From Aeromonas rivipollensis (GTDB lineage Bacteria; Pseudomonadota; Gammaproteobacteria; Enterobacterales; Aeromonadaceae), in contig NZ_CP149130.1 of NCBI RefSeq assembly GCF_037811135.1, positions 695,001 through 759,000 of the forward strand: a stretch of 64,000 nt of DNA. The letters run 5' to 3'. Every line of letters begins with the position of its first letter. Positions within the stretch are counted from its first letter, which is position 1. Made by a program: the position numbers and the translations under genes. The notes under the pieces are model-generated. The model was not told the DNA's origin, did no database searches, and saw only the letters and a program-made list of their open reading frames with translations. Positions 1 through 64,000 of the stretch are shown here, piece after piece.

Positions 1-366
1 CTGCTGCTTGCCCTGTTTCTGCTGTTGCTCTGGCCGGTTGCCGCACTGATCCATGGCTGGCAATGGGGGCTGTTTCTCCCCTGCTGGTTGCTGGGGCTCT
101 GGCTGGCCTGGCGCCCCGTCACCCAGGGGGGCGAGACGCTGCTCTGGGACGGGGAGTGGCTGGCGTGGCGAGGGCGGCGCCATCGACTGGATGACCGCAG
201 CCGCATCCTGCCCGGGGTGCTCTGGCTGAGGTTGCAGACGGAAGAGGGGGCCGAGCGCCACCTCTGGCTCTTCTCCGACGCCCTGGCACCAGAACACTAC
301 CGCGCCCTGGCCCGCGCCATCCACCTGGCCCCCTCCAACCCCCCGGCTTCACCCCATAACAGATGA
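1..366 (+). CDS. YgfX-like membrane protein, 5' end outside window
   Basis: The frame is open from the first base and ends at TGA 364-366; a TTG at 25 is only an internal possibility, so the gene is treated as cut by the window edge. The visible part starts with a leucine-rich membrane stretch, a short turn (HGWQWG) and a second membrane stretch, followed by a soluble, Arg/Trp-rich tail. Two N-terminal helices, a basic tail and a position convergent with nadB match YgfX (CptA), usually found beside sdhE and nadB. YgfX has been described as a toxin-like inner-membrane partner of SdhE in E. coli; sdhE would lie outside the window. The assignment rests mainly on context. Confidence 0.6.
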   Translation: MLLALFLLLLWPVAALIHGWQWGLFLPCWLLGLWLAWRPVTQGGETLLWDGEWLAWRGRRHRLDDRSRILPGVLWLRLQTEEGAERHLWLFSDALAPEHYRALARAIHLAPSNPPASPHNR

Positions 367-388
367 CCCCGCCGGGGCGGGGTCATCT
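361..388. terminator. Bidirectional hairpin between ygfX-like gene and nadB
   Basis: A perfect 13-bp stem (361-373 with 376-388) closes on a very short loop and overlaps the ygfX stop codon. It sits between two convergent genes and could end transcription from both sides. No long T-run follows on either strand, so efficiency is uncertain. Confidence 0.6.
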
Positions 389-410
389 GATGGACGGCGG
401 TGGGCGTCGT

Positions 411-2018
411 TTACTCCCGATCCGGTGTCAGCACTGTCGGCTTGGGGTTCGGCTGCATGTCCGGGTAGTCGAGGTTGTAGTGCAGTCCGCGGGACTCCTT
501 GCGCTCCAGGGCACAGTTGACGATAAGCTCGGCCACCTGCAACAGGTTGCGCAGCTCCAGCAGGTTGTTGGAGACGCGGAAGTTCGCATAATACTCCTGC
601 ACCTCCTGCTTGAGCAGGTCGATGCGGCGCTTGGCCCGGGCCAGACGCTTGTTGGTGCGCACTATCCCCACGTAATCCCACATCATCAGCCGCAGCTCGT
701 GCCAGTTGTGCTGGATCACCACCTGTTCGTCAGAGTCATCCACCTGGCTCTCGTCCCAGGCGGGCAGGCTCGGCGGCTCCACGCTGGTGGGCAGCTTGGC
801 CAGGATGTCGGCCCCCGCCTGATGGGCATAGACCACGCATTCGAGCAGGGAGTTGGACGCCATGCGGTTGGCGCCGTGCAGCCCTGTGTAGGTCACCTCG
901 CCGATGGCGTAGAGACCCGGGATGTCGGTCTGGCCGTTGTTGTCGATCATCACGCCGCCACAGGTGTAGTGGGCCGCTGGCACTATGGGCATGGCCTCCT
1001 TGGTGATGTCGATGCCGACCGCAAGGCAGCGCTCATAAATGGTCGGGAAGTGCTTGATGATGAAATCCGCCGGCTTGTGGCTGATATCCAGATACATGCA
1101 GTCGGCGCCGAGCCGCTTCATCTCGTGGTCGATGGCGCGGGCGACGATGTCCCGTGGCGCCAGTTCGGCCCGCTCGTCGAAGTCCGGCATAAAGCGGCTG
1201 CCGTCGGGACGGCGCAGATAGGCCCCTTCGCCACGCAGGGCTTCGGTCAGCAGGAAGTTGGGGTCATCGGGGTGGAACAGGCTGGTGGGGTGGAACTGGT
1301 TGAACTCCAGGTTCGCCACCCGGCAGCCGGCGCGCCACGCCATGGCGATGCCGTCCCCCGAACTCACGTCCGGGTTGGAGGTGTACTGATACACCTTGGA
1401 GGCGCCGCCGGTGGCCAGCGCCACGAAACGGGCGCGGATCACCTCGACCTGCTCGACGTTGCGGTTCCAGACATAGGCGCCGAGCACCCTGTTGCCCGGC
1501 AGATCCAGCTTGCGGGTGGTGATGAGGTCGACCGCGTTGAAGCGCTCCATCAGGCGGATGTTGGGGTGTGAGCGGACCTGATCGATCAGGGTGAGCTGCA
1601 CCGCCTTGCCGGTGGCGTCCGCCGCGTGGAAGATGCGGCGATGGCTGTGACCCCCTTCCCGGGTCAGGTGATAGTGGGATTCCCCCTCGGCATCCTCTTC
1701 CTGATCGAAGGGCACGCCCTGCTGGATCAGCCACTGGATGGAGTCGCGGGCGTTGCGGGCGGTGAACTCCACCACCGCCGGGTCACACAACCCGGCGCCG
1801 GCGTTGAGCGTGTCGCTCACATGGGATTCGATGCTGTCGGTCTCGTCGAACACGGCAGCGATGCCTCCTTGCGCATAGAGAGTGGCCCCCTCACTGATGG
1901 GCCCCTTGCTCAGAACCAGGACTTTGGCCTGGTCTGCCAATCGCAACGCGAGGGACAGACCGGCGGCACCGCTGCCAATGATCAGTACGTCGCAAAGGTA
2001 TTCAACACTTGCTTTCAT
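411..2018 (-). CDS. nadB: L-aspartate oxidase
   Basis: NadB oxidises L-aspartate to iminoaspartate, the first step of de novo NAD synthesis, using FAD in the cytoplasm. The 535-residue protein has the N-terminal dinucleotide fold (GSGAAGL), the substrate-side motifs QFHPT and HYTCGGV, and [12 protein letters not shown] near the end of the FAD domain, then the helical C-terminal domain. An ATG three codons upstream (2027) is possible; 2018 was chosen because [11 protein letters not shown] lines up in length with the E. coli N-terminus. It is divergent from rpoE, an arrangement common in gammaproteobacteria. No anomaly is seen. Confidence 0.97.
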
Positions 2019-2108
2019 AAGTATCATTGGCCTGGATTAAGAACTGGCCCCATGGTAGCCCAAGGGGGGTTGTGATGCAGCCCGCATCACATTTTTTTCA
2101 ATGCAAGC

Positions 2109-2135
2109 GAACTTTCTCTGATTCTCCCTGTCTGA
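2109..2135 (+). promoter_or_regulatory. Sigma-E-type promoter of rpoE
   Basis: GAACTT (2109-2114), 16 bp, then TCTGA (2131-2135): the element pair and spacing described for sigma-E promoters in E. coli. It lies 65 bp before the rpoE start, so rpoE-rseABC is probably autoregulated. Confidence 0.75.
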
Positions 2136-2199
2136 ACTTGTGCGCTTAGAAGGGGCCGGAAAAGAAGAACGATAACCTGATGGGGGTTTTACGGCTCTG

Positions 2200-2781
2200 A
2201 TGAGCGACCAGAATCTACTGGACGAACAGCTGGTTGAACGGGTCCAGCGTGGCGATAAAAATGCATTCAACCTGTTGGTAAGAAAATACCAGCATAAGGT
2301 GGTCAACCTGGTGGCCAGGTATGTCAACAATCCGGGCGATGTGCCGGATGTGGCGCAGGAGGCCTTTATCAAGGCTTACCGTGCGTTGCCGACATTCCGT
2401 GGCGAGAGCGCGTTTTACACCTGGTTGTATCGGATCGCCGTCAACACGGCCAAAAATTACCTGACCTCACAGGGGCGCAGACCGCCTAGCAGTGATGTCG
2501 AAGCGGACGAGGCTGAATATTATGGTGGTGGTGAAGCCCTGCAAGAAGTGGCCACCCCCGAAAACCTGGCGCTGACCGACGAGATCAAGCGCACTGTGTT
2601 TGCCGCCATAGAAGCCTTGCCAGAAGACTTGAGAACAGCGATCACCCTTCGTGAAATGGAAGGGCTGAGCTACGAAGAGATTGCGGAGATCATGGATTGC
2701 CCTGTGGGTACGGTGAGATCCCGTATCTTTCGGGCGAGGGAAGCAATCGATAAAAAGCTGCAACCTCTGATCGAGAATTAA
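2200..2781 (+). CDS. rpoE: RNA polymerase sigma-E (extracytoplasmic stress)
   Basis: This ECF sigma factor of 193 residues directs RNA polymerase to envelope-stress promoters. Region 2 covers roughly residues 13-80 (core-binding and -10 recognition, with DVAQEAFIKAYRAL and FYTWLYRIAVN). After a variable acidic linker (SSDVEADEAEYYGGG), region 4 carries the helix-turn-helix LSYEEIAEIMDCPVGTVRSR. It heads rpoE-rseA-rseB-rseC and is preceded by a matching sigma-E promoter. The anti-sigma factor is encoded 23 bp downstream. Confidence 0.98.
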   Translation: MSDQNLLDEQLVERVQRGDKNAFNLLVRKYQHKVVNLVARYVNNPGDVPDVAQEAFIKAYRALPTFRGESAFYTWLYRIAVNTAKNYLTSQGRRPPSSDVEADEAEYYGGGEALQEVATPENLALTDEIKRTVFAAIEALPEDLRTAITLREMEGLSYEEIAEIMDCPVGTVRSRIFRAREAIDKKLQPLIEN

Positions 2782-2804
2782 ACTGGGGAAAGACAGGCAA
2801 ACTT

Positions 2805-3392
2805 ATGGCAAATAAAGAGCAACTTTCAGCCCTGATGGATGGTGACCTCAGCGACATGGAGGTTCTGAACGAGCTGGGAACGGATCCCGCTCTGCAAGAT
2901 ACCTGGGCTCGTTACCATCTGATCGGTGATGCCATGCGGGGAGACCTGCCGGTCAATCTGCAACTGGATCTCAGTGACAGCATCATGCTGGCACTGGAAG
3001 ACGAACCCGTCATACTGGCGCCCAAGCCGGTGCAACCCGTTGCCCCCCAGGTGAAGCCTGCCGGCAAGGTGATACCTCTGGTCCGTCGTTTTGGCCAGCA
3101 GATGGGGCAATATGCCATTGCTGCCTCTGTGGCTGCCGCCGTCATCTTCGGGGTGCAGCAGTATCAGGGCAACGACGGCATGCCGGCCAACCCCGTGCTC
3201 AACACCATACCGGTCGGTGGCAGTGCGACGCCAGTGAGCGTGCACTATCCCCAGGAGGGCAACCGTGCCACTCCTCGCCAGCAAGGCTTGAACGAGCAAC
3301 AGATGCAGGAACAGCGTGAACGTATCAACGCCTTCCTGCGAGATCATCAATTGCAACAGCGTCTGCTGCAAGACAAGCAGATTCAGGAATAA
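2805..3392 (+). CDS. rseA: Anti-sigma-E factor RseA
   Basis: RseA holds sigma-E at the inner membrane and is destroyed by DegS and RseP under envelope stress. The protein has 195 residues. The N-terminal part (about 1-70, starting MANKEQLSALMDGDLSDMEV) matches the sigma-binding domain; a membrane segment (YAIAASVAAAVIFGV, around residue 105) follows; the rest is a periplasmic domain rich in Gln that would bind RseB. It lies between rpoE and rseB in the standard order, with short gaps suggesting co-transcription. Confidence 0.95.
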   Translation: MANKEQLSALMDGDLSDMEVLNELGTDPALQDTWARYHLIGDAMRGDLPVNLQLDLSDSIMLALEDEPVILAPKPVQPVAPQVKPAGKVIPLVRRFGQQMGQYAIAASVAAAVIFGVQQYQGNDGMPANPVLNTIPVGGSATPVSVHYPQEGNRATPRQQGLNEQQMQEQRERINAFLRDHQLQQRLLQDKQIQE

Positions 3393-3413
3393 CGCATCTT
3401 TAGGGATCAGACC

Positions 3414-4394
3414 GTGCGCCAGTCCAGCCTCATTCTGCTGGCCTCTCTCCTGCTGATTTGTGCCAAGGCCTCGGCCGACGATCTGTCGGCCGAGGCCTTG
3501 TTGCAGCAGATGCAGAGTGCCGTTTCGCAACAAAATTTTGAGTTGTCCATGGTCAAGGCCCGTCAGGGGCGCCTCGAGCCCATTCGCTTCAGCCACGGGG
3601 TGATCGATGGCAAGGAGGTCGCTCATCTGAGTTATCTCGACGGCAAGGCGGTGGAGTACCTGCAACGCCAGAACGAATACACCTTCTTCGAAAACACCCA
3701 CGAACCCTACACCCTCAAGGGAGCGCGTTTCCCGGGCGTCTGGTCGAGCCTGGTGAAGATGCCGTTGCCTCGGGTGCTGGAGAGCTATGATCCCGTGCTG
3801 GCCGGTCGCAGCCGGGTGGCCGGCCTGGTGGCCCAGGTCGTGAGGCTGGTGCCCAAGGAGGCGGACAAGTACGGCTTTGTGCTCTGGGTCGACGAGCAGA
3901 GTCACCTGCTGCTGCGGGTGGACATGGTGGACAAGGAGGGCAACCTGGTCGAGCAGGTGCTGGGGGTGGATCTGGACAGGCAGCCGGCGCCCGCGCCCTG
4001 GCTTGTCACCCTGGCCCGCAGCAAGCTGCCCGATGCGCTGGCATTGGAAGACGCCTATCCCGCCCCCCAGCAGACCCTGAACTGGCACCTGACCTGGCTG
4101 CCGGGTGGATTCAAGGTGCTCTCCCAGGACAGGCACCAGCTGGTCAGCACTAGCTTGCCGGTGGACTACATGATGCTGTCGGACGGCGTGGTGGATCTCT
4201 CCGTCTACGTCTCCCGGGTCGATCCCAAGCAGGCAGTGCGCCAGCAGTTGATCCGCCAGGGAGCCACCTCGCTGGTGAGCTTCGTCAACGAGGTCGGGGT
4301 GGAGATCACCGTGGTCGGGGAAGTCCCCACCGAGACCGCCAAGCGCATCGCCGAGTCGGTGCAGCCGCTGGCCCGCAACGAGGCGGTACAGTGA
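3414..4394 (+). CDS. rseB: Periplasmic sigma-E regulator RseB
   Basis: RseB binds the periplasmic part of RseA, shields it from DegS and senses mislocalised lipoproteins or LPS. The 326-residue product starts at GTG (3414) with an AGGGA-type ribosome site upstream. A clear Sec signal peptide (LILLASLLLICAKASA) is followed by the MucB/RseB N-terminal fold (DLSAEALLQQMQSAVSQQNFE) and a C-terminal domain. It is 21 bp from rseA and clearly part of the operon. Confidence 0.94.
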   Translation: MRQSSLILLASLLLICAKASADDLSAEALLQQMQSAVSQQNFELSMVKARQGRLEPIRFSHGVIDGKEVAHLSYLDGKAVEYLQRQNEYTFFENTHEPYTLKGARFPGVWSSLVKMPLPRVLESYDPVLAGRSRVAGLVAQVVRLVPKEADKYGFVLWVDEQSHLLLRVDMVDKEGNLVEQVLGVDLDRQPAPAPWLVTLARSKLPDALALEDAYPAPQQTLNWHLTWLPGGFKVLSQDRHQLVSTSLPVDYMMLSDGVVDLSVYVSRVDPKQAVRQQLIRQGATSLVSFVNEVGVEITVVGEVPTETAKRIAESVQPLARNEAVQ

Positions 4395-4475
4395 GGCGGC
4401 ATGCTGCCACTTGCCGAACCGGGACGACCGTGCTGAGATCGGGTAAATCCATAGCCGTTCGTCTGGAGTCATCCT

Positions 4476-4946
4476 GTGAGTAACATGAGCGAAGAGCTGG
4501 CAACAGTGGTGGCCGTCGAGGGGGCCTATGCCTGGGTGGAGTGCGAGCGGCGCTCCGCCTGCAGCGGCTGCCATCAGCAGTCCAACTGCGGTACCGGCAC
4601 AGTCGCCAAGGCCTTTCCCCTGAAGTCGCAGCGACTGCGGGTGGCACTCACCGCCGAGGTTCTGGTCGGCCAGCAGATCCGGCTCGGCATTCCCCAGGCG
4701 AGCATCCTGCGCGGTGCCGCCCTGGTCTATGTGCTGCCGCTGTTCTGCCTGCTGCTCGGTGCCATCCTGGGTCAACTCTGGCTGGCGCCGCTGCTGTCGG
4801 CGGGGGAGGGGGTCACCATCCTGAGTTGCCTGCTGGGGGGCACCGTCGGATTTTTACTGGTTCGTTACTTTTCTGCCCGGCTCGAGCAAGGGGAATATGG
4901 TCCCCGCATGCTCGGTGTGGTACTCAATACCCGCCATCTCTCCTGA
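4476..4946 (+). CDS. rseC: RseC, SoxR-reducing/sigma-E associated membrane protein
   Basis: RseC is a small inner-membrane protein, positively linked to sigma-E signalling and, in E. coli, to the Rsx SoxR-reducing complex. The 156 residues start with a soluble part carrying a cysteine cluster (CERRSACSGC and QSNC, four Cys in about 20 residues). Two membrane helices follow (LVYVLPLFCLLLGAILG and a second around residues 110-130). The start is GTG 4476; an in-frame ATG three codons later is an equally reasonable choice. It is the last gene of the operon; the next 170 bp contain no evident gene. Confidence 0.92.
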   Translation: MSNMSEELATVVAVEGAYAWVECERRSACSGCHQQSNCGTGTVAKAFPLKSQRLRVALTAEVLVGQQIRLGIPQASILRGAALVYVLPLFCLLLGAILGQLWLAPLLSAGEGVTILSCLLGGTVGFLLVRYFSARLEQGEYGPRMLGVVLNTRHLS

Positions 4947-5116
4947 GCGGCGCTACCCTTTTCTGGCCCCGTCTCCGCCGTTTTGGTGCCGAGGGCCCGC
5001 CAGACAAGGCGCTATTTCTGGTGCCCGCCGACTAAAGATTGGCCGTCGACCGGGTTATCCAGTAAAATCCTGCCCTCATATCCGACCCTAACTTAATTTT
5101 GAGTGATTCTTGCTCG

Positions 5117-6910
5117 ATGAAACACATTCGTAACTTTTCGATTATTGCGCACATCGACCACGGTAAATCGACCCTGTCGGACCGTCTGATCCAGACTTGT
5201 GGCGGCCTGTCCGACCGCGAGATGCAGGCTCAGGTGCTTGACTCCATGGATCTGGAGCGCGAGCGCGGCATTACCATCAAAGCACAGAGTGTGACCCTGA
5301 ACTACCAGGCACAAGACGGTAACACCTATCAGCTGAACTTTATCGACACCCCGGGCCACGTGGATTTCTCCTACGAGGTTTCTCGCTCCCTGGCGGCCTG
5401 TGAAGGGGCTTTGCTGGTGGTGGATGCCGGTCAGGGGGTTGAGGCACAGACTCTGGCCAACTGCTACACCGCCATGGAGATGGAGCTGGAAGTGGTGCCC
5501 ATCCTGAACAAGATCGACCTGCCTGCCGCAGAACCCGAGCGGGTTGCGGAAGAGATCGAGGACATCGTCGGCATAGACGCTGTCGATGCGGTGCGCTGCT
5601 CCGCCAAGACCGGCCTGGGTGTCGATCTGGTGCTGGAAGAGATAGTGGCCCGTATCCCGGCCCCGGAAGGTGACCCGGATGCCCCGCTGCAGGCGCTGAT
5701 CATCGACTCCTGGTTCGACTCCTACCTGGGCGTTGTCTCCCTGGTGCGGATCAAGAACGGTTCGCTCAAGAAGAACGACAAGATCAAGGTGATGAGCACC
5801 GGTCAGGTGTGGGGCGTGGATCGCATCGGTATCTTCACGCCGAAGCAAGTGGATACCATGGGTCTGGGCTGTGGCGAGGTAGGTTGGGTCGTCTGCGGCA
5901 TCAAGGACATCCACGGCGCCCCTGTGGGCGATACCCTGACGCAAGCCAAGAACGGTGCCGACAAGGCGCTGGCCGGCTTCAAGAAGGTGAAACCGCAGGT
6001 CTATGCTGGCCTGTTCCCCATCTCCAGCGATGACTACGAGTCGTTCCGTGACGCCCTCGACAAGCTCTCCCTGAACGATGCCTCCCTGTTCTTCGAGCCG
6101 GAAAGCTCCACCGCACTGGGCTTCGGCTTCCGTTGTGGCTTCCTCGGCATGCTGCACATGGAGATCATCCAGGAGCGTCTGGAGCGGGAATACGATCTGG
6201 ATCTCATCACCACGGCACCGACCGTAGTGTATGAAATCGAGCTGAACAACGGCGAGACCATCCACATCGACAGCCCGGCTGCCATGCCTCCGGTCAACAA
6301 CATCAAAGAGATGCGCGAGCCCATCGCCGAGTGCAACATACTGTTGCCGCAGGAGTACATGGGCAACGTGATCACCCTCTGTATCGAGAAGCGTGGCGTG
6401 CAGACCAACATGGTCTATCACGGCAAGCAGGTGGCGCTGACCTACGAGATTCCGATGGCGGAAGTGGTGCTCGATTTCTTCGATCGCCTCAAGTCCACCA
6501 GTCGCGGCTACGCCTCCCTGGATTACGGCTTCAAGCGCTTCGAAACCTCCGAGATGGTCCGTCTGGACATCATGATCAACGGTGAGCGCGTCGATGCCCT
6601 GGCCATCATCACCCACAAGGAGAACGCCCAGTATCGCGGTCGCCAGGTGGTGGAGAAGATGCGCGAGCTGATCCCGCGCCAGATGTTCGACATCGCCATT
6701 CAGGCGTCCATCGGCAACCAGATCATCGCCCGCAGCACGGTCAAGGCTCTGCGCAAGGACGTAACCGCCAAGTGCTACGGTGGTGACGTGAGCCGTAAGA
6801 AAAAGCTGCTGAACAAGCAGAAAGAAGGCAAGAAGCGGATGAAGTCCCTGGGCCGTGTCGACGTGCCGCAAGAGGCCTTCCTCGCCATTCTCCACGTCGG
6901 AAAGGATTAA
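5117..6910 (+). CDS. lepA: Elongation factor 4 (LepA)
   Basis: LepA is a translational GTPase that acts on the ribosome (back-translocation in vitro; initiation defects in vivo). The 597-residue protein shows G1 [10 protein letters not shown]3 DTPGH and G4 NKID, then EF-G-like domains and the LepA-specific C-terminal domain ([16 protein letters not shown]). A TTG six codons upstream extends the frame; ATG 5117 was chosen because [19 protein letters not shown] matches the family start. It leads lepA-lepB-rnc-era-recO-pdxJ, with lepB only 3 bp away. Confidence 0.97.
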
Positions 6911-6913
6911 TAG

Positions 6914-7837
6914 ATGGCAAGCACCTTTTCCCTGATCCTGGCCATAGTCACTCTGCTGACCGGCATCATCTGGACAGTCGACAAGCTGGTCTGGTCCAAG
7001 CAACGGGCGGCCAAGATTGCGGCCGCCCGTGCCAACGCCGGCCCGAACATCGATGAGAAGACGCTGGCCGGGGTGGCTCCCATGCCGGTCTGGATCGAGC
7101 AGACCGGCGGTGTCTTCCCGGTCATAGCGCTGGTGCTGATCCTGCGTTCCTTCATCTTCGAGCCGTTCCAGATCCCGTCTGGTTCCATGATGCCCACCCT
7201 GCTGGTGGGCGACTTCATCCTGGTGGAGAAGTTCGCCTACGGCCTGCGTGATCCTGTGACCAACACCAAGTTCCTCGAGACGGGTTCTCCCGAGCGTGGC
7301 GATGTGGTGGTGTTCAAGTATCCGCTGGATACCCGGGTGGACTACATCAAGCGGGTGGTCGGCATGCCCGGCGATCGGGTGATCTATCGCAACAAGGAGC
7401 TGATGATCCGGCCCAAGTGCGAGGAGCAGGAAGGGAAAACGTGCCCGGGCTTCAAGAAGCTCGACGTCAAGTTCGAGCAACGGGGGGAATTCAGCCAGAT
7501 GGGGATCCCGCTGGATCGCTACACCGAGCAGCTGGGCACCGTTTCTCACGAGACCCTGCGCAACCCCCTGATGCCGGACCTGGTGGATCGCTACTATCGC
7601 CAGCCCGGTACCTACCCGGATGAGTGGGTGGTGCCGGAAGGCCACTATTTCGTGATGGGTGACAACCGCGACAACAGTACCGACAGTCGTTTCTGGGGCT
7701 TCGTGCCCGAGCAGAACCTGGTGGGCAAGGCGGTTGCCATCTGGATCAGTTTCGAATTTGAGCGCGAGGAAGGATCCAGCTTGCCAAGCTGGGTGCCGAC
7801 CGGTGTGCGCTTCAACCGCATTGGCGGAATCAAGTAA
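6914..7837 (+). CDS. lepB: Signal peptidase I
   Basis: This inner-membrane protease cleaves Sec and Tat signal peptides. The 307-residue protein has an N-terminal membrane helix, a cytoplasmic basic stretch, a second helix (FPVIALVLILRSFIFEPF) and then the periplasmic catalytic domain. The nucleophile is in SGSMMPTL and the general-base Lys in DYIKRVVGMPGD; GDNRDNSTDSRFWG is the conserved box E. It is tightly packed between lepA and rnc: its stop is directly followed by the rnc ATG. Confidence 0.97.
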   Translation: MASTFSLILAIVTLLTGIIWTVDKLVWSKQRAAKIAAARANAGPNIDEKTLAGVAPMPVWIEQTGGVFPVIALVLILRSFIFEPFQIPSGSMMPTLLVGDFILVEKFAYGLRDPVTNTKFLETGSPERGDVVVFKYPLDTRVDYIKRVVGMPGDRVIYRNKELMIRPKCEEQEGKTCPGFKKLDVKFEQRGEFSQMGIPLDRYTEQLGTVSHETLRNPLMPDLVDRYYRQPGTYPDEWVVPEGHYFVMGDNRDNSTDSRFWGFVPEQNLVGKAVAIWISFEFEREEGSSLPSWVPTGVRFNRIGGIK

Positions 7838-8509
7838 ATGAATATCAAGATGAACAGACTGCAGTCCCGTCTCGGGCATGTCTTTCAGGATCAAGAGCTG
7901 CTGACCCGGGCGCTGACCCACCGCAGCGCCGGTTCCCGTCACAACGAGCGACTGGAATTTCTGGGGGACTCCATCCTGAGTCTGGTGATTGCCGACGACC
8001 TCTTCCACCGCTTCCCGCAAGCGGCGGAAGGGGATCTCAGCAGGATGCGTGCCACCCTGGTGCGGGAGAAGACCCTGGCCGAACTGGGCCGGGAGTTCGA
8101 CCTCGGGGATCACCTGATCCTGGGGCCCGGCGAGCTGAAAAGCGGCGGGTTCCGCCGCGAGTCTATCCTGGCCGACACTGTCGAGGCGGTGATCGGCGCC
8201 GTCTATCTGGATACCGATCTGGAGCGGGTGCGGACCCTGTTGCTGGGCTGGTACGCCAGCCGCCTGGACGAGATCAAACCAGGCATAGAGCAGAAGGATC
8301 CCAAGACCCGGCTGCAGGAAATTTTGCAGGGAAGCCGCAAATCCCTGCCGACCTACACAGTGACCAACGTCAAGGGCGAAGCCCACAACCAGGAGTTCAC
8401 CGTCCAGTGTGACGTGGATGGCCTGGATGGTCCGCTGGTCGGGGTCGGCACCAGCCGCCGCAAGGCCGAACAGGCCGCGGCGCAGCAAGCTCTGGAAAGA
8501 CTGTCATGA
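7838..8509 (+). CDS. rnc: Ribonuclease III
   Basis: RNase III cuts double-stranded RNA, including rRNA precursors and regulatory duplexes. The 223 residues comprise the endonuclease domain with the signature [13 protein letters not shown] and the second acidic site [13 protein letters not shown], then a C-terminal double-stranded RNA-binding domain from about residue 155, ending [17 protein letters not shown]. The stop TGA (8507-8509) overlaps an ATG that opens a 21-codon frame rather than era itself. That frame ends in an imitation of the RNase III C-terminus (see the repeat at 8506-8571). Confidence 0.97.
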
Positions 8510-8571
8510 CTGCTATTGATGCAAGAGGCCGCGGTCTTTCAACACAACAGGCACTGGAAAAACTGTCATGA
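8506..8571 (+). repeat. rnc/era junction echo: 21-codon frame coupled to both genes
   Basis: ATG 8506 overlaps the rnc stop (ATGA). The frame encodes MT at its start (as era does) and ends QQALEKLS then TGA 8569-8571, overlapping the era ATG at 8568 (again ATGA). The real RNase III ends QQALERLS. The copy differs at nearly every third codon position (for example CAA CAG GCA against CAG CAA GCT), so it looks like a diverged allele rather than a fresh slippage. Distance between the two ATGs is 62 bp. Translation is unproven. Confidence 0.7.
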
Positions 8572-9473
8572 CGGATACAGATACTACCTATTGCGGCTTT
8601 GTCGCCATAGTGGGCCGCCCCAACGTGGGCAAGTCGACCCTGCTCAACAAGCTGCTTGGCCAGAAGGTCAGCATCACCTCGAAGAAGCCCCAGACCACCC
8701 GTCACCGGATCCTGGGGATCGACACCGAGGATAACTACCAGACCATCTATGTGGATACCCCGGGTCTGCACATCGAAGAGAAGCGGGCCATCAACCGCCT
8801 GATGAACCGTGCCGCCACCAGTTCCCTGGGGGATGTGGCCATGGTGGTGTTCATGGTCGACGGTACCCACTGGACCAAGGACGACGAGATGGTGCTCGGC
8901 AAGTTGCGCCACCTTCACTGCCCAGTGGTGCTGGCGGTCAACAAGATCGACAACGTCAAGGACAAGGAAGACCTGCTGCCCCACCTGGAGTGGCTGGGCC
9001 AGCAGATGAAGTTCTCCCACATACTGCCCATCAGCGCCGAGAAGGGCACCAACGTGGAGAAGATCCGCGAGTGGTCCAAGGCGCTGCTGCCGGAGAACGT
9101 TCACTTCTTCCCGGAAGACTACGTGACCGACCGTTCGTCCCGCTTCATGGCCTCCGAGATCATCCGCGAGAAGCTGATGCGCTTCACCGGCGAGGAGTTG
9201 CCCTACTCGGTGACGGTGGAGATCGAGCGCTTCAAGGTGGAAGAGAACGGCCTCTACCATATCCACGGCCTCATCCTGGTGGAGCGCGATGGCCAGAAGA
9301 AGATGGTCATCGGCAACAAGGGCGAGAAGATCAAGACCATAGGTACCGAGGCGCGCCTCGACATGGAGCGGCTGTTCCAGAACAAGGTGCACCTGGAGCT
9401 GTGGGTCAAGGTCAAGTCCGGCTGGGCCGATGACGAGCGCGCCCTGCGGAGTCTCGGCTATGGTGATGACTAA
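8568..9473 (+). CDS. era: GTPase Era
   Basis: Era binds the 3' end of 16S rRNA during 30S maturation and links GTP status to the cell cycle. The 301-residue protein has G1 GRPNVGKS, a switch-I region (KKPQTTRH), G3 DTPG, G4 NKID and a C-terminal KH domain with [13 protein letters not shown]. The start ATG is overlapped by the TGA of the short frame inserted between rnc and era. The two genes are therefore not directly joined here, though they commonly overlap in related genomes. Confidence 0.97.
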
Positions 9474-9487
9474 GTGGCGCTGAGCGA

Positions 9488-10198
9488 TTGCTGAGTCCGG
9501 CTTTCGTCATCCACAGTCGGCCCTATCGGGAGACCAGCCAGCTGGTCGAGGTCTTCACCCAGGATAGCGGCCGATTTACTCTGGTGGCTCGCGGTTCCCG
9601 CGGGCCACGCTCCCCTCTGAAGGGGCTGCTGCAACCCTTCACCCTGCTCACCATGAGCTGGCGTGGCAAGGGAGATCTCAAGAACCTCGCCCAGGTCGAA
9701 TGCCCTGATCACTCCCTGCGACTCGGTGGCGATCGCCTCTTCTACGGTCTCTATCTCAACGAGCTGGTCTACTACCTGCTCGAAGCCCATACCCCCTTTC
9801 CCGAGGTGTTCGATGCCTATGCCCGTGCCCTGATGGCGCTGGCGGACGGCGAGACACCTGAGCTGCCCCTGCGCCGCTTCGAGTTTCTGCTGTTGCAGGC
9901 CCTTGGCTATGCGGTGGATTTTGAATATGCCGCCGACGACGACTCCCCGATCCAGCCCGAGCTGCTCTACGGCTTCGAGCGGGAGCTTGGCTTTGTCGCT
10001 TGCGAGCGGGCGCCGGATCCCCGTACCCTGTTCCTCGGCGCCCACCTGCTGGCCTTCGCCGAGGGGTGCTTCGATACCCCTCCCTTGCTGCAGGCGGCCA
10101 AGCGTTTCAGCCGGCTGGCGCTGCAACCCTATCTGGGTAAGCGCCAGTTAAAGAGCCGGGAGCTGTTTTTAAAACGTAAAGCCAGCATGCAAGGCTGA
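9488..10198 (+). CDS. recO: DNA repair protein RecO
   Basis: RecO anneals strands and helps RecR load RecA on SSB-coated DNA. The 236-residue product has the N-terminal OB-fold (AFVIHSRPYRETSQLVEVFT) and the helical C-terminal domain. The only usable start in this frame after the era stop is TTG 9488, because an in-frame TGA lies at 9467. It is 14 bp downstream of era and followed by an 84-bp gap before pdxJ. Confidence 0.94.
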   Translation: MLSPAFVIHSRPYRETSQLVEVFTQDSGRFTLVARGSRGPRSPLKGLLQPFTLLTMSWRGKGDLKNLAQVECPDHSLRLGGDRLFYGLYLNELVYYLLEAHTPFPEVFDAYARALMALADGETPELPLRRFEFLLLQALGYAVDFEYAADDDSPIQPELLYGFERELGFVACERAPDPRTLFLGAHLLAFAEGCFDTPPLLQAAKRFSRLALQPYLGKRQLKSRELFLKRKASMQG

Positions 10199-10282
10199 CA
10201 CAGATTACAGACATATGGATATTGGCGCGGGGTGATTCGCTGACCGCGCAGTCAACAGATGAAGAGTTTCAAGGAGTCCTCA

Positions 10283-11020
10283 ATGAGTGAAATCTATCTG
10301 GGTGTGAACATCGACCATATCGCCACTCTGCGCAACGCCCGCGGCACCCAGTATCCCGATCCTGTCCAGGCCGCCTTCGTGGCCGAGCAGGCCGGTGCCG
10401 ATGGCATTACAGTGCACCTGCGCGAAGATCGCCGCCACATTACCGACCGCGACGTGGAAATACTGCGCCAGACCATCCAGACCAGGATGAACCTGGAGAT
10501 GGCGGTGACCGAGGAGATGATCGGCATCGCCTGCCGCATCAAGCCCCAGTTCGTCTGCCTGGTGCCGGAGAAGCGCACCGAGGTGACCACCGAGGGCGGT
10601 CTGGATGTGGCCGGTCAGCTCGACAAGATCACCGATGCGGTGACCCGCCTCGCCGCCGTCGGTGCCCAGGTGTCGCTCTTTATCGACGCCGACCCCATCC
10701 AGATAGATGCGGCCGCCGAGAGCGGCGCCCCCTTTATCGAGATCCACACCGGCCGCTACGCCGATGCCACCACCGATGCCGAGCGCAACGCCGAGTTCAA
10801 GCGCATCGCCGCCGGTGCCTCCTATGCCGCTGGCAAGGGCTTGAAGGTCAATGCCGGCCACGGTCTGCACTACCACAACGTCAAGGCCATCGCCGCCATC
10901 CCCGAGCTCTATGAGCTCAACATCGGCCATGCCATCATAGGCCGTGCCGCCTTCGACGGTCTGGCCAAGGCGGTCAGCGATATGCGGGCACTGATGCAAG
11001 AAGCCCGTCAGGGGATCTGA
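10283..11020 (+). CDS. pdxJ: Pyridoxine 5'-phosphate synthase
   Basis: PdxJ condenses 1-deoxyxylulose 5-phosphate with 3-amino-2-oxopropyl phosphate to make pyridoxine 5'-phosphate. The 245-residue TIM barrel begins [21 protein letters not shown] and keeps family motifs HLREDRRHI, the [12 protein letters not shown] phosphate-binding end and [14 protein letters not shown] at 10271 supports ATG 10283 over an upstream in-frame ATG at 10259. In E. coli and Vibrio acpS follows directly; here a terminator and the opposite-strand amidase follow instead. Confidence 0.97.
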
Positions 11021-11044
11021 TACCGGTCTGTCTGCATCGCACAG

Positions 11045-11075
11045 ACAAGGGACGCCTCGGCGTCCCTTGTTGTTT
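11045..11075 (+). terminator. Intrinsic terminator after pdxJ
   Basis: A 12-bp perfect stem (11045-11056 with 11059-11070) is followed by TGTTTTC. It closes the lepA-pdxJ transcript. Confidence 0.75.
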
Positions 11076-11089
11076 TCGGAGGAGGAGGC

Positions 11090-11222
11090 TCAGCCCGGCT
11101 CGGGGAAGTAACGCTCCAGCAGGGCCATAAGGATGGCCTGGCTCTCGGCATCCGGCTCCCCGCTGACCAGGGTGGGTCGGAAATGGAGCTGGTTAGCTAG
11201 GGGAGCGCATCTCGGTCCGGCT
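11090..11222 (-). pseudogene. Detached second copy of the amidase 3' end
   Basis: This stretch repeats the last ~33 codons of the amidase gene at 11261-12175, shifted by 171 bp and placed just beyond its stop. On the minus strand it reads through FRPTLVSGEPDAE and ends LLERYFPEPG plus TGA; the intact gene ends LLERYFPKPG. Most differences fall at third codon positions, with C to S, E to M and K to E changes. Toward 11222 the match weakens and has a small insertion. There is no start codon, so it is a fragment: a displaced allele tail or the remnant of a tandem copy. Confidence 0.75.
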
Positions 11223-11260
11223 TGGGAACACGTTGCTTCAGCGGAAACCTAAGGACGGCA

Positions 11261-12175
11261 TCAGCCCGGCTTGGGGAAGTAACGCTCCAGCAGGGCCTCG
11301 AGGATGGCCTGGCACTCGGCATCCGGCTCCCCGCTGACCAGAGTGGGTCTGAAATGAAGCTGGAAGGCGCGCATCGCGGCGCGGCTCTGCTCATCCCAGG
11401 CGCCGCTTGGCGCTACCCCATAGCCGTAGCGGGCGAGTCGTTGTTGCCATTGCTGCGCATCCCAGAGGGGGAGCTGCGTCTGGCGCAGCTCGGCCACTCT
11501 GGCCTCGTCTGGCCAGGCGCCGACGCCATGGTGCAGGGCCAGCTCGCGCCAGGGGAAGTAGGGGCCGGGATCCTGCTTGCGTTCGGGGGCTATGTCGCTG
11601 TGGGCCAGCACCTGGGTGGGGGGAATGCGATAACGATCGACCAGATCCCGGGTGAGGGCGCCGAGGGCGGCGATCTGTGCCCGAGTATAGGGTTGCCAGC
11701 GCCTCAGGTGGGCGGGCAGGGATTCGTCTTCCGTGGGATAACCCAGATTGACTATCTCAATGCCCAGCGAGCTGGCGTTGAGCCCGGCATACTGATGCCA
11801 GCGGCTGCGACCGGCGTGCCAGGCACGCTGGCTGTCGGGCACCAGCTGGTAAACGGGGAGCGGGCGTTGCTCGGTGTCGCGGGGGATCAGGTAGTGGGCA
11901 CTTACTTTGTAATCTGATGCGGTCAGCAGATGCAGGGAGCGGGCGTCGTCCTCGTCGGTGTAGTGGAGGATCAGAAAAGCGATGCGCTCATTCTGGTTGG
12001 CACTGATATGACGGGTAGAGAGCTGATAAGGCGCCGGTTGGCAGGCGCCGAGCCCCAGCAGCAGGCAGAGTGACAGCAGTATGGTGCGGCATCTGTCTGG
12101 CCAGGGGGAAACAAGGGATGGCCAGCGCGGCCTGCCGCCCAGGCGGAATGACGGGGGGCAGGTGCGCTGGCCCAT
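11261..12175 (-). CDS. amiD: N-acetylmuramoyl-L-alanine amidase, lipoprotein (AmiD-like)
   Basis: This 304-residue protein likely cleaves the amide between MurNAc and the peptide of murein or anhydro-muropeptides from the outer membrane. A basic N-terminus leads to a lipoprotein signal with lipobox LGLGAC. The Amidase_2 domain follows, with zinc ligands in ILHYTD and AHSDIAP and the conserved acidic KQDPGPYF. The C-terminus (from about residue 235) is a peptidoglycan-binding domain (ARYGYGVAPSGAWDEQSRAAM). It sits downstream of yehS on the same strand, with short duplicated ends on both its 5' and 3' sides. Confidence 0.85.
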   Translation of the reverse strand: MGQRTCPPSFRLGGRPRWPSLVSPWPDRCRTILLSLCLLLGLGACQPAPYQLSTRHISANQNERIAFLILHYTDEDDARSLHLLTASDYKVSAHYLIPRDTEQRPLPVYQLVPDSQRAWHAGRSRWHQYAGLNASSLGIEIVNLGYPTEDESLPAHLRRWQPYTRAQIAALGALTRDLVDRYRIPPTQVLAHSDIAPERKQDPGPYFPWRELALHHGVGAWPDEARVAELRQTQLPLWDAQQWQQRLARYGYGVAPSGAWDEQSRAAMRAFQLHFRPTLVSGEPDAECQAILEALLERYFPKPG

Positions 12176-12178
12176 GGC

Positions 12179-12220
12179 TCAGGCGCGCTGTCTGAGGGTG
12201 ACGCGCGCGCGCGGGCTCAT
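12179..12220 (-). repeat. yehS/amiD junction echo: 13-codon frame
   Basis: The yehS stop overlaps an ATG (12220) that opens a 13-residue frame beginning MSPRARV and ending TGA at 12181-12179, three bases before the amidase ATG. The sequence around the two ATGs is alike (GAGCCATG then GCC and GCGC), 45 bp apart, so the second junction looks like a copy of the first. It resembles the rnc/era case but is shorter and less certain. Confidence 0.45.
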
Positions 12221-12702
12221 GGCTCTGACCTGTACTTGGCGGTGAGGCCGATGAGGAAGTTGCGCAGGATCTGATCCCCGCAATCCTGGTAGTGCTTGTG
12301 ATCCTTGGCGCGGAACAGGGCGCTCAGCTCGGACTTGGAGAGGTTGAAGTTGGCGAGCTTGAGGGTGCCCAGCATGTCTTCTTCCTTGTAGTCGAGGCCG
12401 ATGCGCAGCTTGCGCAGGATCAGGTTGTTGTTGATCCGGTTCGGGATCACCTGGGGCGGGGCATTTTCCCGCACACCGCGACGCACGGCGATGAAGCCGT
12501 CGAGGAACTGGCTCAGGGCCGAGTCCGGGCAGGCGGCATAGCCTGCTTCCTGCTCTTCCCCTTCCGCTGCCTCTTTCAGCAACCAGCTGTGGAGCTGGGC
12601 GTGGGTGACAGTCAGGTTGCCCTTGGCAAACATCTCGACCATCTGATCGTTGCTGATGGTGAGGGCGTAGCGCAGGCGGCGCAGAATATCGTTGTTGGTC
12701 AT
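12217..12702 (-). CDS. yehS: YehS-family protein (DUF1456)
   Basis: This is a 161-residue cytoplasmic protein with two copies of a helical module, MTNNDILRRLRYALTISND and NNNLILRKLRIGLDYKEED, each followed by a conserved hydrophobic helix. This internal duplication is typical of the DUF1456/YehS family. The function is not known. The gene precedes the amidase on the minus strand, with its stop (12217-12219) overlapping the ATG of a short intervening frame. Confidence 0.85.
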   Translation of the reverse strand: MTNNDILRRLRYALTISNDQMVEMFAKGNLTVTHAQLHSWLLKEAAEGEEQEAGYAACPDSALSQFLDGFIAVRRGVRENAPPQVIPNRINNNLILRKLRIGLDYKEEDMLGTLKLANFNLSKSELSALFRAKDHKHYQDCGDQILRNFLIGLTAKYRSEP

Positions 12703-12765
12703 GTTGACTCCTGTGGAAACGGCGCGATTTTACCATCTGCGGGCCTCGCAGTCAGAAAAAGCGCC

Positions 12766-15482
<2,717 letters not shown>

Positions 15483-15486
<4 letters not shown>

Positions 15487-15605
15487 GCTGATAAACCGCC
15501 GGCAAACATGATGAAGACCATAGCCCGGGGGGCCTGTGGGCGCAGGGGGAGGGCTGGCAATACAGTCGATGTCACCGTACGGGCGCTCAGGCCGTATCCT
15601 GTCAT
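15483..15605 (-). repeat. barA 5' echo, proximal copy (40-codon frame)
   Basis: The minus-strand ATG at 15605 opens a 40-residue frame starting MTGYGLSAR and keeping a T-x-LP pattern at the same spacing as BarA (MTKYGLRAR ... TILP). It ends at TGA 15485-15483, overlapping the barA ATG (15486-15484) as ATGA. Distance from the barA start is 119 bp. After about 20 codons the similarity to BarA stops. No promoter or independent function is visible. Confidence 0.75.
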
Positions 15606-15682
15606 ATCAATGGGCCACTTATGGTCAGATTGGGCAATGGGGCAGAGGCCGCAGCTCGGGCCTTCAGGCCGCATTTGGTCAT
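15602..15682 (-). repeat. barA 5' echo, distal copy (26-codon frame)
   Basis: A second copy lies 77 bp further upstream: ATG 15682, 26 residues beginning MTKCGLKAR and including LPNLTISG, ending at TGA 15604-15602. That TGA overlaps the ATG of the proximal copy. Three start-like units are therefore chained by ATGA overlaps: distal, proximal, then barA itself. It lies between barA and rlmD, so it probably sits within the barA 5' leader. Confidence 0.72.
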
Positions 15683-15758
15683 ACTATTATTCTTGTGGGA
15701 CAATGGCCTGCTGCAGATTCCACAATCATGACATAGCCACCTATAGGCACCAAGTTTT

Positions 15759-17081
15759 ATGGCCCAGTTTTTCAAGCCCCAAAAGAAATCCACCCAGCCC
15801 CAACGTATTGAATTTACGATAGACAGTCTGGACCACCACTGTGTCGGTGTCGGCCGTCATCAGGGCAAGGCCATCTTCGTCGAAGGGGCACTCCCCGGTG
15901 AGCTGATCAAGGCTCGCATCGTCGATGACAAGAAGCACTATGCCCACGCCGCCCTGCAACAGATAGTGACCCCGGCGGCCAATCGCATCGATCCCTTCTG
16001 CCCCCATTATCGCGAGTGCGGCGGTTGCAGTGCCCAGCACCTCGGCGAAGCGGATCAGCAGGCGGTCAAGGAAGCCGGGCTGATCAGCCTGTTCGAGCGC
16101 CTTGGCAACATCAAGGCTCCGGCGCTCGAGCCCGTGCTCAAGGGAGAGTCCCGCGCCTACCGCCGGGTCTGCCGTCTCGCCATCAAGTTTGACAAGAACG
16201 GTCGCTGCACCAGGGTGGGTTTTCGTCGCCGTCAATCCAATGATCTGGTGGAGGTAGCGGGCTGCCCCGTGTTGGCCGATCCCCTCTCTGCCCTTATCAC
16301 GCCCCTGCGCGACTGCCTCAATCGCTTGAAGAGCCAGCGCGAGCTGGGCCATGCGGAGCTCATCCAGGCCGAACAGGGCATCATGATGCTGCTGCGCCAC
16401 ACAGGTCGCCCCAACGAGGCGGATCGCGCCCTGCTGGTGGCGTTTGCCGAGGCCCAGGGGATAGACCTCTACCTTCAGGCGGCGGATGAACGCATCGAAC
16501 CCCTGCGCCAACAATTTCAGCCGAGCTACACCCTTGATGGCCTGTCTCTTGCATTCGCCCCTGGCGACTTCATTCAGGTCAACGGCCCCATCAACCAGAG
16601 CATGGTGACCCAGGCGCTGGCGTGGCTGGGGGCGACCAAGGACGACAAGGTGCTGGATCTCTTCTGCGGCATCGGCAACTTCACCCTGCCGCTGGCCCGT
16701 CAGTCCCGTGAAGTGGTGGGGGTCGAGGGGGAGCTCGCCATGGTGGCCCGTGCCGAGGAGAATGCCCGTCGCAACGGCATCGACAACGCCCGTTTCTACA
16801 AGGCGGATTTGAGCGGTGACATAGTCGGCATGTCCTGGGCGCGGGAAGGCTTCGATCTGGTGCTGCTGGATCCGGCCCGGCCCGGGGCGCTGGAAGTCAT
16901 GAGCCACGTGGCGGCACTTTCGCCCAAGCGGGTGGTCTATGTTTCCTGTAACCCTGTCACCCTGGCCCGGGACAGCCAGGTGCTGGTGAAGGGGGGTTAT
17001 CGACTGGCCCGCCTGGGGATGCTGGACATGTTCCCCCACACCGGCCATCTGGAGTCCATGGCGCTGTTTGAACGGGATTGA
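15759..17081 (+). CDS. rlmD: 23S rRNA (uracil-1939-C5)-methyltransferase
   Basis: RlmD (RumA) uses SAM to methylate U1939 of 23S rRNA. The 440-residue protein starts with a TRAM RNA-binding domain, then the iron-sulfur ligands in CPHYRECGGC, and a C-terminal Rossmann methyltransferase with DLFCGIGNFTLPLA. The catalytic cysteine lies in VYVSCNPVTLARD. It is divergent from barA. Its last codons (ALFERD, stop) are followed 76 bp later by a similar coda (ALFEQG, stop). Confidence 0.97.
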   Translation: MAQFFKPQKKSTQPQRIEFTIDSLDHHCVGVGRHQGKAIFVEGALPGELIKARIVDDKKHYAHAALQQIVTPAANRIDPFCPHYRECGGCSAQHLGEADQQAVKEAGLISLFERLGNIKAPALEPVLKGESRAYRRVCRLAIKFDKNGRCTRVGFRRRQSNDLVEVAGCPVLADPLSALITPLRDCLNRLKSQRELGHAELIQAEQGIMMLLRHTGRPNEADRALLVAFAEAQGIDLYLQAADERIEPLRQQFQPSYTLDGLSLAFAPGDFIQVNGPINQSMVTQALAWLGATKDDKVLDLFCGIGNFTLPLARQSREVVGVEGELAMVARAEENARRNGIDNARFYKADLSGDIVGMSWAREGFDLVLLDPARPGALEVMSHVAALSPKRVVYVSCNPVTLARDSQVLVKGGYRLARLGMLDMFPHTGHLESMALFERD

Positions 17082-17127
17082 GCAGGCTGTTTTCAGATTG
17101 CCGGGGCTGCGTTTTGTCGGCCTTCCG

Positions 17128-17157
17128 ATGCCGGTAGCGCTGTTTGAGCAGGGGTGA
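17128..17157 (+). repeat. rlmD 3' echo
   Basis: ATG 17128 to TGA 17155-17157 reads MPVALFEQG, imitating the RlmD C-terminus SMALFERD; the shared block GCGCTGTTTGA is at 17061 and again at 17137. The copy is short, so chance similarity is possible. It is listed because the same pattern recurs at other gene ends in this window. Confidence 0.4.
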
Positions 17158-17207
17158 TTAGGGTAATCTAGATCTGCAAAAATGGACCTGATGTGCGAGA
17201 GAAACCT

Positions 17208-17286
17208 GTTGCCGGGATCGGCAACATGCCTTGAAAACTCTTTCGCGCATCCCCATTTGAGGCAGTCATCAGCTGATGAGGGGATG
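17208..17286 (+). promoter_or_regulatory. relA leader with two inverted repeats
   Basis: GTTGCC/GGCAAC (17208-17213 with 17220-17225) forms a small hairpin. Then CATCCCC/GGGGATG (17248-17254 with 17280-17286) encloses a perfect 14-bp palindrome, TCATCAGCTGATGA (17266-17279). All lie within 130 bp of the relA start. No T-run follows, so an operator or leader structure is likelier than a terminator. Confidence 0.4.
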
Positions 17287-17332
17287 GCAGAAAGCATCGG
17301 CTTTCGGCCCCACAATTTTAAGGATTGATACC

Positions 17333-19543
17333 ATGGTTGCGGTGCGCGAAATTCATTTGAAAGACAATTTCACTCTGGAGGAGTGGGTCAGCTCCCTCTC
17401 CTTAAGTGAAAGTGACAAGAATCAACTGCGAACCGTCTACCAGTATTGTCTGACGCTTGGCGACGAGGCGCTCACCAGCCGCCTGCTGGTGCGTGGTGTC
17501 GAGATGGTGGGCATACTGCTGATGCTCAGCATGGATCTCGCCACCCTCAAGTCGGCCATTCTCTATCCCTTCGTCGAAGCCGGTCTCATCAAGCAGGAGA
17601 AGGTGAACGAGGACTTCGGCCCCAAGATCGCCAAGCTGGTGGAAGGGGTGCTGGAGATGGAGGCCATCCGCTCCCTGCAGACCCTGCACCGCAGCGAGAC
17701 CTCGCCGGAGCAGGTGGACAACGTGCGCCGCATGCTGCTCGCCATGGTGGAGGATGTGCGCGCTGTCGTCATCAAGCTGGCGGAGCGGATCGCCTGCCTG
17801 CGGGAGGCCAAGCTGGCGGATGAGGAGACCCGGGTGCTGATGGCCCAGGAGATCACCAACATCTATGCGCCCCTTGCCAACCGCCTCGGCATAGGCCAGC
17901 TCAAGTGGGAGCTCGAAGATCTCGCCTTCCGTTACCTGCACCCGGACACCTACAAGCAGATCGCCAAGCAGCTCGACGAGAAACGGCTCGATCGGGAGCG
18001 CTACATCCGCGAGTTCGTGCAGTCCCTGCGCGATGCGCTGGCGGAGGCCGGGGTCGAGGCCGAAGTCTACGGCCGTCCGAAACACATCTACAGCATCTGG
18101 CGCAAGATGCAGAAGAAGCACCTCGAATTCAACGAGTTGTTCGACGTGCGCGCGGTGCGGGTGATCACCAAGCGGCTGCAGGATTGCTATGCGGCGCTCG
18201 GCATAGTCCACACCCATTTCCACCATATTCCCCGCGAGTTTGACGACTATGTCGCCAACCCCAAGCCCAACGGCTACCAGTCCATCCACACTGTGGTGGT
18301 GGGGGAGGAGGGGAAGACGGTGGAGATCCAGATCCGCACCGAGCAGATGCATCAGGATGCCGAACTCGGCGTCGCGGCTCACTGGCGCTACAAGGAAGGG
18401 GCTCAGGCCGCCGCCAAGACCAGTACCTTCGAAGACAAGATCGAGTGGCTGCGCAAGCTCCTCGCCTGGCAGGAGGATCTCTCCGAGAGCGGCTCCCTGC
18501 TGGACGACCTGCGCAGTCAGGTGTTCGAGGACAGAGTCTATGTGTTCACCCCCAAGGGGGACGTCATCGACCTGCCAGCGGGGGCCACCCCGCTCGATTT
18601 CGCCTATCACGTTCACAGCATGATCGGCCACCGCTGCATCGGGACCAAGGTAGATGGCCGCATAGTGCCCTTTACCTACACCCTGCAGACAGGTGATCAG
18701 GTGGAGGTGATCACCCAGAAGGAGCCGAACCCGAGCCGGGACTGGATGAACCCCAATGCGGGCTTCCTGCGCTCCAGCCGGGCGAGAGCCAAGGTGGCGA
18801 CCTGGTTCAGAAAGCTGGACCGGGACAAGAACATTGCCGCCGGCAAGGAGCTGCTGGAGAAGGAGCTGGACAGGCACAACCTGACGCTCTCCAAGGTGGA
18901 CAAGGTGGTACTGGAACGCTTCCATGCGGAGGAGCTGGAGGATCTGCTGGCCGGGATCGGCAGCGGCGATATCCGCATCAACCAGCTGCTCAACTACCTC
19001 GACACCCGCTACAACAAGCCGACGGCGGAGGAAGAAGACCGCCGCCTGCTGGAGAAGCTGGAGCAGAAGGCCAATGCGCCCTTCCGTCCCAAGGCCAAGG
19101 ATCACATCGTCGTGGAAGGGGTCGGCAATCTGATGACCCACATTGCCCGCTGCTGTCAGCCCATCCCGGGGGACTCCATCCAGGGCTTCATCACCATGGG
19201 CCGTGGCGTCTCCATTCACCGGGAAGATTGTGAACAGCTGAAAGAGCTCTCTCGCCGCAATCCGGAGCGACTGATCGATGCGGTCTGGGGGGAGAACTAC
19301 TCCGGCGGTTATGGTCTCACCATCCGCATCCTCTCCAACGACAGATCCGGCCTGCTGCGGGACATCACTACAGTGCTGGCCAACGAGAAGATCAACGTCA
19401 TGGGGGTGCGCTCGCGCTCCAACGTGCGCGAGCAGACCGCCGAGATCGACATGGAGCTGGAGATCTACAACATCAACGCCTTCAACCGGGCCTTGGCCAA
19501 GCTCAGCCAGCTCAACGACGTGATCAGCGCCAAGCGCCTGTGA
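17333..19543 (+). CDS. relA: GTP pyrophosphokinase RelA
   Basis: RelA is the ribosome-associated ppGpp synthetase activated by uncharged tRNA. The 736-residue product has an HD-like N-terminal domain that lacks the catalytic His-Asp pair, as expected for synthetase-only RelA. The synthetase domain follows (RPKHIYSIWRKM, with the catalytic stretch near KPNGYQSIHT), then TGS (VYVFTPKGDVIDLPAGATPL), a Zn-finger-like CC motif (HIARCCQPIPGD) and a C-terminal ACT domain. ATG 17333 has AAGGA upstream and fits the family N-terminus; an open frame reaching further upstream was not used. Confidence 0.97.
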   Translation: MVAVREIHLKDNFTLEEWVSSLSLSESDKNQLRTVYQYCLTLGDEALTSRLLVRGVEMVGILLMLSMDLATLKSAILYPFVEAGLIKQEKVNEDFGPKIAKLVEGVLEMEAIRSLQTLHRSETSPEQVDNVRRMLLAMVEDVRAVVIKLAERIACLREAKLADEETRVLMAQEITNIYAPLANRLGIGQLKWELEDLAFRYLHPDTYKQIAKQLDEKRLDRERYIREFVQSLRDALAEAGVEAEVYGRPKHIYSIWRKMQKKHLEFNELFDVRAVRVITKRLQDCYAALGIVHTHFHHIPREFDDYVANPKPNGYQSIHTVVVGEEGKTVEIQIRTEQMHQDAELGVAAHWRYKEGAQAAAKTSTFEDKIEWLRKLLAWQEDLSESGSLLDDLRSQVFEDRVYVFTPKGDVIDLPAGATPLDFAYHVHSMIGHRCIGTKVDGRIVPFTYTLQTGDQVEVITQKEPNPSRDWMNPNAGFLRSSRARAKVATWFRKLDRDKNIAAGKELLEKELDRHNLTLSKVDKVVLERFHAEELEDLLAGIGSGDIRINQLLNYLDTRYNKPTAEEEDRRLLEKLEQKANAPFRPKAKDHIVVEGVGNLMTHIARCCQPIPGDSIQGFITMGRGVSIHREDCEQLKELSRRNPERLIDAVWGENYSGGYGLTIRILSNDRSGLLRDITTVLANEKINVMGVRSRSNVREQTAEIDMELEIYNINAFNRALAKLSQLNDVISAKRL

Positions 19544-19548
19544 TATCA

Positions 19549-19575
19549 ACCGACCGGCCCCAGTGGCCGGTTGTT
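19549..19575 (+). terminator. Hairpin after relA
   Basis: ACCGGCC and GGCCGGT flank a five-base loop, followed by TGTTCTTT. It is a modest intrinsic terminator between relA and mazG and may allow read-through. Confidence 0.55.
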
Positions 19576-19606
19576 CTTTGACCCCTTTTGATGAAGTGAA
19601 CCGTCT

Positions 19607-20404
19607 ATGTCCCCACGTTACGACTTGCCTCAACTGCTCGACATCATGGCCCAATTGCGCGACCCGAACGGGGGTTGCCCCTGGGATCTCAAGCAGAGCT
19701 TCCAGACCATAGTGCCCCACACCCTGGAGGAGGCCTACGAGGTCGCCGATGCCATCGAGACCCAGGATTGGGACGGATTGAAGGGAGAGCTTGGGGATCT
19801 GCTGTTCCAGGTGGTCTTCTACGCCCAGCTTGGCAAGGAGCAGGGGCTGTTCGATTTTGCCGATATCGTCGATGCGGTGAGCGAGAAACTCATTCGCCGT
19901 CATCCTCATGTGTTCTCCGATGCAGACCTCGGTGACGAGCAGGCGGTCAAGGTGAACTGGGAAGCTGAAAAGGCCAAGGAGCGGGCCGCCCTCGACAGGG
20001 AGAGCGTGCTGGACGACATCCCGCTCTCGCTGCCGGCCCTGACCCGGGCCGCCAAGATCCAGAAGCGCTGCGCCACCGTCGGCTTCGACTGGAAGACCCT
20101 CGGCCCTGTGGTAGACAAGATCCACGAGGAGATCGAAGAGGTGATGGAAGAGGCGCTGATGGTCGACGTGGACGAAGAGAGGGTCAGCGACGAGCTCGGC
20201 GATCTGCTGTTTGCCACCGTCAATCTGGTGCGCCATCTGGGCAAGGATCCTGAGCAGGTGCTGCGGGGCGCCAACGCCAAGTTCGAACGCCGTTTTCGTC
20301 AGGTTGAGCAGTTTATTGCCGCGGAAGGGCTGAAAATGACCGATTGCACCCTGGAGAAGCTGGATGCAGCCTGGGGTCGGGCCAAGGAAACCGAGCAAAG
20401 TTGA
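19607..20404 (+). CDS. mazG: Nucleoside triphosphate pyrophosphohydrolase MazG
   Basis: MazG hydrolyses NTPs and dNTPs to monophosphates and counters abnormal nucleotide or ppGpp pools. The 265-residue protein has the usual two MazG domains. The first carries [27 protein letters not shown] and [13 protein letters not shown] (EExxD-type metal ligands); the second has [13 protein letters not shown] and [16 protein letters not shown]. It sits next to relA as in E. coli. Confidence 0.95.
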
Positions 20405-20450
20405 TTTGGCGCAAGACGAGGGGGCGGCGAGCCTGATAGATTTTTGTTCA

Positions 20451-20479
20451 TTGTTTGGGAGAGGGGGTTTTGGTATACT
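20451..20479 (+). promoter_or_regulatory. Sigma-70-type promoter of pyrG
   Basis: TTGTTT (20451-20456), 17-bp spacer, TATACT (20474-20479), 66 bp before the pyrG ATG. It is among the best sigma-70 matches seen in the window. Confidence 0.65.
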
Positions 20480-20527
20480 GTTTCCCCGTCCTGCTTCATC
20501 CCCGAAGCACCCCTTAAAATTCCCTAA

Positions 20528-23571
<3,044 letters not shown>

Positions 23572-23600
23572 TTACTGCCTGCAATTCTTAAGCTGTTGAA

Positions 23601-23631
23601 AAGCCCCGCCACTCTGGCGGGGCTTTTTTGT
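23601..23631 (+). terminator. Intrinsic terminator after eno
   Basis: AAGCCCCGCC and GGCGGGGCTT (23601-23610 with 23616-23625) around a 5-base loop, followed by TTTT. The next 230 bp before ftsB hold no gene; GGCGGC...GCCGCC and GCGGGGCCCCGC inverted repeats are present. Confidence 0.85.
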
Positions 23632-23858
23632 ATTTGCCGCACCCCATTGCCAGGTCGGCCCCTGATTGGCGGCGGTTTTCGTGTGGTTGCCGCCAACCGG
23701 GCGCCAAGGCCGTCCCTCCTGGGGATAGCGCGGCTTTTTGGCTCTCCCCTGCGGGGCCCCGCCATCTTTTTTATTCCCCCGGCCCGTCTGGCACACCGGC
23801 TTTCTTTTGTCTTGCCTGCGAATATGGGAAACTAGGCCGCTTGAAGGAGACTCAGTGC

Positions 23859-24176
23859 ATGCGGCTACTCACTCTTATCCTGCTCCTCCTCTTGGGAGGG
23901 CTGCAATATGACTTCTGGCTGGGGAAAAACGGCCTATCCGATTATCGGGAGCTCTCCAATGCCATCGAGCGGCAACAGCAGGACAATCTGGTTCTCAAGG
24001 ACCGCAACAACCTGATTTACCGGGAGATCGACGATCTGACCTCGGGCCTTGAGGCCATCGAGGAGCTGTCGCGCAACGATCTTGGCTACATCAAGCAGGG
24101 CGAGACCTTCTACCGGATCATTCCCAAAGACAAAGACCAAGTAACGGAGCCGGACGGCGTCCCCTACGATGACTGA
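23859..24176 (+). CDS. ftsB: Cell division protein FtsB
   Basis: FtsB forms the FtsQLB complex that triggers septal peptidoglycan synthesis. The 105-residue protein has a short cytoplasmic start, one membrane helix (LLTLILLLLLGGLQYDFW), then a periplasmic coiled coil (SNAIERQQQDNLVLKDRNN) and the C-terminal GETFYRII motif. GAAGGA at 23843-23848 supports ATG 23859. It overlaps ispD by 8 bp. Confidence 0.95.
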   Translation: MRLLTLILLLLLGGLQYDFWLGKNGLSDYRELSNAIERQQQDNLVLKDRNNLIYREIDDLTSGLEAIEELSRNDLGYIKQGETFYRIIPKDKDQVTEPDGVPYDD

Positions 24177-24879
24177 TTGCCTCAGCGGACTGACCGCCAT
24201 AGTTCCGGCCGCCGGTATCGGCAGCCGCATGGGGGCCGACTGCCCCAAGCAGTACCTGACACTGGCAGGGAAGACCATCCTGGAGCATACGCTCGGCTGC
24301 CTATTGTCCCATCCGGCCATAGCCCGGGTGATAGTGGCGCTGGCGCCGCACGATGGGTGGTTCGAACAACTGGCCGTGGCGTCCGACCCGCGCATTCTGC
24401 GGGTCGAGGGGGGGAACGAGCGCGCCTATTCGGTGCTCAACGCCCTGCATGTGGCAGAGGGGAAGTGGGTGCTGGTACACGATGCCGCCCGTCCCTGCCT
24501 CTGCCACAGCGATCTCGACAAGCTGATCGCGACAGCCATGGTGTGCGATGGGGCTATCCTCGGCAGCCGGGTGCGGGACACCATGAAACGCACCGATGCA
24601 GCAGGCAACATAGTGGCCACCGTCGAGCGAGAACAGCTCTGGCATGCCCTGACGCCGCAGATGTTCCCCACCGGCACCCTGAAACGGGCGCTGGAGGAGG
24701 GGCTGGCACTGGGGGCCCTCATCACAGACGAAGCCTCCGCCATGGAGCGCGCCGGTTTTACCGTGAAGATGGTGGAGGGGCGTGCCGACAACATCAAGGT
24801 GACCCGACCGGAAGATCTCTCCCTGGCCGAGCTCTTTTTACAACAACAGAGTGCGCGCCAGCTGGCGCGACCCGATTGA
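24169..24879 (+). CDS. ispD: 2-C-methyl-D-erythritol 4-phosphate cytidylyltransferase
   Basis: IspD is the third enzyme of the MEP isoprenoid pathway and transfers CMP to methylerythritol phosphate. The 236-residue protein shows AIVPAAGIGSRMGADCPKQY (nucleotide loop) and VHDAARPC. It overlaps ftsB and stands 79 bp before ispF; those 79 bp contain an imitation of the ispF start. Confidence 0.96.
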   Translation: MTDCLSGLTAIVPAAGIGSRMGADCPKQYLTLAGKTILEHTLGCLLSHPAIARVIVALAPHDGWFEQLAVASDPRILRVEGGNERAYSVLNALHVAEGKWVLVHDAARPCLCHSDLDKLIATAMVCDGAILGSRVRDTMKRTDAAGNIVATVEREQLWHALTPQMFPTGTLKRALEEGLALGALITDEASAMERAGFTVKMVEGRADNIKVTRPEDLSLAELFLQQQSARQLARPD

Positions 24880-24896
24880 CCCGCAGAGGGGCATGC

Positions 24897-24962
24897 ATGA
24901 TCCGCATTGGACATGGTTTTGATGAGACAGATTTCTGTGTATTGAGGGGGGATCAGGCATGA
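24897..24962 (+). repeat. ispF 5' echo: 21-codon frame coupled to ispF
   Basis: ATG 24897 begins [10 protein letters not shown], against [10 protein letters not shown] for IspF; nucleotides match closely over about 27 bases with synonymous changes (CGC/CGA, GAT/GAC). The frame then diverges and stops at TGA 24960-24962, overlapping the ispF ATG at 24959 (ATGA). The ribosome-site-like GAGGGG before each ATG is also shared. The ATG-to-ATG distance is 62 bp, as at rnc/era. Confidence 0.78.
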
Positions 24963-25435
24963 TGCGAATTGGACATGGTTTTGACGTGCACAAGTTTGGC
25001 GGGGTTGGCCCCTGCATGCTGGGTGGCGTCCCGGTACCCTATGAACAGGGCCTGCTGGCCCATTCCGATGGTGACGTTGTGCTGCATGCGGTGAGCGATG
25101 CCCTGCTGGGAGCCATCGGCGCCGGCGACATTGGTCGCCACTTCCCCGATACCGCAGCGCAATTCAAGGGGATCGACAGCCGCATCCTGCTGCGGGACGT
25201 CTTTGCCCGGGTACAGCAGGCGGGCTACGCCATCGGCAACCTGGATGTGACCATCATCGCCCAGGCTCCCAAGATGGCGCCCCATATCGCGGCCATGTGC
25301 GCCGTGCTGGCGGCCGATCTGCAATGTGATTTGAACCGGGTGAATGTCAAGGCGACCACCACTGAACAACTCGGGTTTACGGGGCGCAAGGAAGGGATCG
25401 CCACCGAAGCCGTCGTCTTACTGGTGAAACAATGA
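24959..25435 (+). CDS. ispF: 2-C-methyl-D-erythritol 2,4-cyclodiphosphate synthase
   Basis: IspF closes the cyclodiphosphate ring in the MEP pathway. The product (158 residues, or 157 from the second ATG) has the metal ligands in GHGFDVH, the [17 protein letters not shown] motif and [17 protein letters not shown]. Two adjacent ATGs (24959, 24962) are possible; the first overlaps the stop of the duplicated start. It overlaps truD by 4 bp (ATGA). Confidence 0.97.
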
Positions 25436-26493
25436 TGCTGGAACAGCTGAACTATCTGCACGGGGCGCCTGTCGCCCGCGGCATCCTCAAGGCCGAGGCC
25501 GCCGACTTCGTGGTGAATGAAGATCTCGGCTTCGAACCTTGCGGGGAAGGGGAGCACATCTTCGTGCGGGTGCGCAAAACCGGCGAGAACACCGCCTGGG
25601 TGGCGGGCCTGCTGGCCGATGCGGCCGGGGTCAATCGCAATGCGGTGACCTGGGCGGGCTTGAAGGATCGCCACGCGGTGACCGAGCAGTGGTTCGGCAT
25701 TCATCTGCCGGGCAAGGGCGAACCGGATCTCTCTGTCATCCAGAGCGACAGCATCCAGATCCTGCAGGCCAAGCGCCACAACAAGAAGTTGCGGGTTGGC
25801 TACCTCAAGGGCAACCACTTCACCCTGCGCCTCACCGGCCTGGAGCAGGCAGGCGATCTGGAAGCCCGGTTGCAGGCCATCGCTACTCAGGGCGTACCCA
25901 ACTACTACGGCGAGCAGCGTTTCGGCCGGGATGGCAACAACCTGGACGCGGCCAAGGCCATGTTTGCCGGCAAGCGGATCAAGGATCGCAACAAGCGCTC
26001 CCTCTACCTCTCCGCCGCCCGCAGCATGCTGTTCAATGCCATCGTCAGCGCCCGCATCGAGCAGGGGCTGGCACACCAGCTGCTGGCCGGTGACTGCGTG
26101 ATGCTCAAGGGCAGCCACTCCATCTTCAGTGAAGAGGTGCTGACCCCGGAGCTGGAGGCGCGCCTCGCCTCCGGCGACGTGCAGCTCACCGCCCCCCAGT
26201 GGGGCCGTGGCCGACTGGCGAGCCAGGGTGCCGCCGCCGAGTTTGAACAGGCGGTGCTGGCGCCTTACGCCGAATGGTGTGACGGGCTGGAGAAGGCCGG
26301 GCTGGATCAGGACAGGCGTCCGCTGCTGCTCAAGCCGGAGCAGATGAGCTGGCAGCAGGATGGCGAGGTGCTGACCCTCTCCTTCTTCCTGCCGGCCGGT
26401 GCCTTTGCCACCAGCGTGGTGCGCGAGTTAATGCAGGCCGAAGAGGCCGATCACGGTTTCAGGAACCCAACCGATGCGAATTCTGGTCAGTAA
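25432..26493 (+). CDS. truD: tRNA pseudouridine(13) synthase
   Basis: TruD makes pseudouridine 13 in tRNA. The 353-residue protein carries the catalytic Asp in [14 protein letters not shown] and the family motif [17 protein letters not shown]; a TRUD insertion domain follows. It overlaps ispF by 4 bp and surE by 20 bp, so this run of genes is translationally coupled. Confidence 0.96.
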
Positions 26494-27235
26494 TGACGAT
26501 GGAGTACATGCCGAGGGCATTCGTGCCCTCAGCGAGGCGCTGACTGCCTGCGGCGAAGTCATTGTGGTGGCGCCGGATCGCAACCGCAGCGGCGCGAGTC
26601 ACTCCCTGACGCTGGAAGTGCCGCTGCGGGTTACGCGCCTTGGCGAAACCGGCTTTAATGGCAGCGAGAGCTATGCGGTGAAGGGCACCCCGACCGACTG
26701 CGTGCACCTGGCGGTCAACGAGCTGGTGCGCCCGGAACCGGACATGGTTGTGGCCGGGATCAACCACGGCGCCAACCTGGGGGATGATGTCATCTACTCT
26801 GGCACTGTCGCAGCGGCCACCGAGGGGCGCCACCTCGGCTTCCCCTCCATCGCCATCTCCCTGGTAGGCAAGACCCACTTCGCCACGGCTGCCCACTACG
26901 CGGCCCTGCTGGTGAAGGGGCTGATGAAACACCCCCTGCCTGCCGATCAGATCCTCAACGTCAATGTGCCTGACCTGCCCCTCGAGCAGATCAAGGGGAT
27001 CAGGGTGACCCGCCTTGGCAACCGCCATCCCGCCGAGTCGGTGATCCGCAGCGAGGATCCCCGTGGTCAGCCCATCTACTGGATAGGCCCCCCCGGCAGC
27101 CAGCAGGATGCGGGAGATGGCACGGATTTCGCCGCCATCGAGCAGGGTTATGTCTCCATCACCCCGTTGACCATCGACATGACTGCCTATGACAGTCTGG
27201 CGAGTCTGGGTGCCTGGCTGGATCTGCAGGGATGA
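26474..27235 (+). CDS. surE: 5'/3'-nucleotidase SurE
   Basis: SurE is a stationary-phase survival phosphatase acting on nucleoside monophosphates and short polyphosphate. The 253-residue protein begins [16 protein letters not shown] with the metal-binding Asp pair and includes GTPTDCV and [12 protein letters not shown]. It lies in the conserved truD-surE-pcm-nlpD-rpoS run, starting within truD. Confidence 0.97.
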
Positions 27236-27239
27236 CGTT

Positions 27240-27857
27240 GTGATAGTACAGCGCCTGTTGAATCAACTGATTGCCCAGGACATTCGTGATTTCCGCGTAC
27301 TCGCGGCGATTGCGAAAGTGCCGCGTCAGCTGTTTGTGGATGAAGCCATGGCCCACAAGGCCTGGGACAATACTGCCCTGCCCATCGGCCACGGCCAGAC
27401 CATCTCCCAGCCCTATATAGTGGCGCGGATGACGGAGCTGCTGATCCAGAACGATCCGGCCCATGTGCTGGAGATCGGCACTGGATCCGGCTATCAGACC
27501 GCAGTACTGGCCCATCTGGTGGAGCATGTCTACACGGTGGAGCGGATCAAGTCGCTGCAGTTCCAGGCCCGGCGTCGGCTGCGCCAGCTCGACCTGCACA
27601 ATGTCTCTGCCAAGCACGGCAACGGCTGGCTGGGCTGGCCCAACAAGGGACCGTTCGATGCCATCCTGGTGACGGCGGCGGCGAGCGAGGTGCCCAAGGC
27701 CCTGACCGATCAGCTGGCCGAAGGCGGGCGTCTGGTGCTGCCGGTGGGGGATAGTCAGCAGACTTTGCAGCTGATCGAGCGATCCGGCTCCCAGCTGACC
27801 AGCCGGATCCTGGAGCCGGTGCGTTTTGTCCCCCTGATTGATGGAGATGTGGAGTGA
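27240..27857 (+). CDS. pcm: Protein-L-isoaspartate O-methyltransferase
   Basis: Pcm methylates isoaspartyl residues in damaged proteins using SAM. The 205-residue protein starts at GTG 27240, five bases after the surE stop, giving the usual N-terminus [17 protein letters not shown]. Motifs include [15 protein letters not shown], the SAM loop [15 protein letters not shown] and [15 protein letters not shown]. The stop overlaps the next start (GTGA). Confidence 0.96.
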
Positions 27858-28435
27858 AGTTGTTTTCCCGTTTGTACGTACTGGTGATGCAGTGGGCCCG
27901 CCACAAGCACGCCCCCTGGTATCTCTCCATCACCGCCTTTATCGAGTCGGTGTTCTGGCCGATCCCGGTGGACGTGATGCTGGCCCCCATGGCGCTCGCC
28001 AAGCCGCACAAGGCGTGGCATTACGCCGGGTTGGCAACCTTCTTCTCTGTGCTGGGGGCGCTGTTTGGTTATGCCCTGGGCTATGCCCTGTGGGAACCCG
28101 TGGTTCAGCCGCTGGTGGTCTCTGTTGGCTATGAAGACAAGATTGCGCTGGCCGAGCAGTGGTTCACGCAGTGGGGGATCTGGGTGATTTTCATTGCCAG
28201 TTTCACGCCGATCCCCTACAAGGTGTTTACCGTCACGGCAGGCTTGCTTCATATGGCGCTACTGCCTTTTATCGTGACCTCCCTCATCGGTCGTGGCATG
28301 CGCTTCTTCCTGGTCGCGGGCCTGATGCGGTGGGGGGGTGAGAAGATGGAGCGCAAGCTGATGCACTATGTGGATGTGCTCGGCTGGCTCTGTATTGGTT
28401 TGGCCATTGCGGCCTATTTCTGGTTTAGTCGTTAA
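27854..28435 (+). CDS. yqaA: YqaA/DedA-family inner-membrane protein
   Basis: This 193-residue integral membrane protein has four or five hydrophobic segments. The conserved SNARE-associated/DedA-type motif is [20 protein letters not shown]. DedA relatives act in undecaprenyl-phosphate or phospholipid flipping; the substrate of this subfamily is not known. The start is GTG 27854, overlapping the pcm stop. Its position between pcm and nlpD suggests an operon. Confidence 0.85.
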
Positions 28436-28444
28436 GGATCCACT

Positions 28445-29509
28445 ATGCGTTCGCGTGTTTGGCAAGGAAGCAGTGTCGTCGTGTTGTCATGGCTACTGCT
28501 TGCCTGCTCTTCCAGCAAGACTGCTGCCCCGGTACAGAGTCTCGGCAATGACCCTATTGCCTCGACCATCCCGACTCGTCAAAGCATGGCCAATTCGGGC
28601 ATGCAGGGTGGCAGTTACACAGTGGTGAAGGGGGATACCCTGTACTCCATCGCATTCCGTTCGGGCATGGATGTCGCTTCCCTGGTCAGCCTCAACGGGA
28701 TCAGCCCTCCCTACAACATCTATCCGGGCCAGCAGCTCAGGCTGGATGGCTCTTCCGGCGCCGTGGTCAGCACCGGCATGGCGATGAACCGCCCTGTCAC
28801 AAGCGGCAACGGCACCTATGAGGTGCGTCGTGGGGATACCCTGAGCAGCATAGGCCGCCAGTTCAATGTCTCCAATCAGACTCTGGCACAGCGCAACAAC
28901 CTGCAGGCACCCTATTCGCTCCATGTTGGCCAGGTGCTCAACGTGGGGGCGAGTGCGGCGGCAGGCGGCCAGATGGTGGCGGCGACCACTCCGTCGGTGA
29001 CCAGCTCCGGACCCAAACCGCTGGCGACGGCACCGGCAGGTACGACCACCCCGTTTATTGCTCAGAAAACGATTGCTCCTGCACCGTCAACAGCATACGC
29101 TCAGGCGAAAGAACAAAAAAACATCAGTTCCCAGTCAACTCTCTCCTGGCATTGGCCAGCTAAGGGACGGATAGTCGAAGGCTTCTCCGTTGCGGAACAA
29201 GGCAACAAGGGCATAGACATCTCCGGCCAGAAGGGCCAGCCCGTTTACGCCGCCAGCGGCGGCAAAGTGGTCTACGCGGGCAGTGCACTCAGGGGTTACG
29301 GCAAGCTGATTATTCTCAAGCACAACGATGACTACCTCTCTGCTTACGCCCACAACGACGAGTTGAGGGTCAGGGAGGGAGACTCCGTCAAAGGCGGAGC
29401 CGTCATCGCCAACATGGGTAGCACGGATGCGCCGGATGTGCGCCTGCACTTTGAAATCCGGTACAAAGGCAAGTCAATCAACCCGATGGGCTATTTGCCA
29501 AAGCGTTAA
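28445..29509 (+). CDS. nlpD: Murein hydrolase activator NlpD
   Basis: NlpD is an outer-membrane lipoprotein that activates AmiC at the septum. The 354-residue protein has lipobox LLAC, two LysM domains (YTVVKGDTLYSIA and YEVRRGDTLSSIG), a low-complexity Ala/Thr/Pro linker, and a C-terminal M23 domain. The M23 zinc sites look degenerate (NKGIDI lacks the usual His), matching a non-catalytic activator. E. coli NlpD is usually described with one LysM, so two is notable. rpoS promoters commonly lie inside nlpD. Confidence 0.94.
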   Translation: MRSRVWQGSSVVVLSWLLLACSSSKTAAPVQSLGNDPIASTIPTRQSMANSGMQGGSYTVVKGDTLYSIAFRSGMDVASLVSLNGISPPYNIYPGQQLRLDGSSGAVVSTGMAMNRPVTSGNGTYEVRRGDTLSSIGRQFNVSNQTLAQRNNLQAPYSLHVGQVLNVGASAAAGGQMVAATTPSVTSSGPKPLATAPAGTTTPFIAQKTIAPAPSTAYAQAKEQKNISSQSTLSWHWPAKGRIVEGFSVAEQGNKGIDISGQKGQPVYAASGGKVVYAGSALRGYGKLIILKHNDDYLSAYAHNDELRVREGDSVKGGAVIANMGSTDAPDVRLHFEIRYKGKSINPMGYLPKR

Positions 29510-29555
29510 CCCAGAGAGCTAGGTCTTACTCTGGTTCAGGTCAGGGAGACATATC

Positions 29556-30539
29556 ATGAGCCAAGAACAACTGGTAATGCAGGATGCAGAGTTAGAGTTC
29601 GACGAAGAGCTGGAGGCCCAGGAGGAAGAAGAGGTTCAGGAGGTGGTTGCCGAGACTGAGGAGACCATCTCCGATGAGCTCATGGTGCCGGAACTGAACA
29701 AGGTGATGGACGCCACCCAGCTCTATCTGGGGGAGATCGGCTTCTCCCCCTTGCTCACGGCCGAAGAGGAAGTCTACTACGCCCGTCGTGCCCTGCGCGG
29801 TGACAAAGCTGCGCGCAAGCGCATGATCGAATCCAACCTGCGCCTGGTGGTCAAGATTGCCCGGCGCTACAACAACCGCGGCCTGGTGCTGCTGGATCTC
29901 ATCGAAGAGGGGAACCTCGGCCTCATCCGGGCGGTCGAGAAGTTCGACCCCGAACGGGGTTTCCGTTTTTCCACCTATGCCACCTGGTGGATCCGCCAGA
30001 CCATAGAGCGGGCCATCATGAACCAGACTCGCACCATCCGGCTGCCTATCCATGTGGTCAAGGAGCTGAACGTCTACCTGCGCACCGCGCGTGAACTCTC
30101 CCACCGCCTCGACCATGAACCCACCGCCGAAGACATCGCCTTCGCGCTGGATCGCTCGGTCGACGATGTGAACCGCATGCTCAAGCTCAACGAAAAGATC
30201 ACCTCGGTGGATACTCCCATCGGCGGCGATCGCGACAAGGCCCTGCTCGATGTTCTGTCCGATGAGCGCGGCATGGGGCCCGAGCTGGAGTCTCAGGAAG
30301 ATGACATGCGCAGCAGCATAGTCCACTGGCTGGAAGAGCTGAATCCCAAGCAGCGTGAGGTGCTGGCTCGCCGCTTTGGCCTGCTCGGTTACGAGCCGGC
30401 CACCCTGGAGGATGTAGGGGCCGAGATCGGTCTGACCCGCGAGCGGGTGCGCCAGATCCAGGTCGAAGGGTTGCGCCGCCTGCGGGAGATACTGCTGGGG
30501 CAGGGGCTCTCCATTGAGGCCCTGTTTAGAACCAATTGA
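29556..30539 (+). CDS. rpoS: Stationary-phase sigma factor RpoS
   Basis: RpoS is the general-stress sigma factor (327 residues). After an acidic N-terminus it has region 1.2 ([17 protein letters not shown]), region 2 ([28 protein letters not shown]), region 3 and region 4 ([21 protein letters not shown]). It follows nlpD by 46 bp. In many relatives mutS comes next; here a terminator and convergent tsaD follow. Confidence 0.98.
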
Positions 30540-30582
30540 TCCTAACCAACGGACGGCTACTATGCCGACGACAGATACAACA

Positions 30583-30606
30583 AAGGGGCCAGAGGCCCCT
30601 TTTTTA
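30583..30606. terminator. Terminator between rpoS and tsaD
   Basis: AAAGGGGCC and GGCCCCTTT around an AGA loop, with TTT after it on the plus strand. The A-run on the other side allows partial use from the tsaD direction. Confidence 0.85.
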
Positions 30607-30626
30607 TTGCGAGAGGATCCTTGGGA

Positions 30627-31640
30627 TCACACGGGATCCAGGGTATCCAGTGGCCAGCGCGGCACCGCCTTGACCACCAGCGGCTCGAACACGCCCGCTT
30701 TCAGGCGCTGCATGCCGGCATAGGCGATCATGGCGCCGTTGTCGGTGCAATACTCGGTGCGCGGATAGAACACCTCGCCCTTGAGGTTATCCATCAGCTC
30801 GGCCAGCTGGGCGCGCAGATGACGGTTGGCGCTGACGCCCCCAGCCACCACCAGACGCTTGAGGCCTGTCTCCTTCAAGGCGCGACGGCACTTGATGGCC
30901 AGGGTATCGACCACAGCATCCTCAAACGCCCGGGCGATGTCGGCACGGGTCTGCTCATCGTCACCGTTGGCGGCGATGGTGTTGGCGGCGAAGGTCTTGA
31001 GGCCGGAGAAGCTCATGTCGAGCCCGGGTCTGTCCGTCATGGGGCGGGGGAAGGTGAAGCGTCCCGTGGTGCCTTTCTCGGCCAGGCGGGAGAGCAGGGG
31101 GCCGCCCGGGTAGTCCAGTCCCATCAGCTTGGCGGTCTTGTCGAAGGCCTCGCCGGCGGCATCGTCGATGGATTCCCCCAGCAGCTGATAACTGCCGATG
31201 CCGTCGACCCGCACCAGCATGGAGTGACCGCCGGAGACCAGCAGCGCCACGAAGGGGAATTCGGGAGCCCGCTCCTCCAGCATGGGAGCCAGCAGATGGC
31301 CTTCCATATGGTGTACCGCCACGGCGGGTTTACCCCAGGCCATGGCGAGGGAGCGGCCTATGGTCGCCCCCACCAGGATGGCGCCAACCAGACCCGGCCC
31401 CGCAGTGTAGGCGATGCCGTCGATGTCATCTTTGCCCAGTCCCACCTCTTGCAATGCGGCCTGGATCAAGGGGATCGTCTTGCGGACGTGATCCCGGCTG
31501 GCGAGCTCGGGGACGACGCCACCGTAGTCCGCATGCAGCTTGACCTGGCTGTACAACTGGTGGGAAAGGATCCCTTTTTGATCGTCGAAGATCGCGATCC
31601 CGGTTTCGTCACAGGATGTCTCTATGCCCAATACACGCAT
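30627..31640 (-). CDS. tsaD: tRNA N6-threonylcarbamoyladenosine transferase TsaD
   Basis: TsaD transfers threonylcarbamoyl to A37 of ANN-decoding tRNAs, with TsaB and TsaE. The 337-residue protein has [12 protein letters not shown] at the start and metal ligands in [24 protein letters not shown] and [13 protein letters not shown] form the ASKHA nucleotide pocket. It is divergent from rpsU, the usual arrangement in gammaproteobacteria. Confidence 0.97.
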
Positions 31641-31719
31641 TGCTAAAAAATTTCACTGCTAAAATGAGACGGCTATGGTAACCTTCGCGGGTTTTTTAAA
31701 CCAGAGCGATCTCTGCGGG

Positions 31720-31749
31720 TTTACTTTCATTCCCTGTCCAGAGTATAAT
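31720..31749 (+). promoter_or_regulatory. Promoter of the rpsU-dnaG-rpoD operon
   Basis: TTTACT (31720-31725), 18-bp spacer and a perfect TATAAT (31744-31749), about 70 bp before rpsU. Confidence 0.65.
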
Positions 31750-31807
31750 TTCGCACCATTTTAAGACATGCTGATCGATTGAAGGTCAGCTAACCATATA
31801 TCACTGA

Positions 31808-32035
<228 letters not shown>

Positions 32036-32050
32036 TCGGGGGATCATGCC

Positions 32051-32494
32051 GTGTCTCTGAAGGATCAACTCAAGGATCAACAAAAACTCGCCATGCTGGC
32101 CAAAGACAAGGCTCGCTTGGGAGCGATCCGTTTGTTGATGGCAGAAATCAAGCAGCGTGAAGTCGATACCCGTGTCGAGCTCAATGATGAGGATATCCTC
32201 GCTGTCGTGACCAAGATGGTCAAACAGCGCCGTGATTCCATCAGCCAATTTGAAGCTGCCGGTCGTCAGGATCTTGCCGACAAAGAGTCCGCCGAGATCT
32301 TGGTGTTGCAGGAGTTCCTGCCGCAACAGCTGACCGCAGAGGAAATTGTCGTGTTGATCGAGCAAGCCATCACCGAAAGTGGGGCTGCCGTCATGGCGGA
32401 CATGGGCAAAGTCATGGCTGTCTTGAAGCCGAAAATTCAGGGGCGTGCCGATGTCGGCGCCGTCAGTGCTCAGGTGAAAACCCGCTTGGCGTAA
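32051..32494 (+). CDS. yqeY: GatB/YqeY domain protein
   Basis: This 147-residue helical protein is related to the tRNA-binding tail of GatB and is encoded in many genomes between rpsU and dnaG. The start is GTG 32051 (MSLKDQLKDQQKLAML); family motifs KDKARLGAIRLLMAEIKQREVD and the C-terminal GRADVGAVSAQVK are present. The function is not established; tRNA-related roles are inferred from the GatB similarity. Confidence 0.92.
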   Translation: MSLKDQLKDQQKLAMLAKDKARLGAIRLLMAEIKQREVDTRVELNDEDILAVVTKMVKQRRDSISQFEAAGRQDLADKESAEILVLQEFLPQQLTAEEIVVLIEQAITESGAAVMADMGKVMAVLKPKIQGRADVGAVSAQVKTRLA

Positions 32495-32520
32495 CAGGCA
32501 TTTCTCTTGTTAGTCGAAAG

Positions 32521-32555
32521 AAGCCGTGCTTCCCTGTGAATGCGCGGCTTTTTTA
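32521..32555 (+). terminator. Hairpin between yqeY and dnaG
   Basis: AAGCCG and CGGCTT pair across a G-rich loop and are followed by TTTTTTATTTT. A partial terminator here would lower dnaG relative to rpsU, as known for E. coli T1 in this operon. Confidence 0.65.
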
Positions 32556-32582
32556 TTTTCTCTGCAGTGAAACAGGACGGTT

Positions 32583-34370
32583 ATGGCAGGCAGGATCCCA
32601 CAATCCTTTATCGATGATCTGCTCGTACGCACAGACATTGTCGAGCTGATCGACTCGCGAGTGCGGCTGAAGAAGGCCGGCAAGAACTATCAGGCTTGTT
32701 GTCCTTTTCATAACGAAAAAAGCCCCTCTTTCACCGTCAGTCAGGAGAAGCAGTTCTACCACTGCTTCGGTTGCGGTGCTCACGGCAATGCCATCGGCTT
32801 TGTCATGGAGTACGACGGACTCGAATTCCCGGACGCCATCGAAGAGCTCGCCAGCATGCAAGGCATGCAGGTACCTCGCGAGCAGAGCCTGGGCGGCTCT
32901 GGCAGTGCCCAACCCGCCGTCAGCAAGGATCTCTACGAGCTGATGAACCAGATCGCCCGCTTCTACGAAAGCAACCTGAAGAGCGCCCACAATGCGGTGG
33001 AGTACCTGAAGGGACGCGGTCTGACCGGGGAAGTGGTCAAGCGCTTCAACATAGGTTATGCCCCGGGAGACTGGGATCAGGTGAGGCGCCGTTTTGGGAC
33101 CAGCCGGGATCACGAGCAGTTGCTTATCTCCGGCGGCATGCTGATCCCTCGCGACAGCGGTCCTGGCAGCTATGATCGCTTCCGCGATCGCATCATGTTC
33201 CCCATCCGTGACAAGCGGGGTCGGGTCATCGGCTTCGGTGGCCGGGTGCTGGGGGATGGCACTCCCAAGTACCTCAACTCCCCGGAAACCCCCATCTTCC
33301 ACAAGGGGCGTGAACTGTTCGGCCTCTACGAGGTGAAGCAGGCACACAAGGATCCTCGCCGGATCCTGGTGGTTGAAGGCTATATGGATGTGGTGGCGCT
33401 CGGTCAGTACGACATCGACTATGCGGTGGCCGCGCTGGGGACGGCCACCACCAGCGACCATATCCACACCCTTTTCCGCACCACGGCCGAGGTGGTCTGC
33501 TGCTACGATGGCGACAACGCCGGTCGTGAGGCGGCCTGGCGGGCGCTGGACAATGCACTCTCCCATCTGCAGGACGGGCGCGAACTCAAGTTCGTGTTTC
33601 TGCCCGATGGCGAGGATCCCGACTCTCTGGTCCACCAGATCGGCAAGGAGGGATTTGAGGCCTTGCTGGATCAGGCCCAGCCCTTCGCCGATTTCATGTT
33701 CGAGCGTCTCGGGCGTGATGCCGCCCTTTCTGGCGAGGCGGGCAAGTTTGAAGTGGCCAACAAGGCTGCCGAACTGATCCGTCGCGTGCCGGAAGGCTTT
33801 ACTCGAGAAGGATTGATCACCCGGCTCTCCAGCATGATGCGCTGGGGGGAGAACAAGCAGCGGATCGCCGAGCTGTTTGCCCGCAATAGTCAGCCCAAGG
33901 GCGAAGTCAGCAAGCCCAAGGCCGCCAAACTGACCCCTATTCGCCGTGCACTGGCTCTGATGGTGCAATATCCGGCGGTGACGGCCGAACTGCCGGCCAT
34001 GCCGGAACTGGCTGGGCTGCGGGTGCAGGGCATCAAGTTCCTGTTGCAGCTGCATCAGCAGATCCTGACTCAGCCAGGGATCACCACCGGTATCCTGCTG
34101 GAGCACTGGCGTGGCACCAAGGAGGGGGAGATCCTGGCTCAATTGGCCATGCACGACCTGTTTGAAGAGATCAAGCTCGACCAGGAGCCGGATATTCTGG
34201 GAGAATTGCAGGATACCTTCGTCGGTTTCATCAACCAGTTTCTGAAGCAACGAATCGAAGAATTGCAGGCCAAGGTGGCGCAGGAAGGGCTAAGCTCTGA
34301 AGAAACACAGGAGCTGATGATGCTGATCAGAGAGGTACAGATTGAGAAAAGAAATGAGAGCGGGGCTTGA
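32583..34370 (+). CDS. dnaG: DNA primase
   Basis: DnaG makes RNA primers at the replication fork. The 595-residue protein has the CHC2 zinc finger (CCPFHNEKSPSF ... FYHCFGCG), the Toprim core with VVEGYMDVVAL and CYDGDNAGREA, and a C-terminal helical DnaB-interacting domain. It lies between yqeY and rpoD in the macromolecular-synthesis operon. Confidence 0.98.
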   Translation: MAGRIPQSFIDDLLVRTDIVELIDSRVRLKKAGKNYQACCPFHNEKSPSFTVSQEKQFYHCFGCGAHGNAIGFVMEYDGLEFPDAIEELASMQGMQVPREQSLGGSGSAQPAVSKDLYELMNQIARFYESNLKSAHNAVEYLKGRGLTGEVVKRFNIGYAPGDWDQVRRRFGTSRDHEQLLISGGMLIPRDSGPGSYDRFRDRIMFPIRDKRGRVIGFGGRVLGDGTPKYLNSPETPIFHKGRELFGLYEVKQAHKDPRRILVVEGYMDVVALGQYDIDYAVAALGTATTSDHIHTLFRTTAEVVCCYDGDNAGREAAWRALDNALSHLQDGRELKFVFLPDGEDPDSLVHQIGKEGFEALLDQAQPFADFMFERLGRDAALSGEAGKFEVANKAAELIRRVPEGFTREGLITRLSSMMRWGENKQRIAELFARNSQPKGEVSKPKAAKLTPIRRALALMVQYPAVTAELPAMPELAGLRVQGIKFLLQLHQQILTQPGITTGILLEHWRGTKEGEILAQLAMHDLFEEIKLDQEPDILGELQDTFVGFINQFLKQRIEELQAKVAQEGLSSEETQELMMLIREVQIEKRNESGA

Positions 34371-34490
34371 TATTTGAGTGATTAACCCCAATATGAATAC
34401 CGTTGCCCGAATCGACGGGATTAAAAGCAAACATTTTATAACCGCCTGGCCCCGACAATACTGCGGGCAGGGGTTTCTCATGACCGACGC

Positions 34491-34525
34491 CGCAACCAGA
34501 CATAGCATGTCTGGCGGTTTTCTAT
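34491..34525 (+). terminator. Hairpin between dnaG and rpoD
   Basis: CCAGACAT/ATGTCTGG (34496-34503 with 34507-34514) with a 3-base loop, followed by CGGTTTTCTATT. It could attenuate dnaG transcripts or act as a processing site before rpoD. The 220-bp gap between dnaG and rpoD otherwise holds no gene. Confidence 0.5.
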
Positions 34526-34592
34526 TAGAATTGGCTATTTGCGCAGCAGCGCACTGTACGCGCAACCTAGCAACACCAACCGGATGAGTTCT

Positions 34593-36449
34593 ATGGAGCA
34601 AACCCCGCAGTCTCAGCTTAAACTCCTCGTTGCCAAAGGTAAAGAACAGGGCTACCTGACCTATGCCGAGGTGAACGATCACCTCCCGCAAGACATTGTC
34701 GACTCTGACCAGATCGAAGACATCATCCAGATGATCAACGATATGGGTATCCAGGTAGTGGAAAACGCCCCGGACGCCGATGATCTGATCATGGCTGAAG
34801 GTGGTACTGCCGATGAGGACGCTGCCGAAGCAGCGGCCCAGGCTCTGGCATCTGTTGAATCTGAGATTGGTCGCACGACCGATCCCGTCCGCATGTACAT
34901 GCGGGAAATGGGTACCGTCGAACTGCTGACCCGTGAAGGCGAAATCGACATCGCCAAGCGGATCGAAGACGGTATCAACCAGGTACAAAGCTCCGTTGCC
35001 GAGTACCCTGAAGCCATCACTTACCTGCTCGAACAGTACGACAAGTACGAAGCCGAGCAATTGCGTCTGTCCGACATCATCTCCGGTTTTATCGATCCGA
35101 ACGAAGCGGACGACGTGGCGCCGACCGCCACTCACATCGGCTCTGAACTCAGTGAAGACGATCTCGCTGACGAAGACGAAGATGAAGACGAGGACGAAGA
35201 CGAAGACGGCGACAGCTCCGACGACGATGGGGACGGTGGTCCGGATCCGGAAGTCGCCCGCGAGAAGTTCGGTGAACTGCGTGCCCAGTACGAAGTCACC
35301 CGTCTCTCCATCCAGAAGAATGGTCGCGCCCACGACGACACCCAGGCTGCCATCGCCCAGCTGGCCGATGTGTTCCGTCAATTCCGCCTGATGCCCAAGC
35401 AGTTCGATCGTTTGGTCAACAACATGCGCGAGATGATGGAGCGGGTTCGTGTGCAGGAACGCATCATCATGAAGCTCTGCGTTGAGCAGGCCAAGATGCC
35501 GAAGAAGACCTTCGTAGCGGCTTTCACCAACAACGAGTGCGAGACTGCCTGGTTTGAATACCAGAAGCAGGCTGGCAAGGCCTGGTCTCCCCGTCTGCTC
35601 GAGATGGATGAAGAAGTGCTGCGTTCCATCGGCAAGCTGCAGCAGATCGAAGAAGAGACCGGTCTGTCGATCGCCCAGATCAAGGACATCAACCGTCGCA
35701 TGAGCATCGGTGAGGCCAAGGCCCGCCGTGCGAAGAAAGAGATGGTCGAAGCCAACTTGCGTCTGGTTATTTCCATCGCCAAGAAATACACCAACCGTGG
35801 TCTGCAGTTCCTGGATCTGATCCAGGAGGGCAATATCGGTCTGATGAAGGCGGTGGACAAGTTTGAATACCGTCGTGGCTACAAGTTCTCGACCTATGCC
35901 ACCTGGTGGATCCGTCAGGCCATTACCCGCTCCATCGCGGATCAGGCCCGTACCATCCGTATCCCGGTGCACATGATCGAGACCATCAACAAGCTCAACC
36001 GTATCTCCCGTCAGATGCTGCAGGAGATGGGTCGTGAACCGAATCCGGAAGAGCTGGCCATGCGCATGGGCATGCCGGAAGACAAGATCCGCAAGGTACT
36101 GAAGATCGCCAAGGAGCCCATCTCCATGGAGACGCCCATCGGTGATGATGAAGATTCCCACTTGGGCGACTTCATCGAAGATACCACCCTGGCCCTGCCG
36201 GCGGATGCGGCGACCAGCGAGAGCCTGCGCAACGCCACCCGTGAAGTGCTGGCCGGCCTGACTGCCCGCGAAGCCAAGGTGCTGCGGATGCGTTTCGGGA
36301 TCGACATGAACACTGACCACACCCTTGAGGAAGTGGGCAAACAGTTCGACGTCACCCGTGAGCGTATTCGTCAGATCGAAGCCAAGGCACTGCGCAAACT
36401 GCGCCACCCGAGCCGCTCGGAAGTGCTGCGCAGCTTCCTGGACGAATAG
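34593..36449 (+). CDS. rpoD: Housekeeping sigma factor RpoD (sigma-70)
   Basis: This 618-residue primary sigma factor starts [21 protein letters not shown], so ATG 34593 was preferred over ATG 34584. Region 1.1, the long non-conserved region with its usual acidic run (about residues 185-215), region 2 ([30 protein letters not shown]), region 3 and the region 4 helix-turn-helix ([18 protein letters not shown]) are intact. It is last in the operon and followed by a strong terminator. Confidence 0.98.
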
Positions 36450-36479
36450 TCCTGAGGCACTGCCTGAGCCCTGTCTCAA

Positions 36480-36507
36480 AAGCCCCGCCATGCGGGGCTT
36501 TGTTTTA
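36480..36507 (+). terminator. Intrinsic terminator after rpoD
   Basis: AAAGCCCCGC and GCGGGGCTTT around a CAT loop, then GTTTT. It closes the rpsU-rpoD operon. Confidence 0.9.
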
Positions 36508-36576
36508 TCCGGAAGTCTGGGTGCAAAAGATTAGCGGATTAGTGGACAAAAACTCGCCAAGTGGTTGATCTGCCTA

Positions 36577-36605
36577 TGGACGGCTTATCTCGCATCCCCT
36601 ATAAT
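36577..36605 (+). promoter_or_regulatory. tRNA-Ile2 promoter
   Basis: A perfect TATAAT (36600-36605) 23 bp before the tRNA, with a weak -35 (TGGACG, 36577-36582) at 17-bp spacing. Confidence 0.55.
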
Positions 36606-36628
36606 CCACGCCGCAAAACCAAGATTTT

Positions 36629-36705
36629 GGCCCCTTAGCTCAGTTGGTTAGAGCAGTCGACTCATAATCGATTGGTCGCCCGTTCAAGTCGGGCAGGGGC
36701 CACCA
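36629..36705 (+). tRNA. ileX: tRNA-Ile2 (CAU anticodon, lysidine-modified)
   Basis: A 77-nt cloverleaf with acceptor stem GGCCCCT/AGGGGCC, an encoded CCA end, and anticodon loop CTCATAA with anticodon CAT. The body closely resembles E. coli ileX, which also lies just downstream of rpoD. That makes it the AUA-reading isoleucine tRNA modified by TilS rather than a methionine tRNA. The CAU anticodon alone could not decide this; the acceptor and D-arm similarity and the locus do. Confidence 0.9.
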
Positions 36706-36711
36706 CATTCA

Positions 36712-36748
36712 GACAAAGCCGCTCATCATGAGCGGCTTTGTCGTTTCT
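36712..36748. terminator. Bidirectional terminator after tRNA-Ile2
   Basis: A perfect 15-bp stem (36712-36726 with 36728-36742) and a single-base loop, followed by GTTT. It lies between the tRNA and the convergent TPR gene. Confidence 0.85.
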
Positions 36749-36753
36749 GGCGC

Positions 36754-37224
36754 TTACCAGCGCCTGTCGAGATCCTCGGCGTAGAGTGCCATGGCGCGCC
36801 TGTAGGGGACGAGGGCAGGATCTGCGGTCGTCTCGGCCAGCACCGCCAGCAGCGTCTCCATCCCCTCCTTGTGGTGCCCCAGGTTATGGCAGGTCATGGC
36901 ACGAAACACCCTGAACTCGGTGGCGTCCGGAAAGCGGGTCAACCCCTGGTCGAAGGCGGCAAGGGCCTCGGCATATTGCCCGGTGCAGCGATAGGAGCTG
37001 CCAAGGCCGAGCCAGGCGCCGCGCAAGGAGGTCTCACCCAGCCCCAGCCTGATGGCCTTCTGGTAGAGGGGGATGGCCTGGGCCTCGCGCCCCTGCATGT
37101 CGTGCAGGCTGGCTACTTCATAATGCAGTTCGGCGTGTTGCGGGTGCTCGATGAGTTGCAGCAGGCCGTGCTGGCGGGCTTCTTCGATCCGTCCCTCGGC
37201 CTTGAGGGTTTCCAATAGTTTCAT
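36754..37224 (-). CDS. Tetratricopeptide-repeat protein
   Basis: This 156-residue soluble protein is built of about four TPR-type helical pairs; HYEVASLHDMQGREAQAIPLY and WLGLGSSYRCTGQYAEALAAF are the clearest, with the usual small/large residue pattern. TPR proteins scaffold other proteins; no partner can be named. ATG 37224 has GGAG upstream and was preferred over a longer open frame. It stands alone between two terminators, downstream of the amylase on the same strand. Confidence 0.8.
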   Translation of the reverse strand: MKLLETLKAEGRIEEARQHGLLQLIEHPQHAELHYEVASLHDMQGREAQAIPLYQKAIRLGLGETSLRGAWLGLGSSYRCTGQYAEALAAFDQGLTRFPDATEFRVFRAMTCHNLGHHKEGMETLLAVLAETTADPALVPYRRAMALYAEDLDRRW

Positions 37225-37316
37225 ATGCGCTCCTGCATGGGGATGTGGAGGCAGTATGCCTGCCCGTCGGAAAACAGGGAATGGGGCACGTGATGGTGTC
37301 ATCGGGCCAATGAAAA

Positions 37317-37343
37317 GGCCTCCTGCCCTGTGGGAAGGAGGCC
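37317..37343 (-). terminator. Terminator after the amylase gene
   Basis: GGCCTCCT and AGGAGGCC (37317-37324 with 37336-37343); on the minus strand the stem is followed by TTTTCA. It separates the amylase from the TPR gene. Confidence 0.7.
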
Positions 37344-37386
37344 ATGGGAATGCCCGATGATCAGAGGGGCGTTACGCCCCTGCGGC

Positions 37387-39963
37387 TTACTGGGCGCTCA
37401 GGCTGTAGGCCAGGGTCTGGTCGTTGAAGCGCACCACATAGGCACCGACCACTGCGGTGGTGATGTCGGCTCCGGCCAGCTCGGCCACGCCGTCCTTGTT
37501 GGTGTCGCCGTAGTTCTGGGTCCAGTCGCCCTTGACGTCGAACTTGAAGCGCTGGCCGCCGCTGGCATCACCGGCCCCCGTGAAGGTGACACCGGCCTGC
37601 CACTGGTGATCCCCCACCAGCGTCATGGGAGTGGTGCCCCAGCCATTGGTGGTGCCACGGATGTTCAGGCTGGCGATGTTCTTGGCATAGCCGACGCTGA
37701 CCGGGGTCAGGCTGTATTGCAGGGTCTGGTCGTTGAAGCGCACCCGGTACTGGCCGCTGACCGGGGTCACTATGTCGGCGCCTCCCTGTTCGGCCACCCC
37801 ATCCTTGTTGGTGTCACCGTAGTTCTGGGTCCAGTCTCCCTTGACGTCGAACTTGAAGCGCTGGTTGGCCTGGCCGTTGAAGGTGGCCAAGGCCTCCCAC
37901 TGGTTGTCGGCAACCAGCGTCATGGCGAGCGTCCCCCAACCATTGGGGGTGCCACGGAAGTGCAGGGTCGGCAGCACGCTGTTGTAGGCGCCGTTGCTGT
38001 CGGTGACAGTCACAGTTGCGCTGGCACTGGCGGTCAGCCCCTCGGCATCGGTGACTGTCAGGGTGACGGTATGGGTGCCCGGGGTATCGAACTGGACGGT
38101 CTCAGTGGGGGCGTTGCCGCCGGTAGACCAGCTGTAGCTCGTCACGGCTTCATCGTCGGTGGAGGCAGAGCCATCGAATACCACGCTCTCCCCCGTCTTG
38201 ACGCTGAGGACCTTGGGCGAGAGGGCGGCGACCGGTGCCTGGTTGCTGGTGAGGGGGGTGACCGTATAGCGCAGATCCCCTTCGTTCAGGGTGATGCGGT
38301 AGCTGCCCGCCCCGCTGACCAGGATATCCTTGCTGCTGCCCTTGTCGGCGATGCCGTCCCCTTCGTTGTCGCCGTAGCTCTCGGTCCAGTTGCCGAAGAC
38401 GTCGAACTTGAAACGCTGGGCACCGGTGGCGTCACCGCTGCCGGTCAGGGTCAGGGTGGCGGACCAGACACGGTTGGCATCGACTGTCATGGGGGTGTTG
38501 CCCCAGGCGTTGTGGGTGCCACGCAGGTTCATGCTGCTGAACTTGTTGCCCGGCAGGGCGGTGCCGCCGCAGGGGTTGGCCTTGGTGCAGCCGGCGATGA
38601 TGGCGGCGGCCTTCATGCCCGGCACGTTCAGACTGGCCTTGCCGCTGCCGTCGACGGTGACATAACCCCCGCTGCAGTAGTCATTGCCGCCGAGGAGGTT
38701 GCAGTACTCGCCCGCCGGCAGGCCGGTCTGCACCGAGGCCACCAGGCTGCCGCTCTCGTTGTTGATGGCGACGAAGCCTTTGTCTCCCCGACCGAAGGCT
38801 ATTTGGTTGTTGCCGTTGTCCCACCAGTGACTGACAGCTTGCCCCTCGGTTCTGTTGTGGAACAGGGCCATGTTCATGATGGTCGGGCGACGCTGCTCGC
38901 AGTTCCACTGGCCGTCTGTGCAGGGTGTGCTGCCCGGCGCCCCCTTGTCGGTTTCATAGGTGCCCATGTTCTCGAAGCGATAGCCCGACATCACCTGCTT
39001 CCAGCCATAGGGCCAGGCCATCATGAAGGTGTTGGCCAGATCGTAGCGGGCACCGCCCATGAAGGTGAGCATGCCGCCGCCACCGTGGCCGCGCTCGCGG
39101 TCGTGGTTGACCACGAAGACGAAGGCCTTGCTGGAGGGGAGCAGGCCCCAGCTCTCGCCCAGGGTCTTGAGGTTCTTGATCTGGCCGTTGAAGTTGGCGG
39201 CCAGATCGGTGCCGTATTTGAAGTCGGTGACAGTGTCGATATAGGTGTAGCGGCCCGGCTGGATGTCTGCCGACTCTCCCCCTGCACCTATCACCTCCAG
39301 GTAGGCTTTGGGGCTGCCCGCCTTGTCGAGTATGGCCTTCACCTCGCCGGGGGCCATGTGCTTGGCCGCATCGATGCGAAAGCCCGCCACGCCCCAACCC
39401 AGCAGGGTCTTCATGTAGCTGGCTATCTGATCCTGCACGTAGGGAGAGCCGGTATTGAGATCCGGCATGCCGTAGAGGGCGCCGTTCCAGACGTTGTTGC
39501 TGTCACCGTAGTTGGTGATGTCACCGCTGTGGTGGAAGTCGTTGTAGCCGAACTGGGGATACTGATATTGCCCCGAGTTGTAGCTGCCGCCGCCGGTGGC
39601 TGTCCCGCTGCCCGAGGCCAGCTGGTTGAAGACGGCGTCCGCATAGACCTTGACCCCGGCCGCGTTGCAGCGGGTGATCATGCTCCTGAGCTCTGCCTCG
39701 CTGCCGCCGAAGCTGTTGAAGTTCTTGAAGCTGACGGGCTGGTAGACGGTCCACCAGACCTGGCTCCCCTGCTTGTGCTCGGCGGGCGGAGTGATCTGGA
39801 CACCACCGAATCCCTTGGGACCGAGCACTGTCTCGCACTCGTTGGCGATGTCGTTGAACTTCCATTGGAACAGATGGACCATGACCCCTTCGGCGGCGGC
39901 TGTGTGGCTGAATGAGCCCAGCACCGCGGCGAGCATGGCGGTTCGAAACATTGTGTTGTGCAT
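37387..39963 (-). CDS. Secreted modular alpha-amylase (GH13)
   Basis: An extracellular starch hydrolase of 858 residues. A Sec signal peptide (ending HTAAA) is followed by the GH13 barrel, with catalytic residues expected in GFRIDAAKHM (nucleophile Asp), YLEVIG (acid Glu) and VVNHDRERG (transition-state Asp). After the beta-rich amylase C domain come one starch-binding-like module (NLRGTHNAWGNTPM ... GDNEGDGIAD), a PKD domain (NQAPVAALSPKV to about residue 665), and two more near-identical modules (HFRGTPNGWG and NIRGTTNGWG, each with GDTNKDGVAE). Each module probably binds starch. The gene is monocistronic, and the 289 bp upstream contain no gene. Confidence 0.93.
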   Translation of the reverse strand: MHNTMFRTAMLAAVLGSFSHTAAAEGVMVHLFQWKFNDIANECETVLGPKGFGGVQITPPAEHKQGSQVWWTVYQPVSFKNFNSFGGSEAELRSMITRCNAAGVKVYADAVFNQLASGSGTATGGGSYNSGQYQYPQFGYNDFHHSGDITNYGDSNNVWNGALYGMPDLNTGSPYVQDQIASYMKTLLGWGVAGFRIDAAKHMAPGEVKAILDKAGSPKAYLEVIGAGGESADIQPGRYTYIDTVTDFKYGTDLAANFNGQIKNLKTLGESWGLLPSSKAFVFVVNHDRERGHGGGGMLTFMGGARYDLANTFMMAWPYGWKQVMSGYRFENMGTYETDKGAPGSTPCTDGQWNCEQRRPTIMNMALFHNRTEGQAVSHWWDNGNNQIAFGRGDKGFVAINNESGSLVASVQTGLPAGEYCNLLGGNDYCSGGYVTVDGSGKASLNVPGMKAAAIIAGCTKANPCGGTALPGNKFSSMNLRGTHNAWGNTPMTVDANRVWSATLTLTGSGDATGAQRFKFDVFGNWTESYGDNEGDGIADKGSSKDILVSGAGSYRITLNEGDLRYTVTPLTSNQAPVAALSPKVLSVKTGESVVFDGSASTDDEAVTSYSWSTGGNAPTETVQFDTPGTHTVTLTVTDAEGLTASASATVTVTDSNGAYNSVLPTLHFRGTPNGWGTLAMTLVADNQWEALATFNGQANQRFKFDVKGDWTQNYGDTNKDGVAEQGGADIVTPVSGQYRVRFNDQTLQYSLTPVSVGYAKNIASLNIRGTTNGWGTTPMTLVGDHQWQAGVTFTGAGDASGGQRFKFDVKGDWTQNYGDTNKDGVAELAGADITTAVVGAYVVRFNDQTLAYSLSAQ

Positions 39964-40252
39964 GACGATTTTCCCTTCGATCTTGTTATTGACGTGTCAC
40001 TGTCATCATGTCGAACGGACCACAAACAACCTCGTTCGGCTCTGTAGCATTCATGAATTCGAGGGGATTGAAAATCGTACAACCGGGATTAGTTAAGAAG
40101 TGTGAATGAAAATGCTTTCATGACGACCGGGCAAAAGAGGGGTGAGGCATAGCGCCGTTGAGGGGATAAAGCCGGTGCGGCCGCCTGGAAGAGGTGGGCT
40201 TGGGGTCGGACAAGCGGGGAAAGGAAGACGGACACATTGGTGTCCGTCTGCT

Positions 40253-40807
40253 TCAGGAATGGGGCTCCTGCTGACGCTGCGGCACCCTGCGCCGGTGGCG
40301 GGGCAGCATCCGGGTCACCAGGTTGCTGCGCTGACGCCAGGAGGTGTAGACGATGGCGCACAGGTGCAGGGCTATCATGGCCTGCAGTGCCCAGGTACAC
40401 CAGACATGCCAGTCGTCCGCCCCCAGCTCGAAGCCGGTCTCGGTGTTCTGGAACCAGCCGCTGCCAGCGGTCGCCAGCACCAGCAGCCAGAGTGCCCAGA
40501 CCGCCAGCTTGCCGCTGCCGTGATGGCCGGGCGTCGCTGGGGCGCGCTCGCGCAGCGCCACCGCCTGCTGGCGGAAATCGTCCCGGCTCGGGATGAGGGC
40601 GCTCAGGCGGGCATGGCCCCGTGCCAGGGTGAGACCCCACAGCAGGCGCAACCCGATCAGGGCCATGGCGCCATAGCCCAGCCATTCATGCCACTCCTCG
40701 CCCGCCTCGTTGAGCCAGAGGTTGCCGATGCAGACCGCTGCCACACCCCAGTGTGTGAGGCGGACCAGACCATCCCAGTGGAAGGGATCAGCCTTTCTGC
40801 TTGGCAT
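40253..40807 (-). CDS. Cytochrome b561-type membrane protein
   Basis: This 184-residue protein has four membrane helices and the layout of cytochrome b561/HydC-like electron carriers. Histidines in VRLTHWGVA, EEWHEWLGYG, DDWHVWCTW and MIALHLCAIV are placed for two hemes. It probably passes electrons between quinol and a periplasmic acceptor. It overlaps the upstream cytochrome b562 gene by 20 bp, so the two are co-translated and may work as a pair. The C-terminus is Arg/Gln-rich. Confidence 0.85.
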   Translation of the reverse strand: MPSRKADPFHWDGLVRLTHWGVAAVCIGNLWLNEAGEEWHEWLGYGAMALIGLRLLWGLTLARGHARLSALIPSRDDFRQQAVALRERAPATPGHHGSGKLAVWALWLLVLATAGSGWFQNTETGFELGADDWHVWCTWALQAMIALHLCAIVYTSWRQRSNLVTRMLPRHRRRVPQRQQEPHS

Positions 40808-41162
40808 ATTGGTGGTACTCCTTCTTCAGGTCGTTGACCTTGGCCAGATGGGCCTGGGCCTTCTCCTGATCACCGGCCTGCAGGGCCGCCAGGCTGGCAT
40901 CCAGCTCGCTCTGCACCTTGTTCATGCCCTCGAGGAACTTCTCCTTCTTGGCAGCCGGCATGTTCCTCTCCTTGGCCACATCGAGCTGAGCCTTCATCTC
41001 CTTGATGTGTTTCTCCATGGTGGCCGCATCATCTGCCTTGACGGCCTGCTTGTAGTTGAAGCCGATCTTCTTCATCGGCTGTTCCAGATCGCCAGCCATG
41101 GCGGGCAGGGTCATCAGGCCAAACATCAGGGGCAGCAGCAGGGGACGCACAGTTTTCAACAT
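40788..41162 (-). CDS. Cytochrome b562-family periplasmic protein
   Basis: This 124-residue protein has a signal peptide (ending LPAMA) and a four-helix bundle. The expected axial ligands of cytochrome b562 can be placed: a Met early (DLEQPMKKIG) and a His near the end (KKEYHQYAK). Many family members lack heme, so heme binding is inferred. It overlaps the b561-like gene, suggesting a small periplasm-to-membrane electron module. Upstream, a 16-bp palindrome GCACTCATTTGAGTGC at 41201-41216 may be an operator. Confidence 0.82.
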   Translation of the reverse strand: MLKTVRPLLLPLMFGLMTLPAMAGDLEQPMKKIGFNYKQAVKADDAATMEKHIKEMKAQLDVAKERNMPAAKKEKFLEGMNKVQSELDASLAALQAGDQEKAQAHLAKVNDLKKEYHQYAKQKG

Positions 41163-41469
41163 GGGATTTCCTTATGAGACGACGATATTGCAGGTTCTTA
41201 TGGCACTCATTTGAGTGCGGTATCATACAGCATGATGCCATGAAAGCGGGGCAATTGTATGGGGAAAGTGCGACCAATTGTGACGAAATGTGTGCATTGT
41301 GCTGTACATATGTAGTCAGAAGGGGTGAGCCGGGGGCGGAAAAAGGGTGGCAACCCGGGGCCACGTGCCCTAGGCAGTGAGCGGTGCCAAGGGAATGGAT
41401 GCCGCCTTGCCACCACCATGTCGGGCTTAGGGGGAAGTCTGGGGCTGGCAGGGCGGCCCCGGCAGCAAA
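41163..41469. other. Intergenic region upstream of the cytochrome pair
   Basis: No gene is seen in this 300-bp gap. It holds the palindrome GCACTCATTTGAGTGC (41201-41216) and a GCATCATGC/TATGATACC-type imperfect repeat (41220-41240), both likely in the promoter region of the minus-strand cytochrome genes. Confidence 0.4.
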
Positions 41470-41490
41470 AAGGGCCCGCAGGCCCTTGTG
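41470..41490 (-). terminator. Terminator after purD
   Basis: AAGGGCC and GGCCCTT around a CGCA loop; read on the minus strand the stem is followed by TTTTGCT. Confidence 0.75.
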
Positions 41491-41511
41491 TTCTATGGGG
41501 GGAGGCGGCCT

Positions 41512-42801
<1,290 letters not shown>

Positions 42802-42872
42802 CGTATCGCTCGCTTCTATTTGTGATAACCGCCTGGGGCAGCGGTTGAAAATAGTCAGTTGAAAAGAGACAA

Positions 42873-42897
42873 CAAAAGGGCCGCCAGTGGCGGCCCT
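42873..42897 (-). terminator. Hairpin between purH and purD
   Basis: GGGCCGCC and GGCGGCCC (42878-42885 with 42889-42896); on the minus strand TTTTGTTG follows. It may attenuate purD expression. Confidence 0.75.
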
Positions 42898-42903
42898 GAC
42901 TCA

Positions 42904-44496
42904 TCAGTGACGGAAATGGCGCATGTTGGTGAACACCATGCACATGCCGTGCTCGTTGGCGGCCTCGATCACCTCGTTGTCGCGCATGGAACCACCCGGC
43001 TGGATGACGCAGGAGATGCCCGCGGCGGCGGCGGCATCGATGCCGTCGCGGAACGGGAAGAAGGCGTCGGAGGCCATGACGGAGCCCGCCACTGCCAGCC
43101 CTTCATCCTCGGCCTTGATGCCGGCGATCTTGGCGGAGTAGACCCGGCTCATCTGGCCAGCGCCGACGCCTATGGTCTGGCCGTCTTTGGCGTAGACGAT
43201 GGCGTTGGACTTGACGAACTTGGCGACCTTCCAGCAGAACAGCAGGTCCTTGAGTTCGGCCTCGGTCGGCTGACGCTGGCTGACCACTGTCAGATCCCCC
43301 AGTGTGACCATGCCGTGATCCCGCTCCTGCACCAGCAGACCGCCGTTGACACGCTTGAGGTCAAAGCCTTGGGCCGGGGCAGTCCAGTGGCCGCATTCGA
43401 GCAGGCGCACGTTCTGCTTGGCGGCGACAGCGTCGCGGGCTGCCTGGCTGATGCTGGGGGCGATGATCACCTCGACGAACTGGCGGGCGACGATGGCCGC
43501 AGCAGTGGCACCATCCAGCTCGCGGTTGAAGGCGATGATGCCGCCAAAGGCGGAGGTGGGGTCGGTCTGGTAGGCGCGATCATAGGCACCCAGCAGATCC
43601 TCACCGATGGCGACGCCACAGGGATTGGCGTGCTTGACGATGACGCAGGCCGGCTCGGCGAACTCCTTCACGCACTCCAGCGCCGCGTCTGTGTCGGCGA
43701 TGTTGTTGTAGGAGAGCGCCTTGCCCTGCAGCTGGATGGCGCTGGCCACCGAGCCAGGTGCGGCCTGCTCTTCGGCGTAGAAGGCGGCAGCCTGGTGGCT
43801 GTTCTCGCCGTAGCGCATGTCCTGCTTCTTGATGAACTGGGCGTTGAAGGTGCGCGGGAAGCGAGACTCGGCGTCGCCCTCCTTGTTGTCGCCGTAAGAG
43901 GGGACCAGGGTGCCGAAGTAGTTGGCTATCATGCCGTCGTAGGCGGCGGTGTGCTCGAAGGCCGCGATGGCCAGATCGAAGCGGGTAGCCAGGGTCAGGC
44001 TGTTGCCGTTGCCATCCATCTCGGCGATCACACGTCCGTAATCGGCAGCCTTGACGACGATGGTCACGTCTTTGTGGTTCTTGGCGGCGGAGCGGACCAT
44101 GGTCGGGCCGCCGATGTCGATGTTCTCGACGGCGTCTTCCAGGGTGCAATCGGGCTTGGCCACTGTGGCGGCGAAGGGATAGAGGTTGACGACGACCATG
44201 TCGATGGGGGAGATAGCGTGCTGGGCCATGATGGCGTCATCCCGATCGCGGCGGCCGAGGATGCCACCGTGCACCTTGGGATGCAGGGTCTTGACCCGGC
44301 CGTCCATCATCTCGGGGAAGCCGGTGTAGTCGGAGACCTCGGTCACCGGCAGGCCCGCGTCGGCCAGCAGCTTGGCGGTACCGCCGGTGGAGAGCAGGGC
44401 CACACCACGTTCGTTGAGTGCCTTGGCAAATTCCAGGATGCCAGTCTTGTCAGACACACTCAGCAGCGCACGGCGAATGGGTCGAGCTTGTTCCAT
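42904..44496 (-). CDS. purH: Bifunctional AICAR transformylase/IMP cyclohydrolase
   Basis: PurH performs the last two steps to IMP. The 530-residue protein has the N-terminal IMP cyclohydrolase domain ([29 protein letters not shown]) and the C-terminal transformylase with KHANPCGVA and the conserved end [16 protein letters not shown] 44496 matches the family start ([16 protein letters not shown]); a longer frame upstream was not used. PurR-like operators lie 240-280 bp upstream. Confidence 0.97.
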
Positions 44497-44737
44497 CACA
44501 CTATCGTCCTCAGCATAACGGGGACCGTTCCATGGGAGGCGAGGCTCAACACAGAGAGTCCCCAAATAAATGGAAGTGGGGGATTTCGCAAACCACTCTC
44601 GCCCGGCGAGCCGGGGGTTGGCAAAAGCGTTTTAGGAAATGCCCGCTTGACGCGACGCTCTCTTGTGGGCGCGTATTCTACACAAAAAATGTGAGCCGTG
44701 GTGGATTTTTTAAAGAGACAAAGCCTTGTGTGGTGCG

Positions 44738-44779
44738 GTGTTAAACGTTTTCCGGTGATTTTTTGTGAAACGTTTGTCT
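44738..44779 (-). promoter_or_regulatory. Two PurR-box-like operators upstream of purH
   Basis: Two copies of the palindromic core AAACGTTT lie at 44743-44750 and 44768-44775, 25 bp apart, with flanks like the E. coli PurR box (GCAAACGTTTTC). The 435-bp gap between purH and zntR has no gene. A weaker GCAAAAGCGTTTTA is at 44622-44635. PurR itself is outside the window. Confidence 0.6.
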
Positions 44780-44931
44780 TTTCAGTGTTTTGAGGATAAA
44801 GAGCCGGGAAGGCCAGGGTTGGCTGCCGCTTTCCTGCCTTTGGCTGGCAATCGCCGGGCAAAGGGGCGATAGTGGATGCCGGTTTATATTGAGTACCATT
44901 TTGGGCGCTATGCCATGTCGGGGAGAGGGTT

Positions 44932-45369
44932 ATGTATCGGATCGGGGAACTGGCCAAGGCGTGCGGGGTGAAGGCGGACACCCTGCGCTTTTACGAGAAG
45001 AACGGACTCATCTCGCCGGGGATCCGCAACGAGTCGGGTTACCGCCTCTATGGGGAGCAGGACAGGCGGCGACTGGAGTTCATCATCCGCGCCAAGTCGG
45101 TGGGCTTCTCCCTGGCGGACATCGGCGAGCTGCTCGCCCTCGACACCAACAAGGCCAGCGTCACCTGTCAGGAGGTGAAGGCGGTGGCCGACACCAAGCT
45201 CGAACAGGTGGAGCAGAAGATTGTCGAGCTGACCCGCTTTCGGGAGAACCTGAAGGCGCTCTCCGACATCTGCTGCGGCGGCCCTCGCTCGGCGGAGCAC
45301 TGCGCCATTCTGGAGACCCTGGAGTCCGGCACCCCTTCCCGTCACGAACATCACGACCATGAACACTGA
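44932..45369 (+). CDS. zntR: MerR-family zinc-responsive regulator ZntR
   Basis: ZntR activates the zinc exporter zntA when Zn(II) binds. The 145-residue protein has the MerR helix-turn-helix (YRIGELAKACGVKADTLRFYEKNGL), a dimer coiled coil, and metal ligands in the ZntR pattern: Cys in VTCQEVK, CC in DICCGG, and His/Cys in EHC. The C-terminus ends in a His-rich tail (HEHHDHEH) not found in E. coli ZntR. It overlaps the next gene by 11 bp. zntA is not in the window. Confidence 0.87.
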   Translation: MYRIGELAKACGVKADTLRFYEKNGLISPGIRNESGYRLYGEQDRRRLEFIIRAKSVGFSLADIGELLALDTNKASVTCQEVKAVADTKLEQVEQKIVELTRFRENLKALSDICCGGPRSAEHCAILETLESGTPSRHEHHDHEH

Positions 45370-45898
45370 GCTGCACCGACCCCGGATCTCCGCCTTTCTC
45401 GCCCTCTCCCTCGACGGCTTTATCGCCGGGGAGGGGAACGATCTCGCCTGGCTGGAACCCTACAACGGCGACGCCCAGGAGGAGACTGGCTACAGCGCCC
45501 TGATGGCTAGTGCGGATACCCTGCTGATGGGGCGCAACACCTACGACATAGTGAGCGCCTTTCCCGAGTGGTTTTATGGCGACAAACCTGTGGTGGTACT
45601 GACCCACAGACCCGCCGCTCCCCGTGAGCACGTCTCCTTCCGGCAGGGGGCGCTGGCGCAGGTGCTCGGGGAGCTTTGGCAGGCGGGAAGCCGCCACCTC
45701 TACCTGGACGGCGGCGATCTGGTGCGCCAGGGGTTGCAGGCCGGGGTCGTCGACGAGCTGACCCTGTTCTGGGTGCCGGTCACCCTGGGGCGCGGTGTTT
45801 CCCTGTTTGCTGGTGCCCTGCCCGGGCGGCTCACGCCGGTGTCCAGCGTCGTGCTGGCGAGCGGCCTGGTGCGGGTGGTCTACCGGCCCGCTCCCTGA
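45359..45898 (+). CDS. Dihydrofolate-reductase-like (RibD C-terminal) protein
   Basis: A 179-residue protein of the RibD C-terminal/DHFR-like fold: SAFLALSLDGFIAG at the start, LMGRNTYDI (NADPH-side), and LYLDGGDLVRQGL, DELTLFWVPVTLGRG later. Such proteins are reductases of unknown substrate, distinct from FolA. It overlaps zntR by 11 bp and is probably co-transcribed; a role in metal response is not supported by sequence. Confidence 0.8.
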   Translation: MNTELHRPRISAFLALSLDGFIAGEGNDLAWLEPYNGDAQEETGYSALMASADTLLMGRNTYDIVSAFPEWFYGDKPVVVLTHRPAAPREHVSFRQGALAQVLGELWQAGSRHLYLDGGDLVRQGLQAGVVDELTLFWVPVTLGRGVSLFAGALPGRLTPVSSVVLASGLVRVVYRPAP

Positions 45899-46015
45899 GC
45901 CTGGGCAATCAGCCCCGGCCTCTTGCACTCGGGGGCCGGGAGGCGCACAATCGGCGCGTTTTTATTTCCACTGGCGTATTTTTAGCCAGTTTCAACCACA
46001 CAGACAGGAGCCAAT

Positions 46016-46231
46016 ATGGCCAAGAAGAAGCGGGTCGATATCATCGATCAGGCCCACGATCATGGGCGGGGCGTCATCCAGGACAATCACCTCAAGGCAT
46101 TGGTGACCTCAACCCTGTTTCAGGCCAGGGTCGAGCCAAGCAAGAAGGGCAAGGGGAGCTACCAGCGCAAGGCCAAACACGGCAAGCGGTGGGAGCCCGG
46201 TCAGCAGCAGATGGTACGCGTCTGCTGCTGA
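46016..46231 (+). CDS. arfA: Alternative ribosome-rescue factor ArfA
   Basis: ArfA rescues stalled ribosomes by recruiting RF2 when trans-translation fails. The 71-residue basic protein has GVIQDNHLKALVTSTLFQ and the functional KKGKGSYQRKAKHGKR motif, close to E. coli ArfA (GQIKDNAIEALL, KKGKGSYMRKGKHG). The final nine codons and stop lie inside a hairpin (46201-46231), as expected for a gene whose mRNA is normally cut or terminated before its stop. Confidence 0.92.
   Translation: MAKKKRVDIIDQAHDHGRGVIQDNHLKALVTSTLFQARVEPSKKGKGSYQRKAKHGKRWEPGQQQMVRVCC
46201..46231 (+). promoter_or_regulatory. Hairpin over the arfA stop codon (RNase III/terminator-type)
   Basis: An 11-bp perfect stem (46201-46211 with 46221-46231) and a 9-base loop; the 3' arm contains the arfA stop. 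In E. coli, RNase III cleavage or termination in such a hairpin gives a stop-less arfA mRNA that tmRNA degrades, so ArfA appears only when tmRNA is lacking. The element is visible here; the mechanism is inferred. Confidence 0.8.
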
Positions 46232-46264
46232 GCGGGTTTCTGCCGCCAGGCATGACTGAAACAG

Positions 46265-46294
46265 AGAGGGTGCCATGGGCACCCTCTTTGTTTT
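46265..46294 (+). terminator. Terminator after arfA
   Basis: AGAGGGTGCC and GGCACCCTCT around an ATG loop, followed by TTGTTTT. It is convergent with hemW. Confidence 0.85.
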
Positions 46295-46327
46295 GGCGGT
46301 GAAGCCAGACCTTGATGCCCCGTCGGC

Positions 46328-47473
46328 TTATTCGTCCATAAAGAGCTCGAGCAAGACGTTGAGATAGCGATGGCCGAGGGACGTCAGCTGCCAGCACTCC
46401 CCCAAGTCTTCGATAAGCTCTTTGGTCTGGGCAATGGCGAGCATGGTTTCCACCCGCTCCAGCGGCAGTCCGGTATAGGCCTCGAACTCCGCCTTGGGGG
46501 CGGGCTCGAACAGTCTGAACCTGTTCATGAAGTACTCCAGCGGCAGATCGTCCGCGCTCACCTGCCACTGGCTGTCCAGATAGGGGCGGGCAGGGTCCAG
46601 ATAACCCTTGGGGTGCTTCACCTTGGCGGTGCGCAGGATCTGCTGGTTCGCGAGATCCGTCACCTTGCCGTGGGCGCCGCAGCCTATGCCCAGATAGTCG
46701 CCAAAGCGCCAGTAGTTGAGGTTGTGGCGGCATTGATAGCCCGCCTTGGCGTAGGCCGAGATCTCGTACTGCTGATAACCCCGGGCGGTGAGCATGGCGT
46801 GACCCTGCTCATAGATGTCCCACAGGGTGTCATCCTCTGGCAGCTTGGGCGGTTTGGAGGCGAACGCCGTGTTCGGCTCTATGGTGAGCTGATACCAGGA
46901 GAGGTGTGGTGGCGCGCAGTCCATGGCCTGCTGCAGATCATAGAGGGCGTCCTCCAGGCTCTGATCCGGCAGGCCGTGCATCAGATCCAGGTTGAAGGTG
47001 GGCAACTTGATGGCATGGGCCAGTTCGGCGGCCTTGCGTGCCTCCTCCGGGCCGTGGATGCGGCCGAGGCGGGTCAGCTTCTCCTGCTGGAAGCTCTGTA
47101 CCCCGATGGAGATGCGGTTGATGCCAGCGCGCTGGAAGCCGGCGAACTTGTCCGCCTCAACCGTGCCAGGGTTGGCCTCCATGGTGATCTCGCAATCCGG
47201 GGTCAGGGGGATGCGGGCGCGCACCCCGTCCAGCAGCGCCTGCATGGCTTCCACGGAGAGCAGACTCGGCGTACCACCGCCGATAAAGATGGAGGAGAGC
47301 GGACGCCCCTGGGCCCAGTGCAGATCCTGGCTCAGATCCTCCAGCAGGGCGGCCACGTACTCGAGGTGGGGCAGTTCCCCCTTCTGGGCGTGGGAGTTGA
47401 AGTCGCAGTAGGGGCACTTCTGGACGCACCAGGGCACATGGATATAGAGGGAGAGGGGCGGCAGTTGCAGCAT
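46328..47473 (-). CDS. hemW: Radical SAM heme chaperone HemW
   Basis: HemW is a radical-SAM protein related to HemN, now regarded as a heme chaperone. The 381-residue protein starts MLQLPPLSLYIHVPWC with the cluster motif CVQKCPYC (C-x3-C-x2-C) and has SIFIGGGTPSLL, plus the C-terminal HemN-like domain. It is downstream of rdgB on the minus strand (the usual gene pair), with a 162-bp gap carrying a GGGGGCC/GGCCCCC hairpin. Confidence 0.94.
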   Translation of the reverse strand: MLQLPPLSLYIHVPWCVQKCPYCDFNSHAQKGELPHLEYVAALLEDLSQDLHWAQGRPLSSIFIGGGTPSLLSVEAMQALLDGVRARIPLTPDCEITMEANPGTVEADKFAGFQRAGINRISIGVQSFQQEKLTRLGRIHGPEEARKAAELAHAIKLPTFNLDLMHGLPDQSLEDALYDLQQAMDCAPPHLSWYQLTIEPNTAFASKPPKLPEDDTLWDIYEQGHAMLTARGYQQYEISAYAKAGYQCRHNLNYWRFGDYLGIGCGAHGKVTDLANQQILRTAKVKHPKGYLDPARPYLDSQWQVSADDLPLEYFMNRFRLFEPAPKAEFEAYTGLPLERVETMLAIAQTKELIEDLGECWQLTSLGHRYLNVLLELFMDE

Positions 47474-47635
47474 GGGGTTTCCAATAATCAAAAATCAAAA
47501 CGGGGGCCTGGCTGGCTCCCCATGGTCAATGAGGGCCTGCGCTCGTTGAGCCGGGAGGCCATAAGCAACACGGGGGCCGACGGCCCCCATTGTAGATGAA
47601 ATGCTGGCCGGCGTATCCCGGAGCCCGGTCGGGTC

Positions 47636-48232
47636 TCAGTGCGCCGCGGCCAGCGCCGCCTTGAGCTTGGCCAGGGCCTGGCCGCGATGGCTGAGCTGGT
47701 TCTTGAGCTCCGCCGGCATCTGGGCCGAGGTGCAGTCGTGATCCGGCACGAAGAAGACGGGATCATAGCCAAAGCCGTGCTGGCCACGGGGTTCGTCGAT
47801 GATCATCCCCTCCCAGCTAGCCTGGCAGATTATGGGAGTGGGATCGTCGGCGTGGCGCATATAGACCAGCACGCACCAGAAACGGGCGCTCTTGAGGTAG
47901 TCGGGTGCCCCTTGCAGCTCGGCCAGCAGCTTGTCGATGTTCTCCTTGTCGCTGGCACCGGCACCGGCAAAGCGGGCGGAGTAGACGCCGGGGCGACCGT
48001 GCAGCAGGTCCACTTCGAGACCTGAGTCGTCAGCGACGGCGGGCAGGCCCGTGATGCGGGCGGCGTGGCGTGCCTTGATGATGGCATTCTCGACGAAGGT
48101 GGTGCCGGTCTCGTCGGCATCGGAGACCGCAAACTCGCTCTGTGGGATCACCTGGATCTTCATATCGGCCAGCATGGCGGCCAATTCCTTCACCTTTTTC
48201 TGGTTCCCTGTTGCCAGGACAAGCTTGTTCAT
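47636..48232 (-). CDS. rdgB: dITP/XTP pyrophosphatase RdgB
   Basis: RdgB removes non-canonical purine NTPs. The 198-residue protein starts MNKLVLATGNQKKVKELA and has DADETGTTFVENAIIKAR, ADDSGLEVDLL and HGFGYDPVFF, with all three Ham1 motifs intact. The start was set to ATG 48232; the frame is open 10 codons further upstream. Confidence 0.97.
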   Translation of the reverse strand: MNKLVLATGNQKKVKELAAMLADMKIQVIPQSEFAVSDADETGTTFVENAIIKARHAARITGLPAVADDSGLEVDLLHGRPGVYSARFAGAGASDKENIDKLLAELQGAPDYLKSARFWCVLVYMRHADDPTPIICQASWEGMIIDEPRGQHGFGYDPVFFVPDHDCTSAQMPAELKNQLSHRGQALAKLKAALAAAH

Positions 48233-48468
48233 CACGCACCTCCGCAAAAATAATCTGCGCATTCTATGCGGGGCAGGGGTTTAGGAAAAGCGCCAATTGC
48301 CTGCAATCCGGCACCGGATGAGGGCCGCCCTGGCCGCGATGAGAGGTGGATAAAATACATCTTTCCCCATGGGAATAACCAAAGTGATTAAATACCATTT
48401 CAATTCATTACTCTGAGTCAGTAGACTCGCGCACCAATCGATTTTCCCCCTAGGGCTTGAGGTGACTG

Positions 48469-49635
48469 ATGCCATTGATTCTTCTGCTTGTACTACTGGT
48501 GCTGTTCAGCCCGCTGGCCATCGACATCTATCTGCCCGCCATCCCGCAGATGGCCGAGCAGCTGGGGGCCGAGGTGACCCTGATGCAGGGCACCATCACC
48601 TGGTTCCTGTTCAGCATGGGGCTGGGTCAACTGCTGGTGGGGCCGCTCGCCGACCGCTACGGCCGCAAGCCCATCGCCCTTGGCGGCGTGCTGCTCTACG
48701 GGCTGAGCGCCCTGGCCGCGGGCTTTGCCGCCAGCCTGGGTGAGCTGATGCTGGCGCGGGTGCTGCAAGGCTTCGGTGCCTGCGCCACCTCGGTCGCCGC
48801 CTTCTCGGTGGTGCGGGACAGCTATGGCCCCAAGAAGAGCGGTCAGATGATCTCCTACCTGAACGGCGCCATCTGCTTTATCCCCGCCCTGGCACCCCTG
48901 CTCGGTGGCTGGCTCACTGCCAAGGCGGGTTGGTCGGCCAACTTCTGGTTTATGGCCGGGTACGCCGTTGTGGTCGGCAGCTGGCTGCTGTGGCGCATGC
49001 CGGAGACTCGCCCAGAGGAGACCAGCAGCAGCGGCCCGCTCATCAGCTGGTCCCGCTACAGCCCTGTGCTGCGCTCCCCGAGCTTCCTGTTCAACGCGGC
49101 GCTCTGCATGCTGGCGATGGCGGTGATCCTGGCCTATGTCACGGCGGCGCCGGTACAGCTGATGGTGAAGCTGGGTCTGGACATGAATGGGTTCAGCTAC
49201 TGGTTCACCGCCAATGCGGCGCTCAACATCCTGGCCTGCTTCCTGGCGCCGCGCTTCATCGCCAGGGTAGGACCGAGACGCACCCTGCGTATCGGCCTGC
49301 TGGTGCTGCTGCTGTCGGCGATCCTGCTGACGCTGACCATGCACCTGGCTCATCCGCTGGCGATGATGGGGCCCGTATTCCTCTCCAGCATCGGCTTCGC
49401 CATGATACTGGGTGCCGCAGCCGGCATGGCGCTGGCCCCCTTCGGCCACTGCGCCGGCACCGCCGCAGCCCTGCTCGGCCTGTTCCAGATGAGCGGCTCC
49501 GGCGCCCTGGTGGGGATCACCGGATGGCTGATGCCGGATCCCCTGAGCCAGTTGGCACTGCACATGTGGCTGCTGCTGCCCCCCTTGCTGATGCTGATGA
49601 CGCGGCAGGGTCGTCGCCTCTGCTTGCAGCCTTGA
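48469..49635 (+). CDS. MFS multidrug exporter, Bcr/CflA-type
   Basis: A 388-residue transporter with about 12 membrane helices. The N-terminal FSPLAIDIYLPAIPQMA is the hallmark of the Bcr/CflA DHA1 group, and PLADRYGRKPI is the conserved MFS loop-2 motif. It probably exports drugs or small metabolites in exchange for protons. It stands alone, divergent from rdgB, with a 236-bp leader and a terminator behind it. Confidence 0.87.
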   Translation: MPLILLLVLLVLFSPLAIDIYLPAIPQMAEQLGAEVTLMQGTITWFLFSMGLGQLLVGPLADRYGRKPIALGGVLLYGLSALAAGFAASLGELMLARVLQGFGACATSVAAFSVVRDSYGPKKSGQMISYLNGAICFIPALAPLLGGWLTAKAGWSANFWFMAGYAVVVGSWLLWRMPETRPEETSSSGPLISWSRYSPVLRSPSFLFNAALCMLAMAVILAYVTAAPVQLMVKLGLDMNGFSYWFTANAALNILACFLAPRFIARVGPRRTLRIGLLVLLLSAILLTLTMHLAHPLAMMGPVFLSSIGFAMILGAAAGMALAPFGHCAGTAAALLGLFQMSGSGALVGITGWLMPDPLSQLALHMWLLLPPLLMLMTRQGRRLCLQP

Positions 49636-49713
49636 TGCGCGGGGGCACAACCCCCGGCGTTGATGGATAACGTCGCTTGCACAGGCAATAAATCCTGTGC
49701 TCTGATGAACGAA

Positions 49714-49742
49714 ACGGGGGCTTTAGGCCCCCTTCTTTTTTG
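49714..49742 (+). terminator. Terminator after the MFS gene
   Basis: GGGGGC and GCCCCC around a short loop followed by TTCTTTTTT. Confidence 0.8.
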
Positions 49743-49808
49743 GGCGCAACCTCGCCAGGTGTCTATCATCAGGTGCCTATCATATTGGACAGTTCAGCGG
49801 AGAATCCC

Positions 49809-50858
49809 ATGAGTCAGACAATCAACGCCGCCCTGGTGGGCTACGGCTTTGCAGGACAGACCTTCCACGCCCCCTTCCTGACCAGCACCCCGGGGCTTGC
49901 CCTGCGCTGGGTAGTGAGCCGTGATGCCGCCAAGGTGCAGGCCGAGCTGCCCGGTTGCCGCGTCGGCTCGCTGGACGAGGTGCTGGCCGACAGCACTGTC
50001 GATCTGGTGGTGATAGCGACCCCCAACGATACCCATGCCCCCATCGCCCGTCAGGCCCTGCTGGCGGGCAAGCACGTGGTGATCGACAAGCCGTTCGCCC
50101 TGGATCTGGCCGAAGCGCAAGCGCTCGTCGAGCTGGCCGGGAAGCAGCAGCGGCTGCTCAGCATCTTCCACAACAGGCGCTGGGACGGGGATTTCCTCAC
50201 TGTGCGCCGCCTGCTGGCAGAAGGTGCCCTGGGCCAGATCGCCCAATTTGAATCCCACTTCGACCGCTATCGCCCCGAAGTGCGCCAGCGCTGGCGCGAA
50301 GCGGGCGGCCCGGGTTCCGGGCTCTGGTTCGATCTCGGTCCCCACATCCTGGACCAGGCGTTGCAACTGTTCGGCCAGCCTGACTGGATCCAGGCGGATT
50401 TGGCCGCCCAGCGCCCGGGGGCACTGAGCGATGACTACTTCCACGTGGTGCTGGGCTACGGCGCGCTTCGGGTGATACTGCACGGCAGCTGTCTGGTCTC
50501 TGCCACCATGCCACGCTTCGTCATCCACGGCAGCGAAGGATCCTTTATCAAGTTCGGCATGGATGTGCAGGAGGAGCAGCTCAAGCTCGGCCTGCGCCCG
50601 CCCGCGGCGAACTGGGGCCTGGATCCCGAACCCGGCCAGCTCAGCCGCATGGTGGAGGGGCAGCCCTCGGTGCAGGCGGTGAGCGGGGAGGCCGGGGATT
50701 ACGGCGCCTACTACCGCGGTGTCTGCGCCGCCATCAGGGGGGAGGCGGGCAACCCTGTGCCCGCTGTGGAGGCCCTGGCGGTGATGGCGCTGCTGGATCT
50801 GGCCAGAGAGAGCGACAGCCAGGGGCGGCGGCTGATTTGTCAGAAGCTGTCTGACTGA
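49809..50858 (+). CDS. Gfo/Idh/MocA-family oxidoreductase
   Basis: This 349-residue NAD(P)-dependent dehydrogenase has the Rossmann loop VGYGFAGQ, the family lysine in HVVIDKPFAL, and SGLWFDLGPHILDQAL. It resembles the YdgJ subgroup by eye; the substrate (a sugar or cyclitol) is unknown. ATG 49809 was chosen over a longer frame because MSQTINAALVGYGF fits the fold start. It is monocistronic, and no transporter or regulator adjoins it. Confidence 0.82.
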   Translation: MSQTINAALVGYGFAGQTFHAPFLTSTPGLALRWVVSRDAAKVQAELPGCRVGSLDEVLADSTVDLVVIATPNDTHAPIARQALLAGKHVVIDKPFALDLAEAQALVELAGKQQRLLSIFHNRRWDGDFLTVRRLLAEGALGQIAQFESHFDRYRPEVRQRWREAGGPGSGLWFDLGPHILDQALQLFGQPDWIQADLAAQRPGALSDDYFHVVLGYGALRVILHGSCLVSATMPRFVIHGSEGSFIKFGMDVQEEQLKLGLRPPAANWGLDPEPGQLSRMVEGQPSVQAVSGEAGDYGAYYRGVCAAIRGEAGNPVPAVEALAVMALLDLARESDSQGRRLICQKLSD

Positions 50859-51167
50859 GGGGCCTTTCACGATACCGATGACGGCTGCCGAAATGGCAAT
50901 GATTGACTGACAATCGTTCTCTTGTTGGTGTTTAATCGTGCTGTTGCGCGTCAATAAAGGCGTATTGTATTAATATTTGTCGTTGCAGTAGTTCTTTTTA
51001 TCTAGCCAACGAGAAAATATCATTGTGATACGCGTTTTCATTGGCCGCATATGGGGATATATTTCGCGCGCCTCCTGACTCCCGGTGGCTGGCTGTTTTA
51101 CCGGGAGCGAAGACGCACAGTGATGGTCATTGACACCATCTCTCCATCTTTTTTTGAGGGTATGCAC
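50859..51167 (+). promoter_or_regulatory. Leader region upstream of the small lipoprotein
   Basis: There is no gene here. Two hairpins precede the lipoprotein: CTCCCGGT/ACCGGGAG (51079-51086 with 51100-51107) and GATGGT/ACCATC (51122-51127 with about 51135-51140), the second followed by a T-rich run at 51149-51155. The layout suggests a structured 5' leader or attenuator. Confidence 0.45.
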
Positions 51168-51401
51168 ATGAACAAAGTACTGGTAGCCGGTATCCTGGGT
51201 CTGATGTTGACCGCCTGTGGTCAGAAAGAAGAAGCCGCCGCTCCGGCTGCTACTCCGGCCGCCGACGTTGCTGCAACTGTTAGCGAAGCTGCCTCTACCG
51301 TAGAGAAGGCCGCTTCCGAAGCGTCTGCTACCGTCGAGAAGGCTGCTGCTGACGTGGCCACCAAGGCAGAAGCTGCTGTGAGCGATGCCAAGGCCAACTA
51401 A
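51168..51401 (+). CDS. Small Ala-rich lipoprotein
   Basis: A 77-residue protein with a short lipoprotein signal and lipobox LTAC, then an Ala/Glu/Val-rich body with an imperfect repeat (SEAASTVEKAASE, SATVEKAAADV), probably one long helix. GAGGG at 51156-51160 supports ATG 51168 over ATG 51162. It looks like an abundant envelope lipoprotein of the Lpp or entericidin type by size, but there is no real sequence match. A strong terminator follows. Confidence 0.75.
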   Translation: MNKVLVAGILGLMLTACGQKEEAAAPAATPAADVAATVSEAASTVEKAASEASATVEKAAADVATKAEAAVSDAKAN

Positions 51402-51414
51402 GCCTGCACCTCAT

Positions 51415-51454
51415 AAAAAAACGGGCCCGGCGGTAACGCCGGGCCCGTTTTTTT
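51415..51454. terminator. Strong bidirectional terminator
   Basis: An 18-bp perfect stem (51415-51432 with 51437-51454) including A- and T-runs on both sides of a GTAA loop. It separates the lipoprotein from the convergent ybbJ-like gene. Confidence 0.95.
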
Positions 51455-51484
51455 ATGGCCACTGTGGGGGCAGATACTGCCCGG

Positions 51485-51940
51485 TCAGGGCAGCGGCTCC
51501 ACCAGCAGTATGTGGGAGTCGGCCCCCACCACCTTGACCCGGCTGCCCGCCGGCAGCGGCACAGGGCAGCGCACCGTCCAGACGGTGTCATCCAGATGCA
51601 CCCGGCTGGTGCCCTGGCTCACCTCATCCAGCAGTGTCAGCTCCCGCCCCAGATAGCTCTGCATCCGCTCGTTGATGGGGGCGGCCGCATCGCGGCTCGA
51701 GCGGTCGCGCTTGTGCTGCCAGCGCCACCAGGCCCAGGTGGTCACCAGGGACTGCGCCGCAAACAACAGCAGCTGGGCCTGCCAGCCGAAGGGCCAGAGC
51801 AGCAGGATCAGCCCCACTTCCAGCGCGGCTATGCCGGTCCAGAGCAGAAAGCCCACCGACCCCAGCACTTCGATGGCCAGCAGCACGAAGCCGAGCCCCA
51901 GCCAGTGCCAGTGGGTCAGCCCCTCGAACAGGGCTGTCAT
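51485..51940 (-). CDS. ybbJ: NfeD-family membrane protein (YbbJ-like)
   Basis: A 151-residue protein with two or three membrane helices at the N-terminus ([27 protein letters not shown]) and a C-terminal OB-fold ([23 protein letters not shown]). NfeD proteins pair with stomatin-like SPFH proteins. It overlaps qmcA by 4 bp (ATGA), the same partner as in E. coli. Confidence 0.88.
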
Positions 51941-52860
51941 GACTTGTCGACCTTGCCATCTTTGTTGAACAGCTCGGCCATGCCCGCCACCGAGCCAATC
52001 AGGCTGCCCGCCTCCAGCGGCATCATGATGATCTTGCTGTTGGGCCCCTCACCGATGCGGGCTAGCGCCTCTGTGTATTTCTGGGCCACGAAGTAGTTGA
52101 TGGCCTGCATATCCCCTTCCGCTATAGCTTTTGAGACCATATGGGTCGCCTTGGCTTCCGCCTCGGCGGCACGCTCCCGCGCCTCGGCGGCGAGGAAGGC
52201 GGCCTGACGTTCCCCCTCGGCCTTGAGGATCTGGGACTGCTTCTCCCCTTCCGCTTTCAGGATCTTGGACTGGCGTACCCCTTCGGCCTCCAGCACCTCG
52301 GCCCGCTTCTGCCGCTCGGCCTTCATCTGGGCATTCATGGCTTCCACCAGGGCCAGCGGCGGGCGCACATCCTTGATCTCGATCCGGGTCACCTTGATGC
52401 CCCAGGGGGCGGTGGCGGCATCCATGGTGCGCAGCAGCTTCTCGTTGATGGTGTCGCGCTGGGAGAGCATCTCGTCCAGCTCCATGGCACCGAGCACGGT
52501 GCGCATGTTGGTCATGGTGAGATTGCGGATGGCGCTGGTGAGATCGTTGACCTCATAGGCTCCCTTTCGGGCATCCACCACCTGCACGAAGCTGATGGCG
52601 TCTATGGTGACGTTGGCGTTGTCCCGGGAGATCACCTCCTGGGCCGGGATGTCCAGCACCTGCTCCATCATGATGATCTTGTGGCCGACTCTGTCCACAT
52701 AGGGGATCAGCAGGTTGAGACCGGGGGAGAGGGTACGGGTGTAGCGGCCGAAGCGCTCCACAGTCCAGTTGAAACCCTGGGGCACTATCTTGATGCCCGC
52801 GCTCAGGGTGGCCAGCACCAGGAACACGAAGATCCCCAGCACAATCAATGACTCATTCAT
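51937..52860 (-). CDS. qmcA: SPFH/stomatin-family protein QmcA
   Basis: This 307-residue protein has one N-terminal membrane helix ([18 protein letters not shown]), the SPFH/band-7 domain ([22 protein letters not shown] ...), and a charged coiled coil with the repeat [20 protein letters not shown] near residues 205-225. Family members assemble into membrane microdomains and modulate proteases. It precedes ybbJ on the minus strand. Confidence 0.93.
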
Positions 52861-53058
52861 GGTAAAGCTCCTTATGAAACACTTTCACTAGCCTAGAGTC
52901 TGGTGCGAACCACCACAAGGACATTCGCTCCCCTTTGCCACGACATGGTTTTACTAATTACTAAAACGCATTAAAGAGCATTTTTTATTATTTTGAGGGA
53001 TAAGGACTCCTGCCTATAGTCGCCCCAGATGTCGTCGTATGCCGAGGAGTGGGCCCTG

Positions 53059-54489
53059 ATGGATTATTTACCTATGTTTGCCAGGTTGGAAGGCCGCCCG
53101 GTATTGCTGGTGGGCGGGGGCGAGGTTGCCCTGCGCAAGGCGCGCCTGCTGCTGGCGGCAGGTGCCCGGCTGACCCTGGTTTCTCCCGAGACTGAACCCG
53201 AATTCGCCGAATTTGCCGGCCGTTTCACCCATCTGGTCGAGCGTTTCAGCCCGGCTCATCTGGCCGGCCAGATCCTGGTGGTGGCCGCCACCGACAGCCT
53301 CGAGGTCAACGCCCTCGTCTATCAGAGCGCCAACCAGCTCGGGCTCTTTGTGAATGTGGTGGACGACCCCGAGCGTTCCAGCTTTATCTTCCCCTCGATC
53401 ATCGACCGCTCGCCCCTGATGGTGGCCGTCTCCAGCGGCGGTAAGGCCCCCGTGCTGGTGCGCCTGCTGCGCGAGCGGCTCGAGAGCCTGCTGCCCCGCC
53501 ATCTCGGTGGACTGGCCGAGCTCTCGGGCCGGGTGCGGGTCAAGGCCAAGCGGGTGCTTGCTTCTCTCTCGGATCGCCGCCGCTTCTGGGAGCGGGCATT
53601 TGCCTCCAACACCCTCGCCGGTCTGATTGAGAAAGAGGATTGGCAGGGGGCAGAGGGTTGGCTCAATGAGGGGCTCGACAAAGCCCAAAGCGAAGTGGGC
53701 GAGGTGGTGCTGGTGGGGGCGGGCCCAGGGGATCCTGGCCTGCTGACCCTCAAGGCGCTGCAACAGATCCAGCAGGCTGAAGTGGTGCTCTATGACCAGC
53801 TGGTCTCCCCGGAGATCCTGGACCTGGTGCGCCGGGACGCCACCCTGGTGTCGGTCGGCAAGAAGGCCGGTGCCCACAGCGTGCCCCAGGAGGAGACCAA
53901 TCGCCTGCTGGTGGAATACGCCAGGGCGGGCAACCGTGTGGTGCGGCTCAAGGGGGGAGATCCCTTCATGTTCGGCCGCGGCGGTGAGGAGCTGGAAGTG
54001 CTGGCAGAGGAAGGTATCCCCTTCTCGGTGGTGCCCGGCATCACGGCCGCCGCTGGCGCCACCGCCTATGCGGGCATACCGCTCACCCACCGCGACCATG
54101 CCCAGAGTGCCGTCTTCATCACCGGCCACTGTCAGAAGGAGGGCAAGGAGCCCGACTGGCAGCAGCTCGCCGCCACCAACCAGACCCTGGTCATCTACAT
54201 GGGGCTGATGCGCTCCGAGCACATCCAGCAACAGCTGGTGAGCCATGGCCGAGGCCAGGTCACCCCTATCGCCATCATAGAGCGGGGCACCACCGCCCGT
54301 CAGCGCGTGCTGACCGGCACCCTGGCTGACCTTGCCGTACTGGCCGAGCAGGCAGTTAGCCCGTCGCTCATCGTCATCGGCGAGGTGGTGGCTCTGCGCA
54401 AGCAGCTCGCCTGGTTTGGCGAGCAGGGTGGCGAGCAGACCGAAACAGAGGCGAGCCGCCACGAACTGAAGCTGGTGAGCCTGGCCTGA
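53059..54489 (+). CDS. cysG: Siroheme synthase CysG
   Basis: CysG makes siroheme for sulfite reductase. The 476-residue protein has the N-terminal precorrin-2 dehydrogenase/ferrochelatase ([17 protein letters not shown]) and the C-terminal uroporphyrinogen-III methyltransferase ([34 protein letters not shown]). ATG 53059 follows GAGGAG; the frame is open a little further upstream. It heads the cysG-D-N-permease-C operon. Confidence 0.96.
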
Positions 54490-54596
54490 GCCCGGCCACG
54501 ACAGCAACCGATTAGACGGTGCGGCCAAGGCGGCACCGAACTGAACCAGAACAGCGCCCCGAGCCGGCGCGATAGCAATGAACCGAGGACCCAGAC

Positions 54597-55505
54597 ATGG
54601 ACCGTGAAAGACTGACACACCTGCAACAGCTGGAAGCCGAGAGCATCCACATCATCCGCGAGGTGGCCGCCGAATTTGAAAACCCGGTGATGATGTACTC
54701 CATCGGCAAGGACTCCTCCGTCATGCTGCACCTGGCCCGCAAGGCCTTCTATCCGGGCAAGATCCCCTTCCCCCTGCTGCACGTGGACACCAACTGGAAG
54801 TTCAAGGAGATGATCAAGTTCCGGGACGAGACCGCCAGGAAGTACGGGCTGGATCTCATCGTCCACAAGAACCCGGATGGTCTCGCCATGAACATCAACC
54901 CCTTCGTGCACGGCAGCGGCAAGCACACCGACATCATGAAGACAGAGGGGCTCAAGCAGGCGCTCAACCAGCACGGCTTCGACGCCGCCTTCGGCGGTGC
55001 CCGCCGCGACGAAGAGAAGTCCCGCGCCAAGGAGCGGGTCTACTCCTTCCGTGACAAGTCCCACCGCTGGGATCCGAAGAACCAGCGCCCGGAGCTGTGG
55101 CGGGTCTACAACAGCCAGGTCAACAAGGGGGAGAGCATCCGTGTGTTCCCGCTCTCCAACTGGACCGAACTGGACATCTGGCAATACATCTATCTCGAGA
55201 ACATCGACATAGTGCCGCTCTACTTTGCCGCCCATCGCCCTGTGGTGGAGCGCAATGGCATCAAGATCATGGTGGATGACGAGCGCATGCCCATAGGCCC
55301 GGAAGACGAAGTGAAGCAGGAGCTGGTGCGCTTCCGCACCCTCGGCTGCTACCCGCTGACCGGGGCCATCGAATCCAATGCCACCACCCTGCCCGAGATC
55401 ATCGAAGAGATGCTGCTCACCACCTCGAGCGAGCGGCAAGGGCGGCTCATCGACCACGATCAGGCCGGCTCCATGGAGCAGAAGAAGCGTCAGGGATATT
55501 TCTAA
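54597..55505 (+). CDS. cysD: Sulfate adenylyltransferase subunit 2
   Basis: CysD activates sulfate to APS together with CysN. The 302-residue PP-loop protein has [14 protein letters not shown] and [12 protein letters not shown]. It is followed at 11 bp by cysN. Confidence 0.97.
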
Positions 55506-55516
55506 GGAATCGCATC

Positions 55517-56944
55517 ATGAACAACCATATTCAGACCGCCATCAGCGAACAGGGCATTGAAGCCTACCTGCACGCCCAGCAGCACAAGAGCCTGCTGCGT
55601 TTTCTCACCTGCGGCAGCGTGGACGACGGCAAGAGCACCCTCATCGGCCGCCTGCTGCACGACTCCCAGCAGATCTATGAAGATCAGCTCAAGGCGCTGG
55701 AGTCCGACAGCCAGAAGCTCGGCACCACCGGCGAGAAGCTGGACCTGGCACTGCTGGTGGACGGCCTGCAGGCGGAGCGCGAGCAGGGCATCACCATCGA
55801 CGTGGCCTACCGCTATTTCTCCACCGCCAAGCGCAAATTTATCATCTCGGACACCCCGGGCCACGAGCAGTACACCCGCAACATGGCCACCGGCGCCTCC
55901 ACCTGCGATCTCGCCATCATCCTGATCGATGCCCGCAAGGGGGTGCTGGATCAGACCCGTCGCCACAGTTTTATCGCCAGCCTGCTCGGCATCAAGCAGT
56001 TCGTGGTGGCGGTCAACAAGATGGACCTGGTGGAGTTCAGCCAGGAGGTGTTCGATCGCATCAGCCTGGAGTACCGCGAGTTCGCCAAGAAGCTCAGCGT
56101 CGACAGCATCCACATAGTGCCGGTCTCGGCCCTGGACGGTGACAACGTGGTCAACCAGAGCGACAAGCTGGCCTGGTACCAGGGCGAGACCCTGCTCGCC
56201 CTGCTGGAGTCTGCCGAAGTGGAGCGCGAGCTGGAGCGCCACCCGGTGCGCCTGCCGGTGCAGTACGTGAACCGCCCGAACCTCGATTTTCGCGGCTTCG
56301 CGGGCACGCTCGCCTCCGGTATCCTGCGGGTCGGCGACCGGCTGGCGGTGCTGCCGTCCGGCAAGGAGAGCACTGTCACCCGCATCGTCACCTTCGATGG
56401 GGATCTGGACTACGCCCTGCCGGGTCAGGCCATCACCGTCACCTTCGCGGACGAGATCGACATCAGCCGGGGTGACCTGCTGGTGGATGCGGCGAAAAAG
56501 CCCCAGGTGACCCAGAACCTGCTGGCTCACATCGTCTGGATGGGGGAGGAGTCCCTGCAACCGGGCCGGGTCTACGACGTCAAGCTGGCCACCAAGAAGA
56601 GTCGCGGTCAGGTGGAGGCCATCCGCCACCGCATCGAGATCAACAAGCTGGACGAGCTGCCCGCCTCCGAGCTCAAGCTCAACGAGATTGGCCTGTGCGA
56701 ATTCAGCCTGACCGATCCTGTGGCGTTCGACCCCTACAAAGAGATCCGCGATACCGGCAGCTTCATCCTGATCGACCGGCTGACCAACGTCACAGTGGGG
56801 GCGGGCATGATAGTGGAAGGGTTGGCGGCCAAGGTAGTCAAAGGGCACTACAGCGAGTTCGAAATCGAGCTCAACGCCTTGGTACGCAAGCACTTCCCGC
56901 ACTGGCAAGCCCTTGCCATCGGTAACGACACAAGCAAGGAGTAA
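55517..56944 (+). CDS. cysN: Sulfate adenylyltransferase subunit 1 (GTPase)
   Basis: CysN couples GTP hydrolysis to APS synthesis. The 475-residue protein has G1 [11 protein letters not shown]3 [16 protein letters not shown] and G4 NKMD, with EF-Tu-like domains behind. It is not fused to CysC, whose gene lies downstream of an intervening permease. Confidence 0.97.
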
Positions 56945-56948
56945 GCCC

Positions 56949-58673
56949 ATGACCTGGCAACAATCCCTGGTGCTGGGTCTGCTGGCTGCCCTCGTCGCCC
57001 TGCTGATCCAGGGCAAACTCCGGCCGGCGCTGCTCTTCTCGGGCGCCGTGCTCATCACCTATCTGAGCGGCCTGGCGGACATCAACGCCGTGGTGGCGGG
57101 CTACACCAACAGCGCCCTGCTGACCCTGGTGTTGCTGCTGCTGGTGTCGCTCGCGGTGGAGAAGACCCGGATCATGAGCTGGTTCGCCAACCTGGTGGGC
57201 ACCGGCTCCTTCAACAAGGTGCTGGTCAAGGTGTGGTTCTCCACCGCCTTCCTGTCGGCCTTCGTCAACAACACCGCCGTGGTGGCCTCCATGCTGGGGG
57301 CGGTCAAACGCAACCCCAACCATGCCCCCTCCCGGCTGCTGCTGCCCATGTGCTTCGCGGCCACCTTTGGCGGCGTGCTGACCCTGATCGGCACCTCCAC
57401 CAACCTCATCGTCAACAGCTTCCTCATCAAGATGGGGGCGCCGCCGCTCGGCATGTTCGACTTCTTCATGGTGGGGGCGGGAACCCTGCTGACCGGCCTT
57501 GTCGCCGTGCTGCTGTTTGCCCGCCACCTGCCGGAGCAGGACACAGAGATGAGCCGGGAATCCGGCTACTTTCTCGAGGCCAAGGTGGGCCCCGGTTCCC
57601 CCATGGCCGGGCGCAGCGTCAAGGAGAACGGCCTGCGCAGCCTCAAAAGCCTCTACCTCGCCGAGATCATCCGGGGCAACCAGGTGATCTGCCCGGTGCA
57701 GCCGGAACACGAGCTGCACGAGGGGGACATGCTGCTGTTTTGCGGCGACGTGGAGAGCGTCGGCGTGCTGCAGGAGCTCAAGGGGCTGGATCTCTACGGC
57801 CAGCACCGCCTCAACGGCCAGCACCTGGTGGAGGTGATCGTCAGCCACAGCTCGCGGCTGGTGGGTCAGACCATCAAGGATGCGGAGTTTCGCACCCACT
57901 TCGATGCGGTGGTGCTGGCGGTGCGCCGGGGCGAGACCCAGCTCACCGGCGGCCTCGGCCAGATTGAGCTGCACGCGGGGGATACCCTGCTGCTGGCGCC
58001 GGGCCCCAAGTTTGCGGGCAACAAGTCCCTGTCGCGGGAGTTCGTGGTGGTGAGCGGGCTGGAGGCCTCCACCCGGCTCGATGGCAAGCGCAGCGCCGCC
58101 GTGGTGCTGGGCTTTCTCGGGGTGCTGGCGCTGTCGGTGTTCGATCTGGTGCCGCTGTTCAAGGGGCTGCTGGTGATGCTGGTGGTGCTGCTCTTCTCCC
58201 GCATCCTGACCCTGGACGAGATCCGCCGCCGCTTTCCCCTCGACATCTGGCTGGTGGTGGGCGGGGCGCTGGCCATCGCCGATCAGCTGGAGAAGAGCGG
58301 CCTGGCCAGGTTGATTGCCGACTGGCTGATGGGGGAGTTCAACGGTTCCAGCCCTATCATCGCCTTTATCGGCATCTACCTGTTTACCCTGGTGCTGACC
58401 GAGCTGATGAGCAACAACGCCGCCGCGGCTCTGGCCTTCCCCATGGGTTACCAGCTGGCGCTCAGCATGGACGTCTCCACCATGCCGTTTATCCTGGCGG
58501 TGCTGTTCGGGGCGAGTTCCAGCTTCATACTGCCCTACGGCTACCAGACCAACCTCATGGTCTATGCGGCGGGCAACTACAAGATGCCGGATTACCTCAG
58601 GCTGGCGGTGCCTGTCTCCCTGGCCTACAGCATCGGAGTGATCGTCATGGTGCCCCTGCTGTTTCCGTTTTAA
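56949..58673 (+). CDS. SLC13-family permease with TrkA-C domains
   Basis: A 574-residue transporter with about 11 membrane helices and two cytoplasmic TrkA-C domains in the middle (GSPMAGRSVKENGL..., LVGQTIKDAEFRTHFDAV...). SNNAAAALAFPMGYQLA and LTLIGTSTNLIVNSFL are the SLC13-type hairpin motifs (NT and NN sites). From its place inside the cys operon it probably imports sulfate, or possibly thiosulfate, with Na+. It is 4 bp after cysN. Sulfate specificity is inferred from context. Confidence 0.85.
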   Translation: MTWQQSLVLGLLAALVALLIQGKLRPALLFSGAVLITYLSGLADINAVVAGYTNSALLTLVLLLLVSLAVEKTRIMSWFANLVGTGSFNKVLVKVWFSTAFLSAFVNNTAVVASMLGAVKRNPNHAPSRLLLPMCFAATFGGVLTLIGTSTNLIVNSFLIKMGAPPLGMFDFFMVGAGTLLTGLVAVLLFARHLPEQDTEMSRESGYFLEAKVGPGSPMAGRSVKENGLRSLKSLYLAEIIRGNQVICPVQPEHELHEGDMLLFCGDVESVGVLQELKGLDLYGQHRLNGQHLVEVIVSHSSRLVGQTIKDAEFRTHFDAVVLAVRRGETQLTGGLGQIELHAGDTLLLAPGPKFAGNKSLSREFVVVSGLEASTRLDGKRSAAVVLGFLGVLALSVFDLVPLFKGLLVMLVVLLFSRILTLDEIRRRFPLDIWLVVGGALAIADQLEKSGLARLIADWLMGEFNGSSPIIAFIGIYLFTLVLTELMSNNAAAALAFPMGYQLALSMDVSTMPFILAVLFGASSSFILPYGYQTNLMVYAAGNYKMPDYLRLAVPVSLAYSIGVIVMVPLLFPF

Positions 58674-58722
58674 GGCGCAACCCTCTTCGTTTTGGGGCCT
58701 TGATGCCTCCCAAGGAGTTTGA

Positions 58723-58836
58723 ATGAGCAATACCATGGCATCAGCAAGTTATCGGCTGACAGTCCGAGTCGGCTCCCCGTGGTGGCGGACAGTTTCAGTG
58801 TTGAGGCGTGAGCGCCAATCAAGGAGTGTTGGATGA
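58723..58836 (+). repeat. cysC 5' echo: 37-codon frame coupled to cysC
   Basis: ATG 58723 begins MSNTM (ATGAGCAATACC), imitating cysC (MSNIVW, ATGAGCAATATC), and each has AAGGAG just upstream. The frame diverges at once, runs 37 codons and stops at TGA 58834-58836, overlapping the cysC ATG at 58833 (ATGA). The offset is 110 bp. It is another example of the start-copy pattern; the match to cysC is shorter than at ispF or barA. Confidence 0.6.
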
Positions 58837-59423
58837 GCAATATCGTGTGGCATGCCCATGCCGTCGACAAACAGAGCCGGGCCGAGCAGAAGGGGCAAAA
58901 GCCCCTGGTGATCTGGTTCACCGGGCTATCGGGGGCGGGCAAGTCCACCCTGGCGGGGGCACTGGAGCAGGCGCTGGCCGCCTCGGGCAAGCACACCTAT
59001 CTGCTGGATGGGGACAATGTGCGCCACGGCCTGTGCGGGGATCTCGGCTTCGATGACGCCGCCCGCCAGGAGAATATCCGCCGGGTCGGCGAAGTGGCAA
59101 AACTGATGGTGGATGCGGGACTTATCGTGCTCACCGCCTTTATCTCGCCGTTCCGTGCCGAGCGGGCTCTGGTGCGAAACCTCCTGGGCGCCGACGAGTT
59201 TGTCGAGGTGTTTGTGGATGCCCCGCTCGCCGTGTGCGAAGAGCGCGACCCCAAGGGGCTCTACAAGAAGGCGCGAGCCGGGGAGATCCGCAACTTTACC
59301 GGTATCGACTCCGCCTACGAGGCCCCCGAGCAGCCGGAAATCCATCTGCTGAACGCCGGCAAGCCGGTGGAAGCGCTGGTGGATGAACTGCTGACCGCCC
59401 TGCGGCAGGGGAACTACCTGTAA
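58833..59423 (+). CDS. cysC: Adenylylsulfate (APS) kinase
   Basis: CysC phosphorylates APS to PAPS. The 196-residue protein has the P-loop [25 protein letters not shown] and the lid [12 protein letters not shown]; the Ser of FISPF is the phosphorylated residue in the family. It is last in the cys operon and the last conserved chromosomal gene before the AT-rich tract. Confidence 0.97.
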
Positions 59424-59473
59424 TTGCCGAGTGGCGCCAGCGAGCCTTGAGCTGCTTCAAAGCGGTCGATAGC

Positions 59474-59527
59474 AACCCCGCAAGAGGATCTTCCTATCCT
59501 TGCTTATATCGCGGCGGGGTTATTCGC
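59474..59527 (+). terminator. Possible terminator after cysC
   Basis: AACCCCGC (59474-59481) pairs with GCGGGGTT (59514-59521) around a long loop. The stem is good but the loop is long and the T-run short, so this is a weak call. Confidence 0.35.
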
Positions 59528-59554
59528 GATTGTCCGAATACGCTGCGCTATTCG

Positions 59555-59684
59555 AACCTACGGGCTGTCAAGGTGTGAGCAACGCAATGCCTGAGTTTCC
59601 GCATATCACCTTAACCACAAAAACCAACGCATAGTAAAAATGCCACGCGTTGCGAATCACTCTTAAACATTTTGTTATCTGCTG
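59555..59684 (-). repeat. Vibrio-type integron attC-like site, degenerate end
   Basis: Read on the minus strand from 59684: the gene stop lies in AGATAACAA, then come TTTAAGAG, CGCAACGCGTGGCAT, ACTATGCGTTGGTTTTTGTGGTTAAGGTG and, further on, GCATTGCGTTGCTCAC. This order and wording match the long attC repeats of Vibrio superintegrons (VCR/VPR), from memory. The far end reads GACAGCCCGTAGGT where ...GGGCGTTA would be expected, so the R' core looks mutated. It directly follows the gene at 59675-60763. Confidence 0.7.
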
Positions 59685-60797
59685 ATTTCGTATAATTTTT
59701 CTATTGGTGTCAGTAATAAAATTGAGCCACTATTAGAAACCGACATAAAAGTATCATCTGAGTCATTTAATATTTGCTCTTTATAATTATATGAGATTAA
59801 TTCTTCATAATTTTGAGAGTTAAGAATTTCAATAAGCCTTTCTTCCATTGGATAAAGTGAAACATATCCATCAAATTCTTTTCTAAATCCTGAATTATTA
59901 CCTCTAGGAAAGAAGACTTTACAGCTAATATCGTTGTTGTATACCTCTAGCGATCGGCCTAATTTTAATACGTTATCGTAATCAAGCTGTTTATTTTCGA
60001 TTAAACTTATTTCCACGCCATTAAATATTGCTTGAGATCTTTCTAGAAGGAGCTCCGACAATCGCCAAAAACCAGCGACATCAGCAACTTTTGAGTAGTG
60101 CATTAATAATAACCTAATCAATTCCTTTCTTGGCACCTCTTGTGGAATGAACTCAGGATCAATTACTTCTATTGAGGTTGGACTTTCACCACGTGGTATT
60201 TTTGATATTATTCCGTACTTTGGTGAGATCGCATTATAATTAGCCTTCTTTGTAAAAACGTCTCTAACTGCTGAACTTATACTCCCTTTTCGCCCCTTAG
60301 CTTCCAATAAGTAATCCAAGCCGTCCTTTACCATATAGAAATCACATCTTTTACCACCACCTTCAATTAATCTAAATCTATTTTTGTTTACATCAAATAA
60401 CTTTGAAGATAAGGCTATGCATAAACCAACACTTATAACCTCTGAAGATCTAGTCTGAAATTCGCCATTTTCATTATTATTGAAGTATAAAAGGCCATCA
60501 GAGTTATAATTTTCTATTGATGCGATCATTTCAATAAATGAATTTATAAACCTTAGACTAACACTATTAGGATATCGACCTTGATAATGCACAGTGGCAG
60601 AATGCATAATTTTTAATGGTGATACCTTAAATCCATCGGTATCAATTTCTGTGTATTTTACTTGATTAAAGAGTGTCGTATCGACTGGGTTGCCTGGATA
60701 CGAAACAAAGTCAACAGGAACTGTACGTTCCTTTACTAATTTTTTATAAACATCAGTTAACACGATAATTCCTATTTATATTAAAAGCAGATAACAA
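59672..60797. repeat. 12-bp perfect inverted repeats flanking the nuclease-like gene
   Basis: TTGTTATCTGCT (59672-59683) and AGCAGATAACAA (60786-60797) enclose the gene. In a gene cassette the 5' edge carries part of R' and the gene end carries R'', which are complementary, so this arrangement is what an integron cassette would leave. The 59675-59677 stop codon lies within the repeat. Confidence 0.65.
59675..60763 (-). CDS. Uncharacterised protein with PD-(D/E)XK-like motif
   Basis: This 362-residue protein is very AT-rich compared with the chromosome to its left; it starts at GTG 60763 with AGGA upstream. No family is recognised with confidence. Around residues 137-156 it has KRCDFYMVKDG...YLLEAKG, that is Asp141, Glu154 and Lys156 in a D-x(12)-E-x-K arrangement, preceded by Glu108 in a helix. 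This suits a restriction-endonuclease-like (PD-(D/E)XK) fold. Flanking repeats and the attC-like site suggest a gene cassette. A defence or DNA-processing role is a guess based on the motif. Confidence 0.7.
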   Translation of the reverse strand: MLTDVYKKLVKERTVPVDFVSYPGNPVDTTLFNQVKYTEIDTDGFKVSPLKIMHSATVHYQGRYPNSVSLRFINSFIEMIASIENYNSDGLLYFNNNENGEFQTRSSEVISVGLCIALSSKLFDVNKNRFRLIEGGGKRCDFYMVKDGLDYLLEAKGRKGSISSAVRDVFTKKANYNAISPKYGIISKIPRGESPTSIEVIDPEFIPQEVPRKELIRLLLMHYSKVADVAGFWRLSELLLERSQAIFNGVEISLIENKQLDYDNVLKLGRSLEVYNNDISCKVFFPRGNNSGFRKEFDGYVSLYPMEERLIEILNSQNYEELISYNYKEQILNDSDDTFMSVSNSGSILLLTPIEKLYEISR

Positions 60798-60803
60798 TTT
60801 ATT

Positions 60804-60845
60804 ATGCGGAATGTTTCCACATAGAAACATGTCGCTGTTCCGCAT
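60804..60845. repeat. Two-tier hairpin upstream of the nuclease-like gene
   Basis: ATGCGGAA/TTCCGCAT (60804-60811 with 60838-60845) encloses TGTTTC/GAAACA (60812-60817 with 60824-60829), with an unpaired stretch on one side. It could be a divergent attC of the preceding cassette or a small palindromic element. Confidence 0.45.
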
Positions 60846-61000
60846 ACCCTGACAATTTTTATGTATCACACTAATGATATTTTGATTTTTTTTCAATGTG
60901 TTACATCAATGTTTTCGCATTAACCGTAGGATAAATGGGCGCATTTCCCCTATATCGAACATAGGGCTCCACTAGCATCTATACTGTATGCAAACACATC

Positions 61001-61057
61001 TCGTATGTTGGGCTAAAAATCGTAGGTTGGTGCTGAACGAAGTGAAGCCCAACGTTT
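61001..61057. repeat. Short palindromic repeat, copy 1
   Basis: It opens with CTCGTATGTTGGGC and closes with GAAGCCCAACG; GTTGGGC and GCCCAAC are complementary. It shares wording with the copies at 61135-61180 and 61567-61605. Confidence 0.6.
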
Positions 61058-61134
61058 ACCGCGAAACGTATCTAAAAATTTGTGTTCTCGATCTGCCCAA
61101 TCCATCTTTATCCCGCTCTGGTTGAGGTGATAAT

Positions 61135-61180
61135 GCTCGTCTGTTGGGCTTCGCTACGCTCTGCGCCAACCTACAAGAGC
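61135..61180. repeat. Short palindromic repeat, copy 2
   Basis: GCTCGTCTGTTGGGCTTCG then CTACGCTCTGCGCCAACC, ending CAAGAGC; outer GCTC/GAGC and inner GTTGG/CCAAC pair. It lies just after the stop of the broken Myb-like gene (minus strand). Confidence 0.65.
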
Positions 61181-61184
61181 GAGG

Positions 61185-61544
61185 CTACCGAGTATAAATA
61201 TCGGAACGCTCGTTTATTTTACCTAAACGAACTAACCTAGATGCAATGGAACCTTTTGTTCTTTTATGGATTCTAGATAATTCATCAATGCCTAAGCCTG
61301 AATCAAAGCTATTTGCTAATAGCTCATCTTCGTCTGGCTTCCACGGCTTACCAGCATTTTCTGGTAAATCAGATTTGCGCTTTTCAGAATTAATTTATGC
61401 TTCGAGGCTCTGTCTTGCAATAAATAAAGCACGAATGACTTTCGGCTGGTTGAAACAGCTCTCTTCAGATAACTCTTCACCGGTTTCAGGATTAACTCCC
61501 TCTGACAATGCTGAGATGATTTCTAAAGCCTTAATGACATCCAT
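61185..61544 (-). pseudogene. Myb/SANT-like small protein with one in-frame TAA
   Basis: The minus-strand ATG 61544 opens a frame reading MDVIKALEIISALSEGVNP ... RQSLEA, then TAA at 61397-61395, and continues in the same frame as INSEKRKSDLPENAGKPWKP, with DEDELLANSFDSGLGIDELS and SIASRLVRLGKI, to TAG 61187-61185. The second half looks like the Myb-like DNA-binding module found in many short bacterial proteins (W..EEDE...L...F..G.....LA....R..GAI..RL..LG). The 119-codon gene is therefore broken by one nonsense codon. It is flanked by similar repeats in direct orientation. Confidence 0.75.
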
Positions 61545-61566
61545 ATTTTCCCCTTTAACGCTGAAG

Positions 61567-61605
61567 AACTCGTATGTTGGGCTGCGCTACGCTCTGCTCC
61601 AACCT
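61567..61605. repeat. Short palindromic repeat, copy 3
   Basis: ACTCGTATGTTGGGCTGCG then CTACGCTCTGCTCCAACCTG: about four-fifths identical to copy 2 and in the same orientation, on the other side of the Myb-like pseudogene. Confidence 0.65.
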
Positions 61606-62039
61606 GAAAAAAAACCACGCTACCGTCCCTGAATTTCAGCCTCCAGTCTGCTGCTTTTTACCTGCGAGTAGCACTGGCTTGGCTCATGGCTGACTCCTGC
61701 GAGAGGTTGCCAAGCAGCTATGTTACCGAACGGGGCTGGGGTGAAAAGTGCAAGCGGGCCGTTTCCTGAGCAAGATCAACAAATTAATCAGTAATGGGCG
61801 GCGATATGGCCGTGCTACTGCGGCTGCCATCAGTGCAGAGGGAAATTGAACTGTGAAACGACAGTCTCGCCATCTTGTTGGGGAGCATTAAAAAAACCTA
61901 TGGGCCTGCTGGCCCATAGGTTTTTCTGAGGAGGTTGTTTGTGTGCGGTGGTTATCTGACTTGGCTTACCGGTACGGCGTTTGCAAGCGGTACTTTATGG
62001 TGAGGCAGAAGGTGCTTTCTTAAACTGGTTCACCAGCCG
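61606..62039. other. Gap without a recognisable gene
   Basis: Roughly 430 bp of mixed composition. The only clear element is the hairpin at 61892-61925. No frame resembles a known protein. Confidence 0.4.
61892..61925. terminator. Strong bidirectional terminator
   Basis: A 15-bp perfect stem (61892-61906 with 61911-61925) that includes AAAAA and TTTTT ends around a TGCT loop. The transcript it ends is not obvious. Confidence 0.85.
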
Positions 62040-62114
62040 GCGGTAATCGAGTTTAAAAAACTCATAGTGAAAATCTTACGCGCTATGTATTGCTCTCAGA
62101 CATTGTTATATACG
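62040..62114 (-). repeat. Possible second attC-like remnant after the nucleotidyltransferase gene
   Basis: Read on the minus strand from 62114: GTATATAACAATGTCTGAGAG, AGCGCGTAAGATTTTCACTATG. The order resembles the 59684 site (AGATAACAA..TTTAAGAG, AACGCGTGGCATTTTTACTATG). Similarity fades after about 65 bp. GTATATAAC here and GTTATATAC at 62732-62741 (minus strand) flank the gene as inverted repeats. Confidence 0.4.
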
Positions 62115-62723
62115 TGCAACCTGCTTGGCCAAGGCTGCCAACAGATCAATATTGAATGGCTCTTTATACATTTTCTCGAATAGATTGAAAGTAGGTTGGT
62201 CATGCTGCTGTAAATAATGAAAGCTATTCTTTGAGCCTAGATACCACAAGTCGCGAATATCAAAATATATCTCTAGAAGGTCATGTTGAAGCCAGGTACG
62301 ACGATAATGGCTATCTATGTCTTTATCATGCGCACGCTCCAACATTTTCATCACCCACTGTTGAAGGTGTGCCCTATCCACCTCCGATGTCGCCGGTTTG
62401 CCATCTGCGAGCTTCTGCTTAACGCGAGCCAGGTAGCTGCTTCCTAAACCTTGCGTATCATAAATGACTTTTCCGTCCCCGAAGCGAAGGGCCTCTTCGG
62501 GAATTGAGCTTAGATAATCGGTTGGGTAAACCCATACATCAAGATAAATGCCATGAAATAACCTTGCATCCCTTTGTTCGTTCGGATTATCGCAAAAACA
62601 GGCTATGTCGATATCACTAGTGTCGGTTTCCTCATTGCGGGCATAAGAACCATAAAGAATGATTGTATGAGGTGCGTATTTTCCTTTGAGATCTTCCATG
62701 GCCAAATCTAGAATCTTTTCCAT
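62106..62723 (-). CDS. Nucleotidyltransferase-domain protein
   Basis: This 205-residue protein of the polymerase-beta superfamily has Gly25-Ser26 in LYGSYARNEETDTSDIDI with Asp37 and Asp39, and a third carboxylate Asp62 in YLDVWVY; a helical C-terminal region follows. Relatives include aminoglycoside and lincosamide nucleotidyltransferases and MNT-type antitoxin enzymes. The substrate is unknown and resistance should not be assumed. ATG 62723 has GGAG upstream. It is 25 bp after the SnoaL-like gene. Confidence 0.82.
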   Translation of the reverse strand: MEKILDLAMEDLKGKYAPHTIILYGSYARNEETDTSDIDIACFCDNPNEQRDARLFHGIYLDVWVYPTDYLSSIPEEALRFGDGKVIYDTQGLGSSYLARVKQKLADGKPATSEVDRAHLQQWVMKMLERAHDKDIDSHYRRTWLQHDLLEIYFDIRDLWYLGSKNSFHYLQQHDQPTFNLFEKMYKEPFNIDLLAALAKQVARI

Positions 62724-62748
62724 TTCTACTCCGGGTATATAACACCTG

Positions 62749-63174
62749 TCAATTTGTCCCTGACAACACAGCAATCCTTGCCGCATCTCTACTCGGAAAG
62801 TCCGGGTCGACATACACGTACATGCGGCTTATCAGCTTGCCTGTAAATTCAAACACACTACAAAAACGGCCCATGGAGATCTTATTGTCCGGCCAAGAGG
62901 TACCATCACTCATTACTCCCCCCTCTTGTCCCTCAACAATCACGGTGTTGCCAGCAGTCATTATCTTAAAGCCATCTATGTCATGCCAGATGCTGGTGAG
63001 CGAACTACCAATTCTATTGCCAAACTCAACCAATGCATCCTTTCCTTTAGCCTGACCAAATTTGGGGAAGAAAAAATCAACATTCTCTGAGAAGAGGTCA
63101 AGATAACTGGGATCACCTGCATCTATTTTCTTGAAATATTCAGTCGCTATCTCAACTAGACTTTCTTGTTCCAT
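62749..63174 (-). CDS. SnoaL-like / nuclear-transport-factor-2 family protein
   Basis: A 141-residue protein with the cone-shaped alpha+beta barrel pattern: an N-terminal helix (ESLVEIATEYFKKIDAGD), a strand with FFFPKFGQAKGKDAL, then a beta sheet (GNTVIVEGQEGGVM, SVFEFTGKLISRMYVYVD). Such proteins can be isomerases, dehydratases or ligand binders; no function is claimed. ATG 63174 was preferred because AGGA lies 6-7 bases upstream. Typical of integron cassette cargo. Confidence 0.75.
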   Translation of the reverse strand: MEQESLVEIATEYFKKIDAGDPSYLDLFSENVDFFFPKFGQAKGKDALVEFGNRIGSSLTSIWHDIDGFKIMTAGNTVIVEGQEGGVMSDGTSWPDNKISMGRFCSVFEFTGKLISRMYVYVDPDFPSRDAARIAVLSGTN

Positions 63175-63323
63175 CACCATTCCTATGTCTCTATTAGTTG
63201 TTCGCATAACCGTGATTGGACGGCGGGGGCTAACTCGCTGGTGCCATCGCCTTTATAAATCCATTTCACCCTGACTGTCGTTATAAAAAAGCGTTAAATA
63301 GATGCCTCGCCAGCAAGTCTGAA

Positions 63324-64000
63324 TCAGTTAATCTTGTGCTTCTTCGGATCGCCTAACTTGGACTGCAACCATGTATTCATGTCGCTGACGACCTCTTTGC
63401 GCTGACTTTTCCCGTCACTGTTCTTCAATCCATGGTCAAGCGTTTCATAACGCCGATACTCGATATTGTTCTTCCCGAGATTTTTAAGATGCTGCATCAA
63501 TTCATCTGTTTTTTGAGGTGATACAGAAGTGTCTCTCCCTCCCTGAACGATCAGCAAAGGAGATTTTACGTTTTGCAGGGTATCAAGCTGATCGATGGAG
63601 AGCATCTGCTGCCACCAATGATAACCATGTCCGCTCACCTCAAGCTCTAATGGTTTGCTGTTAAGAACATGCTCGGCAAACTCTTTAAAACCGTCGATCT
63701 CTTTTCTCGCCGCTGCGTGGTTTTTATGCTTTACCGCGATGCTGTGTGAAACGTCATCGATAAACCAGCGGCCACCGCCATTAAAGGCGATGGTGGCATC
63801 GATATAGTCAACATCTGCGGTCACCAGGTTGGCGATAACGGCACCTTCACTGCCGCCCAATAGGATGAGCTTTTTGTATTGCCCGTCTTTTCGAACGATA
63901 TCGAGCACAGTTTTGATATCCGCGACCCGCTGCGCAGGATTGTCCTTTTCAAGGTACTGGGCAGGGCAATCCTTGTGTTCGGCATCTTTACTGTATTTTA
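63324..64000 (-). CDS. Alpha/beta hydrolase, 5' end outside window
   Basis: The frame is open to the window edge and ends at 63324; about 225 residues are visible. The nucleophile elbow is LLGGSEGAVIA (G-x-S-x-G), with the acid in VQGGRDTSVS and the His in ETLDHGLKN, so the catalytic triad is intact. It resembles the dienelactone hydrolase/prolyl-oligopeptidase-like group. The N-terminal side visible here includes CPAQYLEKDNPAQRVADI. Signal and start are not visible. Confidence 0.82.
   Translation of the reverse strand, partial: KYSKDAEHKDCPAQYLEKDNPAQRVADIKTVLDIVRKDGQYKKLILLGGSEGAVIANLVTADVDYIDATIAFNGGGRWFIDDVSHSIAVKHKNHAAARKEIDGFKEFAEHVLNSKPLELEVSGHGYHWWQQMLSIDQLDTLQNVKSPLLIVQGGRDTSVSPQKTDELMQHLKNLGKNNIEYRRYETLDHGLKNSDGKSQRKEVVSDMNTWLQSKLGDPKKHKIN

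Follow-up and report, generated by a model that had tools for sequence, protein, structure and literature searches.

The genome of Aeromonas rivipollensis contains many short tandem duplications, and those copying a gene start are probably kept by selection as termination-reinitiation leaders of the gene that they precede. The first-pass annotation of the window, i.e. the whole analysed stretch of 64,000 nucleotides, had offered a duplication-generating mutational process and the retention of short leader frames as alternatives. Since duplications are about 7 times commoner than in the other gammaproteobacteria sampled and the coupled stop-start geometry lies far above its null expectation, both are supported, acting together and not as mutually exclusive explanations.

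Copies of gene starts and gene ends in the window

Five start copies, in front of era, barA (two), ispF and cysC, had been described as open frames ending in a TGA that overlaps the next ATG, and reading of the DNA confirmed all of them. The era leader ORF (8506..8571, + strand, 21 aa) is a copy of the junction between the rnc end and the era start; its start overlaps the rnc stop as ATGA, and its stop overlaps in the same form the start of era, which encodes the GTPase Era (8568..9473, + strand; NF000908.1, TIGR00436.1). Direct reading and a repeat search gave an offset of 62 with 38 nt at 79% for era, the rnc end included, and an offset of 62 with 31 nt at 90% for ispF (24959..25435, + strand; TIGR00151.1), whose start copy (24897..24962, + strand) forms a leader ORF of 21 aa stopping on the ispF ATG. 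The cysC start copy (58723..58836, + strand) provides a leader ORF of 37 aa which stops on the ATG of the adenylyl-sulfate kinase gene cysC (58833..59423, + strand; NF003013.0), with an offset of 110 and matches of 17/24 and 19/33.

The start of the hybrid sensor kinase gene barA (12766..15486, - strand; NF008318.0) is present in three 56-nt copies, which are 68-71% identical to the reference copy. The distal start copy (15602..15682, - strand) carries a leader ORF of 26 aa beginning at 15682 (offset 77) and stopping on the ATG at 15605, from which the proximal copy (15483..15605, - strand; offset 119) extends as a leader ORF of 40 aa to stop on the barA ATG at 15486. These copies are preceded by an older ORF of 16 aa (15679..15729, - strand; MIVESAAGHCPTRIIV followed by a stop), which is ATGA-coupled to the first barA copy and is not itself derived from barA. 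The 16-aa frame was recovered by script in genomes G018 and G032 and read with identical sequence in the window; a related open frame was read in A. diversa and G029.

The most prominent tail copy lies downstream of the amiD stop, where 11090..11192 (strand not given) duplicates 11261-11363 over 103 nt with 92% identity and an offset of 171, as a 3'-end copy without a leader; the gene earlier named amiD matches only an AmpD-type model, below the cut-off. The 3'-end copy of rlmD (17134..17157, + strand) is short and diverged (18/24 to 17058-17081, offset 76), and rlmD-tail copies also occur in three other species at different offsets. The yehS/amiD repeat (18/24, offset 45) is weak and was not relied on. 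Of the seven sites originally claimed, the four with start copies (two of these at barA) and the amiD tail stand firmly, whereas the rlmD tail and yehS/amiD are weak.

Duplication excess and stop-start geometry in the genome

In the 1.727 Mb covered of this genome (G000; 38% of its length), 71 near-tandem duplications with an offset not divisible by three were detected, corresponding to 41/Mb. By comparison, a non-Aeromonas control of 52 era loci (1.025 Mb) contained 5 and random stretches of five other genomes (0.392 Mb) contained 3, both sets being mostly not GC-matched, and locally shuffled G000 DNA yielded 2 phase-1/2 duplications. Pooling the other gammaproteobacteria (8 in 1.42 Mb) results in a rate ratio of 7.3 (p 2e-11), G000 being higher. 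The detection threshold was 27/30 for offsets divisible by three and 23/30 otherwise. Relative to random placement the duplications are enriched at gene boundaries, and among 96 classified by site, 35 touch only a gene end, 24 only a gene start and 12 both. Gene starts were taken from our own gene finder, which missed several and several times, faced with two near-identical starts, picked the wrong one, an error easily made in annotation wherever such copies occur.

As to the origin of the units, slippage between long pre-existing repeats was set aside upon looking over ten younger duplications (selected by identity and run length), which is not a formal test; in five of the ten the near-complete two-copy run falls 1-7 nt short of the offset, so that no long microhomology is visible. 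Insertion of a mobile element was likewise rejected, as the own genome contains no second era unit: a search with the era junction (E up to 0.001; era unit alone) returned five other matches, none of them in the unit and all in the era coding part (query 162-227).

The geometry of the start copies was analysed on 31 copies in register in G000, 25 of which retain the start codon. In 18 of these 25 the frame terminates at the real start or shortly beyond it, compared to 15.1% of 37,652 simulated duplications (p 2.7e-10; 7e-9 with in-frame fusions removed from the null). In-frame fusions, which fall under the stricter detection threshold, are absent among the start copies and make up 18% of the null. 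Eleven coupled rows stop at the -4 or -1 spacing and seven between +2 and +12 relative to the ATG; two of the 18 represent a single duplication viewed from both strands (3609552/3609610). By phase, the start-retaining copies divide into 14 of phase 2, 8 of phase 1, including barA, whose offset was taken as the sum of its two phase-2 units, and 3 of phase 0, a count not comparable with the others owing to the stricter threshold for multiples of three; in these three the stop lies upstream. The first-pass annotation had named 2 mod 3 as the only phase permitting the ATGA overlap, which holds for that overlap, but genome-wide other phases are kept as well; given that 14 of the 18 coupled rows show spacings of -4, -1 or -8, it is the main phase, not the sole one.

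Thirteen of the 31 start copies, among them 7 of the 25 start-retaining ones, are not coupled in G000: six are without an upstream start codon, six stop upstream and one stops beyond +12. The copy at 312433, which belongs to the first group, would be coupled if the true start lay six bases upstream, at a GTG; the second group includes barA, measured over two units, and mutL, whose copy stops 6 nt before the gene's start.

Outside the window, 1.66 Mb contained 25 coupled pairs of frame and start with at least 20/33 identity, compared with 2.3 for permuted partners and a single pair in non-Aeromonas DNA (1.42 Mb); at 22/33 identity the numbers are 16 and, with permuted partners, 0.16. The idea that the first-pass annotation had merely singled out chance similarities and a phase coincidence draws on the selection of striking cases and on the weakness of the yehS/amiD and rlmD repeats, but it is contradicted by the genome-wide excess and by the permutation and simulation controls, and we consider it practically negligible. 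The Shine-Dalgarno match of the real start is stronger than that of the copy in 13 of 21 pairs, equal in 7 and weaker in 1. At the 21 duplicated genes the mean duplex energy is -7.3, compared with -5.5 over all called genes, weak values being found at era (-3.3) and parC (-2.9).

Persistence and constraint across the genus

The copies are variable within the genus. The era unit is found in 18 of 37 genomes (17 by script, plus G020), and the loci era, barA and ispF have 0, 1 or 2 units per genome. For cysC, single-copy in A. media, the variation is deduced from match coordinates only. At parC the unit is present in G000 and, judged by coordinates, single-copy in G023 of the same species; among the genomes compared, G000, G003, G018 and G020 are the only ones whose parC match spans the unit without a break. 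Despite this turnover, of the 49 combinations of genome and gene counted for era, barA and ispF in relatives, 48 are coupled. The 57 leader units listed (era 18, barA 28, ispF 11), a list restricted to frames with a stop from -25 to +15, end at -4 in 55 cases and once each at -1 and -8. Where the first-pass annotation had foreseen a missing genome-wide excess or frame-breaking changes in relatives if its idea were wrong, an excess was found, and the exceptions seen in relatives were an apparently decayed ispF copy in G036 (32/62 matches, start and frame lost) and, in three genomes, start copies at the 19607-20404 gene that are not coupled. The frame of the barA copy is broken in A. lusitana and A. 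tecta, and yet a chain of two shorter frames, joined by ATGA overlaps, leads into barA.

A purely mutational origin, in which duplications arise often, damaging ones are eliminated immediately and the leaders are neutral debris of this one-time filter, fits the high duplication rate, tail copies without a coding role being at least as frequent as start copies (35 versus 24), their repeated occurrence at amiD, rlmD and the 9488-10198 gene, where the offsets differ, and the variation of units inside one species (parC in G000 versus G023). It does not readily explain why frames and stop-start overlaps remain intact despite sequence divergence, or why leader lengths shift by multiples of 3 or re-couple (G018/G032, G010). 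The product probability that five leader families all stay open under random substitution, with as many changes as observed, is 2e-6, a rough star-tree estimate for leaders that had been picked as open. We therefore regard neutral debris as rather unlikely, and selection for the coupled leaders as the better account.

The peptides themselves are weakly constrained at most loci, with leader pN/pS values of 0.38-1.0 against 0.03-0.07 in the bodies of barA and ispF. An action of the peptides, e.g. as stalling or attenuation peptides regulating each gene, appears improbable: pN/pS is 0.65-1.0 in the barA, 65-nt era and 77-nt ispF leaders, every leader duplicates the start or junction of the gene that it precedes, these genes have unrelated functions, and the peptide conservation by which a regulatory leader peptide is recognised was not found at most loci. 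In its favour, the 62-nt leaders are more conserved (era 0.42, ispF 0.38) and near-invariant in several species. At fourfold sites the era leader shows a conservation of 0.98 versus 0.81 for era and rnc, which exceeds what mere openness needs and counts against the coupled-leader account. Such conservation beyond that of neighbouring synonymous sites might alternatively reflect junction blocks spread by homologous recombination between species, the conserved 62-nt leaders being products of recent exchange and not of selection. This possibility, which deserves some though limited credence, agrees with the patchy presence of the era and parC units described above and with the ispF leader of A. 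bivalvium, which differs from that of the window at one position; it leaves the duplication excess and the genome-wide stop-start geometry unexplained.

Proposed mechanism and known systems

Combining selection with frequent duplication, we propose the following scenario. Aeromonas, seemingly with the exception of the branch of diversa, simiae and G029, gathers short tandem duplications of about 40-200 bp. If a gene start lies within the duplicated segment, the upstream copy retains the original upstream region, and its frame is out of step with the real gene except where the unit length is divisible by three. Such duplications are probably tolerated, and later kept, if the stop of this frame falls at the start codon of the real gene or shortly beyond it, in the form of TGA inside ATGA, TAATG or TGATG, or NTGNNTGA. 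The leaders are presumably translated, an indirect hint being that their frames remain open as the sequences diverge, and ribosomes ending a leader may re-initiate on the downstream gene and thereby feed its expression. If the unit begins approximately at the ATG, as seems to be the case in barA, the gene would then depend on its leader, which could be lost only by exact deletion between the repeats; such a ratchet might render the leader indispensable. More speculatively, a small-duplication process specific to Aeromonas might repeatedly make bicistronic leaders from a gene's own start, leader number and length serving as an adjustable and reversible translation setting. If so, it would cover core genes such as era, barA, parC, ftsX, dapF and anmK, with none, one, two or more leaders, and would offer a route for the birth of upstream ORFs which turn indispensable.

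If the scenario is correct, one genus provides dozens of young and old cases of a single origin of bacterial upstream ORFs and ATGA overlaps, i.e. tandem duplication of a gene's own start followed by filtering through the reading frame. It would also constitute a natural experiment on the stop-start spacings accepted by cells, contain a possible ratchet from accident to required leader, and draw attention to a lineage whose excess of short duplications still awaits an explanation. Searches on start-copy leaders, overlaps and small duplications revealed no earlier description among the open-access papers covered, as far as titles and the opening lines of abstracts go.

According to two papers, natural coupling occurs at spacings of -4, -1 and -8, and re-initiation drops steeply with distance (PMC12548453, PMC10666635). 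The same spacings, known from termination-reinitiation in overlapping gene pairs (-4 as NTGA, -1, -8), are shared by the 14 coupled rows noted above, and in both situations the downstream start is where the upstream frame terminates. However, natural pairs join two genes, whereas in Aeromonas a fragment copied from the start of the downstream gene itself serves as the upstream frame; in the cases seen such frames measure 11-54 aa, and they are gained or lost within the genus. Like regulatory upstream ORFs and leader peptides of bacteria, the Aeromonas leaders are short frames ahead of a gene and overlap its start; in contrast to these, they are weakly constrained at most loci studied and born by local start duplication. 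With close direct repeats, small tandem duplications and VNTRs they share adjacent units whose copy number varies between species, but they are enriched at gene boundaries and keep a coding geometry at gene starts. In synthetic biology, bicistronic designs use a short translated leader whose stop overlaps the gene start; the Aeromonas leaders differ in being natural, gene-specific and self-derived.

Start copies within the window

Direct reading of the junctions in the window (G000:C1:695001-759000 of the single-contig, 4.55-Mb genome G000) confirmed the start copies, i.e. diverged near-tandem duplicates of gene starts, reported in the first-pass annotation before era (offset 62), barA (two, offsets 77 and 119), ispF (offset 62) and cysC (offset 110). 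As described there, each copy starts at an ATG and remains open up to a TGA that forms part of the next ATGA. Also clear is the tail copy of amiD (92% over 103 nt); the copies proposed for the rlmD tail and for yehS/amiD are recognisable at only 18/24 matches each. Past cysC (window 60000-64000) the GC content falls to 0.43 and the ORFs include a nucleotidyltransferase-domain protein, a SnoaL-like protein and a peptidase S9/hydrolase-like fragment, perhaps marking a recently acquired stretch.

Readable in the window sequence is a 16-aa frame (MIVESAAGHCPTRIIV; 15679-15729, minus strand) whose ATGA end lies on the first barA copy. The frame was detected by script in A. lusitana and A. tecta (G018, G032), and an early stop interrupts the same reading in A. 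simiae. In A. diversa and the genome G029, sequence reading showed a changed version that ends directly on the start of barA, so that coupling of barA to a small upstream frame may predate any copying. What was ancestrally the upstream sequence is now found ahead of the first copy, and before the real gene stands the terminal part of a copy instead; a dependence of barA on its putative leader, the upstream frame of the copy, is therefore likely.

Near-tandem duplications in the genome and the genus

The genome was sampled in 84 stretches of 20 kb which, together with the window, amount to 1.744 Mb (17.5 kb N) or 38% of its length and carry 1,458 genes called with a purpose-built codon-model finder. 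A scan at offsets of 40-260 bp, requiring at least 23/30 matching bases (at least 27/30 for offsets divisible by three), yielded 96 near-tandem duplications. They touch a gene end in 35 cases, a gene start in 24 and both in 12, with 13 intergenic and 12 intragenic, as compared to 8.5, 9.1, 4.7, 9.4 and 64.3 expected from random placement. This excess at boundaries may partly be a detection effect, because a copy that contains conserved coding sequence should remain identifiable for a longer time than an intergenic one.

The genome-wide excess of such repeats anticipated by the first-pass annotation was found. Duplications with offsets not divisible by three number 71 in 1.727 Mb of G000 (41/Mb), 5 in 1.025 Mb at 52 non-Aeromonas era loci, 3 in 0.392 Mb sampled at random from five other genomes and 2 in locally shuffled G000. 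The pooled rate ratio against the other gammaproteobacteria is 7.3 (p 2e-11), in a comparison mostly not GC-matched, the five random-stretch genomes having GC contents of 0.39-0.52, below the 0.61 of G000. In GC content a closer match is the branch of A. diversa, A. simiae and G029, with values of 0.58-0.63 in five of its six stretches and 0.52 in the sixth. With one duplication in 119 kb there versus 59 in 0.601 Mb (98/Mb, the same loci being counted in many species) in the other Aeromonas relatives, it is apparently the genus apart from this branch, whose sample is small, that shows the excess. We are dealing with a lineage of frequent short duplications. Along the G000 chromosome, six 20-kb stretches at 2.0-2.5 Mb contain none with offsets not divisible by three and 11 stretches at 4.0-4.5 Mb contain 15; the duplication process or its retention may vary with position.

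Certain gene ends behave as if they were duplication hot spots, with tail copies found repeatedly at one gene but at offsets that change from species to species: 171, 121, 97 and 114 for amiD, 76, 100, 178 and 58 for rlmD, and 94 and 82 for the gene at window 9488-10198, which we take by position to be recO (located in the window and the fetched stretches L039, L040, L043, L051, L056, L058, L063 and L064).

Variation and conservation among Aeromonas species

The era unit is present in 18 of 37 genomes (17 by script, plus G020), twice in A. bivalvium, and a single rnc/era junction was read in the remaining 19. Among the 23 genomes with barA in the fetched stretch, the script detected one or two units in 18; A. 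lusitana and A. tecta carry a reworked unit, its two shorter frames being linked into barA through ATGA overlaps, and no unit is present in A. diversa, A. simiae and G029. Units of ispF occur in 10 of 15 genomes. Judged from match coordinates only, the number of cysC units varies as well, from a single copy in A. media to extra pieces in G001, G007, G011, G030 and G034. The parC match crosses the unit without a break in G000, G003, G018 and G020; in G023, of the same species as the window, the match halves overlap on the target, which points to a single copy of the unit there.

Frame-breaking changes in sister genomes, which would speak against maintenance of the leaders, are rare at era, barA and ispF. 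Counting each gene in each genome that has a copy as one case, the leader is coupled, i.e. stops on or just past the real start, in 48 of 49 (era 18, barA 20, ispF 10 of 11); the script that listed most of them was confined to frames stopping between -25 and +15. In a frame-blind scan of these genes, 32 of 41 start rows could be read as coupled directly; the other nine (four sums of two units, five miscalled starts) proved coupled once units and starts were taken as in the script and re-read. Exceptions are an apparently decayed ispF copy in G036, devoid of start and open frame, and, in the same scan, three uncoupled rows at the gene 19607-20404, presumably mazG by position.

For 44 leaders that had been selected for being open, pN/pS lies between 0.65 and 1.0 in the families of barA, 65-nt era and 77-nt ispF and between 0.38 and 0.42 in the two 62-nt families (ispF and era), compared with 0.03-0.07 for the barA and ispF gene bodies. 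Were the observed number of changes placed at random, the members of five families would all stay open with a product probability of 2e-6, in a star-tree approximation and for leaders so chosen. Fourfold sites of the 62-nt era leader are unusually conserved in nine genomes (0.98 versus 0.81 for era and rnc), reflecting either added constraint or recent interspecies exchange. In 21 pairs of leader and real start, the real start has the stronger Shine-Dalgarno match 13 times and the leader once, with seven ties.

Stop-start geometry of the copies

In 31 of the 37 start-touching rows of G000 the second copy holds the real start. Six of these lack an upstream start codon, one of which (row 312433) would count as coupled if its true start were a GTG lying six bases farther upstream. 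In the 25 start-retaining rows the frame stops at a spacing of -4 or -1 in 11 (nine and two), at +2 to +12 of the real ATG in seven, beyond +12 in one and upstream in six, including barA measured at the sum of two units; 37,652 simulated duplications gave 10.7% (-4/-1), 4.4%, 24.0% and 41.6%, respectively. In-frame fusions, 17.9% of the simulation, are absent from the 25 rows, under the stricter threshold (27/30) for offsets divisible by three. Coupling thus characterises 18 of 25 rows versus 15.1% simulated (p 2.7e-10), two of the 18 being one duplication between divergent genes counted on both strands. All short frames whose end falls between -2 and +11 relative to an ATG were also counted independently. 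Beyond the window, 1.66 Mb yielded 25 frame/start pairs with at least 20/33 identity versus 2.3 for permuted partners, and 16 versus 0.16 at 22/33 or more; 1.42 Mb of non-Aeromonas sequence gave one and none, respectively. The geometry of the start copies is probably selected for.

Among the genes preceded by a coupled copy are parC, ftsX, dapF, menB, anmK, a taurine dioxygenase and a pdxR-type regulator, whose family matches exceed the curated cut-off, and ybbA-like, tesA-like, fhuC-like and yqiA-like genes, whose matches fall below it. The mutL frame stops 6 nt ahead of the start, and the upstream copy of aceF lacks a start codon. Between the divergent ybbA-like and tesA-like genes, a 59-bp duplication (L135:9537-9625; G000 ~3609537-3609625) provides an ATGA-coupled leader for each gene, one per strand. 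Start copies may occur in clusters: at G000 ~4015934-4024343 three of them lie within ~8 kb (those of parC, of the yqiA-like gene and of a third gene that matched no family at the applied cut-off).

Offsets of 2 modulo 3 are the only ones that permit an ATGA overlap, as the first-pass annotation stated, but they are not the only ones retained genome-wide: eight start-retaining rows are of phase 1. Three of these stop at +5 in a NTGNNTGA (-8) overlap, single rows stop at +8, +11 and +14, and the remaining two stop upstream. Start-spanning duplications appear to persist chiefly where the displaced upstream frame terminates on the real start; they then look like termination-reinitiation leaders. 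No earlier description of start-copy leaders was found in the open-access papers searched. Re-initiation drops steeply with distance, as reported in PMC10666635. The spacing is -4, -1 or -8 in 14 of the 18 coupled rows, and the same three spacings are those enriched in natural gene pairs, as stated in a review (PMC12548453).
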